Source: a virus. From it: a stretch of DNA of 64,000 nt. The stretch is from positions 62,001-126,000 of IMG/VR virus record IMGVR_UViG_3300025121_000011. One strand, 5' to 3'. This document shows positions 1 through 64,000 of the stretch, in pieces; positions within the stretch are counted from its first letter, which is position 1; each line of letters opens with the position of its first letter. The position numbers were made by a program, and so were the translations under genes. The notes beneath the pieces are model-generated. The model was not told the DNA's origin. It made no database searches and saw only the letters and a list, made by a program, of their open reading frames with translations.

Positions 1-2921
1 TTGATTATGTTTTTAGAGATAATATAAGATTGGCAAAAGAAGTTTGGTCTGGATTTGGGAGCGCTACAGAAATGTATGCTGGAGAAGATCGCGTTTCATT
101 AATATCAGGCTCTAGGTTAATTCACGAAACAGCTAATGAAGAAGGAAAGTATACAAATTTTGGCGAAACTGCATCTGCGCAAGAATTTCAAACCGATAAA
201 TATAATATTGATAATGATCTAGTTGTAACAGAAATACCCGGCTCTGTTTTTACAGGTAATGTCAGAAAAGATTTGGATGCTAAGCGAATCGCGCTTTCAC
301 GTACTCTGTCTTCTGTACTCCGAATTATTTACACTTGGAATAGTGGTATCCCAAATGAAAATATGGCAGAAATTTTTACAATTAGAGAAAAAGAAAATGT
401 ACCTCTGGCTCCTATAGCTCTGGATGTTTTAACTAATATTCCCAAGGAACTAACAGAATTGCAACCTATATCAAATCTATTGATGTCTGAAGCTAGTGCT
501 TTAGAAGAAGCAATACGAGATAATGTAGAGTCTTTTGGTATTATAAGACCGCAAGAAGAGCCTTTAAACTTTGCTGTAAATATTTTAGTACGAGCTACTA
601 TGGAGGTTTTGACCTCTGGAAAATTTAGTGGAACTATTCATGAAGGAAATCTAGCTAAGATTCAGAAAATTGTTCGAAAAATTGCTCAAAATCTATTAGC
701 TGGTAATGAATCCGCTATTGGATTTTTGACTTCTTCAGCTAGATCTGCTCGTTCTAGAGTTAGAGATTCTTCTAAAGAACGAATGTTGCAGAAGTTATTT
801 TTACTTTCATTTGCATCTTATTTAGCGACTGAAGTAACAAATCTTGCAACAGACTATTTTAATACAGATAGTCCAATGTATATTGGATATGATATTGGAG
901 CAGATTTAACTGATTTTGATATTGTTTCTAATATTTCTGTTGATATTTTAGATAAAGTCTTATCAGCGGGAACGGCGGCATTGGGTTTGGAAGTTTATAA
1001 GAAGTTTGAAGGAATTGAACCAGAATATAATATAGATAGATTAGACCGCGCATATAATCGATTAATTTTGGTATTAGATCTTGCTAGTAAATTTTCTATG
1101 AATCCATATAATGTTGATAAAGCTAAAAAATATTTAACCAGAAGAATAGCTGAATTAAGTGGAAATGAAGCTAGTTGGGTTGCCGCAGAAATTGAAAAAT
1201 ATTTTCCAGTAGCCAACATGGTTTTAACTCATGATATTTTCTCTACAGATGAAGGGATGGCAAGATTAAGCAGAAATGTTCCCGTCACCGGTTTCTCAAG
1301 GCAAATTACAGATATGCCAGACACCAGATATCCAGGTGGAATAATAGTAAATCCAAGTATTAACTTTGATTCTTCTAAACTACAGATAGGAATGATTTCA
1401 GACCGACCACAAACAACAACCTTGTGGCCTCCAGAGCAGCAGGGTTTTGGCTCTAGTGCATTCGTAGGATTTAGACTTCCTGTGGTCTCACGTGGAATGG
1501 CTCAAAATATAACAGCATCAGCTATGGATTTAAAGATTCTTGACTTTTCAATGATGATTTCTATAGATGAAACACCAATAGATATATCATTTTTATTCCA
1601 AAGAGGATTTTCTGATAAAGATCGAGAAGCTCTCGACAGAATCGAGTCCTTAATATTAAAAGCCGAATCAGATCATAGTCGGGCGGTATCAATTCTTGGA
1701 CAGGAGTTATCTGGAGAGGAATATGATATTCAATTGGCAGAATTACAATTTGCATATAGAACTAGATTAGAATCTTTACGCGCAAGACGCAAAGAAATTC
1801 CGCTTAATTATGTAACGGGTTCTAATACATTTAGCGTGCAAAGCGCTTCTAGAAAAGATATTAATGATATAGCTTTTATACCTAAAAATGAATTTTTAGA
1901 AAAATATGCTAGATTGGTACAGGGAACCAAAGGTGTATATCATGGTTATCCTACTCATCGATTTATTAGAGTTGGATTCGTTATTAAGTCTGCATTACGT
2001 CAATATGAAATTTATGAAAAAGCATCAGAAGGATCTTTTGATAGTCAAGCTTCTATGGAAACTATTAGAAAGTTAATATTAGAATTAGATAATTATAAAT
2101 TAGAGGTAGTATCAACGCAACCATGTTTAGCTATAACTGATCCTATGAATGCTTTTAGACTTATCAACAGTCCGGCTTTAACAGGTAGAATATTGACTGA
2201 AGATGAAAAAGAAGCTTTAATCAATTTTATTATGCATGTTTATGGCGCCTGGAGGGCTAGAGATATTGCCGAAGAACTTATGGATAGAGAGGTTGATCCA
2301 GAGGAATTATTAACTCTTCGAAAACCCGATGGCACACCATGGGATGAAACTGAAATCAAAAAATTCAATTTAGCATTAAAAACTGAAGATGCAAGAGATA
2401 GCGCGGGATGGATGAATCATACTGGGCTTTATTATGATTTATATGATCCAGGATCAAAAGAAGATGCAGCACGAGCAAGTTATATACAATATATTTATGC
2501 TATTCATACTGAAAAAGGTTCTCAAACTATCCAACCACCAGTAAACGGTATTCCTACGCGAGTTCACCTTAGAGACGTTAAGTTTCAGGCAATACCTTAT
2601 GGATTAGATATAACGAAGAAAGAGAAGGGTGCTAAAAAAGATTCTGAAGATCGTTTAGATAAACAGGCTATTAAGATGTCTAATAGGGCTCGTGCTGCCA
2701 TGCTTAGATTTGTAAAAAATTCCACTCATAGCTCACCAGAGGTTGTTGGCCCTAAATCAGAAAATACTGAGGGAAGTCAAATTATTGATAAGATTTCCAA
2801 GAGGCGGAATATTGTGGCCAGTATCATTAGAACCGGCACCATACCAGAGTTGATGCCAGATCGGTTAATTGGAGAAGTCATGTTGGAAATGATGTATGAA
2901 GACATGGCTGATGTAAAATAA
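1..2921 (+). CDS. Large protein of unknown function, 5' end outside window
   Basis: The reading frame is open from the left edge (first full codon at base 3) to the TAA at 2921. A TTG at 30 could be read as a start, but the frame continues upstream without a stop and no ribosome site precedes that TTG, so the gene is most likely truncated by the window. At least 970 residues are present. I see no signal peptide, membrane segment or recognisable catalytic motif. The composition is mixed alpha/beta with a charged segment around residues 880-900. It is followed 19 bases later by a small coiled-coil gene. Its size would suit a virion structural or internal protein, but that is only inference; I do not recognise a family. 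Confidence 0.75.
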   Translation, partial: DYVFRDNIRLAKEVWSGFGSATEMYAGEDRVSLISGSRLIHETANEEGKYTNFGETASAQEFQTDKYNIDNDLVVTEIPGSVFTGNVRKDLDAKRIALSRTLSSVLRIIYTWNSGIPNENMAEIFTIREKENVPLAPIALDVLTNIPKELTELQPISNLLMSEASALEEAIRDNVESFGIIRPQEEPLNFAVNILVRATMEVLTSGKFSGTIHEGNLAKIQKIVRKIAQNLLAGNESAIGFLTSSARSARSRVRDSSKERMLQKLFLLSFASYLATEVTNLATDYFNTDSPMYIGYDIGADLTDFDIVSNISVDILDKVLSAGTAALGLEVYKKFEGIEPEYNIDRLDRAYNRLILVLDLASKFSMNPYNVDKAKKYLTRRIAELSGNEASWVAAEIEKYFPVANMVLTHDIFSTDEGMARLSRNVPVTGFSRQITDMPDTRYPGGIIVNPSINFDSSKLQIGMISDRPQTTTLWPPEQQGFGSSAFVGFRLPVVSRGMAQNITASAMDLKILDFSMMISIDETPIDISFLFQRGFSDKDREALDRIESLILKAESDHSRAVSILGQELSGEEYDIQLAELQFAYRTRLESLRARRKEIPLNYVTGSNTFSVQSASRKDINDIAFIPKNEFLEKYARLVQGTKGVYHGYPTHRFIRVGFVIKSALRQYEIYEKASEGSFDSQASMETIRKLILELDNYKLEVVSTQPCLAITDPMNAFRLINSPALTGRILTEDEKEALINFIMHVYGAWRARDIAEELMDREVDPEELLTLRKPDGTPWDETEIKKFNLALKTEDARDSAGWMNHTGLYYDLYDPGSKEDAARASYIQYIYAIHTEKGSQTIQPPVNGIPTRVHLRDVKFQAIPYGLDITKKEKGAKKDSEDRLDKQAIKMSNRARAAMLRFVKNSTHSSPEVVGPKSENTEGSQIIDKISKRRNIVASIIRTGTIPELMPDRLIGEVMLEMMYEDMADVK

Positions 2922-2939
2922 TTTATTAAAGGAGTTGTT

Positions 2940-3356
2940 ATGGCTGCTGAACATTTTAAAGTTAAGATCAATATGGGTGCGGATAAGAAAGAGGTAACGC
3001 CAGAGGCTATTAGAAATTTTGTTAAAGGTCTTGGTGAATGTCAAGAGAAAATTAAGGACGCCAGAGATGCGCTTAAGGCGGAGGTTGATGGCAGTGAAAT
3101 TATTGAAAATATAAAAGAACAAATTAAGGGACTCAAAGAGGATATTGTTAAAATTATTGATGAAAGTCCTGTGATTTCTAAGTATAAAGAAATCTTAGAA
3201 GATGCAGTAGAAGAAAAACATCAATTAATTAATGACGCAAAATCAGATGGAATCCCTCGTAAAGAAATAGACTTGGCAATTAAGGCATTACAAAAAGATA
3301 TAGACATGGCTATATCTATAGATATTTATTCTAATATTGCAGACCTGGTCGATTAA
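2940..3356 (+). CDS. Small coiled-coil hypothetical protein
   Basis: This 138-residue gene starts with ATG after AAAGGAG. It is charged and helical, with heptad-like spacing over most of its length (about residues 25-130), and has no membrane segment or cysteines. It lies between the large unknown protein and the HD phosphohydrolase in the same transcription direction. I do not recognise a family. A structural adaptor or scaffold-like role for the upstream protein is possible but unsupported. Confidence 0.7.
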   Translation: MAAEHFKVKINMGADKKEVTPEAIRNFVKGLGECQEKIKDARDALKAEVDGSEIIENIKEQIKGLKEDIVKIIDESPVISKYKEILEDAVEEKHQLINDAKSDGIPRKEIDLAIKALQKDIDMAISIDIYSNIADLVD

Positions 3357-3357
3357 A

Positions 3358-3897
3358 ATGAGTTGGTGCCAAACCTATTCCGGACGAGGAGTTTATCCAT
3401 TAGAACCGGAATCAACAAATGATGATGATATTTTAATAGAAGATATTGCCCATTCATTATCACATATATGTAGGTTTAATGGACATTGTAAAACATTTTA
3501 TTCTGTAGCTCAACATTCGCTTCTTGTTGCAAATGAAATATATAAAGAAACTCAAGATATAATCTTAGCACAACAGGGCTTATTTCACGATGCTTCTGAG
3601 GCATATTTAGGAGATATTCCAAGTCCTATTAAAATGTTGTTGACAAATTATAAAGAAAATGAAGCCAAATGGATGAAAAAGATTTTTAATAAATTTGGCA
3701 TATCATATCCATTAAACAAAATTGTTAAAATAACTGATATGAGAATGTTGATGACAGAAGCTAGACAGCTAATGGTTTGGCCACCTTCAATTTCATGGAA
3801 TGCCAAATATGAGCCATATAATATCACAATAGATCCTCTTGATCCGGAAAAAGCGAAACGGCTATTTTTGGATTCTTATAAAGTTTTCATCAAATAG
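3358..3897 (+). CDS. HD-domain phosphohydrolase, YfdR/YfbR-like nucleotidase
   Basis: This 179-residue protein has the signature of small HD-superfamily deoxynucleotide phosphohydrolases. The opening QTYSGR block and IEDIAHSLSHICRF are the pattern seen in E. coli prophage YfdR and its phage relatives. Metal ligands are visible as H53 (AQHS), H77-D78 (FHDASEAYLGD) and a later Asp near 131 (ITDMRM). ATG at 3358 is preferred over a TTG 21 bases upstream because it begins right after the previous stop and the family starts this way. The family acts on (d)NMPs or dNTPs, and phage DatZ, the dATPase of diaminopurine-DNA phages, is a related HD enzyme. The substrate here cannot be told from sequence. 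A purB gene elsewhere in the window makes purine-pool control an attractive inference. Confidence 0.85.
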   Translation: MSWCQTYSGRGVYPLEPESTNDDDILIEDIAHSLSHICRFNGHCKTFYSVAQHSLLVANEIYKETQDIILAQQGLFHDASEAYLGDIPSPIKMLLTNYKENEAKWMKKIFNKFGISYPLNKIVKITDMRMLMTEARQLMVWPPSISWNAKYEPYNITIDPLDPEKAKRLFLDSYKVFIK

Positions 3898-3942
3898 AAA
3901 TATAATCTGGATAACAAACAACAGACTAAGGAATGGAAAATA

Positions 3943-4305
3943 ATGGATAATTTGGAAGTTTCAGATAAATCAAAATCTACAGACAGCAATGAAGAATATT
4001 TTATTTTTACTCATAAAATAAGCGGCAGTGGATCTCTTATGAAAAAAGTGAATAATATATTTTATAATTTCGGCTATGGTGGCGCAGCATCTCTGATGCG
4101 ACCGAGAGAGTGGAATGTGTATGGGTGGTGGTTCGAAGATGAGATAATTCATAAAAGCGATAACTTCACTTGTAAATTTCTATCTAAAATAGAGATCGCG
4201 GATGCTATGGCTGAGGTTATGGCCTTAGATCAGCGTAAATTCACACACCCATACGAATATAAAAAACTTATCGATCACATAATAGAATGGATAGACAGCC
4301 AGTGA
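3943..4305 (+). CDS. Hypothetical protein, 120 aa
   Basis: A 120-residue ORF with an AAGGA-type ribosome site some 10 bases upstream. It has an acidic, serine-rich N-terminus followed by a compact tryptophan-rich middle (WNVYGWWFEDE, about residues 65-75) and an amphipathic C-terminal helix. No family is recognised. It sits between the HD phosphohydrolase and the HNH endonuclease. Confidence 0.6.
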   Translation: MDNLEVSDKSKSTDSNEEYFIFTHKISGSGSLMKKVNNIFYNFGYGGAASLMRPREWNVYGWWFEDEIIHKSDNFTCKFLSKIEIADAMAEVMALDQRKFTHPYEYKKLIDHIIEWIDSQ

Positions 4306-4338
4306 AAGCAATCAATTTCCTTTCTTTGAGATTGTATA

Positions 4339-5106
4339 ATGTCTTATAAGAATGATTTAATTGGGTTGAAGTTTGGCCTTCTAATCGTCTTATCAATGGC
4401 TGGGAAAACAAAGCAAAATAAATTGAGATGGCTTTGCAAATGTACCTGTGGAAAGGAAAAAGTCATTGTTGGGGCAAGTCTTACTATGGGGATGACCAAA
4501 AGTTGCGGCTGTCTGAGAGCGACTATTGTATTACCTAAAGAAAACAAAGATTTAATTGGCAAGCGATTTGGAAAGATTTTGATTATTGGATTAGCGCAAA
4601 CTGAATTAGCTTCAAAGAGCACAGGTAAGAGGTCTAGAATAAAGTATAAGTGTGAGTGTGACTGTGGTAATATTAAGGATATAAGTATATATTCGTTAAC
4701 GTCGGGCGCTACAAATAGCTGTGGTTGCATACAAAGAGAATATGCTCAAAAATCCCGAAGGAAGTACCCAAAGGCAGAATCTACAGTCAGAAGAATTTTT
4801 TCAGGGTATAAAAGTAACGCTTCCAGTCGTGGGCTGAGCTTTGAAATTACTTTTAAGGAATTTCAAGACATTGGAACCCAATATTGTGTATATTGTGGCC
4901 AGCCTCCAACAGAAAGAAATACAAAACATATTAAAAGTGCATCCGCAATTTTATTCAACGGAATTGATAGAGTAGATAATAATATTGGATACACGGTAGA
5001 TAATTGCAGGCCATGCTGCTCATTATGCAACAGAATGAAGTCAGATATGTCACGACAAGATTTCCTTAAGCATATATCTAAGATAAACGATTATAAACCA
5101 ATTTAG
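4339..5106 (+). CDS. Free-standing HNH homing endonuclease with duplicated zinc-ribbon DNA-binding modules
   Basis: This 255-residue protein opens with two copies of one module, each DLIG..FG followed by CxCxCG and ending SCGC (about residues 5-60 and 72-130). Such zinc-ribbon repeats commonly provide DNA binding in phage homing endonucleases. The C-terminal third is an HNH domain: CVYCG, then NGIDRVDNNIGY, then CxxC (CSLCNRMK), ending in a helix (RQDFLKHISKI). The family nicks or cuts DNA and spreads by homing into neighbouring loci. The ribosome site is poor, consistent with an inserted selfish gene. It lies 10 bases upstream of dnaE, whose two inteins lack endonucleases, so it could serve their homing sites in trans (hypothesis). 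Confidence 0.85.
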   Translation: MSYKNDLIGLKFGLLIVLSMAGKTKQNKLRWLCKCTCGKEKVIVGASLTMGMTKSCGCLRATIVLPKENKDLIGKRFGKILIIGLAQTELASKSTGKRSRIKYKCECDCGNIKDISIYSLTSGATNSCGCIQREYAQKSRRKYPKAESTVRRIFSGYKSNASSRGLSFEITFKEFQDIGTQYCVYCGQPPTERNTKHIKSASAILFNGIDRVDNNIGYTVDNCRPCCSLCNRMKSDMSRQDFLKHISKINDYKPI

Positions 5107-5115
5107 GAAGTAGCA

Positions 5116-8100
5116 ATGTCAAAAATGTATTTAAATCAAAGCAACTATATTTCCTTGCACAATCACACACAGATCGGCTCCCCACTTGATTCGATTATTG
5201 ATGTGGATTTATTATTTAAGAAAGCAAAGGAATACGATATGCCGGCAGTAGCAATTACTGATCACGGAACAATGACGGCTCATTATGATGCCTGGAAAGC
5301 TAGCCAAAAAACAGGTGTTAAGCTGATTCCAGGAATTGAATCATATTTTGCGGATAGCTTAAGTGATAAGAAATCTTATCACATGGTCTTATTAGCGAAA
5401 AATGAAACTGGGTATAAGAATCTTTTGCATCTTAATTTTTTGAGCTATAAGAATCAACATTCAGGCTATATGGGTAAAAAGATTCCAAGAATCTCATGGG
5501 AACATATCGAAAAATATAATGAAGGAATCATATGCTTGACTGCCTGTTCAAGTGGTCTAATTGCACAGACATTAATCACACAAGGAGATACGGCGAAAGC
5601 GTTAAATCAAATTCACAGATTGAATCATATATTTAAAAATAGACTTAGACTTGAATTACAACCTCACAAATTATACTCTGTAAATAAAAATGGAGGTATA
5701 GTTAGCCAAGTCAATTTAAATGAAGAATTGCTTAAAATATCTCATGATCTTAAAATTCCTTATGTTATTACATCTGATTCGCATTATCTTAGCCCCGAGG
5801 AAGCACATATGCACGATTTAATGCTCGCCATTCGAGATAAAAAAGCATTTGACGATCCCAATAGATTTCGTTATGGTGTGCAGGATATGTATTTAAAAAC
5901 AAAAGAAGAGATTATATCTTTTTTCGGTGCTGATGTAGCTAATTTAGGAATTCAAAATTCTATTGATATTATGAATGCATGTGAAGAACCTTCTTATTTA
6001 AAGCCCCGAGGGCCTATGCTGCCAAAGTTTGATATGAGCGATCAAGAAGACTTTGAGATATTTAAAGATTGGAAACAAATTAACTGTCCAGCGGTAGAAG
6101 ATGATAAAGCATATTTGCGTTTTAAATGTATAGAGGGATTTAAAAATAAGTGTTCTGATTTCGATATTAAAACCCGTCGAGAATATTGGGAACGTGTTAA
6201 GTTAGAACTTGGAGTATTAGAAGAGAAAGATTTTTCATCTTATATGTTGATTGTTTCAGATTATATAAATTGGGCAAAGAAATCGATGCCTGTGGGTCCA
6301 GCACGAGGTTGTTTTATAGCCGGTAGTCAAGTTACATTATATAATGGTTCTAGAAAATCCATTGAAGATGTTTCTATTGGAGAGTTAGTACTATCTCATG
6401 ATGGCACTAGTCAATGTGTTATAAATACCATGATTTATCCAGTAGATGAAGAATTGATTGAACTTGAGTTTGAAAATGGAAAAGTCATTACTTGCACAAA
6501 AGAACATGAATTTTTTACTATCAATAGAGGTTGGGTAAGTGCTGATGAGTTGACAAAAAGCGATGATATTAATCATAGATTATGCAGAAAAAGATACGTT
6601 TGGTATTTTGGGCCGGTATATGATCTTACAGTTGAAAATACACACTCTTATCATGTAGAGGACTTGGCGGTTCATAATTCAGCGGCAGGTTCAATGGTTG
6701 CGTTTTTAACTGATATAACAAGTATAGATCCAATTAAGTATGGATTAATCTTTGAAAGATTTCATAATAATCAAAAGAAGAGTTTTCCAGATATTGATAC
6801 AGATTTTAGTCGTCCAGGTTTAGTAAAAGAATATATTAAAGAAAGATATGGTGAAGATAGAGTGGCTTCTATTTCGAATTGGAGTACACTATCTCCAAAG
6901 GTTATTATTAAAGATATTGCTAGAAGTTTGCGAATTGGTGGTGATAAATCATCTGCTTTCCAAATTTCTGGAAAAATTACAGATTGTATGGGTGATGAAA
7001 AAACTATTGCTAAAGAAAGAAGTGCTAATCCAATTTTTGATGCTTACATGCACGATCATTCTGATTTATGTTTATATGCAGAAAAACTTCAAAATCTTAC
7101 CAGAAATTGGTCGGTTCATGCCGCAGGTATGGTAATCGGAGCAGAGCCTCTATCTAAAATTATTCCACTTAGAATAGAAGACAGAGTGGACCACGGTGAA
7201 GCCTTGGTAGTTACTCAGTGGGAGAAAACTAGATGTGAGGATAATGGTTTGATCAAGATGGATTTATTGGGCTTAAAAACCTTAACAGTAATTGATGAGA
7301 CTTTTAAATTAATTAAAAAAACTGATAATTTAGACTTAACTGTTAAAGATATAGACTTAGATGACTTTAAAGTTTATGATATGATTGGAGAGGGTTCTAC
7401 ATCAGGAGTATTTCAATTAGAATCTTCTCTTACCCCTTTATGCATGAGATTAAAACCTCGCGACGTAGAGGATATATCAATTATTAATGCGGTAGGTAGA
7501 CCATCATGTCAACCAGCAGAAAGACGCAAATATATTGCGAGACGTTTAGGAGAACAGCAGGCTGAATATCTGCATGATAGTACCAAAAGGGCATTGCAAT
7601 CTACTTATGGAGTATTGGTTTATGAAGAGCAAGCCATGTTTTTGGCACAAGACTGTGCCGGCTGGGATCTCAATCAAGCTGATGCATTAAGAAAAATTAG
7701 CAAGTTAAAAGGAAAAGATCCTGATTTAGTTTTAAAGACTGAAACAGCTTTTATAGCCGATTGTATGAGTTATTCCAAAATGTCATATGATATAGCATCA
7801 CAAATCTGGGAACAATTTATTCTGCCTCTCGGAAATTATGCGTTTAATAAAAGTTTGTTATTTTCTACGCCGGTGCGTGTTATAAGAAATTCAGAGGAAA
7901 TGATTCTTCCGATACAAAAAGTTAGATCAGGTGATTTTGTTTATTCAAGAAATGAAGATAATCAAGAAGATTGTTTAATTAAAGTCAAAAACAATCATTA
8001 TCATAATAAATGTTTTGTATACAAAGTTACGCTAGATAGTGGGGAAGAGGTTGTATGCACACGGAATCACAAATTCAGAACAACAACGGGAGAGATGCTT

Positions 8101-9333
8101 CCACTGTGGTTGATTCAAGATCAGAATATGGAAATAGTTGTATCTGTGGAAAAACAGCCAAAAGTTAAAAAAATTATGGCTAAAATAACATCTGTAGAAT
8201 ACGTTGGAGAGCAAGATACTTATGATTTAGAAGTAGAGAACTCTGATCATCAATATTATTTGGCAAATGGTATTTTAACATCTAATTCTCATTCTATTTC
8301 ATATTCTCATATTTCTTTTTATACAGCTTGGTTGAGGTGTCATTATCCCACACAATTTATGTGCGCATTATTAAATTCTGAAGATCCAAATTCAGATAAA
8401 ACTCAAGAATATTTAACTGAATGTGTAAATATGGGTATTTCAGTTTTACCGCCATCTATTAATGCCAAGGGAGATTATACAGTAGTTAAAACTGGACAGA
8501 TTTTAACTGGATTGGGTGCAATGAAAGGAATAGGCGAATCTGCAATTGTAGAGATTCAAAGTTTTAGCCCGTATGATTCAATAGAAGCATTTTTCGCAAA
8601 GACAAGCGGGCGCACAGTTAATAAACGTGTACTGCAAGCTTTAGCTAAATCTGGTGCTTTTGATGAGTATAATATTCCAAGAAAAGTAATATTTGATGAG
8701 TATGCTAAATATAGAACTAAAGTAAATTTATTTATTAATAAATATAAAAAAACATGGATATTAAAAAATAAAAATTTGTTTTCGGTTGGAATAGAAGATG
8801 GTGATAAAATACAAAACGAAATTGATGAAGCTGCTGATAAATATATTGGACAAAATATAGATTCAATAATAAGTCAGATGCCTAAAATATATGACGGAAA
8901 TTGTACAGAGTGGACTAAAAAAGAATTACTGGTTAATGAGCAAGAAGTGCTTGGAAGAACAATTTCTGGTTCCCTACACGAAGTGTTTTCTGGATTTTTT
9001 AGAGGAGAGGGTTCTCTTGCTACAAAATTTGATAAGATTTTAAATCTTCGTCCGAAATCAAGAATAAGGGTGGAAGCCATTGTTAAGTCTAAAGTAAAAG
9101 AATTTAAAATTAAGAATGGTAAGAATATTGGTCAAAAATTTGCCAAATATATTATTGAGGATTCTGCTGGTTCAACTATAACTATGACCGTTTGGGCAGA
9201 TGATTATTCTGTTTTAAAAAGTGTATTAACAGATGGAACGCCTATTAAAGCAATTTGCTCTGTAAATGAATTTATGGATCAAAAAGATCTGGCCTTGGTT
9301 AGTTTAGAAAAAGCTTATGGTAAGGGAGTATAA
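5116..9333 (+). CDS. dnaE: DNA polymerase III alpha subunit (DnaE-type) precursor with two inteins
   Basis: The 1405-residue precursor would splice to about 1137 residues, close to the usual DnaE length of about 1160. The N-terminal PHP domain keeps its metal-binding pattern (HNH at 15-17, ITDHG near 55, SDSH near 220), so a PHP phosphoesterase or proofreading activity is possible. The palm motif PDIDTDF holds the catalytic aspartates (D561 and D563 in the precursor). Inteins interrupt two of the most conserved DnaE motifs: GPxRG|S (intein at 399-521) and AFNK|SHS (intein at 913-1057). The region after intein 2 matches the DnaE fingers, tandem HhH and OB parts. The gene follows the HNH endonuclease by 10 bases. 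It probably encodes the phage replicative polymerase; no clamp or exonuclease gene is visible in this window. Confidence 0.95.
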   Translation: MSKMYLNQSNYISLHNHTQIGSPLDSIIDVDLLFKKAKEYDMPAVAITDHGTMTAHYDAWKASQKTGVKLIPGIESYFADSLSDKKSYHMVLLAKNETGYKNLLHLNFLSYKNQHSGYMGKKIPRISWEHIEKYNEGIICLTACSSGLIAQTLITQGDTAKALNQIHRLNHIFKNRLRLELQPHKLYSVNKNGGIVSQVNLNEELLKISHDLKIPYVITSDSHYLSPEEAHMHDLMLAIRDKKAFDDPNRFRYGVQDMYLKTKEEIISFFGADVANLGIQNSIDIMNACEEPSYLKPRGPMLPKFDMSDQEDFEIFKDWKQINCPAVEDDKAYLRFKCIEGFKNKCSDFDIKTRREYWERVKLELGVLEEKDFSSYMLIVSDYINWAKKSMPVGPARGCFIAGSQVTLYNGSRKSIEDVSIGELVLSHDGTSQCVINTMIYPVDEELIELEFENGKVITCTKEHEFFTINRGWVSADELTKSDDINHRLCRKRYVWYFGPVYDLTVENTHSYHVEDLAVHNSAAGSMVAFLTDITSIDPIKYGLIFERFHNNQKKSFPDIDTDFSRPGLVKEYIKERYGEDRVASISNWSTLSPKVIIKDIARSLRIGGDKSSAFQISGKITDCMGDEKTIAKERSANPIFDAYMHDHSDLCLYAEKLQNLTRNWSVHAAGMVIGAEPLSKIIPLRIEDRVDHGEALVVTQWEKTRCEDNGLIKMDLLGLKTLTVIDETFKLIKKTDNLDLTVKDIDLDDFKVYDMIGEGSTSGVFQLESSLTPLCMRLKPRDVEDISIINAVGRPSCQPAERRKYIARRLGEQQAEYLHDSTKRALQSTYGVLVYEEQAMFLAQDCAGWDLNQADALRKISKLKGKDPDLVLKTETAFIADCMSYSKMSYDIASQIWEQFILPLGNYAFNKSLLFSTPVRVIRNSEEMILPIQKVRSGDFVYSRNEDNQEDCLIKVKNNHYHNKCFVYKVTLDSGEEVVCTRNHKFRTTTGEMLPLWLIQDQNMEIVVSVEKQPKVKKIMAKITSVEYVGEQDTYDLEVENSDHQYYLANGILTSNSHSISYSHISFYTAWLRCHYPTQFMCALLNSEDPNSDKTQEYLTECVNMGISVLPPSINAKGDYTVVKTGQILTGLGAMKGIGESAIVEIQSFSPYDSIEAFFAKTSGRTVNKRVLQALAKSGAFDEYNIPRKVIFDEYAKYRTKVNLFINKYKKTWILKNKNLFSVGIEDGDKIQNEIDEAADKYIGQNIDSIISQMPKIYDGNCTEWTKKELLVNEQEVLGRTISGSLHEVFSGFFRGEGSLATKFDKILNLRPKSRIRVEAIVKSKVKEFKIKNGKNIGQKFAKYIIEDSAGSTITMTVWADDYSVLKSVLTDGTPIKAICSVNEFMDQKDLALVSLEKAYGKGV
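6310..6678 (+). other. DnaE mini-intein 1 (123 aa, no endonuclease)
   Basis: The insert begins with Cys1 (CFIAGSQV) after GPARG and ends VEDLAVHN before extein Ser. It has the block A start, block B TCTKEHEFFT (TxxH-type), block F YDLTVENTHSYHV and block G HN|S. At 123 residues it is near the minimum for cis-splicing and has no room for a homing endonuclease. Removing it restores the canonical DnaE motif GPARG-SAAGS. All splicing residues look intact, so it is probably active. Confidence 0.93.
7852..8286 (+). other. DnaE mini-intein 2 (145 aa, Ser1 and penultimate Ser)
   Basis: The insert lies between AFNK and SHSIS, restoring the invariant DnaE motif AFNKSHS. It starts with Ser (SLLFSTPVRV) rather than Cys and ends ANGILTSN|S, so the residue before the final Asn is Ser instead of the usual His. 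Block B is VCTRNHKFRT and block F is TYDLEVENSDHQYYL. The ANGIL ending recalls the gp41/NrdJ-type phage inteins. No endonuclease is present. It sits three residues downstream of the split-intein site in cyanobacterial DnaE. Splicing is expected to work but may be slower than in His-containing inteins. Confidence 0.9.
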
Positions 9334-9389
9334 TATAAAGTTTAGATGTTATAAACATTATTTATATATTATTAATAAGGAGAAGTAAA

Positions 9390-9902
9390 ATGAAATGTGA
9401 GAAATGTAAGTTTATAGTTCCTACAAATATGCGATTTTGTTTAATGAAAAATATTTGCCCATCATGTGGAGGTAGTTTGTTTTCTAGAGATGATATGAAT
9501 CACATTTCTTTAATGCGAAATAGAATTGGAGGAGAATCTTTTGCTAAAAACTTTGATGAGATTCAGATTTTTGATTTAGCATTATTTATTTATAATGAAA
9601 TTAATTCTGGTTATGGGCGAACAATTTTAGATTCAGAATTAAAGAAATTTAGAGAGCTTACCAGTGCAACATCTGATGTTGCAGTAGAATCTATATTGGG
9701 AATGGATGAAGTTAAGGCCAGCGACATAAGAAAAGAAGTTGAAGCAGAGATAAATGATAAGATTATAGAAAGTTTATCATCGCACAACGAAACGATATAT
9801 GAAGAGGATGATGAAGAAGATGACCGAGTTTCTCGGCTTAAAGCGCAAGCTAAAGATATTAATAAGCATATTTCCGGCACATCAGTTAGACGAGTTGGTT
9901 AA
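9390..9902 (+). CDS. Hypothetical protein with N-terminal zinc ribbon and acidic tail
   Basis: A 170-residue protein with a strong AAGGAG ribosome site. Cysteines in CEKC (3-6) and CPSC (near 24-27) form a probable zinc ribbon. The middle is helical, and the C-terminal third has an acidic run (EEDDEEDD) followed by a basic end. Its stop overlaps the next start by one base, so the two are probably translationally coupled. Its place in the replication cluster suggests a nucleic-acid-related role, but no family is recognised. Confidence 0.7.
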   Translation: MKCEKCKFIVPTNMRFCLMKNICPSCGGSLFSRDDMNHISLMRNRIGGESFAKNFDEIQIFDLALFIYNEINSGYGRTILDSELKKFRELTSATSDVAVESILGMDEVKASDIRKEVEAEINDKIIESLSSHNETIYEEDDEEDDRVSRLKAQAKDINKHISGTSVRRVG

Positions 9903-10201
9903 TGATTAAAATAATTGCAAATCGAGATATAGAATTAAGTAATGAAGAATGGGAGTATTATCTTAAATTGGAAGAGGCTTTTGGTAAAAATGCTTTAATG
10001 GATATGTTCGAAACAAATAAGCAGGGTCATATATTAATGGTAAAGCCTCCAATTAAAAACCCTACTGCACTGATTTTAATCTTCTTTCTTCTTAATGTGC
10101 AATTCAATCAAAAACTTAGAAGTTTAACAGATGGTCTTATAAACATTCGCGATTTAGAAGCAAGAGTAGAAAAAATAGAAAAGAAGTTGAAGGAGTTATA
10201 A
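9902..10201 (+). CDS. Hypothetical protein with C-terminal coiled coil, 99 aa
   Basis: The ATG overlaps the preceding stop (TAATG) and the stop overlaps the next start in the same way, so the three genes form a coupled unit. Residues 55-72 are hydrophobic (ALILIFFLLNVQF) and could be a short membrane or core helix. Residues 75-99 form a charged coiled coil. No family is recognised. Confidence 0.65.
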   Translation: MIKIIANRDIELSNEEWEYYLKLEEAFGKNALMDMFETNKQGHILMVKPPIKNPTALILIFFLLNVQFNQKLRSLTDGLINIRDLEARVEKIEKKLKEL

Positions 10202-10785
10202 TGTCAACTTTTGGTCAAAAAATTGATATTTCTGATTTTACAATAGAAAACATTAATACATCTGAAATTGACAGAGTAATCGCTTGGCTTCCAACCAATG
10301 GAGTGATAGATTTAAACTTAGCAGAACAAGGTCTTATTCATACCTTGAGTGCATTAAATTTTTGTCAAGATAAGGTTTTGATAGTTGATCGTTGGATAGG
10401 TTATTTGGAATCAGAAAGAAATAGAGCATGGTCGCATGCAGCTTTAGATAAATCAAAAGAGGAGGGACACAAGACCATTAAGCTGAAAGAGTGGTACGCA
10501 CAGGCAGATGATGCATATATAGAGGCATGCAATAAGCTTGTATTGGCAAAAGCATGCAAGAGATGGTTTGAGAATAAAGCAAGTTATTTTTCAGCATGGC
10601 ATTATTCATTTAAAACATTCTTAAGGCGAGATTATGAGATTGAGAAACTTAGTAATATTGGGTATAATGTAGATGTAGGTACTCCCCGGCCTACATCTAG
10701 ACCATCTTCTCACAATAGTGATTTTGGTGGTGAATATGACTGGGAATCTGAAGACTCAGAGGAATCTAATGATTCAGATGAATAA
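10201..10785 (+). CDS. Hypothetical replication/recombination accessory protein, acidic tail
   Basis: A 194-residue helical protein: a long helix-rich region with conserved-looking aromatics (KEWYAQADDAY, RWFENKASYFSAWHYSF, FLRRDYEIE) over residues 85-150, then a disordered acidic, serine-rich tail. It is coupled to the upstream gene and lies directly before the SSB-like gene in a cluster with recA and ruvC. That neighbourhood and the long-helix character would fit a recombination mediator of UvsY type, but the similarity is only of layout and I cannot claim homology. Confidence 0.65.
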   Translation: MSTFGQKIDISDFTIENINTSEIDRVIAWLPTNGVIDLNLAEQGLIHTLSALNFCQDKVLIVDRWIGYLESERNRAWSHAALDKSKEEGHKTIKLKEWYAQADDAYIEACNKLVLAKACKRWFENKASYFSAWHYSFKTFLRRDYEIEKLSNIGYNVDVGTPRPTSRPSSHNSDFGGEYDWESEDSEESNDSDE

Positions 10786-10813
10786 CAAGGGGAATATACA
10801 AACAATAACAAAG

Positions 10814-10843
10814 CCCTTCATGTCAAAGATGACACTAATAGGG
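10814..10843 (+). promoter_or_regulatory. Stem-loop in the leader of the SSB-like gene
   Basis: In the 76-base gap before the SSB-like gene, TGTCA/TGACA (10821-10825 with 10830-10834) forms a hairpin around AAGA. An outer CCCT/AGGG pairing (10814-10817 with 10840-10843) encloses it. The ribosome site AGGAG lies just downstream. There is no T-run, so this is not an intrinsic terminator. Translational autocontrol, as known for T4 gp32, is a possible but unproven reading. Confidence 0.35.
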
Positions 10844-10861
10844 TAATTAGGAGAAAAATAT

Positions 10862-11494
10862 ATGTCTAAAATAGTATTTGGCGAAGTAGATTGGAATTCA
10901 TCAGCCGGCGAATCTGGTGCTGGCAAAACACAGTTTATGTATTTAGAAGCTGGAAGACATGTTGTACGAGTTATGGGTAATCCAATTCAGTTTTTTGTAA
11001 ATTGGATTGAAACTGATGCAGGAAAGAAAAAGGTAAATAGTCCCATTTCTTCTCCAGAGTTACTTCAAAGATTAGAAGATGCTGGCTTTAAACGTAAGGC
11101 AAAGTGGATGATTAAGGTTCTTGATCGTGCTGATGGTCAGTTTAAAATCTTAGAAATAGGCTCACAGATATATAATGGGATTCGTCAATTAGTTAATGAC
11201 CCAGAGTGGGGAAAAGCAACCGCTTATGACTTAACTATCACCAGGGGTAAGCCTGGATCTCAACCCTTATATTCAGTAAGTCCTCGTCCAAAAAGTTCTT
11301 TGGATGACTCTTTGAAGAGCGCATTTATGGATTTTAATGATAATCTTAAATTAGATCGTTTGGTTCAGCCTTCTGATCCAAAGTACGTTTTAGAACTTTT
11401 AAAATGGACTAAGGGCTCAGAATCATCAGATTCTGATGTAGGTGAAGAAGATGAATCCGAGAGTGGTGAAGAATTTCCTTTTGATTTTAGCTAG
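10862..11494 (+). CDS. Single-stranded DNA-binding protein (gp32-like phage SSB)
   Basis: This 210-residue protein has an OB-fold-like body: a beta-rich start with the R-V-x-G-N-P-x-Q-F pattern near residues 36-45, and KWMIKVLDRADGQFKILEIG near 79-98. The C-terminal tail is strongly acidic and serine-rich and ends FPFDFS, the layout used by SSBs to recruit partners. It is followed by a strong terminator and flanked by polymerase, resolvase and recA genes. Its job would be to coat single-stranded DNA during replication and recombination. The call rests on architecture, tail and context more than on a diagnostic motif. Confidence 0.75.
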   Translation: MSKIVFGEVDWNSSAGESGAGKTQFMYLEAGRHVVRVMGNPIQFFVNWIETDAGKKKVNSPISSPELLQRLEDAGFKRKAKWMIKVLDRADGQFKILEIGSQIYNGIRQLVNDPEWGKATAYDLTITRGKPGSQPLYSVSPRPKSSLDDSLKSAFMDFNDNLKLDRLVQPSDPKYVLELLKWTKGSESSDSDVGEEDESESGEEFPFDFS

Positions 11495-11513
11495 GCTAAG
11501 ATAAGGTAAAGGT

Positions 11514-11548
11514 AAAAGCCTGTAGAGCGAGAGTTCTACGGGCTTTTT
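11514..11548 (+). terminator. Intrinsic terminator after the SSB-like gene
   Basis: The arms AAAAGCCTGTAGA and TTCTACGGGCTTTT pair with one G-T wobble around a short GCGAGAG loop, and a T-run follows. It lies 20 bases past the stop of the SSB-like gene and just before the resolvase gene. Confidence 0.9.
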
Positions 11549-11563
11549 AAGTATCATTTAGAT

Positions 11564-12124
11564 ATGGAAAGAATACTAGCATTAGATATTAGTTCATCAA
11601 CCATTGGATGGGCTGTTTTAGAGCTTGATGATAATCAAGTGGTAACATTGCCAAAAATGGGATATATTAAGCCGCCAAATAAAGCCAAAGGAAGTTTATC
11701 AAAGCGAATTAATTATGTGTTCGAAGAAATTGAAAAATTAATTTTAGAGGTAAAACCAACTGATGTAGTTGCGGAGGATTACGCCCGTAAGTTTAGTAAG
11801 GGTCGTTCTAGTGCTAATACTATTATTTTGTTAAGTGTATTTAATGAAACTTGTTCTTTAGTTTCTTATAGAATTTTGCATAGAGATGTATTTAAGTATC
11901 CAGTAGTATCTATAAGAGCGGTATTGGGTAGATATTTTGGGTTGAAAATTATCTCTAAGGATGATATTTTTCCTGTTATTCAACAGCATTGTCATAGTTT
12001 TACTCCAGAGAAAAATAAAAATGGTGGAATTAAGAATGAAAGTGGGGATATTGCTGACGCTATTGCAGTTGGAATCACATATTTTCTTAAAGAAAATAAA
12101 GTTATTTCTAGTTGGAGTATCTAA
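11564..12124 (+). CDS. RuvC-like Holliday junction resolvase
   Basis: The 186-residue sequence has the RNase H-fold pattern of RuvC enzymes. The first acidic residue lies in LALDISSSTIGWAV (D7), the second in VVAEDYAR (near E69), and the C-terminal acidic pair in GDIADAIAVG (near residue 167-170). RuvC family proteins cut four-way junctions using two metals held by these acids; large phages use them to debranch DNA before packaging. The length matches bacterial RuvC (about 170). The gene follows the SSB terminator closely, so it has either its own promoter or read-through transcription. The ATG at 11564 has a weak ribosome site. Confidence 0.85.
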   Translation: MERILALDISSSTIGWAVLELDDNQVVTLPKMGYIKPPNKAKGSLSKRINYVFEEIEKLILEVKPTDVVAEDYARKFSKGRSSANTIILLSVFNETCSLVSYRILHRDVFKYPVVSIRAVLGRYFGLKIISKDDIFPVIQQHCHSFTPEKNKNGGIKNESGDIADAIAVGITYFLKENKVISSWSI

Positions 12125-12158
12125 TATAGATAGACAATATATATATAAACTCGGAACA

Positions 12159-12366
12159 ATGGCGTCGACAGAAGTTCTTACTAAAAAGAAATCTGAAACA
12201 TTTGCATTTAATGATGGAATGCAGGCATCTAAAATGTAGAATAATGTTTTCTTAATTTAATAAACGACCTTATTGATGCAGATAAATTACTTAGTTTTTT
12301 TTAGACAAAGAAGATGTAGAAGATATTATTTTTAATTTAGATTTAGATATAATAATTAATATGTGA
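12159..12366 (+). pseudogene. Probable decayed small gene between ruvC-like and groEL
   Basis: The 249-base gap holds three coding-like pieces in successive frames: a 26-codon ORF from ATG 12159, then a piece reading FLNLINDLIDADKLLSFF that stops inside a run of eight T, then LDKEDVEDIIFNLDLDIIIN ending in TGA at 12366. One extra base at the T-run would join the last two pieces. Codon use resembles the neighbours. The middle piece has no start codon of its own. A decayed gene or a sequencing error in the homopolymer are both possible. The distal part may also contain the groEL promoter (TATAAT at 12348). Confidence 0.4.
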
Positions 12367-12372
12367 GGAATT

Positions 12373-14037
12373 ATGGGTAAATTACTTGTTTATGGTGAAG
12401 ATTTAAGAGTACAAATTTTATCAGGCGTAGCAAAATTATCTAAAACTGTTGGAGTAACAATGGGTCCAGCGGGAAAGAATGTAATTTTGCAACAACATAT
12501 TGGAGCACCGGTTATAACTAAAGATGGAGTTACGGTAGCAAGACAAGTTGTTTTATCAGATCCTATAGAAGAATTGGGATGTCAATTAGTAAAAGAGGTA
12601 GCTGGGCGAACTGCGGCGGTAGCTGGAGATGGAACTACTACCGCTACAGTATTAGCACATGAGATTTTGCATCAAGGCTTACAGCTAATGAGCCGTGGAT
12701 ATTCGCCTCTTAAATTTAAGATAGGAATAGATTGGGCATTAAGTAATTTGCTTGGATATTTAGAAGCCGCTTCTAGTCCTATAAATGGGTTTGAAGATCT
12801 TAAACATGTTGCTACTATTTCTGCTAATAACGATCCCGAGTTGGGAGAATTGATTGCACAAGCATATTCTCAGGCTAATGGTGGAATGGTTATGGCACAG
12901 GCGCGCCCAGGTATTGAAAACCATGTGGTACAAGTTGATGGGGTTGAAATTAAAAGTGGATATATAAGTCGTGGATTTTTAGAAAAAAATCAAAATAAAA
13001 TTTCATTAGATAATTGTCGTATCTTAATATGTGATAGAGAAATCACACATATCTCAGATAATTCAGAATTATTTGATGAAATTAGCAAATCCAATACTTC
13101 ATTATTAATTATAGCAAAAGATGTAAAAAAAGAAGCTTTACAGTTATTTTTGCAAAATAATGCGCAGGGACGCATACGCGTGTGTGCGGTTAAGCTTCCT
13201 GTGGATGGATTTGGAAAATATAATATTCAGCAAGATCGATGGATTGAAGATTTAGCGATGCAAATGGGAACCGTAGTTGTTAGCGAAGAAAAAGGTGTTC
13301 CATTGGCTAATTTAAAAATTGAAAATCTTGGTTTTGCTAAACATGTGGTGGTAGATCGTTATTTAACCAAAATAATTGAACCACGAAGCAATAAAGAACA
13401 AATTCAATCCAGAATGCAAGAATATGTATTAGATAAAGAAAAACTTATTAAAGACCGAGATAGATTAGATATTGAAGATAGAATTGCCAACCTAAAAGGT
13501 ACTGGAACCATTTTAATGATTGGGTATGCTACAGAAGCAGAATTAAAGCAAACTGGTGATAGAATTGATGATGCAATGTTTGCTGTAGAATGCGCAATTG
13601 AATCAGGATATGTTCCTGGTGGTGGAGTGGCTTTGGTTAGGGCTGCTCATTGGGTTCGTTTGATGAAGTTAAATGAATTAGCGGAAGATTTACGACCCGC
13701 CGCAGAAGTACTTTTATTAGCTTGTGTGAGACCTTTTGCTCAAATTTTAAAAAATGCTGATGCTCCAATAGAAGAAATTTTAAATAAGATTTTAACAGAA
13801 ACTGACCCTCAGTTTGGGTATAATGTAGCTGAAAGTAAGTTTGGCAATCTAGTTGAATTAGGAGTTATTGATCCTAAAAAAGTTACACAGACTGCCCTTA
13901 TTAACGCAACCAGTATAGCAACTTTGTTAATTAGAACTGAAGCTGCTGTAGCGGAAAATATAAAAGAACCCATTGGGTGGCAGCCTCCCGCTGGTTATCG
14001 CTTACCTTCTGATACTGGATATAATCATCAATACTAA
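12373..14037 (+). CDS. groEL: Phage-encoded GroEL-type chaperonin
   Basis: At 554 residues it matches the length of bacterial GroEL (about 548). The nucleotide-binding motifs are present: MGPAGKNV near 30-37, ITKDGVTVA near 48-56 and GDGTTTATVLA near 85-95. The C-terminal equatorial motif GYVPGGGVALVRA and the apical segment are also recognisable. The C-terminus is PPAGYRLPSDTGYNHQY instead of the hydrophobic GGM repeats of E. coli GroEL. It should form an ATP-driven folding chamber for phage or host proteins. No groES-like gene is in the window, so it may use the host co-chaperonin, another phage gene, or work without one as described for some phage chaperonins. Ribosome site GAGGA precedes the ATG; recA follows by 10 bases. 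Confidence 0.96.
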   Translation: MGKLLVYGEDLRVQILSGVAKLSKTVGVTMGPAGKNVILQQHIGAPVITKDGVTVARQVVLSDPIEELGCQLVKEVAGRTAAVAGDGTTTATVLAHEILHQGLQLMSRGYSPLKFKIGIDWALSNLLGYLEAASSPINGFEDLKHVATISANNDPELGELIAQAYSQANGGMVMAQARPGIENHVVQVDGVEIKSGYISRGFLEKNQNKISLDNCRILICDREITHISDNSELFDEISKSNTSLLIIAKDVKKEALQLFLQNNAQGRIRVCAVKLPVDGFGKYNIQQDRWIEDLAMQMGTVVVSEEKGVPLANLKIENLGFAKHVVVDRYLTKIIEPRSNKEQIQSRMQEYVLDKEKLIKDRDRLDIEDRIANLKGTGTILMIGYATEAELKQTGDRIDDAMFAVECAIESGYVPGGGVALVRAAHWVRLMKLNELAEDLRPAAEVLLLACVRPFAQILKNADAPIEEILNKILTETDPQFGYNVAESKFGNLVELGVIDPKKVTQTALINATSIATLLIRTEAAVAENIKEPIGWQPPAGYRLPSDTGYNHQY

Positions 14038-14047
14038 GGAGATGTAG

Positions 14048-15226
14048 ATGGCAACTAAAGAATTAACATCTGGAGAAGCATTTAAGCAGTTAGAAGAGTT
14101 ATTTGGAGATGATTCAATTTTTCATCCAAGTTCTGTAGAAGAAATAGAGACAATTTCCACTAAGAGTCCTGGATTAGATTTTGCAATTGGACGTGGAGGT
14201 ATACCAAGAGGTAGAGTAACTCAATTTGCTGGGAAAGAAGCTTCGGGTAAAACATTTTTAGCCCTACAGGTTGCTGCGCAGTGGCAATCTCAAGATCCAG
14301 AAAATTGCTTTGCTTTTTTGGATGCAGAGTATACTTATGATCCAAAGTGGGCAGCATCATTTGGAGTAGATAATGATAGGGTGTTTTTGGTTAAAAGTAA
14401 TAATGCTGAGAGGTTGTTTGGTGGTTTAGTGGGAAAAACCAAAGTTAATTCGCAAACCAAGAAAGAGACTAAGGTTAATGGTTTATTTGATATGATAGAA
14501 TCAGGCATTATTTGTAAATATCCACATCCAGATGGCGAAAAAACAAATACTCTTAATCTTGCTAAGTGTGGTGTAATAATTGTAGATTCTATTGCAGCAA
14601 TGCAGGCTCCAATGGAAAGGCAATCTGATGTTGGAAAGCAGAACATGGCTGTTATGGCTCGATTTTTATCAGTAGAACTTAGAAAAATTACTCCTGGTGC
14701 GGCACAATCAAATACAGCGGTAATTTTTATTAATCAATTAAGAGTGGATCCAGGACAGATGTTTGGGAATCCTGAGACTTCGCCAGGAGGAAGAGCTTTA
14801 AAACACGCGTGCAGCTTGATGATAAACTTTGCCCCTATGGGCGGAGCAGACAATCTTCTGTTAGATGGTAATGGCATTCAGGTAGGGCATCGTGTCAGAG
14901 CGAAAGTATTAAAAAATAAAGTGGCGCCTCCAGGCCCTCGTTGTGAATTTTTCATTGAATATATGAAAGGTATTTCGCAAAGAGAGCAGGAATTACTAGA
15001 TCTCGGTACAATATTGGGATATTGGGAACGACCCGGAGCAAGAAGTTATATTATTAATGATATTAAGTGTTCAAGTAAAGAGGCAGCTCTGGAAGCTATT
15101 AAGAATGATGTAGTGCAAATTGAAAAAGATCTTAGATTGCATTATATTCAAAGTGCTTTAACCGCTCCACCGACAACCGAAGATGAAGTAGATCACCTTA
15201 CTGTGGATGATCCATTTGAAGAATAA
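14048..15226 (+). CDS. recA: RecA-family recombinase
   Basis: A 392-residue RecA homolog. The Walker A motif GKEASGKT lies at 62-69, the Walker B-like strand VIIVDSIAAM follows near 177-187, and the RecA-specific FINQLRVDPGQMFGN and ETSPGGRALK (loop L2 region and following helix) are intact. The sequence is closer to bacterial RecA than to T4 UvsX in its L2 region, and the C-terminal tail is acidic as usual. It forms ATP-dependent filaments on single-stranded DNA for strand exchange, probably with the SSB-like protein encoded upstream. It lies 10 bases after groEL with ribosome site AAGGAG. No intein is present. Confidence 0.96.
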   Translation: MATKELTSGEAFKQLEELFGDDSIFHPSSVEEIETISTKSPGLDFAIGRGGIPRGRVTQFAGKEASGKTFLALQVAAQWQSQDPENCFAFLDAEYTYDPKWAASFGVDNDRVFLVKSNNAERLFGGLVGKTKVNSQTKKETKVNGLFDMIESGIICKYPHPDGEKTNTLNLAKCGVIIVDSIAAMQAPMERQSDVGKQNMAVMARFLSVELRKITPGAAQSNTAVIFINQLRVDPGQMFGNPETSPGGRALKHACSLMINFAPMGGADNLLLDGNGIQVGHRVRAKVLKNKVAPPGPRCEFFIEYMKGISQREQELLDLGTILGYWERPGARSYIINDIKCSSKEAALEAIKNDVVQIEKDLRLHYIQSALTAPPTTEDEVDHLTVDDPFEE

Positions 15227-15243
15227 ATAATAATTTTACTATA

Positions 15244-15273
15244 TTGTTAATAAATTTATATACTAATTATAAA
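15244..15273 (+). promoter_or_regulatory. Possible sigma70-like promoter before the primase gene
   Basis: TTGTTA (15244-15249) and TATAAA (15268-15273) are separated by 18 bases in the AT-rich gap between recA and the primase gene. In such AT-rich DNA this match is weak evidence. Confidence 0.3.
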
Positions 15274-15286
15274 AGAGAGATTTAAA

Positions 15287-16063
15287 ATGTCAAATGTTAC
15301 TGCTGAAAATAAAACTAAGGAATTAACTAAGTTGATAGAAATTTGTCATGAAAATCTTAAGAAGTCAAAAAAGGCTGCACATTATTTTATTAATAAGCGT
15401 GGCATTAGCATATCTGATGTGAAAAAATATCAATTAGGATTTTTTCCGCAGAATATAAATATGCTTGGTAAATATGTAGATCTCGAAATCCTCAAAGGTG
15501 AAAGAATAGTTGGCTACTTTGAAGATAGTAAGTTTGCGGCCACACATAATATGATTTTTCCAATTCATGATGAATATGGGAAAGTAGTAGGTATCAGCGG
15601 CAGAACCCTTCTAAATGATGATCAAAGGAGTATTCTATCTTTAGCCAAATATGAGGGTTCAAGTTATAAAAAATCTCAATATTTATATGGCTTAAATTTT
15701 TCTAGAGGTCATATTTTAAAAGCCCAAAACTGCTATGTAGTTGAGGGCTATTTTGATTTTATGGCGATGGCTAGTAATGGATTTCCAAATACAGTAGCTA
15801 TTTGCGGCACAGCTTTTTCCAAAGGACATATAATAAAATTAGCGAGATATACAAATAAAATTACTTTTATATTGGATAGAGATGATGCTGGAATCAAATC
15901 GATGGAAAGAATATACACCAAATATTCAAATAATGGTATAAAATTTAGATTTATGTTGATTCCCGAAGGTTATAAAGATGCAGATGAATATTTTAGCTCT
16001 AGTAATCATGATGGACAATCTTTTTTAAACAGTCTAGAATTATATATTCCAAATTGGTCATAG
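15287..16063 (+). CDS. DnaG-like primase core lacking the zinc-binding domain
   Basis: This 258-residue protein covers the DnaG N-terminal RNA polymerase subdomain and TOPRIM. The segment FINKRGISISDVKKYQLGF (35-53) is the start of the DnaG catalytic core, FPIHDEYGKVVGISGR (91-106) follows, and TOPRIM has E153 in VVEGYFD, then AICGTAF and the D197/D199 pair in FILDRDDAG. It lacks the CHC2 zinc finger that normally reads the template start site, and the C-terminal helicase-binding domain. It probably makes RNA primers for the DnaE polymerase, with the zinc finger or helicase supplied in trans. Confidence 0.85.
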   Translation: MSNVTAENKTKELTKLIEICHENLKKSKKAAHYFINKRGISISDVKKYQLGFFPQNINMLGKYVDLEILKGERIVGYFEDSKFAATHNMIFPIHDEYGKVVGISGRTLLNDDQRSILSLAKYEGSSYKKSQYLYGLNFSRGHILKAQNCYVVEGYFDFMAMASNGFPNTVAICGTAFSKGHIIKLARYTNKITFILDRDDAGIKSMERIYTKYSNNGIKFRFMLIPEGYKDADEYFSSSNHDGQSFLNSLELYIPNWS

Positions 16064-16070
16064 GAGCTAA

Positions 16071-16505
16071 ATGAATAAATCTAAACTTTATCAGTATAAA
16101 ATAGTCGAGATATCCTTTGATCATGATAAGTTGGATAATTTTCCAATAGATCGTGGTATTGGGTCTTTACTTGCGGCAAATGAGTGTAATGATAAAATTG
16201 CAGAATTAAGAGATGATTTGGTTGAAGAAATTTATTCTATTATTAGTGGTGAGTATCTTACCGAACATCAAAAAATTATTTTAATGATGCGATTAACTGG
16301 AAAAACTCAAAATGAAATTGCTGAGCATCTTGGAATTACTCAATCTGCTGTACACAAAGCTATGCATGGGAATATAGATTATAAAAATAATAAAAAAAGA
16401 TATGGCGGAATAATTAAAAAGTTGAAAAAAATATGCACAAATAATCTTAAAATTGTAAATATCCTCAAAGAGATTGATGAGATCAAGAATAGCGATATAT
16501 CCTGA
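16071..16505 (+). CDS. HTH protein resembling sigma factor region 4
   Basis: A 144-residue protein whose centre (about 63-98) reads EHQKIILMMRLTGKTQNEIAEHLGITQSAVHKAM in two parts: a helix, then a helix-turn-helix with the NEIAEHLGITQSAV recognition pattern typical of sigma-70 region 4 and related domains. The N-terminal 60 residues are acidic and lack a clear sigma region 2. The C-terminus is lysine-rich. It may be a phage transcription factor or an anti/alternative sigma factor. It lies 8 bases after the primase gene. Confidence 0.7.
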   Translation: MNKSKLYQYKIVEISFDHDKLDNFPIDRGIGSLLAANECNDKIAELRDDLVEEIYSIISGEYLTEHQKIILMMRLTGKTQNEIAEHLGITQSAVHKAMHGNIDYKNNKKRYGGIIKKLKKICTNNLKIVNILKEIDEIKNSDIS

Positions 16506-16551
16506 TTCCATTTCTATTAATAAATCGTAGGATTTACGAAGAGGGTTTAAT

Positions 16552-17058
16552 ATGATAAGAGAGAAGTATAATACGGACATCGATGCGGTTCTACGAAACG
16601 TCTTAGAAAAAGCATCCTCTAGTTTAAAAACCATTAATTCTATTGAGTTTACTGATACCTTAGTAGCATCTCATGATATTAAAAAGATTGCTTTTGACGT
16701 ATATCGTGTAGAAAACGATCCATATCATAGCTTATGGATGTTGGAAGATATAGATGGAAAGCCTCATTTAGTTAGAGCTGCGGATCCATCTTATTCATCT
16801 AACAAGCAGGGTGATTGGTCTGCGATTAGCGATTATGAACATAAAAATGTCACCCTAGCATATAAAGATATACCTATTGCTAGATTTTCTTCAGATGAAT
16901 ATTCATTTAAACCAGAAGATGTTGGAACTTTTAAAACAGCTTTATTAGAATTAGCTGGTGAAAATGGTAAGTTTATTAAAGATGTTTTGCTGGAGCAATC
17001 CAATGATAAACGTAATGCTCTGGTATCTACCTTCCCAGAGTTAAGCAAATTTATTTAA
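16552..17058 (+). CDS. Hypothetical protein, possibly virion-associated
   Basis: A 168-residue protein with a GAGGG-type ribosome site. It has an N-terminal helix, then a mixed alpha/beta region with HSLWMLEDIDGKPHLVRA (63-80), and ends in a helix. It lies 12 bases before a 526-residue protein of similar character and shares its codon use. No family is recognised. A structural role is inferred only from position at the start of the virion gene block. Confidence 0.65.
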   Translation: MIREKYNTDIDAVLRNVLEKASSSLKTINSIEFTDTLVASHDIKKIAFDVYRVENDPYHSLWMLEDIDGKPHLVRAADPSYSSNKQGDWSAISDYEHKNVTLAYKDIPIARFSSDEYSFKPEDVGTFKTALLELAGENGKFIKDVLLEQSNDKRNALVSTFPELSKFI

Positions 17059-17069
17059 GGAATATAGTA

Positions 17070-18650
17070 ATGAAAGATATACAAATTAAAGATATTAGAA
17101 GCATCTTAAGTCAGGCTAAGACTGCTATGGGACAAATTGAACATGGAAGAGAACTCCCTGTATCATATGTCTTAGATAGATTTATTCAGGCATCATACAA
17201 GCATCCTACGGATCAATTAATAGGTAATATGCGTGATGTTTTAATGAAACGCGCCAATAAGCAAAGTTTTTTTACCGAGCAAGAAATTACTGCATGTTAT
17301 GACAAAATGTATGGGATTTCTGGTGGACAGACAGCTTTTAGAGACGAACTTGGAGATCTATTATTAGTTGATCCGAAATTATCAAAAACAGCTTATTCTT
17401 CATCTTCTAGACGCGGGTCAGATGAGGGTCGAGAAATTAAGGCTGATACAAACGAAGACTTATCAAATGCATTTGCTTCAATTTTTGACCTCGGTAATAA
17501 TAACTCATTTGGTACGTACAATTTACGTGATAAGAAAGAAATAGAAATGTTAGTGGTTGCCAAATTAAATGCAATGGGAATGCAACCAAATGATGTTATT
17601 CTATCAGAATCTAATGAACACTTTGTTTTGGCCACAGCAGTATATAATACAAATAGCTTAAATAAGGTGGCTGTGCATATACCTGTTCAGATTTCTAACG
17701 GAAAAATTCCCGTTCCAACTCAGATGATTTCTGATGGAGCTATGACTGATTTAAATCGTGCCAATCTTTTGGTTCACCTGAAAATGAGTGAAAATCAGAT
17801 AAAAACTTCTAGTCGTCAAGCTTTTTCAGGACAACATGGTTCTAAAGATATAGTTGTCGATCGAGCAGTAACTCCAGCTGCACTTACAGATTTTACTGAT
17901 TTAGAAAATCAATTAGTGGTAGCAGCATCGAATTATACAAAAGAACAAGTTATGATGGCCTCTAGTATGCTTTCTGCGGAATTTAAGGCTGTTGGAGTTG
18001 TTAATCCTCAAATCAAAGTTGCATCATCAGATAATAAAATGATATTATTTAATATATCTATACCAACCATAGCTGGACGAAGCAACATACATGTTCCTGT
18101 AGAGTTTCATAATAAGAAACCGATTTTACCAAGTAGATTTATTACTAGTAATGATAAAAAAGAATCTATTTATGATTTTACAGTTAATAATATTAATAAT
18201 TTTATTAAAAACGCTTCCCACTTAGATTTAGGCGTTACTCAAGCAAGACAAACTGGTGAATTGAGCAAGATGTCTTATCATCAATTGGTAGACAGGATTA
18301 TTGAAGGTGTAGCAACAGAAGATTATAAGTTAGCAGAAGATGCTTTATCTTCTATTCAAGAGCGTTTTGGTGCAACACAACATAAAATAGCTTTGGATAA
18401 GTTTTCAGAACTTCTTAAGGTTTCTTCTACTAAGGGCTCTACCAGAGAGCAACTAGTTAAGGAAGCATTCAAGCGAGGAGATTTGATCACACGGCCCACG
18501 TCTGTTGAGCCTTATTGTCCAAAATTAGGTCTTCCACTAAGTAAAGTAGACTTTGATAAGCATGGGCGGCCATATCCTAAGTATAGAAATAAGACTGCTA
18601 ACAATGATGAAGAAACTTTAATTTCTTCGTCTAGAATTTTATTTACATAA
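17070..18650 (+). CDS. Hypothetical protein, 526 aa, probable structural or assembly protein
   Basis: A long soluble protein with ribosome site AAGGA. It has an alternating helix-rich and beta-rich architecture, including two similar-looking beta segments, VAVHIPVQISNGKIPVPTQM (about 202-221) and SNIHVPVEFHNKKPILPSRF (about 338-357), that suggest an internal duplication. The C-terminus has a proline/cysteine-containing segment (VEPYCPKLGLPL). No catalytic motif or membrane segment is visible. It is followed by a 155-residue protein and a terminator. No family is recognised. Confidence 0.7.
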   Translation: MKDIQIKDIRSILSQAKTAMGQIEHGRELPVSYVLDRFIQASYKHPTDQLIGNMRDVLMKRANKQSFFTEQEITACYDKMYGISGGQTAFRDELGDLLLVDPKLSKTAYSSSSRRGSDEGREIKADTNEDLSNAFASIFDLGNNNSFGTYNLRDKKEIEMLVVAKLNAMGMQPNDVILSESNEHFVLATAVYNTNSLNKVAVHIPVQISNGKIPVPTQMISDGAMTDLNRANLLVHLKMSENQIKTSSRQAFSGQHGSKDIVVDRAVTPAALTDFTDLENQLVVAASNYTKEQVMMASSMLSAEFKAVGVVNPQIKVASSDNKMILFNISIPTIAGRSNIHVPVEFHNKKPILPSRFITSNDKKESIYDFTVNNINNFIKNASHLDLGVTQARQTGELSKMSYHQLVDRIIEGVATEDYKLAEDALSSIQERFGATQHKIALDKFSELLKVSSTKGSTREQLVKEAFKRGDLITRPTSVEPYCPKLGLPLSKVDFDKHGRPYPKYRNKTANNDEETLISSSRILFT

Positions 18651-18659
18651 GGAGATGAT

Positions 18660-19127
18660 ATGTCCAAAAAAATATCAAATATGCTGAAAGAGGCTCACAA
18701 GCTGAATCGGACTTTAGCCAGAGACTTTAGAAAAGCGGCTTTACATACATTAATAGAAATGTCTAAAGAAGCTGCTACAACTAATGAACAACACGGCGCT
18801 TTGCAAAATATGCAATCTGGAGTAACTAATTATCCAACCAGACAAGAATTTGCGCATCAACGAGGTGGAACTGGTAACGATCTTAAGTATGATACAGGTC
18901 CGGTTCATGAAAAGTCTAAAATAAGTTACGAAGAGGCTCCAAGAACTTTGTCAACCAGATACTCTCCAGATAGGGTGGGCCAACAGGCACATCTCAAAGA
19001 TGGTATTCAAACAGATCCTCTTACAGGGCGTGAATATAATTGGAATGAAGGTTTTACAACAGAAACTGGAGAAAAGTTTCCTGGTGGATCTGTCGATTTG
19101 CAAACCGATTTATACTTCGATTACTAA
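18660..19127 (+). CDS. Hypothetical protein, 155 aa, last gene before a terminator
   Basis: A 155-residue protein with ribosome site AAGGAG. The N-terminal 45 residues form a basic amphipathic helix. The rest is polar, glycine/proline-rich and probably disordered, ending in an aromatic-acidic tail (DLYFDY). No family is recognised. It closes a transcription unit. Confidence 0.65.
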   Translation: MSKKISNMLKEAHKLNRTLARDFRKAALHTLIEMSKEAATTNEQHGALQNMQSGVTNYPTRQEFAHQRGGTGNDLKYDTGPVHEKSKISYEEAPRTLSTRYSPDRVGQQAHLKDGIQTDPLTGREYNWNEGFTTETGEKFPGGSVDLQTDLYFDY

Positions 19128-19175
19128 GAATATATCCCGAGGTTAAGAGCTGGATATATACTGATAATAAATCCT

Positions 19176-19216
19176 AAATCCACTACTATATTTTGGTAAT
19201 ATAGCAGTGGATTTTT
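19176..19216 (+). terminator. Intrinsic terminator before the terminase-side genes
   Basis: AAATCCACTACTATA pairs with TATAGCAGTGGATTT with a single mismatch around a nine-base loop, followed by a T-run. It lies about 50 bases past the stop of the 155-residue gene. Confidence 0.85.
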
Positions 19217-19228
19217 AAGTTTGGAGGA

Positions 19229-19939
19229 ATGGTGAATAATAAAGTTTTAAGACATCCAGACAAGGAAGATATTATAAAGCGTCTTTTAGATGGAGAATCT
19301 GTTCAACACGTTGATGCTTGGTTAAAGGAAAAATATCCAAAGCGTAAATCTCTTTATATTAGTTATGTAACTTTACAAAAGTTTAGAAAGGAAAATCTAG
19401 ATCTTCATGGTGACGTTTTAGATGCAGTTAAGAATGCTCGAATTGATGCCAATAAAGATGGTGAAAAAATTGAAGCCAAATATATTATATCACAAGGAGA
19501 TGCATATCAACGTAAAATAAATGAGATTGCAGATGCAGAATTAGATGTTTCACGCAAACTACGAGAGATGGATGCTTTGGTAACATCTAGATTAGAATTT
19601 TATTATAATTTTTTAGCCAATGGTGAAGGTGATATAAAACACGATAAAGTATTTTTAGAGTATTTAAATATGTATAAAGGAATTTTGCAGGATTGGAAAA
19701 AATATATTGAGGGTGTGGCCGATAAAACAATTGAACATAATATTAATATTAATGTAGTAAATGAACAAGTTAATATTTTAAAGGGTATTGTTTTTGAGGT
19801 GTTACAAGAATTAGATCCAACATTAATTCCTGTTTTTGTAGATAAAATAAACAATAAAATGTCTAGAGCTAATCACAGGGCGACAGAATATAAACAATTA
19901 GGAGTTATTGATGCAGACTTTAGCTCAGACGAAGATTAA
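19229..19939 (+). CDS. Possible terminase small subunit / HTH coiled-coil protein
   Basis: The 236-residue protein starts with a helix-turn-helix-like segment (DIIKRLLDGESVQHVDAW and VTLQKFRKENLDL, about residues 9-55), followed by a long charged helical and coiled-coil region and an acidic tail. This layout and its position upstream of the large terminase would suit a small terminase subunit, but no diagnostic motif is present. Ribosome site GGAGG lies so close to the ATG at 19229 that the adjacent GTG at 19232 may be the real start. The end overlaps the next gene. Confidence 0.55.
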   Translation: MVNNKVLRHPDKEDIIKRLLDGESVQHVDAWLKEKYPKRKSLYISYVTLQKFRKENLDLHGDVLDAVKNARIDANKDGEKIEAKYIISQGDAYQRKINEIADAELDVSRKLREMDALVTSRLEFYYNFLANGEGDIKHDKVFLEYLNMYKGILQDWKKYIEGVADKTIEHNININVVNEQVNILKGIVFEVLQELDPTLIPVFVDKINNKMSRANHRATEYKQLGVIDADFSSDED

Positions 19940-20180
19940 AAAGCTGAATTTATCAGATTTAATTAATCTTCATGCATTTGAAGCCTGGATAAGAAAATAT
20001 ATCAAATTTTATAATGAGAGGAAGATACCAGGCAAACATATGAATTTATTTTTATCTTATATTGAAGACTTAGTAAGAGGAACAGATTTTCCTCATGATC
20101 GTCAAGTTTGGTTTGAAACAATTAAACATTTACAGGATTCATTAATTCAAAATGAAAGATTTAAACAAAGACATTCATAG
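19911..20180 (+). CDS. Hypothetical protein, 89 aa
   Basis: Starts inside the end of the previous gene. The ATG at 19911 with GGAG six bases upstream is preferred over TTG at 19908. It is helical, with an aromatic-rich centre (AWIRKYIKFYNERKIPG), and ends within the start of the next gene. The overlaps on both sides imply translational coupling. No family is recognised. Confidence 0.65.
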   Translation: MQTLAQTKIKKLNLSDLINLHAFEAWIRKYIKFYNERKIPGKHMNLFLSYIEDLVRGTDFPHDRQVWFETIKHLQDSLIQNERFKQRHS

Positions 20181-21618
20181 GATTCAAAAGAAGTATCCTG
20201 GGATTAAATTTGGCAGCCATGAGGATGCTAGAGATTTTGTGAATATTCATAATATCTTAGAAGCAGCCTTTGGTAGAGTAGATGCAGAAATTTTATCAGC
20301 TGCTTACTTAGAACGAAAAGAGCAAGACTTAAAAACTCCTAATGATTATTATTATTTAGTAACGAAAGCAATTTTAAAATTTAGTAACTTTAAAAAAGTA
20401 GCATATCCAATGGGAATGGGAACCTTATCTGAACCGTATTTAGTAAAATCTGATTTAGAGCAATGGGTCGGTTTAGTCCATAAGATATATCAAGCTGTTC
20501 AGTCAGGAAAGATGTCTTTTCATCAAGCACTAGATTATTATGCGAGTCTATTAGACAACAAAGATGATCAGCGCTTTAGATTCAAGAAATGGCTACTTTA
20601 CTATAAGAATGGAGAACATGAAAAGTATTCTGAGGAGGGAGCAGTAATTATGAAGAAACAATCTGATTTTCAATTTGGACTAAATTCTGTACCATATGAT
20701 AGATCTCCTGTTGTATTAGATGAGTCTGTTCAAAAGCAATTAAATGATTTAAAAGAATTTACTAAGAAAGAAGAAGATTTTGTCGCATGGAAGGCTCGGA
20801 TTAATGGAGCAATTAGACGCATAGACAAACTTCTTAGAGACGATCAGCATCTTAATCCCGAAGAACAGGCTGATTTAGCGGATATGCTGCATGCCTTTGA
20901 TCTTCAAATGCGTAGAGTGAGGCTGCAATCTATGGCTAGTGATATTGCATTTAGAACAGCAGGAAACTTTAAAAAGGTTGGATATTCCAAAGCATCAGAA
21001 ATTCTCACTGCTATCGCACAGGATCTTTCAGAACCCATTCCAGAGGCTCCGGTGGCGCCAGAATCCAGGCCCCCTGCGGCTATTCCTGGTGCTCCTGAAG
21101 GCGCTGGCCAGGGTGCAGAGTCTCCCGGAGCATCAGAGGCAATAGGGAGAGCCCTGGAGGCTGGCGAAGGTAATGAAAAAAGTCCGGGTATTTTGGTTGA
21201 GCCAAAAAAAACTCCCGGAATCAGAGGCGACTTAGCACAAGCTGCCACAAAATTAGAAGACGTGGCAGCGAGATTAGCAGATCGTAGAACGATTCGCCAA
21301 TTAGCAGAGTTTGATATAATATTAGATCAACTTGGATTGGCATCTTTATTCCCAGAGTTAATGGAAGCTCAAAGTAAGTTAATTGATGCATATTCTTATG
21401 CTATGGTTCGTGTCACAAAAATGTTGGGAATGTTATCTTCAGGTAGAAGCATGTCGGAAATTTCCGAAGCTAAGAAAACTGATATTTCTAATAAAGCAAT
21501 TAAAGAAGTAAATAAGACTATGTCTCAAGGTGAAGAACCTATTGATAACGGAAAAGGGCAGGGCGCCATTAATCAAGAGTTTTCTCAAGAAGTTACACCT
21601 CCTAAAAATATTGTATAA
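20152..21618 (+). CDS. Hypothetical protein with proline/alanine-rich linker, 488 aa
   Basis: A 488-residue protein whose start overlaps the previous gene by 29 bases. It has a helical N-terminal domain (1-290), a disordered proline, alanine and glycine-rich linker (about 295-355, locally GC-richer than its neighbours), a helical C-terminal domain (about 360-450) and a polar tail. There is no membrane segment or recognisable motif. The position between the possible small terminase and the large terminase suggests a head-assembly role, which is inference only. Confidence 0.7.
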   Translation: MKDLNKDIHRIQKKYPGIKFGSHEDARDFVNIHNILEAAFGRVDAEILSAAYLERKEQDLKTPNDYYYLVTKAILKFSNFKKVAYPMGMGTLSEPYLVKSDLEQWVGLVHKIYQAVQSGKMSFHQALDYYASLLDNKDDQRFRFKKWLLYYKNGEHEKYSEEGAVIMKKQSDFQFGLNSVPYDRSPVVLDESVQKQLNDLKEFTKKEEDFVAWKARINGAIRRIDKLLRDDQHLNPEEQADLADMLHAFDLQMRRVRLQSMASDIAFRTAGNFKKVGYSKASEILTAIAQDLSEPIPEAPVAPESRPPAAIPGAPEGAGQGAESPGASEAIGRALEAGEGNEKSPGILVEPKKTPGIRGDLAQAATKLEDVAARLADRRTIRQLAEFDIILDQLGLASLFPELMEAQSKLIDAYSYAMVRVTKMLGMLSSGRSMSEISEAKKTDISNKAIKEVNKTMSQGEEPIDNGKGQGAINQEFSQEVTPPKNIV

Positions 21619-21630
21619 GGAGTCTAAGTT

Positions 21631-22386
21631 ATGGATATTAATGAAGCATTAAAGCTTATTGCTAAAGTTGCCGAACATAATTTAATAGATAAGCCTTATA
21701 TAGTTGGTGGAGTACCTAGAGATGTTTATCTTAATGAAAAGGTTCAAACTACAGATATAGATTTAACAACTAATTCTCCGGATGTTTTACGACTCGGTAT
21801 ATTAATGGCTGATATTTTAAATGTTACATTTGAATTATCTGATGATGGACACGTTACCGTTTTTACAGAATCTTATGATATGGATTTCTCTAGTAATTTT
21901 GAATCTCTAAGAGTTATTGAACATTTGGATGTTGATAAAAAACATTTAGCAGAGGTATATAGTCGAGACTTTACAATTAATACTTTACATCAGGATTTGC
22001 TTACTAGAGAAATTATAGATCCAATTGGTACGGCTTTTGAAGATATTAAAAATAGAATAATTAAAACTCCAGTTCCCGCTGAAATCACGTTATCAGATGA
22101 TCCTCGTAGAATATATCGAGCTATTAATTTGGCAGTACGATATGATTTTGAAATCTCCAAAGATATAGAAGATTTTGTTTTAAAAAATGCACATTTATTT
22201 ACTTCGGAAAATATTAAAGATAAATATATTACAGTTAAACTAGCAAAAGCTTTAAAAATTAATCCAGATAAAACAATTAAACTTTTAAAGAAATTTAATT
22301 TATTTAAAAATGTACCATTAGTTGGTGAATTTAAAAATATTTTAATTCAAAATAAATTATTGGCGGAGTATTTGCAAGATGCCTGA
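21631..22386 (+). CDS. CCA-enzyme/poly(A) polymerase-family nucleotidyltransferase, short form
   Basis: The N-terminal head of class II tRNA nucleotidyltransferases is clear: IVGGVPRDVYLN (24-35) for nucleotide binding, the catalytic pair D42/D44 in TTDIDLTT, and the family motif SRDFTINTL near 112-120. DDPRRIYRAINLAVRYDF near 150-167 corresponds to the neck motif. At 251 residues it is much shorter than cellular CCA enzymes (about 390-420), lacking most of the body and tail that hold the tRNA. It may maintain tRNA 3' ends, add other tails, or use another RNA. No tRNA gene was noticed in the window. Its stop overlaps the next gene by 8 bases. Confidence 0.85.
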   Translation: MDINEALKLIAKVAEHNLIDKPYIVGGVPRDVYLNEKVQTTDIDLTTNSPDVLRLGILMADILNVTFELSDDGHVTVFTESYDMDFSSNFESLRVIEHLDVDKKHLAEVYSRDFTINTLHQDLLTREIIDPIGTAFEDIKNRIIKTPVPAEITLSDDPRRIYRAINLAVRYDFEISKDIEDFVLKNAHLFTSENIKDKYITVKLAKALKINPDKTIKLLKKFNLFKNVPLVGEFKNILIQNKLLAEYLQDA

Positions 22387-23314
22387 TTCAGTTAAAAATC
22401 CATTTATAGCATATAGTTGGCCAGAGTATGAATCTCAAGGGCCTTCTTATAAAATTTTATCTGATTGGTGGAAGCAAAATGCAATTAATCTACCCGGAGA
22501 GTTTGATTCAAGTTATCAATCTTGGACTAAATGGTATCGAGAAAAATATAATACTTCTTGGGGTCATCAACATATGAACCCAGAAGACGTGCTAAAAATA
22601 TTAAAAGAATCAGTTCCAGAAGTTAATAATAGTATTATGAAAAATATTCAACATCGAACACAAAGATTGTTGAATATTAAAAAAGATGATGAAGCAAAAC
22701 CAGATTTATCAAATCCTATAAAATTTGGTCCAAGTAATTATAAGGGTCTTGTAGGAGTTAAACTTGGAGCAGATGTTGATGGAACATCAGAAGCTGTAAA
22801 ATCTTTTTTAGCCACTCTTGGTAAGTTAGCCAAAACAAAGGGTTATCAAAAACCATTTGTTACTAGCGGACATCGTTCTACTCGTGGACAAATTAGAGCT
22901 ATGGCTAATAATTGGAATAAGAATGGTGCAAATAAAGTTGTTACTGATGATGTCGCAAAACGATCGGCTAAAAATGAAAATACTATTAATAGAATTAGAA
23001 ATTTAACTCAAGCGCCAATTAATCTTGGACTTATATATCTTTTTGAATTATATCAAGATAAAGAAATGGTAATTCATATTAATGAAATTTTTGTGGAATT
23101 AGGTACAAATAGGCAAGGACTTAAAGCTGCATCAGAATATTGGGATGCAATGGGTAGACAGTCTAGTGCGCATCTTAGAACGCCAGCAGAAGCTGTAGAT
23201 TTAAGACAAACTGATGGAATTTTAGAACTTTTAAACTTAATCAAAGATAGTGGCAGATTTAATATGAAATTGATTTCAGAATCAGATCACTATCACGTTA
23301 GAATTTATAGCTAA
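22379..23314 (+). CDS. M15-like zinc peptidase domain protein (possible endolysin or tail lysin)
   Basis: This 311-residue protein has an unrecognised N-terminal part and a C-terminal domain with the layout of D-Ala-D-Ala carboxypeptidases of family M15. It has a strand with SGHRSTRGQ, then HLRTPAEAVDL (metal His and Asp), and near the C-terminus ESDHYHVRIY with the HxH pair (H304, H306). The family hydrolyses peptidoglycan cross-link peptides. The spacing in the first motif is longer than the usual SxHxxGxAxD, so the match is by pattern rather than exact. It overlaps the CCA-like gene by 8 bases and could be a virion-associated lysin. No signal peptide is visible. Confidence 0.65.
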   Translation: MPDSVKNPFIAYSWPEYESQGPSYKILSDWWKQNAINLPGEFDSSYQSWTKWYREKYNTSWGHQHMNPEDVLKILKESVPEVNNSIMKNIQHRTQRLLNIKKDDEAKPDLSNPIKFGPSNYKGLVGVKLGADVDGTSEAVKSFLATLGKLAKTKGYQKPFVTSGHRSTRGQIRAMANNWNKNGANKVVTDDVAKRSAKNENTINRIRNLTQAPINLGLIYLFELYQDKEMVIHINEIFVELGTNRQGLKAASEYWDAMGRQSSAHLRTPAEAVDLRQTDGILELLNLIKDSGRFNMKLISESDHYHVRIYS

Positions 23315-23349
23315 TTGCTAATATTTATTATTAAAGCATGGAGTATAAT

Positions 23350-23622
23350 GTGCCAGGAGATCACGATTTTATTGATTTTTTAAATCAAACAAAAGCTGAA
23401 GATGACGACTATACGGATCAGGAAGAATCTGAGGATGAAGAATCTGAGGATAAGTCTGAAGGATTTTCTGTTAATATTCCTTTAAATGGTAGTCCATTAT
23501 ATCCTCGGATATATACGGGAGATTCAGCTAAACCACTTTCCACTGGATTATTTCCAGTATCAGAAGTTGGAGATGATAATATCAATAGTACTTGGAATGG
23601 AATTATGAGTTTTTACGGTTAA
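23350..23622 (+). CDS. Small acidic hypothetical protein
   Basis: About 90 residues, with a highly acidic stretch (EESEDEESEDKSEG) in the first half. GGAG at 23340-23343 sits six bases before GTG 23350, which I take as the start; an in-frame ATG at 23338 overlaps that ribosome site. No family is recognised. A second acidic protein follows, and both precede the terminase. Confidence 0.55.
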   Translation: MPGDHDFIDFLNQTKAEDDDYTDQEESEDEESEDKSEGFSVNIPLNGSPLYPRIYTGDSAKPLSTGLFPVSEVGDDNINSTWNGIMSFYG

Positions 23623-23634
23623 GGAGATAATACA

Positions 23635-24765
23635 ATGGAGAAACTTAGTTTTTCAGTAACCTCATATATGGAGCCAATCCCAAATAACGCGGGATTTGTA
23701 CATCCTCCAGTAGAGGAAAATTTAGCAGAGGACGATTCAATGGTTGTCGAGTTTGTAGAAGAGGTCTCTATGCCAAAAGGTTTACCTATGCCTATACAAC
23801 AAGATGTAGAGCCACTAGTTATTACATTTGAAGAAGACACGGATTTAGATGATTATGAAAAAATTCTGCATGAAGTTATGGGGTATAGTGAAGGTGAAGA
23901 TGATCATGAAGATGAAGACGTTGATGAGAAAGATGCTTCTGAAAGCGATGCTCAAGATGGGGTTCAATATAATCTATTAGACACACCTGATGAATTTACC
24001 AGTGAAGAAAACGCTTGGAGTGCATCGGGTTCTGAATCATCTGAATCAAAAGGAAGATATATTCCCGGAGCAGATAGTGTATATATAGACGATGAACCAG
24101 AAGAGCCAAAAGAAGAGCCAAAAATTACCAATTGGAATGATGATAGAGATGTATCTCACTTTACTGATTATCTAAGGGATAGTTTAAATAATTATCCTAA
24201 GCATGATGGACATTCTATTTCAGGTTGTGAAAGAACTTATGCTTATATTAGTCGTTTAAATAATGAAATTTCTGAAGCAGTACGAAAAGATGTGAATCAA
24301 GAGCTTGATACTGATTTTCTAGAAAAAGCCAGAGTTAAAATGATGCAGGATATGAGAACCTTAAAAGAGCATATGGGGAAATTAAAAAAGAAATTAAAAA
24401 GTTCTACTGGTGAAGATAACTCCGTGGAATCTGCTATAATTGCATTAGGCAGAAGTGCATCCAACGAAATAGAAAAAGAAGCAACAGTTGCAAGACAACA
24501 AATGGTTATTACTCCATTTGAGAGGGCGATATCTGGTATATTAATAAATGCGGTTATATCTGCTGGCCATCCATTTGAAGATGTATATGATTTTCTGAAA
24601 GAAAAGTATAAGTTAGATGAGAGAGAAGAACTTGCTCTTATGCAAATGGTTATGGATGCCGGTTTCCCAATTTTTAAAGATAGAGGATCAATAGGGGTGA
24701 GCCCAGAAAAGGGTAAAGAAACCGAAAGACATGGTGTTGATTTTATCAAAACTTATTTTGGATAA
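23635..24765 (+). CDS. Acidic hypothetical protein, 376 aa, possible assembly factor
   Basis: Ribosome site AAGGAG. The first 180 residues are very acidic and low in complexity (runs of Glu/Asp/Ser). The second half is helical and charged, with a coiled-coil region near 240-270 and a compact C-terminal domain. No enzyme motif is visible. Acidic, disordered proteins near the head genes are sometimes scaffolds or DNA-mimic proteins, but nothing here decides between these. Confidence 0.65.
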   Translation: MEKLSFSVTSYMEPIPNNAGFVHPPVEENLAEDDSMVVEFVEEVSMPKGLPMPIQQDVEPLVITFEEDTDLDDYEKILHEVMGYSEGEDDHEDEDVDEKDASESDAQDGVQYNLLDTPDEFTSEENAWSASGSESSESKGRYIPGADSVYIDDEPEEPKEEPKITNWNDDRDVSHFTDYLRDSLNNYPKHDGHSISGCERTYAYISRLNNEISEAVRKDVNQELDTDFLEKARVKMMQDMRTLKEHMGKLKKKLKSSTGEDNSVESAIIALGRSASNEIEKEATVARQQMVITPFERAISGILINAVISAGHPFEDVYDFLKEKYKLDEREELALMQMVMDAGFPIFKDRGSIGVSPEKGKETERHGVDFIKTYFG

Positions 24766-24774
24766 GGAGAAGAT

Positions 24775-25353
24775 ATGAAGGTATCCAGACAAACAGATTT
24801 GCAAGAAACAAATAAAATTACATGTGATTGGCTGGATCAATTTGCTCGTGGGCTTGCCAAATCTGCAAATTTAGAATATTTAGATCCGGATAAAAAAGCA
24901 ACACTTGAAAATGCTTCTAAGTTTAGAACAATAGAAGCAAAGATGGAAGATATTAAAACTAGAATAGGTTTTGAAAAACTTATGTTTCATAATAAACAAG
25001 AAATAACTGCTACCTCCATAGAATTTAATAATGAAGTTAAAATTGCTAAAATTAAACATACTCCAGAAGATATAGCAGCTATGAAGCAAATTTTAGAGCA
25101 TATTGCAAAAATTATGGAACATGAGCCACATCTTGATGCAACTGCTATTATTAATCGATGTCGACAAGAAGATGGTTTGCGTTTTTTAGACCTCCCTATT
25201 GATGTTAATAAACTCCGTAGGGCAATTGATAAAAAATTATCAAAAGATGAAAGTGCTGAAATCGTAACTTACGTACCACCAGAACCAATTAATTCTGGTG
25301 AGGCAGAAGATACAAATGCAGATTATTATCGACATTCTGAGATCACAACCTAA
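24775..25353 (+). CDS. Hypothetical helical protein preceding terminase
   Basis: A 192-residue mainly alpha-helical protein with AAGGAG ribosome site. It has charged helices over residues 40-150 and a disordered tail. It ends 12 bases before the large terminase gene, the usual place for a small terminase subunit, but it shows no clear helix-turn-helix. It and the protein at 19229 are the two candidates for that role. Confidence 0.6.
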   Translation: MKVSRQTDLQETNKITCDWLDQFARGLAKSANLEYLDPDKKATLENASKFRTIEAKMEDIKTRIGFEKLMFHNKQEITATSIEFNNEVKIAKIKHTPEDIAAMKQILEHIAKIMEHEPHLDATAIINRCRQEDGLRFLDLPIDVNKLRRAIDKKLSKDESAEIVTYVPPEPINSGEAEDTNADYYRHSEITT

Positions 25354-25365
25354 TGTGGGTGATGG

Positions 25366-28239
25366 ATGTCAAAATATCAACAAGATTTAATTAAAAGTGA
25401 AGAAGAATTATTTAGTCAAATACGTTCTAGTTTTTTAGACTATGATCCTGCTCATTTTGTGGAAAACAATTTAACTATTGATGGCCAGTCTTTTAAAATC
25501 ATTGGTAATGGCTGGAAATTTATGGCAGACATTTATCGATATATTGCTCTGCAAGCTACAACCGGCACAGGAAAACCGGTTGTATTATGTAAAGGTCGTC
25601 AGATCGGCGCCACTATGATGGCTGGTGCATTAGATTTATATTTGACAAATAGTGGATTATTTTCTAATCCACCAATTCGAGTTCTACACGCCTTTCCTTC
25701 TTTAGCTATGGTTAAAAAGTTTACTCAAGATAAATTAGAGGGTATGGTTAGAACGGCTAAAGATGATTTTATTAATAAAAATAAATTACATTCTACCAAT
25801 GCAGTAGATAATTTAACTATGAAGCAGTTTAATACTGGCACTATTTGGGTTGATAGTTTGGGTAGAGATGCAGACAGAATAAGAGGTATGACAACAGATG
25901 CTATCTTTTTTGATGAATGTTTTCCATACAACCAAAATATAGAAATAGAAGGTGGAAAAAAAATATTTATAGGCAAAATTTATGATATGTATAAAAATAA
26001 TAAAACTTTGCCAAAAATAAAATCTTTTAATGAATCAAGTCAATTATTTGAATATAAAAGCGTAATAAATGCTTGGAATAGAGGGGAAAAAGAATTAATA
26101 GAAGTAGTCTGTAATAGAAGAAAAATTAAATGTACTGAAAATCATTTATTTTTAACAGATTCTGGATGGAAAAAAGCTAAAGAATTAACATCTAATGATT
26201 TATTGGTTTCATCTTTTGGCGGAGGACAAATGTCTTATGCCCTTGGAGATGAACAACATCAGGTTGTGTTAGGATCTTTTCTCGGAAATGGTCATTTAGA
26301 TAATTATGCAAATAAAAAATATAGATTATCGGTAATTCATTCTGAAAAGCAAACAGCTTATTGCTCTTGGAAAGCATCTCTTTTTGATTCTAAATTAACA
26401 TTAGTTGAAGAAAATAGATATGCAAAAAATAAAGCTATCAAATTCACAACAAAGGGGTTTGGATTATCAAATAAGATTTCCTCTGAAAAAAAATATTGTC
26501 CTCCTTGGATTTTAAAAGATTTAACCGCCATTGGTATTGCCATATGGTATATGGACAAGGGATCTTCAAAATTTTGGAATAATGGTTCTTCTGAAAGCGG
26601 AAGTGGATCTTTATCAACCCATTCTTTTGATGAAAAAACTCAAGAAATGATAGTAGAAAAATTTAAAAATTTAGGAATTCAATGTCATTATAAATCTTAC
26701 AATCATGGCGGTTCTGATTTCTTTTTTATTTACTTTAAGAAAAATGAATTTGATAAATTATGTAAATTAATTGCACCATATATACATCCATCCATAGAAT
26801 ATAAAATTCTTAAAAAGTATAGAAGTGTTAAAAAGCACAACTGGAATGCTAATTATAAGGAATATAGATTTTTAAGTATTAATGATGTACATTATTTAAA
26901 TCAAAAAGAGATCGTTTATGATATAGAAGTTAAAGATAATCATAATTTTGTCGTTACATCTTCTAATCGGGCTAAAAATGCTGGAGGACCATTGGCCCAT
27001 AATTGTCAAGAAATGTATGGTTTAGCTATTGGCAATGCTACTAAAATTCTAACCGCAGCAAAATATGGTCCGGTTGGTAAAGGTGTGCAAGTTTATTTTG
27101 GAACGCCAAAGGAGCGAAGTTCTTTTTTCCATTCCATATGGGAGTTATCAGACCAACGATATTATCATTTGGGATGTACTAACTGCAAGCAAACATTTCC
27201 ATTTTATCTTTCTGGCGATGATAGATGGAAGCACATTTGGGTAGATGGCTTTATTATACAATGCCCACTTTGTGGACATAGGCAACATAAAATAGAAGCA
27301 ATTGAAAATGGAGCATGGGTTCCAACAAAAGATCCAGAAACCGCTAAATATGTTGGATATCATATTAATCAATTATATTTACCACAATTTCCTAAGCAAA
27401 ATATTTTAGATTTAATGCCGGAAAATAATCCTACACAATCAATGAGAGTCTGGAACAACGAAGTAATTGGTGAATTTTATTCTGGTGCTGGTTTACCTTT
27501 AACTAAAGCTGATATTTATGAACACTGTAGAGATGCAGATCGATGCATGGCACGCAGAATAGACTCAAGAGAAAAGAAAACATATCTCGGAGTGGATTGG
27601 GGTGGAAAGGTGGAAAATGATAATATTGATAGAGGTCAATCATTTTCTTGTATTGTTGTATTATCTGCACAACATGATGGAACATTGCTTGTGGAACATA
27701 CACATAAAATTGGTGAACACGGATTTCGTCATAAAATTGCTACTATTAAAGAATGTTATCGTAGATTTGGTATCATACAAGGAGTGTCAGATCATTTTTA
27801 TGGTAATGATGTAGTATCTGATTTACAATTACTTTATCATAGTAAATTTTTAGGAGCACAAGGAAGCGGAAGTTTAGTTAAACCACTTAAATATCGTGAA
27901 GATGAATTAATTATTGGTTATAATAAAGATTTATTAATCGATGAAATTTTTGATAAATTCAGAAAAGGTAAGATTAGATTTCCATGGGGAAGTTATGAGC
28001 ACATAGAATGGCTTATAGATCATTGTACTTCTATGGAAATGGGTGTAAGAATGTCTGGTGGACAACAGATTAAAACTTATAAAAAGGGTAGCATACCAAA
28101 TGATGGATTGATGGCTCTGCTATATGCTTATATAGCTTGGAAATTTGATATCACTCATGGTTTTTCAATTAAACCAGGAATAGATACACAACCAACCATG
28201 ATAAGGCCGTTTTTAGTCCACTTGCCGAGACTTAAATAA
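25366..28239 (+). CDS. terL: Terminase large subunit (GpA-like) precursor with one intein
   Basis: The 957-residue precursor splices to about 595 residues. The ATPase domain has a terminase-type Walker A (KGRQIGAT, 76-83) and Walker B AIFFDE (179-184), with the intein directly after the catalytic Glu. After the intein, CTNC and CPLCGH form the zinc-binding pair with the following GAWVP segment, as in lambda GpA-type terminases. The nuclease domain begins at YLGVDWGG, with later acidic residues in GVSDHFYGND and near IPNDGLMALLYAY. The enzyme cuts concatemeric DNA and drives it through the portal, encoded 9 bases downstream. Block splicing and packaging should fail, because the intein splits the Walker B region. 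Confidence 0.93.
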   Translation: MSKYQQDLIKSEEELFSQIRSSFLDYDPAHFVENNLTIDGQSFKIIGNGWKFMADIYRYIALQATTGTGKPVVLCKGRQIGATMMAGALDLYLTNSGLFSNPPIRVLHAFPSLAMVKKFTQDKLEGMVRTAKDDFINKNKLHSTNAVDNLTMKQFNTGTIWVDSLGRDADRIRGMTTDAIFFDECFPYNQNIEIEGGKKIFIGKIYDMYKNNKTLPKIKSFNESSQLFEYKSVINAWNRGEKELIEVVCNRRKIKCTENHLFLTDSGWKKAKELTSNDLLVSSFGGGQMSYALGDEQHQVVLGSFLGNGHLDNYANKKYRLSVIHSEKQTAYCSWKASLFDSKLTLVEENRYAKNKAIKFTTKGFGLSNKISSEKKYCPPWILKDLTAIGIAIWYMDKGSSKFWNNGSSESGSGSLSTHSFDEKTQEMIVEKFKNLGIQCHYKSYNHGGSDFFFIYFKKNEFDKLCKLIAPYIHPSIEYKILKKYRSVKKHNWNANYKEYRFLSINDVHYLNQKEIVYDIEVKDNHNFVVTSSNRAKNAGGPLAHNCQEMYGLAIGNATKILTAAKYGPVGKGVQVYFGTPKERSSFFHSIWELSDQRYYHLGCTNCKQTFPFYLSGDDRWKHIWVDGFIIQCPLCGHRQHKIEAIENGAWVPTKDPETAKYVGYHINQLYLPQFPKQNILDLMPENNPTQSMRVWNNEVIGEFYSGAGLPLTKADIYEHCRDADRCMARRIDSREKKTYLGVDWGGKVENDNIDRGQSFSCIVVLSAQHDGTLLVEHTHKIGEHGFRHKIATIKECYRRFGIIQGVSDHFYGNDVVSDLQLLYHSKFLGAQGSGSLVKPLKYREDELIIGYNKDLLIDEIFDKFRKGKIRFPWGSYEHIEWLIDHCTSMEMGVRMSGGQQIKTYKKGSIPNDGLMALLYAYIAWKFDITHGFSIKPGIDTQPTMIRPFLVHLPRLK
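25918..27003 (+). mobile_element. TerL intein with LAGLIDADG homing endonuclease (362 aa)
   Basis: Begins Cys1 (CFPYNQNIEIEGG) after FFDE and ends NAGGPLAHN before extein Cys (CQEMYG). Block B is IKCTENHLFLT and block F is VYDIEVKDNHNFVV. Two LAGLIDADG helices are visible: VVLGSFLGNGHL (near precursor 299-310) and IAIWYMDKGSSKF (near 389-401), with an intact acidic residue in the second (D of MDKGS) and Asn in place of Asp in the first. The element can probably splice; whether the endonuclease still cuts is uncertain because of the LGNG first motif. Confidence 0.92.
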
Positions 28240-28248
28240 GGAGATTAA

Positions 28249-31200
28249 ATGAATAGACGAGGAGCGAGAACGCCAAATTCTAATATTTCTAAAGAAAACG
28301 AACCTGTAACTCAAGATACTTTACGTAAATTAAGTGATCTTAGACGAGCAGAGGTGCATCAATCCTTGAGTCGAGAAGAAAAGACGGATGCAGAAAGTAA
28401 TTTTATGCATTCTGCTGTAGCCCATAGTCCTAATTTTAGAAAGACTGCCACTGCAAGTGCTTCAGTTCTTCCAACTACCACGAGCATGTCAGATCGAATG
28501 GCGCCTGATTTATATTCTCCTTTGTTTCAATTGGCGAATTTAAATCTTCCTCGTGATCGTGTTACAATGAATGCGTGGAATAGAATTTTTTATGATACAC
28601 ATCCAATCGTTAGAAATGCAATCAACCTGCATTCATCATATCCTATTTCTAAAATCAATATTACATGTAAAAGTAAAGAGATTCAAGAGTTCTTTTTAGA
28701 AATGGCCGATAGAATAGATTTATATTCTGTTGTGTATGGTGCCTCATTGGAATTTTGGAAAAATGGTGAGTCTTTTCCTTATGCAGAATTAGATAGAAAT
28801 GCTGGTATATGGAAAAGAATCACGATTTTAAATCCTGATTATATTCATGTTAAAAAACCAGCAATAGGCGATCAGACTATAATATCATTAAGGCCAGACG
28901 CTTCTTTACAGCGACTTGTAAACTCCAGCAATCCATCTGATATTCAAATGAAGCATAGAGTACCTAAATATATTTTAGATTATGTTAAAAAAGGACAAAA
29001 TATTCCTTTGGATAATTTAAACATATCGCACCTTAAATTGCTTAGCTCTCCATATGATATTCGTGGAACTTCAATTATAGTATCAGTATATAAAGATTTG
29101 ATGCTTTATGATAAATTGAGGGAATGCTATGATAATCAAACAGAAATTGCAACTTCAGAAGGCTTCAAAAAATACTCAGATGTTATTTATACAGATGATA
29201 ATGGCTGTCATTATTTAAAAGAGAATTTAAAAATTCTTTGTTATAATTCAGAAACAAAAGAGGCTGAATATCATCAACCAACCAATACAATTCTTAAGCC
29301 ATACAATGGAAAAATGTTTCATTTTTCTGGAGAAAAGATTGATGTATGTGTAACTCCAAACCACAGAATGTATGCATCTAAAAAAACAAGTAGAGGCTGG
29401 AACCAATATAAAATTATCAAAGCAGAAGATATGAGTAAAGGATCTTTTTATAGATTTCAAAGCAAAACCGATTTTTCCTCTTCCTGTTTTAAAAATATCA
29501 ACTTTGTTGATATAGGCGATAACACTATTGATATTGATACATATCTAAAATTTGCCGGGTACGTGGTTAGTGAGGGATGCATATATTCCAAATTAAGAGG
29601 AGGTTTGGGATCGATATGGCGCGATAATAAAGTTCTTATTTCTCAGCAACCTACTTCTGATTGTTATGAAGATATAAAATATACTTTTGAAAAGGTAGCC
29701 GATATAATTGGAAGGAAGTTAACTAGCAGTATAGTGATGCAAAAAAGTGGATTTTCATCCACAAATCCGCAGGATATTTGGAAAGCAAGTATCGCAGACA
29801 AAGAACTCACCCTGCATTGTATTGAAGAATTTAGTGTAGATGGCAAGACAGATTCTTATAATAAGAAGATTCCTCGATGGATCTTAAACCTTCCTCCGGA
29901 AAAACAGAAGATAATGCTCGATGCGCTCATAGCTGGTGATGGTTCTGTAGTTCCAAGTAAGTATAAAAATGGAGCAATAGGATATCGTTATAATACAGTA
30001 TCTAGACAACTTGCAGATGATATTTATGAAATGGCCTATAAATGTGGATTCACGCCTAATATAAATATTACAACGCGTCCTGATAGAGATTTTGAAGAAT
30101 ATACTGTTCTATGGTCAGATGGAAATTATGGCGATACTCCATTAGTATATGGCAATCCGAATCACGGTGGAGCAAATATTAATGAAGTTGATTATGATGG
30201 AGACGTCTGGTGCTTTGAAGTACCTACCGGATTATTTGTCACCAGAAGAAATGGTAAAGTAACTATTCAAGGTAATAGTAAGTTTGCTCAAGCTGATGGA
30301 ATGGTAAACCCCTTAACATTAGTTAAGCTTGGAGGCTCTAATGATTATCGTCCAACTCAAGCGGATATTGAAGCATTTAAAATTATATTAGAAGAAGCAC
30401 AATATGATAAAGATTTTAAAATCATTACTCATGATGGGGTCACAATAGAGCGAGCTGGATTCTCTGGTTCTGTATTGGACATAGCGGCAGATATAGAGTT
30501 AATAAATAATAATATTTATACTGGCTTAATGACACCTAAAGCTTTAATGGACCAAGAGGGTGTTTGTATGAGTGTAGATGATAATGAGATTCTAACTGAA
30601 CGTGGATGGCTTTATTATGATGATTTAATTTCTAATGACAAGATTGCTACAGTTGTTCCAGAAACTGGGGAGTTAAAGTTTCATAAGCCGACATTCACTA
30701 CAGATTTTGAATTTACAGGAATGATGTTTAGATTTAAAAATCAAGAAGTAGATATTGAAACTACTGATTTCCATGAAATGTTTCTTTCCAGAAATAATGG
30801 CGTAACCTTTAATAAAGAAAGAGCTTTGAGCATATTTGATATTAATGATATAAATTCTAATAAAGATTTCACTTCTAAACCTGAAGAAAGTGTTAGATTT
30901 AAAACAAGTATAGATTTATGGAAAGGAAAAGACGCACCAGAAGTTATTAAGACTCCTTGCAAAAATGGATATTCTAAAGAAATTTTAATAGGTGATTATT
31001 TGGAATATTTAGGATATTATTTATCAGACAATTATTTAAAATATAAAGATATAAAGTTTGAATTTTTTGCAGAAGATATTTTGTCTGGATACAAAGAAGG
31101 TATTGAAAAACATATACCAGAATCAGTGAAACAATTTTCAAAAGAAAATCTCGAAATACTTTTGAAAGCCTTGGTTTTGAAAAATAGTACAAAAGAGATA

Positions 31201-32109
31201 ACTTGCTGTTTTACGGTTTCAAAACAGTTAGCGGATGATATTCAAGAGATTGCATTTAAATGTAAATATGCTACAAAAATTACTTTAGAAAAAATAGAAA
31301 AAATAGAGAAACAAGTCGATATATACAAAATTATAATCTCTAAGCAAAATGAATTAGAGAAAACCATGCCAATTATAAAACCTACAGATGCTTCCGTTCG
31401 CTGGGTCAACAACTATAGAGTGTTTTGTGTCGAAGTTCCAAATCATGTTTTTGTAACAAGATCTAATGGAAAGATCGCAATACACGGAAATACATATGCG
31501 AGTTCTTCTGTTGGTTTAGAAGTATTAAGACAGCGATATGATATCTTTAGAAATATGCTTAAAAAGTGGTTGGAGCAGAAAATTTTTGCACCAATCTGTG
31601 AAATTCAAGGATTTTTTGAATATGTTGATGGAAAGCAAAGATTGGTTGTTCCTCAAGTAGACTTTAACCATATGAATCTATATGATATGAATGATTACAT
31701 TCAAAATATCTCTAATTTCGTTTCTAACAATCAGGTATCTCTTCAGACTCTGTACCGTAGTCTTGGTTTAAGTAAAGAGGAAGAAGATCGAAGACTTAAG
31801 GAAGAGTTGATTGCAAATGTTATTCGCCAAAAAGAAGAGCAAACTATGAATACTATGCGTCTAGCAGAACTTAGAAACTTGGATGCTGATAGTGCCATTA
31901 CTGAGCCTCCAGATAAAGAACTTCCTGGATTACAAGGTGGAGGTGGTGAAGATATGGGTGGTATACCGGGTGTTGGAGGAGGAGGCGGATTAGATTTAGG
32001 TGGATTACCCGCAATGGGTGGTGGAGAAGCACCGGATCTTAGTTCAGCTTTAGGTGGTGGAGCCCCCGCCGGAGGAGCAGGTCCGGGTGGCGAACCAACT
32101 CCTACATAG
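28249..32109 (+). CDS. Portal protein precursor with two inteins
   Basis: The 1286-residue precursor splices to about 593 residues. Exteins show portal-like features: an N-terminal arm, LYSPLFQLANLNLPRDR, then a helix-rich wing and stem with LISHLKLLSSPYD-type strands (HLKLLSSPYDIRGTS near 263-277) and RYDIFRNMLKKWLEQKIFAPI late in the protein. The C-terminus is a glycine-rich low-complexity tail (about 1220-1286). The position directly after terL supports the call. The portal is the dodecameric ring through which terminase packs DNA. Inteins occupy residues 293-676 and 773-1081, both in the core fold, so the unspliced protein is unlikely to assemble. Confidence 0.85.
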   Translation: MNRRGARTPNSNISKENEPVTQDTLRKLSDLRRAEVHQSLSREEKTDAESNFMHSAVAHSPNFRKTATASASVLPTTTSMSDRMAPDLYSPLFQLANLNLPRDRVTMNAWNRIFYDTHPIVRNAINLHSSYPISKINITCKSKEIQEFFLEMADRIDLYSVVYGASLEFWKNGESFPYAELDRNAGIWKRITILNPDYIHVKKPAIGDQTIISLRPDASLQRLVNSSNPSDIQMKHRVPKYILDYVKKGQNIPLDNLNISHLKLLSSPYDIRGTSIIVSVYKDLMLYDKLRECYDNQTEIATSEGFKKYSDVIYTDDNGCHYLKENLKILCYNSETKEAEYHQPTNTILKPYNGKMFHFSGEKIDVCVTPNHRMYASKKTSRGWNQYKIIKAEDMSKGSFYRFQSKTDFSSSCFKNINFVDIGDNTIDIDTYLKFAGYVVSEGCIYSKLRGGLGSIWRDNKVLISQQPTSDCYEDIKYTFEKVADIIGRKLTSSIVMQKSGFSSTNPQDIWKASIADKELTLHCIEEFSVDGKTDSYNKKIPRWILNLPPEKQKIMLDALIAGDGSVVPSKYKNGAIGYRYNTVSRQLADDIYEMAYKCGFTPNINITTRPDRDFEEYTVLWSDGNYGDTPLVYGNPNHGGANINEVDYDGDVWCFEVPTGLFVTRRNGKVTIQGNSKFAQADGMVNPLTLVKLGGSNDYRPTQADIEAFKIILEEAQYDKDFKIITHDGVTIERAGFSGSVLDIAADIELINNNIYTGLMTPKALMDQEGVCMSVDDNEILTERGWLYYDDLISNDKIATVVPETGELKFHKPTFTTDFEFTGMMFRFKNQEVDIETTDFHEMFLSRNNGVTFNKERALSIFDINDINSNKDFTSKPEESVRFKTSIDLWKGKDAPEVIKTPCKNGYSKEILIGDYLEYLGYYLSDNYLKYKDIKFEFFAEDILSGYKEGIEKHIPESVKQFSKENLEILLKALVLKNSTKEITCCFTVSKQLADDIQEIAFKCKYATKITLEKIEKIEKQVDIYKIIISKQNELEKTMPIIKPTDASVRWVNNYRVFCVEVPNHVFVTRSNGKIAIHGNTYASSSVGLEVLRQRYDIFRNMLKKWLEQKIFAPICEIQGFFEYVDGKQRLVVPQVDFNHMNLYDMNDYIQNISNFVSNNQVSLQTLYRSLGLSKEEEDRRLKEELIANVIRQKEEQTMNTMRLAELRNLDADSAITEPPDKELPGLQGGGGEDMGGIPGVGGGGGLDLGGLPAMGGGEAPDLSSALGGGAPAGGAGPGGEPTPT
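29125..30276 (+). mobile_element. Portal intein A with LAGLIDADG endonuclease (384 aa)
   Basis: Starts Cys1 (CYDNQTEIATSEG) and ends VTRRNGKVTIQGN before extein Ser. Block B is VCVTPNHRMYAS. The C-terminal signature with penultimate Gly instead of His (QGN|S) recurs in many phage inteins of the RRNGK..GN type. LAGLIDADG helices are FAGYVVSEGCIY (near precursor 436-447) and LDALIAGDGSVV (near 557-568), both with intact acidic residues, so the endonuclease may be active. Confidence 0.92.
30565..31491 (+). mobile_element. Portal intein B with degenerate endonuclease (309 aa)
   Basis: Starts Cys1 (CMSVDDNEILTERG) after QEGV and ends VTRSNGKIAIHGN before extein Thr. It is a paralog of intein A: both share SKQLADDI.E.A.KC and the FVTR.NGK..I.GN end. 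The endonuclease region is shorter; the first motif reads LGYYLSDNYL (Gly replaced by Asn) and the second LLKALVLKNST, which has lost the acidic residue and glycine. Splicing motifs persist, so the splicing domain seems kept while the endonuclease decays. Confidence 0.9.
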
Positions 32110-32138
32110 TAATATTTAAAATCTAAGCAGGAGCTATT

Positions 32139-32378
32139 ATGGGATTATATAACGAGCAAATTCCTATTACAAAAGAAGAAATAGAGGATATGAAAAAAAT
32201 AGCATCTTCCTCTAGTTCTACTAGTTCTTACTATCAAGGAGCAGATGGTAAGAAGTTTTCTGTTGCAGATGTAGTTACTGGAAAGGTAAAACTTCCTGAA
32301 AAATACACTACTGCCAGCAAAGCGGATGAAATATCTGATCCAAATTATGGTATCAAGAATGTAAGGGGTGTAAAATAA
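32139..32378 (+). CDS. Small hypothetical protein after portal, 79 aa
   Basis: Ribosome site AGGAG. Helical start, then a serine-rich run (SSSSSTSSYY) and a lysine-rich end. It lies one base before the next gene. No family is recognised; head-associated by position only. Confidence 0.6.
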   Translation: MGLYNEQIPITKEEIEDMKKIASSSSSTSSYYQGADGKKFSVADVVTGKVKLPEKYTTASKADEISDPNYGIKNVRGVK

Positions 32379-32379
32379 A

Positions 32380-32913
32380 ATGATTAAAACATCCTATTGG
32401 TCTAAAAAGATAGAGGAATCTAAGCCTGCCAAGGATAAAGATGTACCTATTTCTATGCCTGAAAATGATGTATCGGCAGAAGGAGCCAATGGGTTTAATG
32501 CATTAGAAATGGGGATTGAGGGTTTCGGTCAAGATCCAGATTCTTATAAAGTTAATAAAGGTAAAAAACTAAATCAATCTGGGTCAGTTGAAGGCATAAT
32601 AGATTTATTGGTAGAATTAGGTGATTTAGCAGATGAACAAGACGAATATGCTTTTGCGGATTTTGCGGATTTTTTATTAATAAAATATGCCGAGACAAAA
32701 AGTGACGATCCAACATTGTTGTTTAATCAATTAATGATTAAGATTGTAAATGCAGATCTCCCGAATACAAATGATGTTTTAAAGAAGCTAGCAAAAATTT
32801 ACAGTAGAACTATTTTGTTAGAATATCCTAATCATAATAATCTTAATAAAGCAAAAGAATCTGCTTATAAGAAAGTGGTGATGCGTGCCAGTCAATATAT
32901 GACGGAGTTCTAA
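32380..32913 (+). CDS. Hypothetical protein, 177 aa
   Basis: Starts one base after the previous stop with a weak ribosome site, and its stop overlaps the next start by one base. Disordered first 65 residues, then a helical acidic domain with tandem FADFADF-like aromatic-acidic sequence (about 90-97). No family is recognised; it belongs to the coupled head-gene block. Confidence 0.65.
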   Translation: MIKTSYWSKKIEESKPAKDKDVPISMPENDVSAEGANGFNALEMGIEGFGQDPDSYKVNKGKKLNQSGSVEGIIDLLVELGDLADEQDEYAFADFADFLLIKYAETKSDDPTLLFNQLMIKIVNADLPNTNDVLKKLAKIYSRTILLEYPNHNNLNKAKESAYKKVVMRASQYMTEF

Positions 32914-33200
32914 TGAAAAAGGAATCACAATATGTTTATGATAATCCAAAGTATGTGGCTGAACAAATTAAAAGCATTATTGATATTATGTTACATAAAA
33001 TGTCTTTAGAAGCTAGGAATAGAGCTTATCCAAATTTGCGAAATAAGGTTAATCAATTAAATGTATCTGAACTTGCTTCTAAAAAAACCCCTGGCGGGGC
33101 TGCGATTGGAGCGAGTATTGGTTTAATTAAAAATATGTTAAATGGTAAAAATCCGGCTTTCATTATTCAAACTCTTGATGAGTTGGCTAAAGCTTTATAA
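32913..33200 (+). CDS. Hypothetical protein, 95 aa
   Basis: The ATG overlaps the preceding stop. Helical, basic in the middle, with an alanine/glycine-rich segment (GGAAIGASIG, near 62-71) that could be a short hydrophobic helix. Followed 9 bases later by the DUF192-domain gene. No family is recognised. Confidence 0.6.
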   Translation: MKKESQYVYDNPKYVAEQIKSIIDIMLHKMSLEARNRAYPNLRNKVNQLNVSELASKKTPGGAAIGASIGLIKNMLNGKNPAFIIQTLDELAKAL

Positions 33201-33209
33201 GGAGGGTTT

Positions 33210-35072
33210 ATGAAAAAAAATGCATGGCCAGGAGTTATAGGCACCCCAGAAGAATATGGCGATGGACTTGGGTTAACTCAAGATGGCCCAACAAAAATAG
33301 ATTTGCAAACTTCTGTTCCATCGGATGGTTTGACTCCTGAAAAATCTGTATTAGAGAATATGGATTCTGAGCAGGGTTTGTCTGAGACAACGGAATATGC
33401 TGGTGGAATAATTAGTCCGGTAGAAGGTAGTGATTATAATTGGGTTCTTGATGATGTGCGATATAAAAAGGCTCAGGTTACTATATATAAAGGTGCTAAT
33501 GCTCCTTTAGCATCTTTTCAATGTGGAATAGCAGAAAGTGTTCAAGACCAAGTAATCGGATTACAATCATATAAATCATTAGATGACTCCGCTGGTTTAT
33601 TATTTAAATATAGTCGGCCTCAAAGTGTATTATATCACATGGGAACGGTAACATTTCCAATAGATATTTTATTTGTAGATGATGAAAATATTATTAAAAA
33701 AGTTTATAGCAATATTCAGCCGGGATCTTTGGCTACTTTTGGATGTGCTGAAATAAAATATGTTTTAGAAATTCACGGAGGATTGTCATCTAGACTTGGA
33801 ATTGATACAGGTGATATGATTGATATAGAGACATTATCAAGTTTTTTAAAAGATGCAACTAAAATTGCACAAGAAGTTGGGTTTGTTAAGGCGGCTATTG
33901 TTACTAATTTTAAATTTCAAGACAATTCTAATATGAATTGGAAGGGATTTCCTATAATTAATATAAATACAGGTTTAATTAAAACAGCCTCAGAGAAATC
34001 TAAATTATCATCAACTGCTGAGTTTTTAAAAGTATCTCCGATAACTAATAAAGTTGTAACCGCTTTTTATATTGATGGCTTAATAAACGCAGCTCCAATG
34101 GTTAAATATTATAATAATTATAGTGAAGTAGATGATTCTTGGAATGGAACACTAGACATAGATATCTATGGTAGAACAATAACTGTAGGTAAAGGCAAGG
34201 AAAAAGACGCTCGGTTAGAATTGCCGTATGGAAAAGACACTATGGTTAGAAAGAGCTTTGCTTCTTTTATGTATATGGATTCAAATGATTATTATAATAA
34301 GGAAGTATTTAAATTTTTAGAAGATATTGTGGCTGCAACTAAAGTGAGTAATAAAATAATTATTTGCACCTCCATGAGAGAACCTAAACATTTGCTTAAA
34401 ATGTTACAGCATAAAATATATTATAGTCTCGGTGAAATTATTAATTTAGAAGCATCTCAGATTTTGCAAATTTCTGAAGAAATGGATGCACAAAATATTT
34501 TAGAATGCATCTCTGAGAGATATCCAGAGGCTAAAATAGAAATTAGAGCAGATAACTCTATTTTAAAGCGGGCTGGTGTGCCTGTATCAGATGATATAAA
34601 AAAGAAAGCTAAAGAAATTTTAAAGATGCTAGATCGAGCAATAGAGTTGATAGAAGATTCTTTAGATAAAATGTTGCAAAATAAGATGGAATATGAAAAA
34701 CATCAAGATAATGCTGAAGTAATAGAAAAATCTAAGGGGCAATTTCATCAGTCTGCAAAAAGAAACATAAGAATCATTAAGGCATATTTAATTAAAATCA
34801 GAGATGCTATTAGAATTTTTAATGATATTAAAGATGCAACGACTACTTTAGAAATTATTGATGGTTTAGTATCATCTTCTAAATCTGCATCTGATGCAGC
34901 AGAAAAGATCTTTGCTTTACGAGATAAAGTTGGTTCTCCTGATTTTTTTATGGAGTTTTCTGCACATACAGATGGATATGAGCGTACAATAGAAGACTTA
35001 GTCTCTTCTGTGGAGCGTGCCAAAGAATATATAAATACAAATATTTTGGGTATGATTGTTTTATCAGAGTAA
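33210..35072 (+). CDS. Protein with an N-terminal DUF192 domain and long helical C-terminus
   Basis: This 620-residue protein has ribosome site AAGGAGGG. Residues about 88-205 match the DUF192 fold: an ASFQCGIAES strand, a QVIGLQSYKSL segment, AGLLFKYSR, MGTVTFPIDILFVDDEN, and an end KYVLEIHGGLSSRLGIDTGD. DUF192 proteins are small and often exported in bacteria and archaea, and their biochemical role is poorly known. Residues 210-450 form an unrecognised mixed region, and 460-620 are a long charged helical and coiled-coil region. The domain's presence inside a large phage head-module protein is unusual. It could be a virion or internal-head protein. Confidence 0.75.
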   Translation: MKKNAWPGVIGTPEEYGDGLGLTQDGPTKIDLQTSVPSDGLTPEKSVLENMDSEQGLSETTEYAGGIISPVEGSDYNWVLDDVRYKKAQVTIYKGANAPLASFQCGIAESVQDQVIGLQSYKSLDDSAGLLFKYSRPQSVLYHMGTVTFPIDILFVDDENIIKKVYSNIQPGSLATFGCAEIKYVLEIHGGLSSRLGIDTGDMIDIETLSSFLKDATKIAQEVGFVKAAIVTNFKFQDNSNMNWKGFPIININTGLIKTASEKSKLSSTAEFLKVSPITNKVVTAFYIDGLINAAPMVKYYNNYSEVDDSWNGTLDIDIYGRTITVGKGKEKDARLELPYGKDTMVRKSFASFMYMDSNDYYNKEVFKFLEDIVAATKVSNKIIICTSMREPKHLLKMLQHKIYYSLGEIINLEASQILQISEEMDAQNILECISERYPEAKIEIRADNSILKRAGVPVSDDIKKKAKEILKMLDRAIELIEDSLDKMLQNKMEYEKHQDNAEVIEKSKGQFHQSAKRNIRIIKAYLIKIRDAIRIFNDIKDATTTLEIIDGLVSSSKSASDAAEKIFALRDKVGSPDFFMEFSAHTDGYERTIEDLVSSVERAKEYINTNILGMIVLSE

Positions 35073-35134
35073 ATTACACAAAAATATTAAATGGCTAATA
35101 TAAAAACACCTAGTGATTATTAAGGATTTTCATC

Positions 35135-38100
35135 ATGTCTACTTCAGGATTTATTAAAATTGGTTATTCTAGCGGTAATGTGGTTAAAGAAGTTTCTTCT
35201 GATATTGTTGCTGCCTCTCCACATATTTTGGCTAGACTAGAAAAACTCGCTAATACCTCTAAAGTATTGGCTCCTAAATCAGATGATTTTTTATATTTTA
35301 CAATTATATTTTTAAAAGCAGCGGAATCCGCTCTTGTTGATGATGATGGAAATTTAAAAAAAGTCGGTCACGAGCGTGCTTGGGGATATTTTGATGATAA
35401 ATATCATTGGCATGGAAATGTTCCAGCGCACAAAAATAATAATGGTGATATATTTCCTGAATCTGAATTAAAGAAGGCAGCTAGAGATTGGATTGGAACA
35501 CCATTATGTGTAGACCACAAATCAGAATCTGTTGATGGTATTCGTGGAATTATTTTAGATACTTATTATGATGAAAAGCACAAACAGGTTGTTGGTCTTT
35601 GTGCTTTGGATAAAGTGAATTATCCAAATTTAGCTCGAAAAGTTCAAACGGGTGTAGTGCGGTATGGCTCCATGGGAACTGCTGTAACTACTTCTATTTG
35701 CAGCGATTGTGGGAATAGAGCTACCACTCCTAAAGAGTATTGTGTCTGTGTTACAGCACGTTCAGCATATGGAGAAGTTAATATTGGTCTAAAGCCAATG
35801 GAATATAGTTTAGTAGTTCAGCCTGCCGAACCGGGTGCGCGATTGCTTCGATGTATTGCTTCTATAGGAGAACATAAGGCTGAATTAAGTAATTATGGAG
35901 TTTCTGATTTTGAAAAGTTTAGTGCTCAATTATCCTTGGGACAAGCAGAAGAATTAGACCAAATTTTAAAAGTTGCTTGTGGTCCACGTGGTTGTTCAGT
36001 AACTCAGCGCCAATCTATAGTAAATAATTATTTGCATAAGTATAATCTTGTTAAAACAGCAGAAGAAGGCGGATTAAGGTGGAGTGAAAATAGAGAGGTG
36101 CAGTTTGCTAAAGCGTTATCTCAATTGAGAGATGCAGGGGCTTCTGATTCTGATATTTCAGATTTATATGAAAGTTTTGGCAAATCCTATGATGATTCTC
36201 TTGAGAATAATATGTCTGTTGGTCAAGGAGAAACCTTTAGTAGCGGACAAGATGCTTCTGGAAGGGCAGCTATAGAAACTGTTGATAATGAAGGGGTTAG
36301 AGGAACTGGTGGAGAGTCTACCGGATTAGTTGCTAGTGATAATGGTGAGAATATTGATACATTTCAAACGGGAGGCGTAGGTCCTGAAACTTATGCTTTT
36401 TCTAGTTTAGATAAAAATAAAACGCATAAAAACATTATGGAGGAAATAATGAATGATTCTAAGTTAAACAAACGAGCGGAATTACGTCGTCGGATTGCAT
36501 ATTACTATGGTGGAGCCGCAGGAGATGGTAAGGCTGAACCTGTAGAGCCAAGTACTTTTACTTCAGAAGATTACAAGAAATATTGGATGGACGACAAACA
36601 CATGCATCAAGATAAGGCAATGGGCGGTCAAGATGGTATGTTTCCTGGTGACGAACAAGTTAAGGAACAACAGAAGCGCGCTCAGTTGGCCCAACGTCGA
36701 TTGGAGAGAAAAGCTTACTTTTATGGTGGAGCCGCAGGAGATGGTAAGGCTGAACCCGTAGAGCCAAGCACTTTTACTTCAGAAGATTACAAGAAATATT
36801 GGATGGATGATAAGCATATGCACCAGGATAAAGCTATGGGTGGACAAGATGGTATGTTTCCTGGTGACGAACAAGTTAAGGAACAACAGAAGCGCGCTAG
36901 ATTAAGTACAAAATTTAAGCAAGTTCGAGCACTAAATGGTGCGATCAACAAACAGGCTTCATGTTTTGAAGTTTATGCTGATGATAAATTAATTTTAGCA
37001 ACAACTGCTAAAGATATTTATGGTCCAAAACTAGAAGAGAATTGGAAGTTTTTAACCAGCAAAGAGTATGGCAAGGCTGTTGTTGCAGCTATTCGTACTG
37101 ATGGTTTACGTTCTGTGGCTGGAAAGCTTACTAGATTAGGTCAAGCAGATCCGATGGCTGGATTAGGTGCTCCTCCTGCTGCTCCCGGTGCTTTGGATGC
37201 TCCAATGCCGGAAGAGGCTCCCCTACCAGAAGAATCTATAATGCCAGAAGAAGATCCAGAAGCTGGTGCTGAGGATATTGACGAAGAAGATCCTCAAGCT
37301 AAAGCATCAGATGCTTTAGTGGTAGTAGAGGAAGCTTTTGCTGATCTAAAAGAAGCAATTGAAGACTTGGGCAGTGGAAAAGGTGGAGTAGAAGTAAATA
37401 TTGATACAGATGCCGACAAACCAGTAGATGAAATTACCAATCTATCTCGTAACCTTTTAAAAGATATGAAGATTGTTTTGGCAGAATCTAGTGAATCAGC
37501 TGACGAATTAGCTTTAATTATTGAAGCTTATGATCACAAAAATAGGATTTCTCCTAAAAAGTACTCAGAGCTTAAATCACTAACTGCTAGTGCATTGGAA
37601 GATTCAGCACAATTAACCAGCGAAGCACGTACCCTGCTAAAGATGGCAAAGATTGTTTCTTCGGCTATGGTAAAAACTTCTGAATATGTAGAAGAAGCAG
37701 AAGATAGTGCAAAAGAACGAGAGGAAGTAGCTACTAAAGAGCCCTCAGGAAAAGATACTTCAAAGGCAGCCTCAAAGGCAGAGTCTGAGTTGTTTGCTCA
37801 GGCGCTTAATTTACGTAAACAACGTAGATTAGCTTTGTTAGAATCTGCTCGTAAAAAAATTGCTATGGAAGCTTTAGATTCAGACGAAGTAGAAAATGAA
37901 TCTCCAGATTTAAATGAAGCAGATGATGGTGCTGGTCATGCGCAACGCGTAGCAGAATCAACTCCAAAAGGTGATTCTGATAAAGCAGGTGCTCCGGCCG
38001 TTCCAGTAGGTACCCCTCAAGAGGTGGCTAATAAAGCTCCAACAGGTAATCTGGCTGATGACGGAAAATTCAACTTAGCTGACGATAAAGAAAATGAAAT

Positions 38101-38590
38101 GGAAGATATTGCAGAAGAAGAAGCTGAAGAAGAAGTTGAAGAGCACGAAGAAGATATGCATGGTGGGAAAGATGAAAATGATGCAAATGACGTAGTCCCA
38201 AATGATGGCGTTCAGGGTGCGTCTTTTGTAGTTGAAAAACTTCCATCACCACGCGCTGCAATAGCTAAAAAGTTGATTGAAAGAAAAGCGGCAGAAGAGA
38301 AGGAGGCCGTTAAACTTCGGATGAGAAGAGCTTATGACTTAGCAATGGATATGCAACGCAAGGGTTTGATTGCTCCAACTAGAGCATCATTAGATAGCCA
38401 AGTAGATTTGGTTTTAGAATTTGATGACAAAGCCTTTGAAGCATTTAAACGATCTATAGCTAATGCGAGAATGCCTGAGACTATTAAGGTTGCTAGTGAT
38501 CTTGGCGGATTAAACATAGGTTATGAAACACCTGAGGATGCACCACAAAGATCAATGGTAGAAAATCTTTCTGCATTATTCAACAAATAA
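35135..38590 (+). CDS. Head maturation protease fused to scaffold-like region
   Basis: This 1151-residue protein has a N-terminal protease-like domain: HKNNNGDIFPESELKKA (99-115), GTPLCVDHKS with H128, GIRGIILDTYYD, and YGSMGT with S179, followed by a cysteine cluster (C189, C192, C203, C205). The pattern matches His/Ser prohead proteases of large phages. After about residue 300 it becomes disordered and acidic with coiled coils, as expected for a scaffold. It also holds two copies of a 62-residue block (455-516 and 527-588). Such a single-chain protease-scaffold would drive procapsid assembly and then digest the core. No intein is present. It lies upstream of the decoration and capsid genes. 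Confidence 0.8.
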   Translation: MSTSGFIKIGYSSGNVVKEVSSDIVAASPHILARLEKLANTSKVLAPKSDDFLYFTIIFLKAAESALVDDDGNLKKVGHERAWGYFDDKYHWHGNVPAHKNNNGDIFPESELKKAARDWIGTPLCVDHKSESVDGIRGIILDTYYDEKHKQVVGLCALDKVNYPNLARKVQTGVVRYGSMGTAVTTSICSDCGNRATTPKEYCVCVTARSAYGEVNIGLKPMEYSLVVQPAEPGARLLRCIASIGEHKAELSNYGVSDFEKFSAQLSLGQAEELDQILKVACGPRGCSVTQRQSIVNNYLHKYNLVKTAEEGGLRWSENREVQFAKALSQLRDAGASDSDISDLYESFGKSYDDSLENNMSVGQGETFSSGQDASGRAAIETVDNEGVRGTGGESTGLVASDNGENIDTFQTGGVGPETYAFSSLDKNKTHKNIMEEIMNDSKLNKRAELRRRIAYYYGGAAGDGKAEPVEPSTFTSEDYKKYWMDDKHMHQDKAMGGQDGMFPGDEQVKEQQKRAQLAQRRLERKAYFYGGAAGDGKAEPVEPSTFTSEDYKKYWMDDKHMHQDKAMGGQDGMFPGDEQVKEQQKRARLSTKFKQVRALNGAINKQASCFEVYADDKLILATTAKDIYGPKLEENWKFLTSKEYGKAVVAAIRTDGLRSVAGKLTRLGQADPMAGLGAPPAAPGALDAPMPEEAPLPEESIMPEEDPEAGAEDIDEEDPQAKASDALVVVEEAFADLKEAIEDLGSGKGGVEVNIDTDADKPVDEITNLSRNLLKDMKIVLAESSESADELALIIEAYDHKNRISPKKYSELKSLTASALEDSAQLTSEARTLLKMAKIVSSAMVKTSEYVEEAEDSAKEREEVATKEPSGKDTSKAASKAESELFAQALNLRKQRRLALLESARKKIAMEALDSDEVENESPDLNEADDGAGHAQRVAESTPKGDSDKAGAPAVPVGTPQEVANKAPTGNLADDGKFNLADDKENEMEDIAEEEAEEEVEEHEEDMHGGKDENDANDVVPNDGVQGASFVVEKLPSPRAAIAKKLIERKAAEEKEAVKLRMRRAYDLAMDMQRKGLIAPTRASLDSQVDLVLEFDDKAFEAFKRSIANARMPETIKVASDLGGLNIGYETPEDAPQRSMVENLSALFNK
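36497..36898 (+). repeat. Tandem 216-base repeat encoding two copies of a 62-residue block
   Basis: Copy 1 at 36497-36682 and copy 2 at 36713-36898 are offset by exactly 216 bases (72 codons). From YGGAAGDGK to QKRA the protein is the same in both copies. The DNA differs at about a dozen third-codon positions, all synonymous by reading. The copies sit in the scaffold-like part of the head protease. Confidence 0.95.
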
Positions 38591-38605
38591 CAAAAGGGGG
38601 ATCCT

Positions 38606-39205
38606 ATGATTGGAAATAGATTTAATGGCGATAATATCGCCGCAGAGTTTCAGAGGATTCTTCAGAAACATAATCTGGAAAAAAAGGCTCAAGCTCTTTT
38701 TGATTCTTCTGCCGAAGATGATCCTATAGAGAATATATTGAATTCAGGAGAGGATGAAGAGTTTGATGATTCCTTATCTGATCCAGAGTCTTTTTTGATG
38801 GCTGATGAATTACATGCAGATAATATTAGTGGGGCTCTAGATGGAAACATCAAAGCATTAGATGGTATATCTGAATCTTGCCCTATTTGTGGTAAAAGAG
38901 TATGTAATTGTTCAGATAATAAAGCTGTTTCTGCAAATGAATATTTTGATACCACAGCTAATCATATTTTGACTGGACTTGGAAAGATTGCTGGAAGCTT
39001 AAAGTTAAAAGGTCATAACTTTGCTGCGGATATTGTGGAGGCTACCGCCATGGGTATAAAAGATGATTTTATAAAAGAAGCATCTGCAAAAATGGCTGTC
39101 GCCGTAGAACTTAAAAAAATGGCTAAAGATTTATCTAAATCAGGAAATCAAATGGCTGCTGATATGGTTCTTGCTACAATTGATAATATCAAGAAAACCT
39201 CTTAA
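38606..39205 (+). CDS. Hypothetical protein with zinc-knuckle-like cysteines
   Basis: A 199-residue protein with ribosome site AAGGGGG. The acidic N-terminal half is followed by SCPICGKRVCNCSD (about 90-103), a CxxC...CxC cluster likely to bind zinc, and a C-terminal helical region containing two similar segments (GHNFAADIVEATAMGIKDD and GNQMAADMVLATIDNIKK), an internal repeat. It closes the operon with a perfect terminator. No family is recognised. Confidence 0.65.
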   Translation: MIGNRFNGDNIAAEFQRILQKHNLEKKAQALFDSSAEDDPIENILNSGEDEEFDDSLSDPESFLMADELHADNISGALDGNIKALDGISESCPICGKRVCNCSDNKAVSANEYFDTTANHILTGLGKIAGSLKLKGHNFAADIVEATAMGIKDDFIKEASAKMAVAVELKKMAKDLSKSGNQMAADMVLATIDNIKKTS

Positions 39206-39243
39206 GATAAATTGATAATCAAAATTTAAAACAAAGTATTATG

Positions 39244-39275
39244 TATAGGAGACTACAATGGTCTCCTATATTTTT
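39244..39275 (+). terminator. Intrinsic terminator after the protease block
   Basis: TATAGGAGAC (39244-39253) pairs perfectly with GTCTCCTATA (39261-39270) around a seven-base loop and is followed by a T-run. It separates the protease/zinc-knuckle genes from the 231-residue gene. Confidence 0.9.
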
Positions 39276-39313
39276 ATTAATTATTTGTATTGAATTAAAA
39301 TACTGGAGAATAT

Positions 39314-40009
39314 ATGCTAAGAGTTATACATACCGGCACATCATTACCTGCAAGTTATCCTTTGGATCCTACGGCCGAATTTGAGCCAGGTATGATTGCA
39401 CAGCTTAAAATTTTAGGAAATGATATCGTTGTGGGAGTTAGTGATGGAACGGCGCCATTAGGAATAATAGATGATGCCAGGACAAATGCATTTAGTAAAG
39501 CTCAAATTGATGAAATTATAGTAATTGAAGTAGCCTCCTCTAATATAGTAGAGGTTAATGGAGTAAAAACTAATATTGCAGAAGTAATGGCTCCATTAGA
39601 ATTTCCAAATGTAAATCGAAATAGTTTCACATCTACCATTACAGTATCTTTAAATGATGTAAATGGGTTGGTAATTGTACCTGCTGGTACTGTATTGAAT
39701 TATGATTCAGATGAAGATGGAAATAATGATGCTTTTAAAATAATAACTAGTTATGTATATAGAATAGCAACGAAACCTGGAGATGATTCTACAGTTGGAT
39801 CGGGTCGGGTAACGGTACATTATCATCGGGGAATATATGCTACAGACCAGTTTGATACCACTCAAATTTATCCATTAAATGCAAATTTATATGTAGGATT
39901 AGACGGAAAATTAACTACCGCCCAACCTACAGAGGGCCATCCCGCAGTAGCATATGTGACTGGTCCGCCATCATCATTGATGGGAACTTTGGAATTTCTT
40001 TTCGTCTAA
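39314..40009 (+). CDS. Beta-rich hypothetical protein, possible head or neck protein
   Basis: 231 residues with ribosome site GGAG. The sequence is beta-rich, rich in valine, isoleucine and threonine, with a DSDEDGNNDAF acidic calcium-like loop near 135-145 and a proline-rich end. Phage decoration proteins and head-completion proteins share this character. No enzyme motif is seen. It lies between a terminator and a degenerate region. Confidence 0.65.
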   Translation: MLRVIHTGTSLPASYPLDPTAEFEPGMIAQLKILGNDIVVGVSDGTAPLGIIDDARTNAFSKAQIDEIIVIEVASSNIVEVNGVKTNIAEVMAPLEFPNVNRNSFTSTITVSLNDVNGLVIVPAGTVLNYDSDEDGNNDAFKIITSYVYRIATKPGDDSTVGSGRVTVHYHRGIYATDQFDTTQIYPLNANLYVGLDGKLTTAQPTEGHPAVAYVTGPPSSLMGTLEFLFV

Positions 40010-40026
40010 AATAGAGGATATAATTT

Positions 40027-40209
40027 ATGAATAAGTTGGGTCTAAAATTAAAAGAATTATTGCAATTCTTAATATCCATGAATCTGAATAATTTTGCATA
40101 TGCTATTTAAAAATTATCAAATGATATTTAATCTTAAGAGTGATAGCATAGATTAGCGGCAGCATTAAAATATAATTTAGATGTACCCGCTTTGATATTA
40201 ATACACTAG
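40027..40209 (+). pseudogene. Decayed small gene (same-frame stops)
   Basis: A 27-codon ORF from ATG 40027 with a good AGAGGA site continues in the same frame past TAA at 40108. It reads KLSNDI, is broken by stops at 40129, 40135, 40141 and 40144, and then reads HRLAAALKYNLDVPALILIH to TAG at 40207. Both ends look protein-like (LKELLQFLISMNLNNFAYAI and the later block), suggesting one small gene with several nonsense changes. The rest of the 241-base gap is AT-rich with no other gene seen. Confidence 0.4.
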
Positions 40210-40250
40210 ACTACTAATTAAACTAATTTATCATAGATTAGGAGATTATT

Positions 40251-40637
40251 ATGCCAAAATGGGATCATATAACTAAACAGGCTTGGGAACAGAGCGAAAC
40301 GGCTATGGAATTTGAAAAATATATTCTTTCTTTAGCCGAAAGATTAGATTTGATGGCTCAAGCTTCTACGTTAGATACAGTCAATCAGAAGGCTACTGAA
40401 GTTAAAAATACTATGGGTGATGCAAAGAAAAGTTTAGATGCATTTGTTGATTCTGCCTTAGCAGATGACGCAGAAACAAATCCTGAGTTAGAAGAGATAA
40501 GCGAAGAAGAGCAAAAAGAAGCAAAAGCAAAGTTGTTATTAGAACTTAAACTTGCTGCTGAAGCTGCCGCAGATCTAGGTAATATTAAACTGGCCTACCG
40601 GATTGAGAGAACAATATCTGAAATTTCCGGAGAATAA
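40251..40637 (+). CDS. Helical hypothetical protein, 128 aa
   Basis: Ribosome site AGGAG. Acidic, fully alpha-helical, alanine-rich protein with long amphipathic helices (residues 20-80 and 95-120). Three bases separate it from the next gene. No family is recognised; a small chaperone or assembly role is possible from composition and position. Confidence 0.6.
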   Translation: MPKWDHITKQAWEQSETAMEFEKYILSLAERLDLMAQASTLDTVNQKATEVKNTMGDAKKSLDAFVDSALADDAETNPELEEISEEEQKEAKAKLLLELKLAAEAAADLGNIKLAYRIERTISEISGE

Positions 40638-40640
40638 ATT

Positions 40641-43298
40641 ATGAAAATAAATCGCGCAGGTTCCTCAGAAATATTTGATATTTATTCTGATATAATGCAA
40701 AAATATTTGACCAAAAAAGCTGGTAAAGCAACGGAAGTTGGTGAAGCTTTATTTAAAGAATTATTTCCATCTGCTACTAAAATATCTTTTGATTCTTCCC
40801 AACAACTTTTAGAAGTTTTTACGAAAGTCACCGAAGGGAAATCTTTACCTGCTATCGGTAGAAAACTTAGATTTATTGGGGAACAGCTTTCTAATAATGG
40901 ACCTAAGTTGACAGATCCAAACTGGATAGATACTTCGGAAGATTTTATACAAGAAGCAGTAATGAATTGCGAAGATGTATTAGATGCTATTAAAGGGATT
41001 TCTATAAATGATACAGAGTCTGCTAAATTAGTTGCATATATGCAGCGAGTCGTCTCAAAAGAAGGCCCAGATCAAGTTGCGCTTTTAGAAGTAGCCTCAA
41101 GACGTTTAAAGACCATAGGTCCTCCAAAAGTAGAACCTTCAGTTACTCCAAAAGTAGAACCTTCAGTTACTCCAAAAGTAGAACCTCCAGTTGCTCCAAA
41201 AGCAGAACTTCCAATTGCTCCAAAAGCAGAACCTCCAATTGCTCCAAAAGTGCAGTCTCCCGCTCAACCAGCGGCTGGTATAAGAGGTCGAGGCGTCCCG
41301 GTGGCTCCAAAACCAAAGCCACTTCAAGAAGGCGAGTTGGGCGCAAGAATTCGACAAAATTCTGCTCCAAAAGTAGCAGTTACAAAAGCTAAGGTTGAGC
41401 AAGCTACTGGTGTAGCTATGCCAGCTAAAGCTGTAGAGTCATTAGATAATAGCGTTGAAATTGCTGCCAGACTTGGTGCGATGGAAGCTTCTATTGCAGA
41501 ATTATCTACTGCCGCCGCACGTTCTGGAGAAGAAACTAAACGAGCAATTCAGCCAGTTATAGAGTCATTAAAACAAGAATCTGCTGAATCTGCTCAAAAA
41601 TTGCAAAGTATTGCAGATGAAGTCGCTCAAATACACACAGATAAAGCAAAAATAGCAAAGGGCTTATCTGACGAACAAGCAAAAGCTGTCAAAAAGATGG
41701 TGGAAAAAGAGACTAAAAGTTTGGCCACAGCTTCCAAGAAGGCTGGTGCCGAAGAGTCAAGTAGACTTTTAAAAAATACAGAGATTGCTCAAAATTTTTC
41801 AGCCGCTGTTCAAAAGGGAGTGGTAGGAAAATTTTTACTCGGAGTTGCAGGACCACTAGCCCTTAAAGGGCTGGGTATAGCCGCAGTATTGGGTTTATTA
41901 GCTTGGGGTGGAATATCGTTGTGGGATTACTTATCTAATCCTGATAATAAAGATGACCTACAAACATATCAAACCAGCGTTTCAGATTTGGGAAAAGCAA
42001 TTGCTGCCGCTAGAGCTGCTCATGGAACGTTACGTTTTAATCAAAGAACTTATGGTAACGAACAGAATATAGATGTTTTGGATGAATTAAAAGATAATGA
42101 AGAGAGTGCTTCTATTTTAATGGAACCAAAAGATCCGGCCGCTATGATAATTGCCGCAAAACAAACGGAAGAATTAAAAGCTGAAATTACGGAATTTTTA
42201 ACAAATCAAGAAGCTCTTAGAGGTGACTTGGCTTCTCTAGATGGCTTCCAAGAGACTATTCAGGCGGATCAGCAACTGCTGAGTGCTTTAGAACATTGGA
42301 GACAGGTGGTAATCGACATTTACCCAGCCGCTGAATCTGCAATTAGTGCAGGAGCTGGAAGTGCTAATATTGGTGCAGCCACAGGACCTATTGCAGAAAG
42401 TAGACCCGGAGCCTCAACTGGAGCCTCAACAGATCTTGGTTCTGGATCTGATAATCCTATTATTTTAGATGTTTATGGAGAAAAAATAGATATCTCAAAT
42501 AAACCACCAGGATTTAGAAGTGCGGCTTTTAGAATTGCAAGTGATTTATTACAAACTCCATTAGGTATGGCCTTTATGGATCCGGATAATAGATGGGGAG
42601 GTTTTATCAGGAAAACTGGTAATCCACAAATTGATTATTTAAATTCTTTAGGTTATCTTTATAAAGAGGGCGTATTTAATCGTTCTCAATTAAGAAAGTT
42701 TATTCGACATTCATTACCCAAACAAGGACGCCGCAGACATAGTGGATGGAAAAATGCTATAAATTATTATCGTAATAATCCAGTTTCACAAAAAGTGGCT
42801 GAAAATCTATTACTTTCACAGAGTTTTATTAAAGAATCTACTAATAGATTAAACATTGGTATGAGGAAAATGGCAGATCAATATCCAAATAAGTATATAA
42901 GTGATGCTATTTCTGGTCTTTCAGATCAATATTCTAAGTTATATTATGCAGGGCTTAAAAGCATGTATAATCAGAAGAGGGAGAATGTAAAGGCTGATTA
43001 TTCTGATCTTTATGATGTTCATAAAGAGAAGGGTGCAGACTTAATTCACGAAGCACATCCAAATGCTATTGTTGTTTCTGATGCAATGGGAAATGGGGGC
43101 TTAGTGGAAAATTTGCTAGAGCAAAAATCACATTCTGAAGGTGTGGCTAAGAGCGCTCCTACAGGAAACTTTCGAGGAAAACACGCTGATCTCGCAGTGA
43201 TTGACGCTTTGATTAAAATTGCAAATCAAGCTGATAATGACGGACTTTTTGAAGTTTCTAAAATGATAGATTCAACGATTGAATCTATTCTAAATTAA
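40641..43298 (+). CDS. Large virion-associated protein with repeat linker and membrane helix
   Basis: An 885-residue protein. Residues about 160-200 are a proline-rich repeat (period eight: PKVEPSVT-like), followed by a long coiled-coil region (about 265-385). A strong hydrophobic segment (FLLGVAGPLALKGLGIAAVL, near 394-413) is followed by more helices, then a soluble C-terminal domain after a glycine/serine-rich linker. The central hydrophobic segment is long enough to span a membrane. It sits immediately before the decoration and capsid genes and could be an internal or tail-tip protein. No family is recognised. Confidence 0.65.
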   Translation: MKINRAGSSEIFDIYSDIMQKYLTKKAGKATEVGEALFKELFPSATKISFDSSQQLLEVFTKVTEGKSLPAIGRKLRFIGEQLSNNGPKLTDPNWIDTSEDFIQEAVMNCEDVLDAIKGISINDTESAKLVAYMQRVVSKEGPDQVALLEVASRRLKTIGPPKVEPSVTPKVEPSVTPKVEPPVAPKAELPIAPKAEPPIAPKVQSPAQPAAGIRGRGVPVAPKPKPLQEGELGARIRQNSAPKVAVTKAKVEQATGVAMPAKAVESLDNSVEIAARLGAMEASIAELSTAAARSGEETKRAIQPVIESLKQESAESAQKLQSIADEVAQIHTDKAKIAKGLSDEQAKAVKKMVEKETKSLATASKKAGAEESSRLLKNTEIAQNFSAAVQKGVVGKFLLGVAGPLALKGLGIAAVLGLLAWGGISLWDYLSNPDNKDDLQTYQTSVSDLGKAIAAARAAHGTLRFNQRTYGNEQNIDVLDELKDNEESASILMEPKDPAAMIIAAKQTEELKAEITEFLTNQEALRGDLASLDGFQETIQADQQLLSALEHWRQVVIDIYPAAESAISAGAGSANIGAATGPIAESRPGASTGASTDLGSGSDNPIILDVYGEKIDISNKPPGFRSAAFRIASDLLQTPLGMAFMDPDNRWGGFIRKTGNPQIDYLNSLGYLYKEGVFNRSQLRKFIRHSLPKQGRRRHSGWKNAINYYRNNPVSQKVAENLLLSQSFIKESTNRLNIGMRKMADQYPNKYISDAISGLSDQYSKLYYAGLKSMYNQKRENVKADYSDLYDVHKEKGADLIHEAHPNAIVVSDAMGNGGLVENLLEQKSHSEGVAKSAPTGNFRGKHADLAVIDALIKIANQADNDGLFEVSKMIDSTIESILN
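41123..41254 (+). repeat. 24-base tandem repeats (about five copies)
   Basis: Each unit starts CCAAAAG and encodes PK(V/A)E(P/L)xxx with period eight residues, at 41123, 41147, 41171, 41195 and 41219, with a partial unit at 41243. It forms a proline-rich linker in the large virion-associated protein. Confidence 0.9.
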
Positions 43299-43319
43299 AA
43301 ATAAGTAGGAGAACAACTT

Positions 43320-43982
43320 ATGTTAAAACCACTACAGCCAGGAATTGAACCCCTAGGCCAATTTGATATCGAAGACGACAACGTCTCCTTAATTGTGGGC
43401 GGTGAAGTTGCGGTACTTCAGGCTCTTAACGTAGCAACAGACTTGTATGCTGCGGATGTTTTTGGTGACCCAGGTCCCCAGATTCATTTGATCTTAGGAC
43501 GCGTAGCAACTCATAGCGTTTTCTATGGATTAGTTGATGAAGGTAGCTCTGTCGGCGGTGACGGATCCGCAAGTTATGGCACCATGTTTGGTACTGTAAT
43601 TGGAGCAACTGTCGGTAAAGGAACTGGATTTGGTACCTCTTCAACCTCAGGTGTTGTTGTTATTGGACCAAGCACCATGGTCGGTTCAGGTAAGGCCACT
43701 TTGTGGACCAAACCAGGACTTTATGGTATCACTTCTGATGCATGGACTTCTTCTGCCGAATATGCTGCCGCAACCCTTAATGCACCAATTTATGGTGATG
43801 CTGCCGATGGTACTAATGATGGTAAATTAACTACCACAGGTGGTGGCAATGGTATTGCTGTCGCTTTACATATCGGTCGTGTTGATGATATTTCTCTAGT
43901 TTCAACTACGAATACCATGGCCGGCGAAACCTCAACCTCACAGTATGGTGCATTGTACCTTGCTGGCGTCCAAATTGCATAA
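43320..43982 (+). CDS. Probable capsid decoration/stabilising protein
   Basis: 220 residues with a glycine/threonine-rich, beta-rich sequence, no charged helices and no membrane segment. It lies 14 bases before the major capsid gene, the usual place for head-decoration genes, and shares its codon choice, which uses more C-ending codons than the surrounding genes and suggests high expression. It has ribosome site AGGAG. Decoration proteins bind and reinforce the expanded capsid lattice. No exact family is recognised. Confidence 0.7.
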   Translation: MLKPLQPGIEPLGQFDIEDDNVSLIVGGEVAVLQALNVATDLYAADVFGDPGPQIHLILGRVATHSVFYGLVDEGSSVGGDGSASYGTMFGTVIGATVGKGTGFGTSSTSGVVVIGPSTMVGSGKATLWTKPGLYGITSDAWTSSAEYAAATLNAPIYGDAADGTNDGKLTTTGGGNGIAVALHIGRVDDISLVSTTNTMAGETSTSQYGALYLAGVQIA

Positions 43983-43996
43983 TAAGGAGTTAAATT

Positions 43997-45010
43997 ATGT
44001 TTAATACACAAGGCGAATTAAGCGCAAAAAACGTAAAAGATGCTTTGGCCCAGATCGTAAGGTATGCGTCAATTATTGAAGAGTTAGCACCTTCTAGTTC
44101 AGCTCTATCTCAAGGTTCCTCACTAAATGAAGAGCAGAGAGATGAGATGATCAAGCAAGCTCTAATGACTCAAGAAGGCAAAATTGCTTTAGGTCAGGCT
44201 ATGGCCAACCCAATCCGAAGAAACCTTGACTATCAGGGTGTAGGACGAAAGGCTCTCGTAGTCGATCCCCTCCCACAAGGTGCTTTGCCAATATATGACC
44301 GCGATATTGATGTTGGTGCAGTTGTTATTTCTAGTAACGGTACCGCTCCAGAATCACGCGTTTTTGGTGACAGAGTAACTATTCCTGAGTTTGAAGTGGT
44401 TTCTAACCCAACTGTCCGTATTGCTGAAGTCAAGCGTCGGAGATTTAATGTTATCGATCGTGCCCAGCAAAAGGCTCGTCAGGAAATTCAAGCCCAGGAA
44501 GACAAGAACGTATTTGCTGCTCTTGATTTCGCAACTGATAGTGCTAAAGGTGGAGAGAATGCCTACCAGCGTTTAGATAATACTACAACTGCTGATGAAC
44601 TTTCAAAGCAGGGCCTTTTGGCTCTAAAGCGTCAAGTTGATCGGTGGGACCTGGTAACTTCTAAATATTTTATGCATATCAACGAATTTACCGATATGCT
44701 CAATTGGGAATCTGCTGGTGCTGCTGGTGCTTCACAGGTAGATCCTGTTACTCAGCGTGAATTGCTACAAACTGGCCTTTATGGCTCAATCTTCGGTGCC
44801 GACATCATCGTCTCTAAGGTTGTTGAGAACCGTCAGGTTTTCGCAGTTGCAGATCCTGAGTTCGTAGGTGTTATGCCTATTCGCCAGGACATAGAAGTAT
44901 TACCCGCTGACGAACCTAAACAATTGAAGTTAGGCTGGGTGGTGAGTGAAATAATAGGTATAGGTATCGTCAATCCTCGTGGCGCTGCAAGTGGTTATGT
45001 GACTGATTAA
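43997..45010 (+). CDS. Major capsid protein, HK97-like fold
   Basis: 337 residues, a typical HK97-fold size. The N-terminal helical arm is followed by a beta region (ALVVDPLPQGALPIYDRDID), an EFEVVSNPTVRIAEVKRRRF strand pair, a long spine-like helix (DRAQQKARQEIQAQEDKNVF) and a C-terminal GADIIVSKVVENRQVFAVADP strand block, the order expected for HK97 coat proteins. Ribosome site AAGGAG is strong and a strong terminator follows 30 bases after the stop. Codon use is the most biased in the window. It is the likely main shell protein. No separate delta domain is visible; scaffold and protease come from the gene at 35135. Confidence 0.88.
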   Translation: MFNTQGELSAKNVKDALAQIVRYASIIEELAPSSSALSQGSSLNEEQRDEMIKQALMTQEGKIALGQAMANPIRRNLDYQGVGRKALVVDPLPQGALPIYDRDIDVGAVVISSNGTAPESRVFGDRVTIPEFEVVSNPTVRIAEVKRRRFNVIDRAQQKARQEIQAQEDKNVFAALDFATDSAKGGENAYQRLDNTTTADELSKQGLLALKRQVDRWDLVTSKYFMHINEFTDMLNWESAGAAGASQVDPVTQRELLQTGLYGSIFGADIIVSKVVENRQVFAVADPEFVGVMPIRQDIEVLPADEPKQLKLGWVVSEIIGIGIVNPRGAASGYVTD

Positions 45011-45041
45011 ATCTAAGTTTTAGAGAGATCGTTAAAATTCC

Positions 45042-45075
45042 AAATCCTCCAAAAGAAATTTTGGAGGATTTTTTT
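45042..45075 (+). terminator. Strong intrinsic terminator after the capsid gene
   Basis: AAATCCTCCAAAA and TTTTGGAGGATTT form a perfect 13-pair stem around a GAAA loop, with a long T-run. It fits the end of a heavily transcribed capsid operon. Confidence 0.95.
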
Positions 45076-45214
45076 ATAAAAGATTTCGGTTACAACCCAT
45101 CCTAGTTTAAATTGCTTGGCAAAATTTTTATAAAAATCCCAAGAGTGTTTTGAAATAATTTAGTATAATTTCTATGGCTGCATTAACAAGTGTAAAATAA
45201 ATAGGAGTTATACA

Positions 45215-46630
45215 ATGAATGATAATTTTGATACCAAAACATGCTCTGCGTGCAAGCAAACAAAATCAATATCTGAATTTGGAAAAGATAAATATAATTT
45301 AGATAATTTAAAATCTCAATGCAAAGCATGTTGCCATGATATTTATTTAAAACGAACTTCAGATCCTGCAAAAAAACAAAAAATGATAGATACGAGAGAT
45401 AAGTGGAGAATCGAAAACAAAGAGCATTATAATGCAAGCGCCCTTGAGCATTATCATTTAAATAAAGATAAAATTAATGCAAAACGAGCTGAAAAGCGAA
45501 AAAAATTAAAAAGTAATAAAATTAAAGAGCCTATAAATATTAACCTATTAACTCATAAAACCTGTAAGAAGTGTGAACAGAGATTATCATTAGTTGATTT
45601 TGATCATAATAATATAACCAAAGATGGTTATGAGAATAGTTGTAAATCTTGTCGAAAAGAGCAAAGACGCAAAAGTGTTTTAAAAAAACAACAACAGATT
45701 GCGTTCGGAATAGTACAGGCTCCAACTATTAAAAAATGCAAAGTATGTCAACAAACCTTATTGATAGATTCTTTTAATAAAGATTCTTCTAGAGGTGATG
45801 GTTATGAAACGGCTTGTAAAACTTGTAAAAGTAAATTACATTCTAAATATATTTCAAATCCAATAAATAAAAGAAAATATCTATTAAAAAGCAAAAAATG
45901 GAGACTGGAAAATTTAGAACACTATAAAAGAGTAAATAAAAAATACTATATAGTACACAGAGAGGAAAGATTAAAAAAGAATGCAGAATATCACAAAACA
46001 GATAATGGCCGATGGACAAGTCTTATTTGTCAGGCAAATTATCGCAAAAAGAATGTTTCTATCTCTATGAGTGAATTTTTGGAAATAACTTCTAAGCCAT
46101 GTAGATATTGTGGTATATTAAATAATAATGGTATTGATAGAATAGACTCTAGTAAAGGATATGAAATAAATAATTGTGCTCCATGCTGTACGCGATGCAA
46201 TTATATGAAAAATGCATTAAGTGAATCTGAATTCTTTAATCATCTTCGTAAAATATCTTCTTATCAAGAAACCGGAGAAATAGAAGATGTTCTTCCTCAT
46301 GTAAAATATTCTGGTAATATAACGAAAGATATGTATCTTACACCAACCGCAAGATATAATGTGCACAAAAGAAGAGCGAGAAAGAAAGGTTTTCAATTTG
46401 CTTTATCATATACTTATTTTATTAAGTATTGGCAAAAACCATGTCATTATTGTGGCTCTGTTATAAATACAATTGGATTAGATAGAGTAAACAACGATGA
46501 AGGTTATATTCCGGAGAATATTGTTTCTTGTTGTCAAACGTGTAATTCTATGAAATCTGTTTCTCTACAATCAGATTTTTTAAATCACGTACAAGCAATT
46601 TTAACCTTTTTGCAAAATAATATTAAATAA
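45215..46630 (+). CDS. Double-HNH endonuclease with three zinc fingers
   Basis: 471 residues. Three CxxC...CxxC modules (KTCSACKQT, KTCKKCEQR and KKCKVCQQT, each with a paired CxxC about 25 residues later) span about 1-215. Two HNH nuclease domains follow: CRYCG with NGIDRIDSSKGY and CTRCNYMK (about 285-350), and CHYCG with IGLDRVNNDEGY and CQTCNSMK (about 405-460). Both end in a helix like the HNH gene near dnaE. It follows the capsid terminator, with its own TATAAT upstream (near 45163) and ribosome site AGGAG. It is a probable homing endonuclease; two complete HNH domains in one chain are uncommon and could allow double nicking or two-site cutting (inference). Confidence 0.88.
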   Translation: MNDNFDTKTCSACKQTKSISEFGKDKYNLDNLKSQCKACCHDIYLKRTSDPAKKQKMIDTRDKWRIENKEHYNASALEHYHLNKDKINAKRAEKRKKLKSNKIKEPININLLTHKTCKKCEQRLSLVDFDHNNITKDGYENSCKSCRKEQRRKSVLKKQQQIAFGIVQAPTIKKCKVCQQTLLIDSFNKDSSRGDGYETACKTCKSKLHSKYISNPINKRKYLLKSKKWRLENLEHYKRVNKKYYIVHREERLKKNAEYHKTDNGRWTSLICQANYRKKNVSISMSEFLEITSKPCRYCGILNNNGIDRIDSSKGYEINNCAPCCTRCNYMKNALSESEFFNHLRKISSYQETGEIEDVLPHVKYSGNITKDMYLTPTARYNVHKRRARKKGFQFALSYTYFIKYWQKPCHYCGSVINTIGLDRVNNDEGYIPENIVSCCQTCNSMKSVSLQSDFLNHVQAILTFLQNNIK

Positions 46631-46905
46631 TTTTTCTTACCTTTCTAATTCATATAATCTTGAACCAAGATCCCCCGTCCGGTATATTCCATATAGGTGG
46701 TTTGCCGTCTATTTTGGGCAATTGATTTACTAGATATAGATTGTTCTGGAACAGATTTAAGAAAAATCATCGATTAACTGATAAAATAATGGATTTAGAT
46801 TCAGATATTCAAAACTTTATTAGTGACTTTTATAAAGATGCGTGGAGAATTATTATTAGACCTTGGAAAGATTATATATTTCAAGAAGATTTATAAGGAT
46901 TATAA
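46631..46905 (+). other. 275-base region with a 35-codon ORF, probably a gene remnant
   Basis: An ORF from ATG 46789 to TAA 46896 reads MDLDSDIQNFISDFYKDAW and continues to FQEDL. The frame upstream is coding-like (RYRLFWNRFKKNHRLTDK) back to a TGA near 46728, and before it GIFHIGGLPSILGN in the same frame. No ATG with a ribosome site opens the longer frame. Either a small protein using TTG at 46741 or a decayed gene is possible. Confidence 0.4.
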
Positions 46906-47157
46906 ATGAATTTTTGGTTTTCTGAATATAAACAATTGTGTGATGATTTTGAGGCAATTGGTTATGATATTGGAAAATATCGCCTTCTCGACCAAAGCGA
47001 ATGTGTAAAATTTTGTATTGTAAATAGCAAAGTTACATTATGGATTTGGTCTGATGAGATGCACGAATATGAACCATATCAAATATCTGAAGTATTTGAT
47101 GTATTATCAAAAAAAGTACAAGAAATAATTATTCATAATATGGATCTATTTGTATAA
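46906..47157 (+). CDS. Hypothetical protein, 83 aa
   Basis: Ribosome site AAGGA. A tryptophan- and aromatic-rich soluble protein (WFSEYKQL and LWIWSDEMHEY) with helical termini. It lies 9 bases before purB and may be co-transcribed with it. No family is recognised. Confidence 0.6.
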   Translation: MNFWFSEYKQLCDDFEAIGYDIGKYRLLDQSECVKFCIVNSKVTLWIWSDEMHEYEPYQISEVFDVLSKKVQEIIIHNMDLFV

Positions 47158-47166
47158 AGGAGCATT

Positions 47167-48480
47167 ATGATTTATCGATATGCAAAACCAGAAGCTATTG
47201 CTATTTGGTCAGATCAACGCAAATACAGTATCATGCTGGAGATTGAATTATTGGCATGCGAAGCAATGGAAGAAATTAAAGAAATCCCAGATGGAATTGC
47301 GGCAGCTTGTCGTTTGGGTTCAAAATGTTTATTGCCAGATAAGTTTCCTGTAGAACGTATTATCGAAATTGAAAATACAACAAAGCATGATGTTATTGCT
47401 TTTTTAACTATGATAAACGAAACTATTGGAGAATCGGCCCGATATCTACATAAAGGAATGACAAGCAGTGATGTATTAGACACAGCTTTTGCAATACAAC
47501 TAAAAGAGTCTGGAGAATTAATATTAAATTCTTTAAATAATGTATTACAAATATTAGAAGCGTTGTCTCATAAACATGCTTTTACTTTATGTATGGGTCG
47601 TAGTCACGGAATCCATGCTGAACCAACAACCTTCGGAATGAAGATGGCTATATTATGGGATCAATTACGGAGAGATAAAGAGAGATTGTCTCGGGCCACA
47701 AAAGAAGTTGCTGTTGGTAAATTGTCCGGTGTAGTTGGAACATTTGCTCATCTAGATCCAAGAATAGAGGAATACGTTTGTCAACACTTGGGGTTAACTC
47801 CTTCTCCAATTTCAAATCAAATCATTCAAAGAGATCTTCATGCTCACTATTTTCATTGTCTCGCGTTGTTAGCAACTTCAATTGAAAAAATTGTGGTTGA
47901 AATTCGTAATCTTCAACGCACAGAAATTATGGAAGTAATGGAGCCATTTTCTGATGGCCAAAAGGGTAGCTCTGCGATGCCTCATAAGAGAAATCCTATT
48001 CTTAGTGAAAATCTTTGTGGGTTAGCCAGACTTGTCCGTGGTTATGCAGATTCTGCAATGGAAAATGTGGTATTATGGCATGAGCGAGACATTTCTCATT
48101 CTTCAGTGGAACGGGTTATAGGCCCAGATGCTACGGTTACGGTACACTTTATGTTAGAGAGATTAAATGAGATCTTATCTGGATTGCAAATCCTACCTAA
48201 TAATATGCTTAAAAATATAGAACTGACTGGTGGCGCCTTTGTAGCTCAACGTATAATGTTAGCGTTAGTAGAAAAAGGACTATCTCGCGAAGAGGCATAT
48301 ACTTTGGTTCAAAATTGTGCAGCTAAATCTTGGTCAGAAAGTCGCCTACTATATGATGTAGTACTTGAATCATCAGATTTAAAAAAATATTTAAATAAAG
48401 AAGATCTAGATGTATTATTTAATTTGGATTGGTATACTCGTAAAATAGGTAAAATACTTGACAGAGTCTTTACCGTTTAA
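47167..48480 (+). CDS. purB: Adenylosuccinate lyase
   Basis: 437 residues, as in bacterial PurB (about 431-456). The lyase superfamily signature GSSAMPHKRNP is intact, with GMTSSDVLDTAFA and GRSHGIHAEPTTFG supplying the catalytic Ser/His regions. The enzyme removes fumarate from SAICAR and from adenylosuccinate in purine synthesis. Host PurB also acts in the phage diaminopurine pathway, making dZMP from the PurZ product. Start has ribosome site AAGGAG. It is rare to see a full purB in a phage. The gene looks intact and not fragmented. The likely role is to raise the purine supply during infection. Confidence 0.95.
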   Translation: MIYRYAKPEAIAIWSDQRKYSIMLEIELLACEAMEEIKEIPDGIAAACRLGSKCLLPDKFPVERIIEIENTTKHDVIAFLTMINETIGESARYLHKGMTSSDVLDTAFAIQLKESGELILNSLNNVLQILEALSHKHAFTLCMGRSHGIHAEPTTFGMKMAILWDQLRRDKERLSRATKEVAVGKLSGVVGTFAHLDPRIEEYVCQHLGLTPSPISNQIIQRDLHAHYFHCLALLATSIEKIVVEIRNLQRTEIMEVMEPFSDGQKGSSAMPHKRNPILSENLCGLARLVRGYADSAMENVVLWHERDISHSSVERVIGPDATVTVHFMLERLNEILSGLQILPNNMLKNIELTGGAFVAQRIMLALVEKGLSREEAYTLVQNCAAKSWSESRLLYDVVLESSDLKKYLNKEDLDVLFNLDWYTRKIGKILDRVFTV

Positions 48481-48517
48481 TGTGGATTTATAGAAGCAAA
48501 CATATTAATATTTAGCG

Positions 48518-48534
48518 CTCCCATTAGATGGGAG
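48518..48534 (+). promoter_or_regulatory. Hairpin sequestering the ribosome site of the next gene
   Basis: CTCCCAT (48518-48524) pairs perfectly with ATGGGAG (48528-48534) around TAG, hiding the GGGAG ribosome site eight bases before ATG 48542. The downstream AAATTT is too short a T-run for a good terminator, so translational control is possible. Confidence 0.45.
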
Positions 48535-48541
48535 AAATTTG

Positions 48542-49471
48542 ATGAATCGATTTTATCGTGCTATGCCAATTACAGCAGACAATATTCGACCCGGAGATTA
48601 TTTAACTAAAAATCGTAAGTTTGCAATTGATCACGCCATAACCTCCTCTGTTTACCATGGAGAAGATTATGGCGTTTTTCTTTGTTTAATTCCTGATGAT
48701 ATGTTTAAAGATGCAGATAATCCCGGTGAATATAAATATACAGGCAAAGAATTATTAAAAGCCACTTTAGTGGGAATAGCTAAATATAATAATTCTACAG
48801 CAGATTCAGAATTTCTGAGAGTTAAATTATCTTCATATAGTAATAAAGTTATAAGCCTATATGATTCACTTAAAAAATATAACTTAAATGGATATAAAGA
48901 TGTTTTAAAATTATTGACTTGTTCAAATAATATTAAAAATATGTTAATCTTAATACATCCAGACTGCTCTTTGGAACTTTCCCAAGAGGAATTCGGCAAT
49001 TATGTTAATGTAGTAAAATCTAATATTTCAAAATTTGATCTTGTAATAACAAATTTTTTTTATTCTTATGATTATAGAAATGATCGTTTTATCAAAAAAA
49101 ACCCAAGTCATGATAAATATATAGAATTAAGAGATTTTTTAGAACAGAATACCAAGCATTCTCTTGATACAGAGATGGGAAAAGATGTTTTTGAAAAAAT
49201 AGTTTCAGATATTTTAATTGATAATGAAAATGTCAATATTTACATGTCTGGAGGATATCAGGATTTATGCCTCGCCCAATCATATTCTAATTTTTGCGGA
49301 ATTTTGGATTGGATTATTAAAGATATGAATCATAAAGTTCTGATATATAAACCATTAGTTTTTTACAGAAGAGGAGGAGCTTTTAATCCTTCTGAGAGTA
49401 AATATGATAAAAGTATCAAAGAGGATTGGTGGAAGGATTTAGAGCACGAAGAAGATATAGATACGATTTAA
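48542..49471 (+). CDS. Hypothetical protein, weakly ADP-ribosyltransferase-like N-terminus
   Basis: 309 residues. The N-terminus FYRAMPITADNIRPGDYLTK followed by FAIDHA recalls a region in some phage and toxin ADP-ribosyltransferase-like domains (R..., GDYxT, then a short helix), but the catalytic Ser/Glu elements cannot be confirmed. The rest is alpha/beta with a YMSGGYQDLCLAQSYS segment near 235-250 and an acidic C-terminus. The ATG at 48542 is preferred over the overlapping TTG because of the ribosome site. It is the last + strand gene before the minus-strand pair. Confidence 0.6.
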   Translation: MNRFYRAMPITADNIRPGDYLTKNRKFAIDHAITSSVYHGEDYGVFLCLIPDDMFKDADNPGEYKYTGKELLKATLVGIAKYNNSTADSEFLRVKLSSYSNKVISLYDSLKKYNLNGYKDVLKLLTCSNNIKNMLILIHPDCSLELSQEEFGNYVNVVKSNISKFDLVITNFFYSYDYRNDRFIKKNPSHDKYIELRDFLEQNTKHSLDTEMGKDVFEKIVSDILIDNENVNIYMSGGYQDLCLAQSYSNFCGILDWIIKDMNHKVLIYKPLVFYRRGGAFNPSESKYDKSIKEDWWKDLEHEEDIDTI

Positions 49472-49476
49472 TTATA

Positions 49477-50274
49477 TTAAAGCATTTGGCTTACGGATGC
49501 ATCTATTATTCTAAATTCTCCTGTGACTTTCGATGTGCCTACATTTCCTTTTCTAATTTCACTTAAAGTCATACCTATTTTTTCTCTCAAATCTAATAAT
49601 CTAGAAAATAGTGGATCCATTCTTAAAATATTTATGACATCATCTTTTTCGCATCGTAGTAATTGTGCTGTATATATAGAATTATAACTATATGCAAGTA
49701 TATTTGCTATTAATGGTTTTTTTTCAATATAAAGCGCTTGTTGTTCCAAGGGATATTTCTCGTCTAAATAAGAAGTTAATATAGGAAAGAATCGGTCTAT
49801 ATCTTCATCGTTAGTTATAACATTTACTGCTTCAACCATAATCCAAAAGAAATCCTTAGAATGAGCGTAAACCTTTGGAAATAGACCGCTAAATTCTTGC
49901 TGTAGTTTAAACTCATTTTCATTCATATCATAATAAAGGGAGCTTTTGGAAACTTTTAATACAAAAGCATCATTATTTGGTAAACTATAAACAGCTCTAA
50001 ACGCACCTTCACTAATATATTTAAATCCAAGAGACTTTAGATAATCATTTACGGCTCTTAGAGTAGATTTATTTTGTAATTCATTATTTAATTTATCTAA
50101 TAACCCAGAGGTAAGTCCCAGAAATTCTTCTTCTTCTTGTGTATCTGAAAGCGGTTTCTGTCCTAATTCTTTTTCCCAATCAATAATAGATAAATCATCT
50201 ACTTCTTTTGCTTCATCATTTAATTCTTGAGCACGTAGAAGATTAGATAATATTTTAAGCTTTGAAGTAAACAT
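49477..50274 (-). CDS. Kinase-fold-like protein, paralog 1 (minus strand)
   Basis: 265 residues. After a helical leader the pattern of a protein-kinase N-lobe appears: SEGAFRAVYSLP (glycine loop, 88-99), VLKVSKS with K107, and a helix with NENEFKLQQEF. C-lobe-like elements are LSEIRKGNVGTS (near 237-248) and FRIIDAS (about 254-260) in place of HRD and DFG. The catalytic Asp of HRD is absent, so an inactive or atypical kinase is likely. It shares its whole layout with the gene at 50297-51145 and is on the opposite strand from everything else. Ribosome site GAGG precedes the ATG. Confidence 0.75.
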   Translation of the reverse strand: MFTSKLKILSNLLRAQELNDEAKEVDDLSIIDWEKELGQKPLSDTQEEEEFLGLTSGLLDKLNNELQNKSTLRAVNDYLKSLGFKYISEGAFRAVYSLPNNDAFVLKVSKSSLYYDMNENEFKLQQEFSGLFPKVYAHSKDFFWIMVEAVNVITNDEDIDRFFPILTSYLDEKYPLEQQALYIEKKPLIANILAYSYNSIYTAQLLRCEKDDVINILRMDPLFSRLLDLREKIGMTLSEIRKGNVGTSKVTGEFRIIDASVSQML

Positions 50275-50296
50275 ACGGTCCTCTTAATAAAAAGAT

Positions 50297-51145
50297 TTAA
50301 AATAATCCTTTATGTGGTTCATCGAAGATAGAAGCATCTAATATCATAAATTCGCCAGTTATTTTAGAAGTTCCAACGTTATCCTGGCGAATCTCATCTA
50401 TGCTTAGCCCTGTTTTATTTGAAACTTTTAATAATCTTAAAAATAAAGGATCGCTCTTAAGAACCGCTTTAACTTCTGTTTCAGTGCAGTGTAATAAGTT
50501 TGCTATAGGTAGCAGATCATATCTATTAAATATACTAAATATATCCGTAACAAGTGGTGAATCATCAGAGTTTTGTTGATCTATAAACGCAGCTATTTTT
50601 GGAAAAAATTTATTTATTTCAGAATTAAATTTTATAACATTTGCTGATTCTATAATAATCCATGAAAAGGAATCTGAATGAGCATAAACTTTTGGAAATA
50701 AACCGCTAAATTCTTGCTGAAGGTAGAACTCATCTTTATTCATTTTAATGCCAGATTCGCCACTTTTTGATATTTTTAAAACAAAATCTTCACTACTTGG
50801 TAAAGAATATACTATTCGAAAGTAGCCACTTCCACTCTCTTTTAATCCTAAATCTATCAAGGACTTTTTGATGTTTTTAATATCATATGTATTTGTATCT
50901 GTAAATGGCTTTTTATTTAGTTCATACAATAGAGAGTTAGATAATCCAAAAAAACTTGCCTCTTCTGGATCAATATCTCCGGCAAATGGTTTTTGATTTA
51001 ACTCTTGTTCCCAATTTATAGCAGAAAGGGTTTCGTCAGTTTCTTCGCCAAAATTATTAAAAAGATTATCTATTGCCTTTGCTTCATCATTTAATTCTTG
51101 AGCCCGTAAAATTTTGGATAACGTATTTAGTTTTGAATGAATCAT
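50297..51145 (-). CDS. Kinase-fold-like protein, paralog 2 (minus strand)
   Basis: 282 residues from ATG at 51145 (GGGAAAG ribosome site); an upstream ATG at 51184 adds 13 residues, but the alignment of its paralog begins at this internal Met. N-lobe-like elements are GSGYFRIVYSLP, VLKISKSG and NKDEFYLQQEF; C-lobe elements are IDEIRQDNVGTSK and FMILDAS. Both paralogs share LRAQELNDEAK near the start and QQEFSGLFPKVYAHS in the middle. It is the promoter-proximal gene of the minus-strand pair. A regulator of host or phage function, toxin or antitoxin-like kinase are possible. Confidence 0.75.
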   Translation of the reverse strand: MIHSKLNTLSKILRAQELNDEAKAIDNLFNNFGEETDETLSAINWEQELNQKPFAGDIDPEEASFFGLSNSLLYELNKKPFTDTNTYDIKNIKKSLIDLGLKESGSGYFRIVYSLPSSEDFVLKISKSGESGIKMNKDEFYLQQEFSGLFPKVYAHSDSFSWIIIESANVIKFNSEINKFFPKIAAFIDQQNSDDSPLVTDIFSIFNRYDLLPIANLLHCTETEVKAVLKSDPLFLRLLKVSNKTGLSIDEIRQDNVGTSKITGEFMILDASIFDEPHKGLF

Positions 51146-51230
51146 GCGCTTTCCCATTAATATGTTGGATAATACTCTCATCATATTTCATAATATTAAT
51201 ATTAATAGTCATATTGTATAGGAGTAATTA

Positions 51231-51959
51231 ATGCCTTTCAATGTTAAAAGTCCGCCTAATGATTTGAAGAGACTAAGGCTAATTGCATTGGCTTCAATTT
51301 TATCAAAACAAGGATTATATCAAGAAAGTTTAGATGTTTTAGATCTAATGTTTAGCGATTCCGATGAAGACCCTTTTCTTGTTGATGTTTCAGAACATGG
51401 ATTTAAAATAGATGCCAGATGGTTAGTGGATGGTAAAAATATAAAATTGGCTACAGATGTATTAGAATCTTTAAGAAAAGCCGAAGATACTCTTCCTGAT
51501 GGTTATAATTTTTTAATTTTATATGGATACAGAACTCTTGATGAACAGAAGAAAATAGTTAAAACACAAGAGAGGGAATTGAAAGATACTAATCCAGATG
51601 ATTGGCGTGAAAAATTAAAAACTTATACAGGAGGGTATGAAGAACTTAAATTAGATTCAGATAATATTTCATACTTAAATCATAGAAGTGGCCGATCGGT
51701 AGACTTAACTCTTTTATATAAAGATAAAGAAGTAGAGATGGGTTTTGATAAAAATGGAAATGCTAATATGGATCAAAGTGATAGATTAGATTCTGATGAT
51801 ATTGATTTAGATATCAAACAGAATAGAAAAATTCTTGCAGATGCTTTATCTTCTGAAGGTTTTGAGAATTACAAAGAAGAATGGTGGCATTGGGGTTTAA
51901 AAATGAAGGAGGGTGGAGATGAGAAAGAATCTTCTAATTCAGCGGACGTTTTTAATTGA
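51231..51959 (+). CDS. VanX-like M15 D,D-dipeptidase/endolysin
   Basis: 242 residues. Family M15 motifs: LYGYRTLDEQ (about 98-107), H151 in LNHRSGRSVDLTL with D158, and E217/H220 in KEEWWHWGL, corresponding to the VanX catalytic Glu and zinc His. It hydrolyses D-Ala-D-Ala or the peptide cross-links in peptidoglycan and is a strong endolysin candidate. The ribosome site is AGGAG. There is no signal peptide, so it would need a holin (a candidate is at 57042). The C-terminal tail is polar. The end overlaps the next gene by about 40 bases. Confidence 0.85.
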   Translation: MPFNVKSPPNDLKRLRLIALASILSKQGLYQESLDVLDLMFSDSDEDPFLVDVSEHGFKIDARWLVDGKNIKLATDVLESLRKAEDTLPDGYNFLILYGYRTLDEQKKIVKTQERELKDTNPDDWREKLKTYTGGYEELKLDSDNISYLNHRSGRSVDLTLLYKDKEVEMGFDKNGNANMDQSDRLDSDDIDLDIKQNRKILADALSSEGFENYKEEWWHWGLKMKEGGDEKESSNSADVFN

Positions 51960-52380
51960 GGGTAAACCTCAAAGGCAGGTGCCTTTACCAAAAGATTCTG
52001 GACGACGCGGTATACAATTGGTTGAAAAAGATGTAGAAGAATATGATGCTGCTTATAATGATTTTTTTGAATTTCAAAAAGACTTAGATGATATTGAGGC
52101 GGCAAATGAACAACAGCGTCGAGCTGAAATTTATGGCTTCGAAGAATTACAAGATTCGGAATCAAATACATCTCCAGAATTTAAAAAAGAACAAGCTCCA
52201 TCTCCTATTGTTATGGAAGAAGATGAAGATTTAGAAAACTTTTCTCCAATTATAATGGAAGATTTTGATGAGATTCCGACCATTACAGAATTTAAAAGAT
52301 GTTTGTTTACAAAAGAAAATGGGAAGCAGTGCAAGCGACAAGCTCCAAAAACTCATGATTTTTGCTCAGCACATAGATAA
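51919..52380 (+). CDS. Hypothetical acidic protein with C-terminal CxxxxxxxxC...CxxH finger
   Basis: 153 residues from ATG 51919; the ribosome site GGAGGG lies five bases upstream, so the GTG at 51913 is less likely. It has a basic N-terminus, an acidic disordered middle, and a C-terminal cysteine finger with RCLFTKENGKQCKRQ and FCSAHR. That pattern (C-x8-C, then CxxH) is a common small zinc motif of phage and eukaryotic nucleic-acid-associated proteins. It overlaps the peptidase gene. Confidence 0.65.
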   Translation: MRKNLLIQRTFLIEGKPQRQVPLPKDSGRRGIQLVEKDVEEYDAAYNDFFEFQKDLDDIEAANEQQRRAEIYGFEELQDSESNTSPEFKKEQAPSPIVMEEDEDLENFSPIIMEDFDEIPTITEFKRCLFTKENGKQCKRQAPKTHDFCSAHR

Positions 52381-52419
52381 AAGTAATCTATTAATTAATG
52401 TTAGATAAGTGAGCCCATC

Positions 52420-52656
52420 ATGAATAATATATACATTATATCAGACTTATCGTTAGCTGCTTTTTTATCAATGAAAGGTTTAGAAATTAGAAAAGCTATT
52501 AAGCATAATGATGGTAAATTTAAATTAGATAATCACAACCAAATGGCTGCCCGCTTGTCTTTAGAATATATTAATTCAGATTTTTCTAAATTTGATAATC
52601 AAATAAGATTAATCAAAAAGCTTCTATACAGTAAACAAGGAGTTTATAATGGCTAA
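52420..52656 (+). CDS. Small protein resembling DUF5659-type phage domain
   Basis: 78 residues; the sequence starts with the IISDLSLAAFLSMKG pattern (SDL.LA.FL...G) typical of this small phage domain family. Its role is unknown. Its stop overlaps the next ATG by eight bases. Confidence 0.55.
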   Translation: MNNIYIISDLSLAAFLSMKGLEIRKAIKHNDGKFKLDNHNQMAARLSLEYINSDFSKFDNQIRLIKKLLYSKQGVYNG

Positions 52657-53572
52657 TAATAGAGACGCAGCAGTACAGGGCCAAGAAGTTCTTCTTCAAA
52701 TTCAATATTATGATGCTAATGGAAAAGAAGTTGATGCAGATGATTCACCCACAATAGAGATTTTAGATCCAAATGGTTCTATAATATTATCTGCCACCTC
52801 AACAGATGTATCAAGAGTAAGCATTGGTCTTTATCAATATACTTATACTGTAGAAGCTGATGCAGAAGTTGATGATTGGGTCGATACCTGGAGTGCAAAT
52901 ATTGATAATGCACCATTTGAAGTGTCATTTTCATTTTCTGTTGTAACAGCAGATAACGCTTTGACCGCAGATACCGGTCCCGGACAGATTACATTAGGTG
53001 ATGATGTTTCTTTAGATTTTTCACAAGAAGAATTAGCAACAATAAATTATTTATTATATTTATTAAAAATTAGACTCAATTCAACAGGTGTTAAACCTTC
53101 TAGAGATAGATTTGGAGCATTCATTACAGATGGATATGGTGAAATAGTAACAGAAACGTGTAATGTTTTTGATGATGAAGCATTAGTAGCCTTTTTAAGC
53201 ATGGCTTTATCTGAATTTAATATGGTGCCCTTCTTTACGGCTTATACATTTGCGGATCAAATTATTAAAACTTTATTCTCTGAAGCAATTGTCGAAGGAG
53301 CGTATATTTTTGCCTTAGCTTCTCAGGCAATTATAGAAAAGGGTAGAGACTTTACAATTTCTGATGGTGGGTTAAATTATCAACCACCACAGTTGGGTGA
53401 CTTTTTACAAACTCATTATAGTAATTGGTTAACTGCATATAGAGAGCGTTTGAAGTTTATGAAGAATAGTATTCGTCCTGGACCACGCGGTTATGGAACT
53501 TATAGCAACCTTTCTAGTGGGGCCCCCGCTTTTCAACGTTTAAGACATTGCCGTTCTAGGCGCATCATTTAA
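52649..53572 (+). CDS. Virion protein with N-terminal Ig-like domain
   Basis: 307 residues. Residues 1-100 are beta-rich, with VLLQIQYYDANGKEV, an immunoglobulin-like or fibronectin-like fold. The C-terminal part is helical with long amphipathic helices and ends RRII in a basic stretch (LRHCRSRRII). Ribosome site AGGAG. It lies in the tail-proximal part of the window, before several membrane proteins. A neck or tail structural role is inferred. Confidence 0.65.
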   Translation: MANNRDAAVQGQEVLLQIQYYDANGKEVDADDSPTIEILDPNGSIILSATSTDVSRVSIGLYQYTYTVEADAEVDDWVDTWSANIDNAPFEVSFSFSVVTADNALTADTGPGQITLGDDVSLDFSQEELATINYLLYLLKIRLNSTGVKPSRDRFGAFITDGYGEIVTETCNVFDDEALVAFLSMALSEFNMVPFFTAYTFADQIIKTLFSEAIVEGAYIFALASQAIIEKGRDFTISDGGLNYQPPQLGDFLQTHYSNWLTAYRERLKFMKNSIRPGPRGYGTYSNLSSGAPAFQRLRHCRSRRII

Positions 53573-53760
53573 CAGATTCAGTGACATTAGAACACGATGT
53601 ATCTTCATCATTTACTAATTATTTAAAAAAAAATCATATAATAGAATCGGTTCTATACGTGAAAGGGCTTGAGAATTGAGAGTAGGCTACTACTAAAAGA
53701 TAATACTATTAAAAGATATATTGATAAACAAAATGTCATTTTTTATATTGGGAGGATCTA
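53573..53760 (+). other. 188-base gap with hairpin, no clear gene
   Basis: It holds a small perfect inverted repeat ATAGAA/TTCTAT around TCGG and a 34-codon open stretch (reading DSVTLEHDVSSSFTNYLKK), without a convincing ribosome site. The remaining sequence is AT-rich, ending with the GGGAGG ribosome site of the next gene. No long feature is seen. Confidence 0.4.
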
Positions 53761-54276
53761 ATGGAATTGCTTGTAGCATTCTTACTGGAAAAAGGAGGAA
53801 TCTTTGGATTTCTCTTTATCCTTTCAATAATATATATTTGGTGGACAGGTTACAAAAAGGATTCCAAACCAAAAGTGCAATCACCTGATGCTGTGCAATT
53901 ACCTGATGCTGTGCACAAAGATATCTTAGATGATATTAAAAGTTTAAATGTACGGTTTCTTGAAATAGAAAAAGAAATTTATGATATACATGTAAAAGTA
54001 TTTGATCTTTGGAATTGGCACTCTGTTAAAGATGCAGATGGTATCCCAATTTGGTATGTTCGTCGGTCTATAGAGGAAAGTATTAATTCTTTGAGTTGTA
54101 CCATTAGAAATGATGCAGACCGATTATCTCAACATAGCAAGGATATATCTAAAGTAAACGCAGAACGTGTAGATGAATTAAAAGACATTATTACTAAATA
54201 TAATAAAAATATCTTAGAATTAACTATTGCATTAGAAAAGGTCAGAATGACACTTGAAACATATAGGAGTCAATAA
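53761..54276 (+). CDS. Membrane-anchored coiled-coil protein
   Basis: 171 residues with a hydrophobic segment at about 13-30 (IFGFLFILSIIYIWWTGY) after a charged start, then a coiled-coil region over 60-170. The layout fits a spanin-like or membrane-tethered protein. Ribosome site GGGAGG. Followed directly by a 76-residue gene. Confidence 0.65.
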   Translation: MELLVAFLLEKGGIFGFLFILSIIYIWWTGYKKDSKPKVQSPDAVQLPDAVHKDILDDIKSLNVRFLEIEKEIYDIHVKVFDLWNWHSVKDADGIPIWYVRRSIEESINSLSCTIRNDADRLSQHSKDISKVNAERVDELKDIITKYNKNILELTIALEKVRMTLETYRSQ

Positions 54277-54507
54277 ATGAGTCTAAAAGATGATGGATGT
54301 ATTTTGTCAAGTTCATTAGCAGAACAAGAGTTAAATAAATTATTATTAGAGTGTCACACGTTGCAAGAACACCTTGGGATTACTATAGACAATTTATTTA
54401 ACTCTTTTAAAAGATCATCAATTAATGTGGAGAAACTTTATGATAATAATTCGAGCAAAAAAAATGGGAGTCTTGAAGAGCAAAGTAGAAACATTAGCGC
54501 AGATTAG
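54277..54507 (+). CDS. Small hypothetical protein, 76 aa
   Basis: Starts right after the previous stop (AGGAG). It is helical, polar and cysteine-containing, and its end overlaps the start of the zincin gene. No family is recognised. Confidence 0.55.
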   Translation: MSLKDDGCILSSSLAEQELNKLLLECHTLQEHLGITIDNLFNSFKRSSINVEKLYDNNSSKKNGSLEEQSRNISAD

Positions 54508-54988
54508 ACGTGATTTAAAAGAGTCTCCAATTATTCAGCAGACTTGTAAAGATTATAAATTACCTATAGATATCATTGATGGCATCCCTATAGATTTTAT
54601 AGAGTTAGATGTTTCTGCTAAAACTATTGATTCTAAGATTTATCTTAATGAAGATCTTTTATCTGAAGATTATGATGTTATTATGAGATATGCAATTCAT
54701 GAAGTTACGCACTCTCTTCAGCATATGGAAAGAGAAGATTTGGACAAGGATCCATATGCTGATGATGAATATTTGGATCGTCCAGATGAAAAAGAGGCTT
54801 TTGCTAATCAATTTGCTTTTATGATTGGTGATACAGACTTGGAAGATTTAGACTTAGAAGATATGCTTAATAAATTACAAGGTCCAGCCAAAAAAGATTT
54901 TTTAGAATATATTATTAGACTCTTAGATCATCATGATATTCCTCGTTCTGAGAGGTATGATAAAATTGAGGAAATAATGAAAGCATAG
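54440..54988 (+). CDS. Small zincin-type metalloprotease
   Basis: 182 residues from ATG 54440, which has GGAG upstream, rather than an ATG at 54425. HEVTHSLQH gives the HExxH zinc motif (H87, E88, H91), and DRPDEKEAFANQFA about 25 residues later supplies the likely third ligand Glu. The layout resembles small phage or ImmA-type and related metallopeptidases. The N-terminal part is helical and lysine-rich. It overlaps the 76-residue gene. Confidence 0.75.
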   Translation: MIIIRAKKMGVLKSKVETLAQIRRDLKESPIIQQTCKDYKLPIDIIDGIPIDFIELDVSAKTIDSKIYLNEDLLSEDYDVIMRYAIHEVTHSLQHMEREDLDKDPYADDEYLDRPDEKEAFANQFAFMIGDTDLEDLDLEDMLNKLQGPAKKDFLEYIIRLLDHHDIPRSERYDKIEEIMKA

Positions 54989-55037
54989 AAATTGTGCATC
55001 TCTATTAATAGAAGCCAATTTTAATATGGAGATGTAT

Positions 55038-57026
55038 ATGATTTCAATTTCAGGATTATCACCATCAGAAGGAGAGAAACAGGTTTCTCTTGATACAAAT
55101 ATTGAATTTACTCTTTTAGATGATGGTACTGGAATAAATATTTCTACTCTAATAGTAGAAATGCGTGGTTATAGAGTTATAGAAGGTGTTGAATTTCAAG
55201 AAGGATTTGATGGATTAAATTCTGAAATAAATCCAGATGGAGCAAATTTTAATATAGTAATTGATCCAGAAAGTAACTTACCTAAAGGATCTCAAATATA
55301 TGTCAAAATACAAGTCCAAGACATTAATGGAATATATTTTAATCAAACATATATGTTTAAAACTATTAAAGAAGCACCAGTATTGATTGAATCAAATCCA
55401 GTACATCGAGGTATAGTTACTGGTCCACAATTATATACTTTAGAATTTGAAGATCCATTAGATGATATTGACTTATCATCAATCCAAGTAAGTATCAATG
55501 GATTAGATTATATTGTTAGTGGTATATTTGAGTCTGGTCCAAATGGAGCTTTATCTGCTATTGATTCTGATTCAACATCTGTATTGATCAAAATAGATCC
55601 AATAGAATCATTTCGCAATGGAGATTATTATATAAATTGGTCTATATCTGATGAAAATGGGGGTCAATCTACAGGTCGAATCGACTTTACCGTTAATCAG
55701 CTTAAAGCTACATTACCTGCTATTTTTCCACAAACCGGATTTATAGGTTTTTTTCAAGGTATTCAAAAGGTTTCTGATGTTGGAGATGGACAATCATTAA
55801 AACTAGAATGGAATATTCCGGCGAAACGAGCGTATAAAAGTGATATTTATGTTTTAATTTATATTAATCAAAATAGATTGGAAATTTTTGATTCTTTGCC
55901 AGATTATATTGCTAGAGCAGATGTTCTCTCTGCAACGATTTCGGGATTTTCCACTGGGGTCACATTATCATTTGCGGCTAGAGCAATGGAAACCTATAAG
56001 GATGCCTTGGACTTTTCTGGTGCCACAGAGATTTCTGATGGGTTATGGGCCTTTCCCTCGTCCACTACAATAGCAAGACCAACATTAGATACTGACACCA
56101 AGATCTATGTAGACTCTATAGAGGGATTTGGTGAAAAGGGTTATTTATTAATTGGCACAGAACTTCTTAGATATAATGGATTATCTATAAATGATAATGC
56201 CTTTTTAATTCCAGCAGATGGACGTGGGCTTCTAAATTCTTCTGCCGGCATTTATGTAATTGGTGATGAAGTAACTTTTTTCTCAAATTGCAAAGATGAA
56301 AATACAGTGATTACAATGGCTACCCCAACATATCATGATGGGTATGATATGCAAAGGCAGGTTAATAATGTTGGTTTAGTTGTTACTGATTATTCAGATA
56401 ATGACAGAAAGTTTTTTCAAGGTTATGACTTCTGTGGGTATCACAGAGCCCTTCCTCAACGTACATTAAATGGAATAGATGATTGCGGAAGTTATCTTGG
56501 AGGAGAATATAATGGACTTAGAGGTTTTAATCTTTGGGATAGATTAATCGGCATAGAAGAGGTTTTGTTAGACCAAGTTGGAGAACCGATAATTTTATTA
56601 AAAAGAATTTGGAATGGGCAAACATGCAGTTGTGTATCTTCTAGACGAATTCATCCAAAGGTTAAAAGCTGCAAAGAATGTTTTGGAACTGGATATGTTG
56701 GTGGATTTGTTCAATATAATAATTTACGCAGAGAAGATAGAAGAGTAGTTTTATCTTTTGCTGATTCTGCGGAAGATTTAAAGTTAGGTTCTTATGAGCA
56801 CTTACAACAAGAGTTTGAACCTAGTGCTTGGACTATACCCATCCCCGCTATCAAAGATAGGGATTTGATAGTTAGGTTTGATTTTACTGATGATCAAGAA
56901 TATATTTATGAGGTTTTAAAGGTGAGCCGTGAAAAAATAGTCTTTAGACATTTTACTAGACAAAGATTAGAATTAAAAAGATTAGATAAAACAGATATAG
57001 TATATACATTTGATTGGATATTATAA
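55038..57026 (+). CDS. Tail/virion protein with Ig-like repeats and a Cys-rich motif
   Basis: 662 residues from ATG 55038 (GGAG six bases before); ATG 55026 overlaps the ribosome site. The first 230 residues contain two beta-sandwich-like repeats. A later fibre-like beta region follows, then a cysteine cluster CSCVSSRR...CKECFGTGYVGG (about 535-560) that resembles DnaJ-type CxxCxGxG zinc motifs. The end is beta-rich. The position between membrane proteins and the fiber genes suggests a baseplate or tail structural protein. No exact family is recognised. Confidence 0.7.
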   Translation: MISISGLSPSEGEKQVSLDTNIEFTLLDDGTGINISTLIVEMRGYRVIEGVEFQEGFDGLNSEINPDGANFNIVIDPESNLPKGSQIYVKIQVQDINGIYFNQTYMFKTIKEAPVLIESNPVHRGIVTGPQLYTLEFEDPLDDIDLSSIQVSINGLDYIVSGIFESGPNGALSAIDSDSTSVLIKIDPIESFRNGDYYINWSISDENGGQSTGRIDFTVNQLKATLPAIFPQTGFIGFFQGIQKVSDVGDGQSLKLEWNIPAKRAYKSDIYVLIYINQNRLEIFDSLPDYIARADVLSATISGFSTGVTLSFAARAMETYKDALDFSGATEISDGLWAFPSSTTIARPTLDTDTKIYVDSIEGFGEKGYLLIGTELLRYNGLSINDNAFLIPADGRGLLNSSAGIYVIGDEVTFFSNCKDENTVITMATPTYHDGYDMQRQVNNVGLVVTDYSDNDRKFFQGYDFCGYHRALPQRTLNGIDDCGSYLGGEYNGLRGFNLWDRLIGIEEVLLDQVGEPIILLKRIWNGQTCSCVSSRRIHPKVKSCKECFGTGYVGGFVQYNNLRREDRRVVLSFADSAEDLKLGSYEHLQQEFEPSAWTIPIPAIKDRDLIVRFDFTDDQEYIYEVLKVSREKIVFRHFTRQRLELKRLDKTDIVYTFDWIL

Positions 57027-57041
57027 GGAGGAGGAGGTTTA

Positions 57042-57380
57042 ATGTGGATTAAAAATACAGATGGTAAACCAGATGCTATGCTAACTATCGCAATTATTGC
57101 GTTTATAGTGGTAGTAATTAACATATTATTATCTACATTTGGTGTATGTACTATTTTTGGAGTAACTTTTTCTTTTGCAGCTATGGAGGCTGGAGCTATG
57201 ACAGCATTTTTAGCCCCAACTTTAATGGCTTATGTGACTAGACGATGGACCGGTACAGCTTATGGAAGCTTGAAATTTCCAATCTCTACTCCTTCAAATC
57301 AACCTGATCCTATTGTAACCAAAGATCCCGCCTCTTTAGTAGGATTTGAACCTTCCGGCGAACCTTCTGGAGTAGAATAA
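57042..57380 (+). CDS. Small membrane protein, holin candidate
   Basis: 112 residues with two hydrophobic segments (about 13-35 and 37-65) and a polar proline-rich tail, preceded by a very strong GGAGGAGGAGG site. This architecture fits a class II holin, which would let the VanX-like lysin reach the cell wall, but it also fits other phage membrane proteins. It overlaps the next gene by one base. Confidence 0.55.
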   Translation: MWIKNTDGKPDAMLTIAIIAFIVVVINILLSTFGVCTIFGVTFSFAAMEAGAMTAFLAPTLMAYVTRRWTGTAYGSLKFPISTPSNQPDPIVTKDPASLVGFEPSGEPSGVE

Positions 57381-57709
57381 TGACTTGGTTTAAGAAATTT
57401 AATATAAAATTTAAAATTGCTCTTGGCATACTAGGCTTTATATTGGCGATGTTTTTGTTTGCCACTATTAAAAGAAAATTTTCAGCAAGAGATAAGCTGA
57501 AATATGAATTAGCTAAAAATACACATGAAATTGAACTAACACATTTAGGAAAAGATGAAGAAGCAAAAAAGGCTAAATTAACCCTTCTGGTTGATGAAAA
57601 GCAGAAGATTATTGAAAAACTTGAAATTATTGATACCAAGGAATTAAAACTTGGCAGAGAAATGTCTATAGAAGAGTTAGATAGTTTTTTTGATTCTAGA
57701 GGATTTTAA
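57380..57709 (+). CDS. Membrane-anchored coiled-coil protein, spanin-like
   Basis: 109 residues. A N-terminal membrane helix (about 12-32) is followed by a charged coiled coil to the C-terminus. ATG overlaps the previous stop and TAATG joins it to the next gene. The layout resembles an inner-membrane spanin; no lipobox partner is seen. Confidence 0.55.
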   Translation: MTWFKKFNIKFKIALGILGFILAMFLFATIKRKFSARDKLKYELAKNTHEIELTHLGKDEEAKKAKLTLLVDEKQKIIEKLEIIDTKELKLGREMSIEELDSFFDSRGF

Positions 57710-57939
57710 TGAAATATAATTTAACAAATTTGATTAAATCTATAGATACAACAAATCTAAAAACTAAAATAGCAATTGCGATAATAAGATATTCTAATGA
57801 TTTAGAAGCTAAAGAAACTGCTTTAAATAGTTTAGATCAAGAAATAGATATTGATGTATTGCAACTAGAATCTATGATTAATCCAAATAAATTTGACTTT
57901 CCAGAAATAAATATAGATAGGGTAGAAACAGATGCTTAA
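57709..57939 (+). CDS. Small helical hypothetical protein, 76 aa
   Basis: Coupled to its neighbours by overlapping start and stop. It is polar and helical without membrane segment. The end overlaps the next gene by eight bases. No family is recognised. Confidence 0.55.
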   Translation: MKYNLTNLIKSIDTTNLKTKIAIAIIRYSNDLEAKETALNSLDQEIDIDVLQLESMINPNKFDFPEINIDRVETDA

Positions 57940-58381
57940 AGCTATTACACATATTTTCTTTGCTATTATGATTTCTTTTACAATAATTTTTTCTAATATA
58001 GCTTATGGATCAGATGTAATGAAGTCTGGTGCTATTCTACAAGAAGATTCTATCGTATTTTCTGTGGATGAAGCAGATGATCTAAGAAAAAGGATTGAAG
58101 AATTAGAACTAAAGGAGGAGCGCCTAGTGGCTGTTCAAGATCTGATAGTTGTTCAGGAAAAACAAATTAATACTTTAGATGAATTATTAGAAGTAAAAAA
58201 TGCACAAATTACTGAATGGAAGTCTTTAGGTGAACTTCATCAAAATAGAATAAAAGATTTAGAGCGACAAGAAAATTTAAATATTTTACGTAATATTGGA
58301 TACTTAGCCTTAGGAATGGTTGTTGCTGGTGGAGCTATCTATATTGGTGATAAGGTCGGGGATACAGTGGAGACGAATTAA
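57932..58381 (+). CDS. Exported coiled-coil protein with C-terminal membrane helix
   Basis: 149 residues. A signal-peptide-like start (HIFFAIMISFTIIFSNIAYG, cleavage near 26), a coiled coil over about 45-118, and a hydrophobic helix (LGMVVAGGAIYIGDKV, near 127-142). If exported, it could bridge the periplasm, suggesting an outer-membrane-associated lysis or virion role in a Gram-negative host. Coupled to both neighbours. Confidence 0.6.
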   Translation: MLKAITHIFFAIMISFTIIFSNIAYGSDVMKSGAILQEDSIVFSVDEADDLRKRIEELELKEERLVAVQDLIVVQEKQINTLDELLEVKNAQITEWKSLGELHQNRIKDLERQENLNILRNIGYLALGMVVAGGAIYIGDKVGDTVETN

Positions 58382-61300
58382 TGGCTAAATCAAATTATCC
58401 GGCATCATTGGATACTTCTAAAGAGATCCCAGCCGTAAGAGACAATATTTTAGAGATAGGTTCAGAGGCTATTAATGGCTTACGTACTGCTATTTTTAAT
58501 ATTGAAAAAACTCTTGGAATAAATCCTCATGGAATTGTAGGAAATACTGTATCTAATCGGATTAATATTTCATTGGATGGTAATGGAAATATTAGAAAAG
58601 ATGCTTTAACTTTAGCAAACGTGTTATCTGGTCCAATTACGGATGCTGATGTTTCAAATGTTGCTGCAATTTCTGAAGATAAATTACGACTAGCATTTCC
58701 AACACAAGTTTTACAAGATGAGATTTCTATTGTAAATAGTGAATTATCATCTATAATTGCAGAAATTGTAGCACTATCTACATCTTTAGCTGCTCATTTG
58801 CATAGTGCTGCAATTAATCGTCATAAAGCTGCTGCTATCTCAACTGCCCCCATTACTGCTATAGGTTCTGATACATCGATAATCAATATTGAGGCTGATG
58901 ATGTTCAGGAAGCATTTGAAGATCTTCATAATAGACATATAAATTATACAGGTTCTGGTATTTCTTCAACAAATAATTCACATCAGGCTTATCAAATATA
59001 TTTTGATGATGATGATGTTAATGGACTATTAACAGCGGATGATGTACAAGAAGCTATTGAAAAAACAATTTTATTAACAGATTTACAGACTATAGCCCAT
59101 CAAGGGTTTATGCATACAAATGGATATTTACGAAAAGGATATATTACAGATCCAACAAGTTCATTACTTGGATTAATTTTAGCAGAACAGATATCAGCAA
59201 CATTTTCCACTTCATCTGGAGATTCTGATGGTTTAACTTTAATTACTCCAAATACACCAATTACTTTAAGTGGATTTGATCTTAAGATTGGTGATTTGGT
59301 TTATATAGAAGATATTATTGATATAGATAATTTGTATACTGGTACGTTCCAAATTGCCAAAATAAACCTTTCAACAGATTTATCTAAAGTGCAAAGTGTA
59401 GAAATATGCGCTCTTTTACATGGTGGAAGCACCTCCACCACGAAGGTAACTATAGCTAAAAATCCTCATAAGACTCAAAATGTTGCTGGGTTATTATTAT
59501 CAGTTAGAGAAAAGGCATTGCTCACTTCTGCTAATGCAATTCAAATTGCAAATCCAAATGCAGTGGCCGTTGTATCATCTGGTGTAAAACCATCAGAAAT
59601 AACTAGTACAAATAAATTAATAACATTAAGTGTAGATGGCGCATCTGATATAATCCTAAACCTTTATGATGCGGGCTCTATACATCAATCAGTAGATTCT
59701 ATTATAAAAAGAATCAATGAACAATGTGTTGAATCAAATTATAATTTTTCTGCTTATCGATTAAATCTAGAGGATGGTGGTGTTGAATTTGTTATAGTAC
59801 ATAATCTTCCTGATACAGAGATAATTAATCATACTTTTAAAGTAGGACAAAGTACTGATAATGGTATCGTTGCAGCAGGATTGGATTATATACAAGATGA
59901 AACTTTCTATTCTGAGATTGGCTCAAAATATTATATTGCTGGAATACCATATACTGGACTTAAGGAGAAGCTAAATACTACAGGCTTATCTTTTTTCTCT
60001 GGGAGTACATCTATTTCTATTGGAAATACATCTGTTAATTTTTTAGAATTAGATATTAAAATTGGAGATATTTTAGTTATATCTAATGCAGTAAATAGTG
60101 GAGATAATGGATCTTTTGTTATTTCAGGCATTTCATCTACATCTATTATTTTGAGTTCAGATCAGCTACCAAGCGGTTTTGTTAATGCATCAACTGATAC
60201 CACTTTATTTGAAATTTATGATAGTATTTTAAATTTAGATACATTAGTATTCGATAAAGTATCAGGGGGTTATGGCACAGCGATCGTCGAAGCATATTTA
60301 GATGAAAATCAGAAAGCTCAGTGGAATAAGAGATTGGAATATTCTGCAAGTATTTCTGGAATAGATGCAATTTTTTCTATTGTTGACTATACTGATACCA
60401 TAATAACAGATGATGAATTATCTATAATTATTGAAATAGAAAATAGTGAAGTGAAAATTTCCTTAGATGGTGGAACTAAAACGAGAATTGAAGGAAATGA
60501 TATATATTTATGGATTCACTCTGGAATTGAAAATAGAAGTTTAAAAATTCATATACCAAGTGCAGCAATTTTAGAAGCATATCTTACTATTAATGGCACA
60601 ACCACAACTACAGTTTATGGATTTAATTCTCTTAATCAAAAATCCTCTTTACTACTTGGAAAAATTCCATATAGTAATTTTAAAGGAAGAGTTACAGGTG
60701 GAGTAGGTACAGATAATTCAAGAATTTTTTCATCAATATCCAAGGGTACAGTAGGTTGGGAAGATCTTCATACGCAGGCGATTGCTAATATTATAGAAAG
60801 ACCAATCTATGAAATGCGAACCGGAGGTATTATTCGCGGACTAGAATTAACTGATTGTACTATATCTAGTGGATTATATTCTATTACAATTGATGCAGGA
60901 GTTTGTTATGTGAGAGGTAAAAGATTTGTTTTAGATACCATCACAATTATAACCGACATACCATCCTCTTCTGTAGATAAATTTTATATCGCTGTTAATT
61001 TAGAAGGAGAAATAGTATTTGCTCCAGCTATCTCCGGAAGTTGTAATAATCCCTTTGCTGAAAGTGACTATGTTTTGATAGCCACCATAGAATATGACAA
61101 CACTACTGTTAGGATTTTAGATCTAAGATTGTTCATAAGTAATTTAGATATGAAATTATTAAATGCAGTGTCTGTTTCTCCCGATCCAAAATTTGGACAT
61201 TTTTCTTCATTTCCAAAAGCCGTTAAATATGTAAAAAGATTTTCAGATTTATTTCCAGCTTCTGGTACTCCATCTGTTCATTTGAAATCTGGAGTTCATG

Positions 61301-62637
61301 AAGTTACTGTCGAAATAGATCATTCAGATATAACTTTGGGTGATTATATGATCAGTTTAATTTTTGATCCTATCACTACTGGAAATGAAATTTATACTGA
61401 AATCTATAATCAAGGAGTAATTATTGACTTCCCTCTTAATATTATTGGAGAAGGGAATAGTTCAGTTCTTAAATTTAGAATAAAAATAATTTGTAGTGAT
61501 ACAACTGTTTATTTACGAGGAATACTTCCAATAGTTGGCGGCGGATTTGCTGTTATAACTGTACCAGTTGATGCTTTAACTAATGGATTTGTTAAATTTT
61601 CAGATTTTAAATTAGAAAATACAAGACTTGAATTAATAGACCTTAATTTAGATGATGGAGCTGGGACTAATTATTCTTTTGGTATAGAATTAGATTCGTT
61701 AATTTTTGATTTTACTAATTTTACAACCAATGCAATTGATAGTTTACTTGGTAGTATGTCGATTATTCTTGGAGAAATTAGTGATACTTCTTCAAATAAA
61801 GGTAATATTAGAATAAATAATTGTAAATTTATAGCATGCAAAGTAAGCGTGGAGGAGACTTCTAGGATTCAAAATTTACAATTCTGTAACAATATAAAAC
61901 TACAAGATTCCGGCGGGGATTTTTTTAACGAAGATATTCTTAGTTTCGCATCAGTTGCAGATGGCGCAAATATTGATATTTATGGAAATTGTATTTCTGA
62001 TAATCATAATGACATGTCTAATGTTAGTGCTCCAGAGTTTTCCAGTGGAGTAAAACTTGGCACAAGATCTGAGGCTAATCAATATATTGGCGGATTTATT
62101 GAATCTAGTGATTATATTAAGGGAGATTCATTTGAATATAATGCATCCAAAGATGCTTATAAATATATTCATGTGGATCAATTATCTGAGATAGCAATGG
62201 GTATTCCGATTCCGGGAATGAGTTTTACAGTTATAAATAATGGCACAAGATTTGTAAAAGTCATCCGAGATAATAATAGTATAACAGATTACTGTATTAT
62301 TCGTCTTCCAGATCTCATGGCTGGTCAGACCATGACACAGATTGAAGTTAGTTTTTATACTTCTGGCGCATCTTTTAGTTCTTATGATTATGAGATATAT
62401 TCTGAGGATTTAAATTTAACACGAACTCTTGAAAGTTCAGGAACTGGTACTGTCGGATTACATGGTGGAGCAGCAACATTGGGTTTTTCTAGAGCATCTG
62501 GATTAAGTATTAGTGGAGCAAATAATAAGTTCTTTTATGTAAAATTTTTACGTACTAGTGTAGTGGATGAGCAATATATTGTAGATATAAGATATAAAGT
62601 AACTATTAGTGATGTCCAATCTATTGGAGGATTTTAA
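58381..62637 (+). CDS. Large tail fiber-like protein, paralog 1
   Basis: 1418 residues, beta-rich throughout, with repeating short strands, glycine, serine and threonine richness and no catalytic motif, as in phage fiber and adhesin proteins. Its first about 120 residues (NYPASLDTSKEIPAVRDNI, then IRKDALTLANVLSGPI) are repeated almost exactly in the next gene, so this is probably a conserved attachment module, while the remainder differs. ATG overlaps the previous stop by one base. The long parallel-beta region (about 1000-1200) would be compatible with a receptor-binding or polysaccharide-interacting fiber. Confidence 0.8.
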   Translation: MAKSNYPASLDTSKEIPAVRDNILEIGSEAINGLRTAIFNIEKTLGINPHGIVGNTVSNRINISLDGNGNIRKDALTLANVLSGPITDADVSNVAAISEDKLRLAFPTQVLQDEISIVNSELSSIIAEIVALSTSLAAHLHSAAINRHKAAAISTAPITAIGSDTSIINIEADDVQEAFEDLHNRHINYTGSGISSTNNSHQAYQIYFDDDDVNGLLTADDVQEAIEKTILLTDLQTIAHQGFMHTNGYLRKGYITDPTSSLLGLILAEQISATFSTSSGDSDGLTLITPNTPITLSGFDLKIGDLVYIEDIIDIDNLYTGTFQIAKINLSTDLSKVQSVEICALLHGGSTSTTKVTIAKNPHKTQNVAGLLLSVREKALLTSANAIQIANPNAVAVVSSGVKPSEITSTNKLITLSVDGASDIILNLYDAGSIHQSVDSIIKRINEQCVESNYNFSAYRLNLEDGGVEFVIVHNLPDTEIINHTFKVGQSTDNGIVAAGLDYIQDETFYSEIGSKYYIAGIPYTGLKEKLNTTGLSFFSGSTSISIGNTSVNFLELDIKIGDILVISNAVNSGDNGSFVISGISSTSIILSSDQLPSGFVNASTDTTLFEIYDSILNLDTLVFDKVSGGYGTAIVEAYLDENQKAQWNKRLEYSASISGIDAIFSIVDYTDTIITDDELSIIIEIENSEVKISLDGGTKTRIEGNDIYLWIHSGIENRSLKIHIPSAAILEAYLTINGTTTTTVYGFNSLNQKSSLLLGKIPYSNFKGRVTGGVGTDNSRIFSSISKGTVGWEDLHTQAIANIIERPIYEMRTGGIIRGLELTDCTISSGLYSITIDAGVCYVRGKRFVLDTITIITDIPSSSVDKFYIAVNLEGEIVFAPAISGSCNNPFAESDYVLIATIEYDNTTVRILDLRLFISNLDMKLLNAVSVSPDPKFGHFSSFPKAVKYVKRFSDLFPASGTPSVHLKSGVHEVTVEIDHSDITLGDYMISLIFDPITTGNEIYTEIYNQGVIIDFPLNIIGEGNSSVLKFRIKIICSDTTVYLRGILPIVGGGFAVITVPVDALTNGFVKFSDFKLENTRLELIDLNLDDGAGTNYSFGIELDSLIFDFTNFTTNAIDSLLGSMSIILGEISDTSSNKGNIRINNCKFIACKVSVEETSRIQNLQFCNNIKLQDSGGDFFNEDILSFASVADGANIDIYGNCISDNHNDMSNVSAPEFSSGVKLGTRSEANQYIGGFIESSDYIKGDSFEYNASKDAYKYIHVDQLSEIAMGIPIPGMSFTVINNGTRFVKVIRDNNSITDYCIIRLPDLMAGQTMTQIEVSFYTSGASFSSYDYEIYSEDLNLTRTLESSGTGTVGLHGGAATLGFSRASGLSISGANNKFFYVKFLRTSVVDEQYIVDIRYKVTISDVQSIGGF

Positions 62638-62639
62638 TA

Positions 62640-64000
62640 ATGTCTAAATCGAATTATCCTAGCTCTTTGGATACATCTAGGGAAATCCCACCAGTACGTG
62701 ATAATATTACTGAGATTGGTTCTGAGATAATTAACAGTTTACGCTCTGCAATTTTTAATATCGAGCAGACTCTTGGAATCAACCCTCAAGGATCAAGTGG
62801 GAATACTGTTGCTTCTAGAATTAATTCATCCATTGATGAGAGCGGAAATATTCGCAAAGATGCTTTAACTTTAGCAAACGTACTATCGGGACCTATTGTT
62901 GACACTGACGTTTCAAATGTAGCTGCAATTTCTGAAGCAAAACTTAGATTAACCTTTCCTACACAAGTTTTGCAAGATGAAATTTCTATTTTATCTAGTG
63001 AGATTATGACTTTTGCAGATCAAATAGAGGCTTTGAATGCTGTATTTTCAGCACATATATATCCTGGTTCAATTAATCGACATTTAGCTTCTGCTATTAC
63101 TGTAGAAGAAGCCGTTGTATCAGCTAGCGCCACAGCTTTCACTGGTTTAGCTGGAGAAAGTTTGCAGGCTTCATTAGAGTCATTAATAAATGGACATATT
63201 AATTTCGATGGAACTGTATCATCAACTAACACATCACATCGTGCAGACCAGTTATTCTTTGATAAGTCTAATGTTTCAGATGTAGTTTTTCAAGATTCAG
63301 TACAAGGCGCAGTAGAAGATCTTGCAAATTTAGAGGGAGTCGGACTTAGAAATCACGCCTTAAATCTATCTTCTAATGGAAGAATTAGAACAGGCTCCAT
63401 AACTGATGGATATGAAGCTTTAGGATTGGGAGATGTGGTTGTTGCTTCGGCCTCAGTCAGCTTTGTTAGGGAAGGATCCAGAACAAGATTTTCTTTTAAT
63501 TCTGCACAAACACCTCTTAATCTTGTTGAGGTTTTTGATATTCTTAATTTAAGCAATTCTGATACAGATGCTGATAACAAAGGTTATCAAATCGTAGAGA
63601 TAATAACATCTGGTGTGACTATTACTGCTGTAATAGTCTTGGGAACCCCATTGGGAGACTCAACCTCAGGACTATCTGCATCTATTTCAAAAAATCCATA
63701 TGTTGTTTATAATGCAAACGGATTAAATTGTACAGTTCGCCCAAGGGCTGATTATAGTAATACACCAGATGTTGTAATTGCAAACCCGAATTCTGCAACA
63801 ATTATTTCTAATGGAATTATGCCATCTAAAATTACAGTTAATGAGAATGCTTTTGGTTTAGCTATTGATGGTAAAACTGTCGTTCAAATTAGCACATATG
63901 ATAATAATGTTAGTGAACAAACCTTGTCTTCCGTTGTTAATAAAATTAATGAACAATCAGTTGAACAAAATCTAAATTTTTTAGCTTATAAGCTTAAGCA
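62640..64000 (+). CDS. Tail fiber-like protein, paralog 2, 3' end outside window
   Basis: Starts at ATG 62640, two bases after the previous stop, and stays open for 453 codons to the right edge. The N-terminus NYPSSLDTSREIPPVRDNI and IRKDALTLANVLSGPI match the first fiber protein closely; IRKDALTLANVLSGP is identical. Similarity fades after about residue 130 but short matches return (for example NPNSATIISNGIMPSKIT near 380, against PNAVAVVSSGVKPSEIT in paralog 1). It is a tandem duplicate with diverged middle parts, typical of adhesins that vary by module exchange. The rest of the protein lies beyond the window. Confidence 0.85.
   Translation, partial: MSKSNYPSSLDTSREIPPVRDNITEIGSEIINSLRSAIFNIEQTLGINPQGSSGNTVASRINSSIDESGNIRKDALTLANVLSGPIVDTDVSNVAAISEAKLRLTFPTQVLQDEISILSSEIMTFADQIEALNAVFSAHIYPGSINRHLASAITVEEAVVSASATAFTGLAGESLQASLESLINGHINFDGTVSSTNTSHRADQLFFDKSNVSDVVFQDSVQGAVEDLANLEGVGLRNHALNLSSNGRIRTGSITDGYEALGLGDVVVASASVSFVREGSRTRFSFNSAQTPLNLVEVFDILNLSNSDTDADNKGYQIVEIITSGVTITAVIVLGTPLGDSTSGLSASISKNPYVVYNANGLNCTVRPRADYSNTPDVVIANPNSATIISNGIMPSKITVNENAFGLAIDGKTVVQISTYDNNVSEQTLSSVVNKINEQSVEQNLNFLAYKLK

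Follow-up and report, generated by a model that had tools for sequence, protein, structure and literature searches.

Twelve inteins in one phage genome, five of them in the DnaE, TerL and portal genes, probably gathered by homing from a pool shared within the phage clade

The genes for DnaE, the large terminase subunit TerL and the portal protein of a jumbo phage are interrupted by five in-frame insertions, which we interpret, with a probability of about 0.9, as inteins belonging to a set of twelve gathered by homing from a clade pool. The window analysed is a 64,000-nucleotide stretch (positions 62,001 to 126,000) of the IMG/VR virus record IMGVR_UViG_3300025121_000011. The preliminary description had reported these five inteins from the sequence alone; the number is right for the window and too low for the genome, as the 335-kb record carries twelve inteins across ten genes.

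All five insertions lie in frame at the sites first described, and excising each of them restores a conserved motif (Table 1). Removal of the inteins shortens DnaE from 1405 to 1137 residues, TerL from 957 to 595 and the portal protein from 1286 to 593. The junctions are GPARG/C...VHN/SAAGS for DnaE-1, AFNK/S...TSN/SHSIS for DnaE-2, FFDE/C...AHN/CQEM for TerL, directly after Walker B, and KLRE/C...QGN/SKFA and QEGV/C...HGN/TYAS for portal-1 and portal-2. Intein-free homologs lack the segments and align without gaps across every site, including an uninterrupted TerL (83% identical) and an uninterrupted portal protein (83.5% over residues 1-543) in contig L015, and a gap-free DnaE (69.9%) in the syntenic relative G001.

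Table 1. Positions in the window of the interrupted genes, their inteins and single codons of interest
Feature	Position	Strand	Basis or remark
DnaE (DNA polymerase III alpha) precursor	5116..9333	+	TIGR00594, DNA_pol3_alpha, phrog_405
DnaE intein 1 (DnaE-1), contiguous mini-intein, 123 aa	6310..6678	+	Intein/Hint profiles
DnaE intein 2 (DnaE-2), contiguous mini-intein, 145 aa	7852..8286	+	Intein/Hint profiles
Internal ATG (MAKITS) in DnaE-2, candidate fossil start codon	8176..8178	+	Matches IntC start-codon position of split relatives
TerL precursor	25366..28239	+	phrog_675, GpA_ATPase
TerL intein, 362 aa	25918..27003	+	Intein/Hint profiles, LAGLIDADG_2 domain
Asn, first LAGLIDADG catalytic position of TerL intein	26287..26289	+	Asp in orthologue L038
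Lys, second LAGLIDADG catalytic position of TerL intein	26557..26559	+	Asp in orthologue L038
Portal precursor	28249..32109	+	phrog_16240
Portal intein 1 (portal-1), 384 aa	29125..30276	+	LAGLIDADG_3
Portal intein 2 (portal-2), 309 aa	30565..31491	+	Homology to portal-1; same-site orthologue L032

Profile searches support the intein assignment for four of the five, with matches to Intein_splicing, Hint, TIGR01443/01445 and LAGLIDADG_2/3 in DnaE, TerL and portal-1. For portal-2 the profile search gave no attributable Pfam or NCBIfam model, and its identity as an intein follows from its homology to portal-1 (E 2e-13) and from an orthologue, about 50% identical, that occupies the same site in L032. 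AlphaFold models of the portal-2 intein (pLDDT 37) and of the topA intein elsewhere in the record (pLDDT 48, Hint part below 50) are too low in confidence to be used for the Hint domain. The block features attributed to all five hold only in part: a block-B TxxH is present in each (TKEH in DnaE-1, TRNH in DnaE-2), but the penultimate His of block G is missing in three, being found only in DnaE-1 and TerL, while DnaE-2 ends in TSN and the portal inteins in GN. The nearest solved structures to DnaE-2, which uses a Ser1 nucleophile, are split-type inteins (Npu/consensus DnaE and gp41-1).

Across the whole record, the interrupted genes are dnaE and portal (two inteins each), terL, guaB (IMP dehydrogenase), a CHC2 zinc-finger gene (primase-like), sbcC, gmd (GDP-mannose dehydratase), spoVR, nrdJ (class II ribonucleotide reductase) and topA (topoisomerase I). 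The census of twelve combines searches with fetched stretches of the record, and whole-record searches with a portal-type profile, the gmd intein and LAGLIDADG_2 revealed no further intein. A weak Intein_splicing match (E 0.02) at record position 80141 (window 18141, in the ORF at 17070-18650) was judged to be due to chance. A LAGLIDADG fragment is located at record position 289226. All twelve inteins have Cys, Ser or Ala as residue 1, a terminal Asn, and Cys, Ser or Thr at +1. Block B varies outside the window (STTH in sbcC and ANNH in spoVR), and in topA Glu replaces the block-B His, so that this intein may, judging from its residues, splice differently or poorly. Several insertions fall in catalytic motifs, namely Walker B of TerL, GSGK of SbcC, the catalytic loop of IMP dehydrogenase and GLITYHR of TopA. 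In pairwise BLAST within the genome, the only related pairs of substance are portal-1/portal-2 and topA/spoVR, which rules out expansion of a single intein family within the genome.

In the mechanism we propose, translation would run through each insertion, the Hint domain would excise itself using its Cys or Ser first residue, the terminal Asn and the following Cys, Ser or Thr, and the flanks would be joined to give DnaE, TerL and portal protein. Because conserved motifs are interrupted, the functional forms of these three proteins would have to arise by splicing. Dependence of the phage on efficient splicing, as the preliminary description proposed, would follow, and would extend to the seven further interrupted gene products; that each host gene is essential may be supposed by analogy only.

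The relatives of this phage carry both empty and filled alleles of the same sites. G001 (332 kb, proteins 67-83% identical), the closest known relative, is empty and gap-free at all 11 shared sites, five in the window and six outside, and has one detected intein. For eight of the twelve sites, an intein is also present in at least one other member of the clade. Same-site orthologues were found for the inteins of terL (G011, G012 and G020), portal-2 (L032, L033 and G020), sbcC (G019 and G020), spoVR and nrdJ (both G017) and guaB (G011 and G012), and at both dnaE sites in several other contigs. Every filled TerL allele has Cys at +1; of the 21 empty alleles, 17 have Val there, that of G001 among them. 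Identical inteins also occur in three independent contigs from the same species, at every site that they cover. The inteins share 43-66% identity with their orthologues, which is about the same as, or lower than, the identity of the exteins in these pairs; we found no donor whose intein is more similar than its extein, as direct evidence of recent transfer would require. An IMG/VR scan with sbcC did not return a confirmed relative, although there are orthologues, and a negative result of this kind of scan therefore carries little information. A genome scan with the DnaE-2 family did not reveal the phage host; its one match was a distant DnaE-type intein on a contig of a Nitrosarchaeum MAG.

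Endonuclease domains are missing from three of the twelve inteins, and catalytic positions are altered in five more, four of which (terL, portal-2, nrdJ and sbcC, with positions changed or deleted) have orthologues that keep them. Within the window, portal-1 alone has two LAGLIDADG motifs with both catalytic acids (SEG and GDG). Both acids are replaced in TerL (GNG and DKG), portal-2 lacks the middle of the domain and the second motif relative to L032, and DnaE-1 and DnaE-2 are without an endonuclease. Since splicing residues are kept where endonucleases are lost or altered, we infer a late stage of the homing cycle: site-specific inteins circulating in the clade would have formed a pool, the set of twelve would have been built by homing into conserved motifs, and most would later have lost a recognisable functional endonuclease.

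Two other accounts of the insertions were considered. That they are domains of the host proteins or assembly chimaeras has nothing but ORF size in its favour and can be practically dismissed: the gap-free alignments of intein-free homologs, those of G001 at all shared sites among them, refute it, the Hint and LAGLIDADG profile matches speak against it, and the same junctions recur in independent contigs from other metagenomes (L016, L020, L021, L075 and L082). We also regard it as unlikely that the inteins persist because they regulate their host proteins through slow or conditional splicing, as a timing switch of replication and packaging, rather than merely as parasites. The retention of splicing residues with loss of endonuclease motifs in eight of twelve inteins would fit such a role, as would insertion into catalytic motifs, and stress-responsive DnaB inteins of Mycobacterium smegmatis offer a precedent (PMC6195587). 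However, an essential host protein requires intact splicing residues in any case, G001 and most relatives are evidently viable without inteins, and we saw no conserved regulatory feature.

Both DnaE inteins are contiguous in the window, with IntN and IntC not in separate ORFs, whereas in relatives the DnaE and GuaB inteins are split over two genes, often flanking a separate endonuclease gene. These endonuclease ORFs gave only weak DUF559 and ROS/MUCR matches with a profile set that includes no dedicated EDxHD (Vsr-like) model. The dnaE-1 site is split in L071 and contiguous in L111 and L117; the dnaE-2 site is split in at least eight relatives and contiguous in the window phage and L114. The window DnaE mini-inteins, and perhaps that of GuaB, might be primitively contiguous, the relatives having been split later by insertion of a free-standing endonuclease gene. 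This is a tentative possibility to which the co-occurrence of contiguous and split alleles at both DnaE sites and the basal position of the window allele in one small tree lend some weight, and the internal Met of DnaE-2 could pre-date the split and have been co-opted as a start codon. A first tree of five alleles left the direction ambiguous, and it was partly resolved only with added alleles: the wider dnaE-2 tree places the contiguous window and L114 alleles apart, among split ones. L114 and its split, endonuclease-bearing counterpart L122 (DnaE 91.7% identical) lie within otherwise split lineages with a split outgroup (L120), the split L119 retains a remnant of the endonuclease start, and the IntN tail of the window allele has the endonuclease-overlapping length of 108 aa, versus 101-104 in L115, L121 and L122. 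The Met exactly at the C-half start of the split relatives, together with contiguous and split alleles in a DnaE pair 92% identical, makes re-fusion likely, and we therefore lean towards DnaE-2, and independently that of L114, being a former split intein whose halves were re-joined after deletion of the separate endonuclease gene. On this reading, the same sites would cycle within the clade between four states: empty, split with an endonuclease gene, split but lacking that gene, and contiguous. We found nothing relevant in the literature on re-fusion of split inteins in nature, which is a weak negative.

Twelve inteins in ten genes is four times the highest count per phage genome that we found reported (three; PMC7886860), and in a syntenic relative one intein was detected. 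This clade offers natural same-site alleles (empty, split, split with endonuclease and contiguous), some between DnaE proteins 90-92% identical, so that the origin of split inteins, their reversion and the drivers of intein accumulation become directly testable. Re-fusion, if true, would be a natural split-to-contiguous reversal, and matched natural contiguous and split forms of one intein are a useful start for protein-ligation tools.

Among known systems, fractured genes, in which split inteins accompany a separate homing endonuclease, were reportedly described by Dassa et al. in 2009. Similarly, in relatives of our phage the dnaE and guaB sites are occupied by IntN, an endonuclease gene and IntC, and the split site in guaB presumably resembles the IMPDH-1 site; unlike fractured genes, the window phage is contiguous there, which gives same-site contiguous and split alleles. 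DnaE-2 is inserted near the cyanobacterial split DnaE site, which we take to lie before CFNK and hence four residues from the insertion after FNK. It is about 33% identical to cyanobacterial Npu DnaE (PDB 2KEQ, 4KL5), aligned over the C-half start, but is contiguous and has Ser1 and Ser+1 where Npu has Cys. In jumbo phage MIJ3, which has a PolB split intein, an endonuclease ORF lies between the two polymerase parts (PMC6892783), as in the relatives described here, although the polymerase family and site are different. In the Zeta and Delta groups of crAss-like phages, TerL with two inteins occurs, and a maximum of three inteins and fourteen introns per genome is reported (PMC7886860), compared with twelve inteins here and a window without any Rfam match. 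Mycobacteriophages likewise are tailed phages with inteins in TerL (TerL1-e in Walker B) and portal proteins (Kelley et al., 2016, PMC5050341), whereas our phage belongs to a different group and has twelve inteins in its genome, with a pair in DnaE and another pair in a single portal gene.

The window virus is a jumbo phage whose genes include DnaE, GroEL, TerL, and portal; its IMG/VR record is 335,169 bases long, with the window at 62001-126000. The preliminary description claimed five inteins in three genes, and the five segments were indeed seen at the named sites in the DnaE, TerL, and portal reading frames. In a profile search, the DnaE-1, DnaE-2, TerL, and portal-1 inteins were matched by Intein_splicing, Hint, TIGR01443, TIGR01445, and LAGLIDADG profiles. 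Portal-2 had no match in the same search, and is supported by its homology to portal-1 (E 2e-13) and by an orthologue of ~50% identity at the identical site in two relatives (L032 and L033). Whole-record searches and reading of fetched stretches located seven further inteins outside the window (host-gene names checked with Pfam), giving twelve that combine to 11,190 bp, or 3.3% of the record; three more profile searches found no intein beyond these.

Inteins and other features with their positions, junctions, and intein identity to orthologues
Feature	Position	Junctions	Identity
DnaE ORF	window 5116-9333	GPARG|C..VHN|SAAGS (DnaE-1), AFNK|S..TSN|SHSIS (DnaE-2)	50-66%
TerL ORF	window 25366-28239	FFDE|C..AHN|CQEM	43-44%
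Portal ORF	window 28249-32109	KLRE|C..QGN|SKFA (portal-1), QEGV|C..HGN|TYAS (portal-2)	about 50-63% (portal-2)
guaB intein	outside window	GGG|C..VHN|SICKTR	filled elsewhere at same site, split there
CHC2 zinc-finger gene intein	outside window	CFG|C..VHN|CNAGK	
sbcC intein	outside window	GSGK|C..THN|S	48-52%
gmd intein	outside window	FNHS|C..IAN|SPRRG	
spoVR intein	outside window	EGFA|C..NHN|SFFH	54%
nrdJ intein	outside window	MFN|C..TGN|CVFAP	49%
topA intein	outside window	ITYHR|C..AHN|TDSI	
Duplication ORF	window 35135-38590		
Two adjacent large ORFs	window 58381-64000		
LAGLIDADG_3 fragment	record 289226-289330 (L014)		
PhoH-like ATPase gene of G017	L105 7306-11079	GSGK|A..VTHN|T and a second	
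Two-gene DnaE	L092 (G011:103001-120000, reverse strand); L067 5900-10331		

With spliced TerL as query, 26 IMG/VR relatives were retrieved, in most of which TerL and portal are uninterrupted. The closest full-size relative, G001 (L015; 332,270 bases), is syntenic with the window phage. In fetched stretches its dnaE, gmd, guaB, primase-like gene, sbcC, spoVR, and topA each gave one unbroken match (67-74%), and its terL and portal matched at 83%. The preliminary description named intein-free homologues containing the same segments as a refuting result; the opposite was found, the G001 junction alignments being free of gaps at 11 of 11 sites. G001 has a single Intein_splicing match, located in a different RNR gene; the remaining clade contigs, mostly fragments, have 0-4 C-terminal-block matches each, and in contig G017 four fall within 67 kb, one each in spoVR and nrdJ and the other pair in a PhoH-like gene. 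Among open-licence papers, the highest count per phage genome was three, described for a crAss-like phage of the Zeta group (PMC7886860), which is no proof that twelve is a record.

Several other features were observed. The DnaE branch of the window phage is about twice the length of its sister G001's (0.31 vs 0.13), which suggests that the intein-laden polymerase evolves faster. One window ORF carries a near-exact tandem duplication of ~60 residues (YFYGGAAGDGKAEPVEPSTFTSEDYKKYWMDDKHMHQDKAMGGQDGMFPGDEQVKEQQKRA), and two adjacent large ORFs whose N-termini are much alike (M[AS]KSNYP[AS]SLDTS[KR]EIP[AP]VRDN) are probable tandem tail-fibre-like paralogues. Elsewhere in the record, a short, stop-containing frame has a weak, fragmentary LAGLIDADG_3 match and is possibly a dead homing endonuclease.

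The inteins are probably drawn from a clade pool, an orthologous intein being present at 8 of the 12 sites in some other clade phage. A self-copying family within the genome was rejected, because clear kinship links only two pairs among the twelve, portal-1/portal-2 and topA/spoVR. Identity between orthologous inteins is similar to or lower than that of the corresponding exteins, and a recent donor is therefore absent from the sampled contigs. At the TerL site all filled alleles have Cys at +1, and 17 of the 21 empty alleles, that of G001 among them, have Val. The permissive Cys was probably brought in by co-conversion together with the intein, or else distinguishes the alleles that can accept one. 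Like the portal gene, the PhoH-like gene of G017 holds paired homologous inteins, both LAGLIDADG.

The dnaE-1, dnaE-2, and guaB inteins are without endonuclease. The TerL intein reads GNG and DKG vs GDG and DDG in its orthologue (L038), portal-2 has lost ~55 residues together with motifs kept in L032, the nrdJ intein has GNG and SSG (GDG at the first motif in L083), the sbcC intein has GNG vs GDG in G019 and G020, and the CHC2-gene intein, which has no orthologue to compare, has GNG at the second motif. With the endonuclease absent or, judging from motifs, altered, these eight of the twelve probably cannot home; the portal-1, gmd, spoVR, and topA inteins retain acids at both motifs. All twelve retain residue 1, the Asn at the end, and the +1 nucleophile, so splicing is presumably maintained. 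The topA intein has Glu in place of the block-B His, and may still splice, since a 2019 paper by Friedel et al. (cited in PMC7765530) indicates by its title that interplay between extein and intein can make up for this His. Structure models of the portal-2 and topA inteins had unusable Hint parts. A ROS/MUCR-like C2H2 zinc-finger segment lies within the LAGLIDADG topA intein (L013) and in a separate endonuclease ORF of relative L066, and is a predicted DNA-binding module common to this intein and the unrelated split-DnaE-intein endonuclease.

DnaE-2 is contiguous in the window phage and broken in several relatives. In L066 and L071, a stop codon closes the ORF of DnaE-N with IntN; next come a separate endonuclease-like ORF and then IntC with DnaE-C, whose new start is preceded by a ribosome-binding-like AAAGGAG. 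L118 and L122 share the arrangement, and L117 has its endonuclease ORF in two pieces. The halves are < about 200 bp apart in L111, L119, and L120, with a remnant of the endonuclease start in L119. For DnaE-1, L111 and L117 carry contiguous alleles and L071 a split one; the L118 allele, in which IntC opens its ORF, also appears to be split. The GuaB intein is split in G011 and G012 at the window phage's site.

We favour a change from split to contiguous for L114 and, at a probability of about 0.6, for the window DnaE-2. The latter has an ATG at 8176, at the codon where the C-halves of split relatives begin (ATG or GTG), and its IntN tail is as long as those of alleles that overlap an endonuclease. 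Read in the alternative frame, it still gives GNSCICGKTAKS, similar to the L118 endonuclease start GDRCVCGKTSKSS; since IntN constrains the overlap, this likeness is no more than suggestive. In the intein tree, with Npu and gp41-1 sequences as outgroups, the contiguous alleles (window and L114) stand apart from each other among split ones, some nodes being weak. The contiguous L114 and the split, endonuclease-containing L122 share 91.7% DnaE identity and the outgroups are split, making fusion in L114 likely.

The DnaE-2 halves are 3.5 kb apart in L067 and 4.6 kb apart in G011, and the genes between them include a TadE-like one in the former and a TnpB/Cas12f-like one in the latter. This two-gene DnaE, joined by a putative split intein, is the equivalent in a phage of the split dnaE of cyanobacteria.
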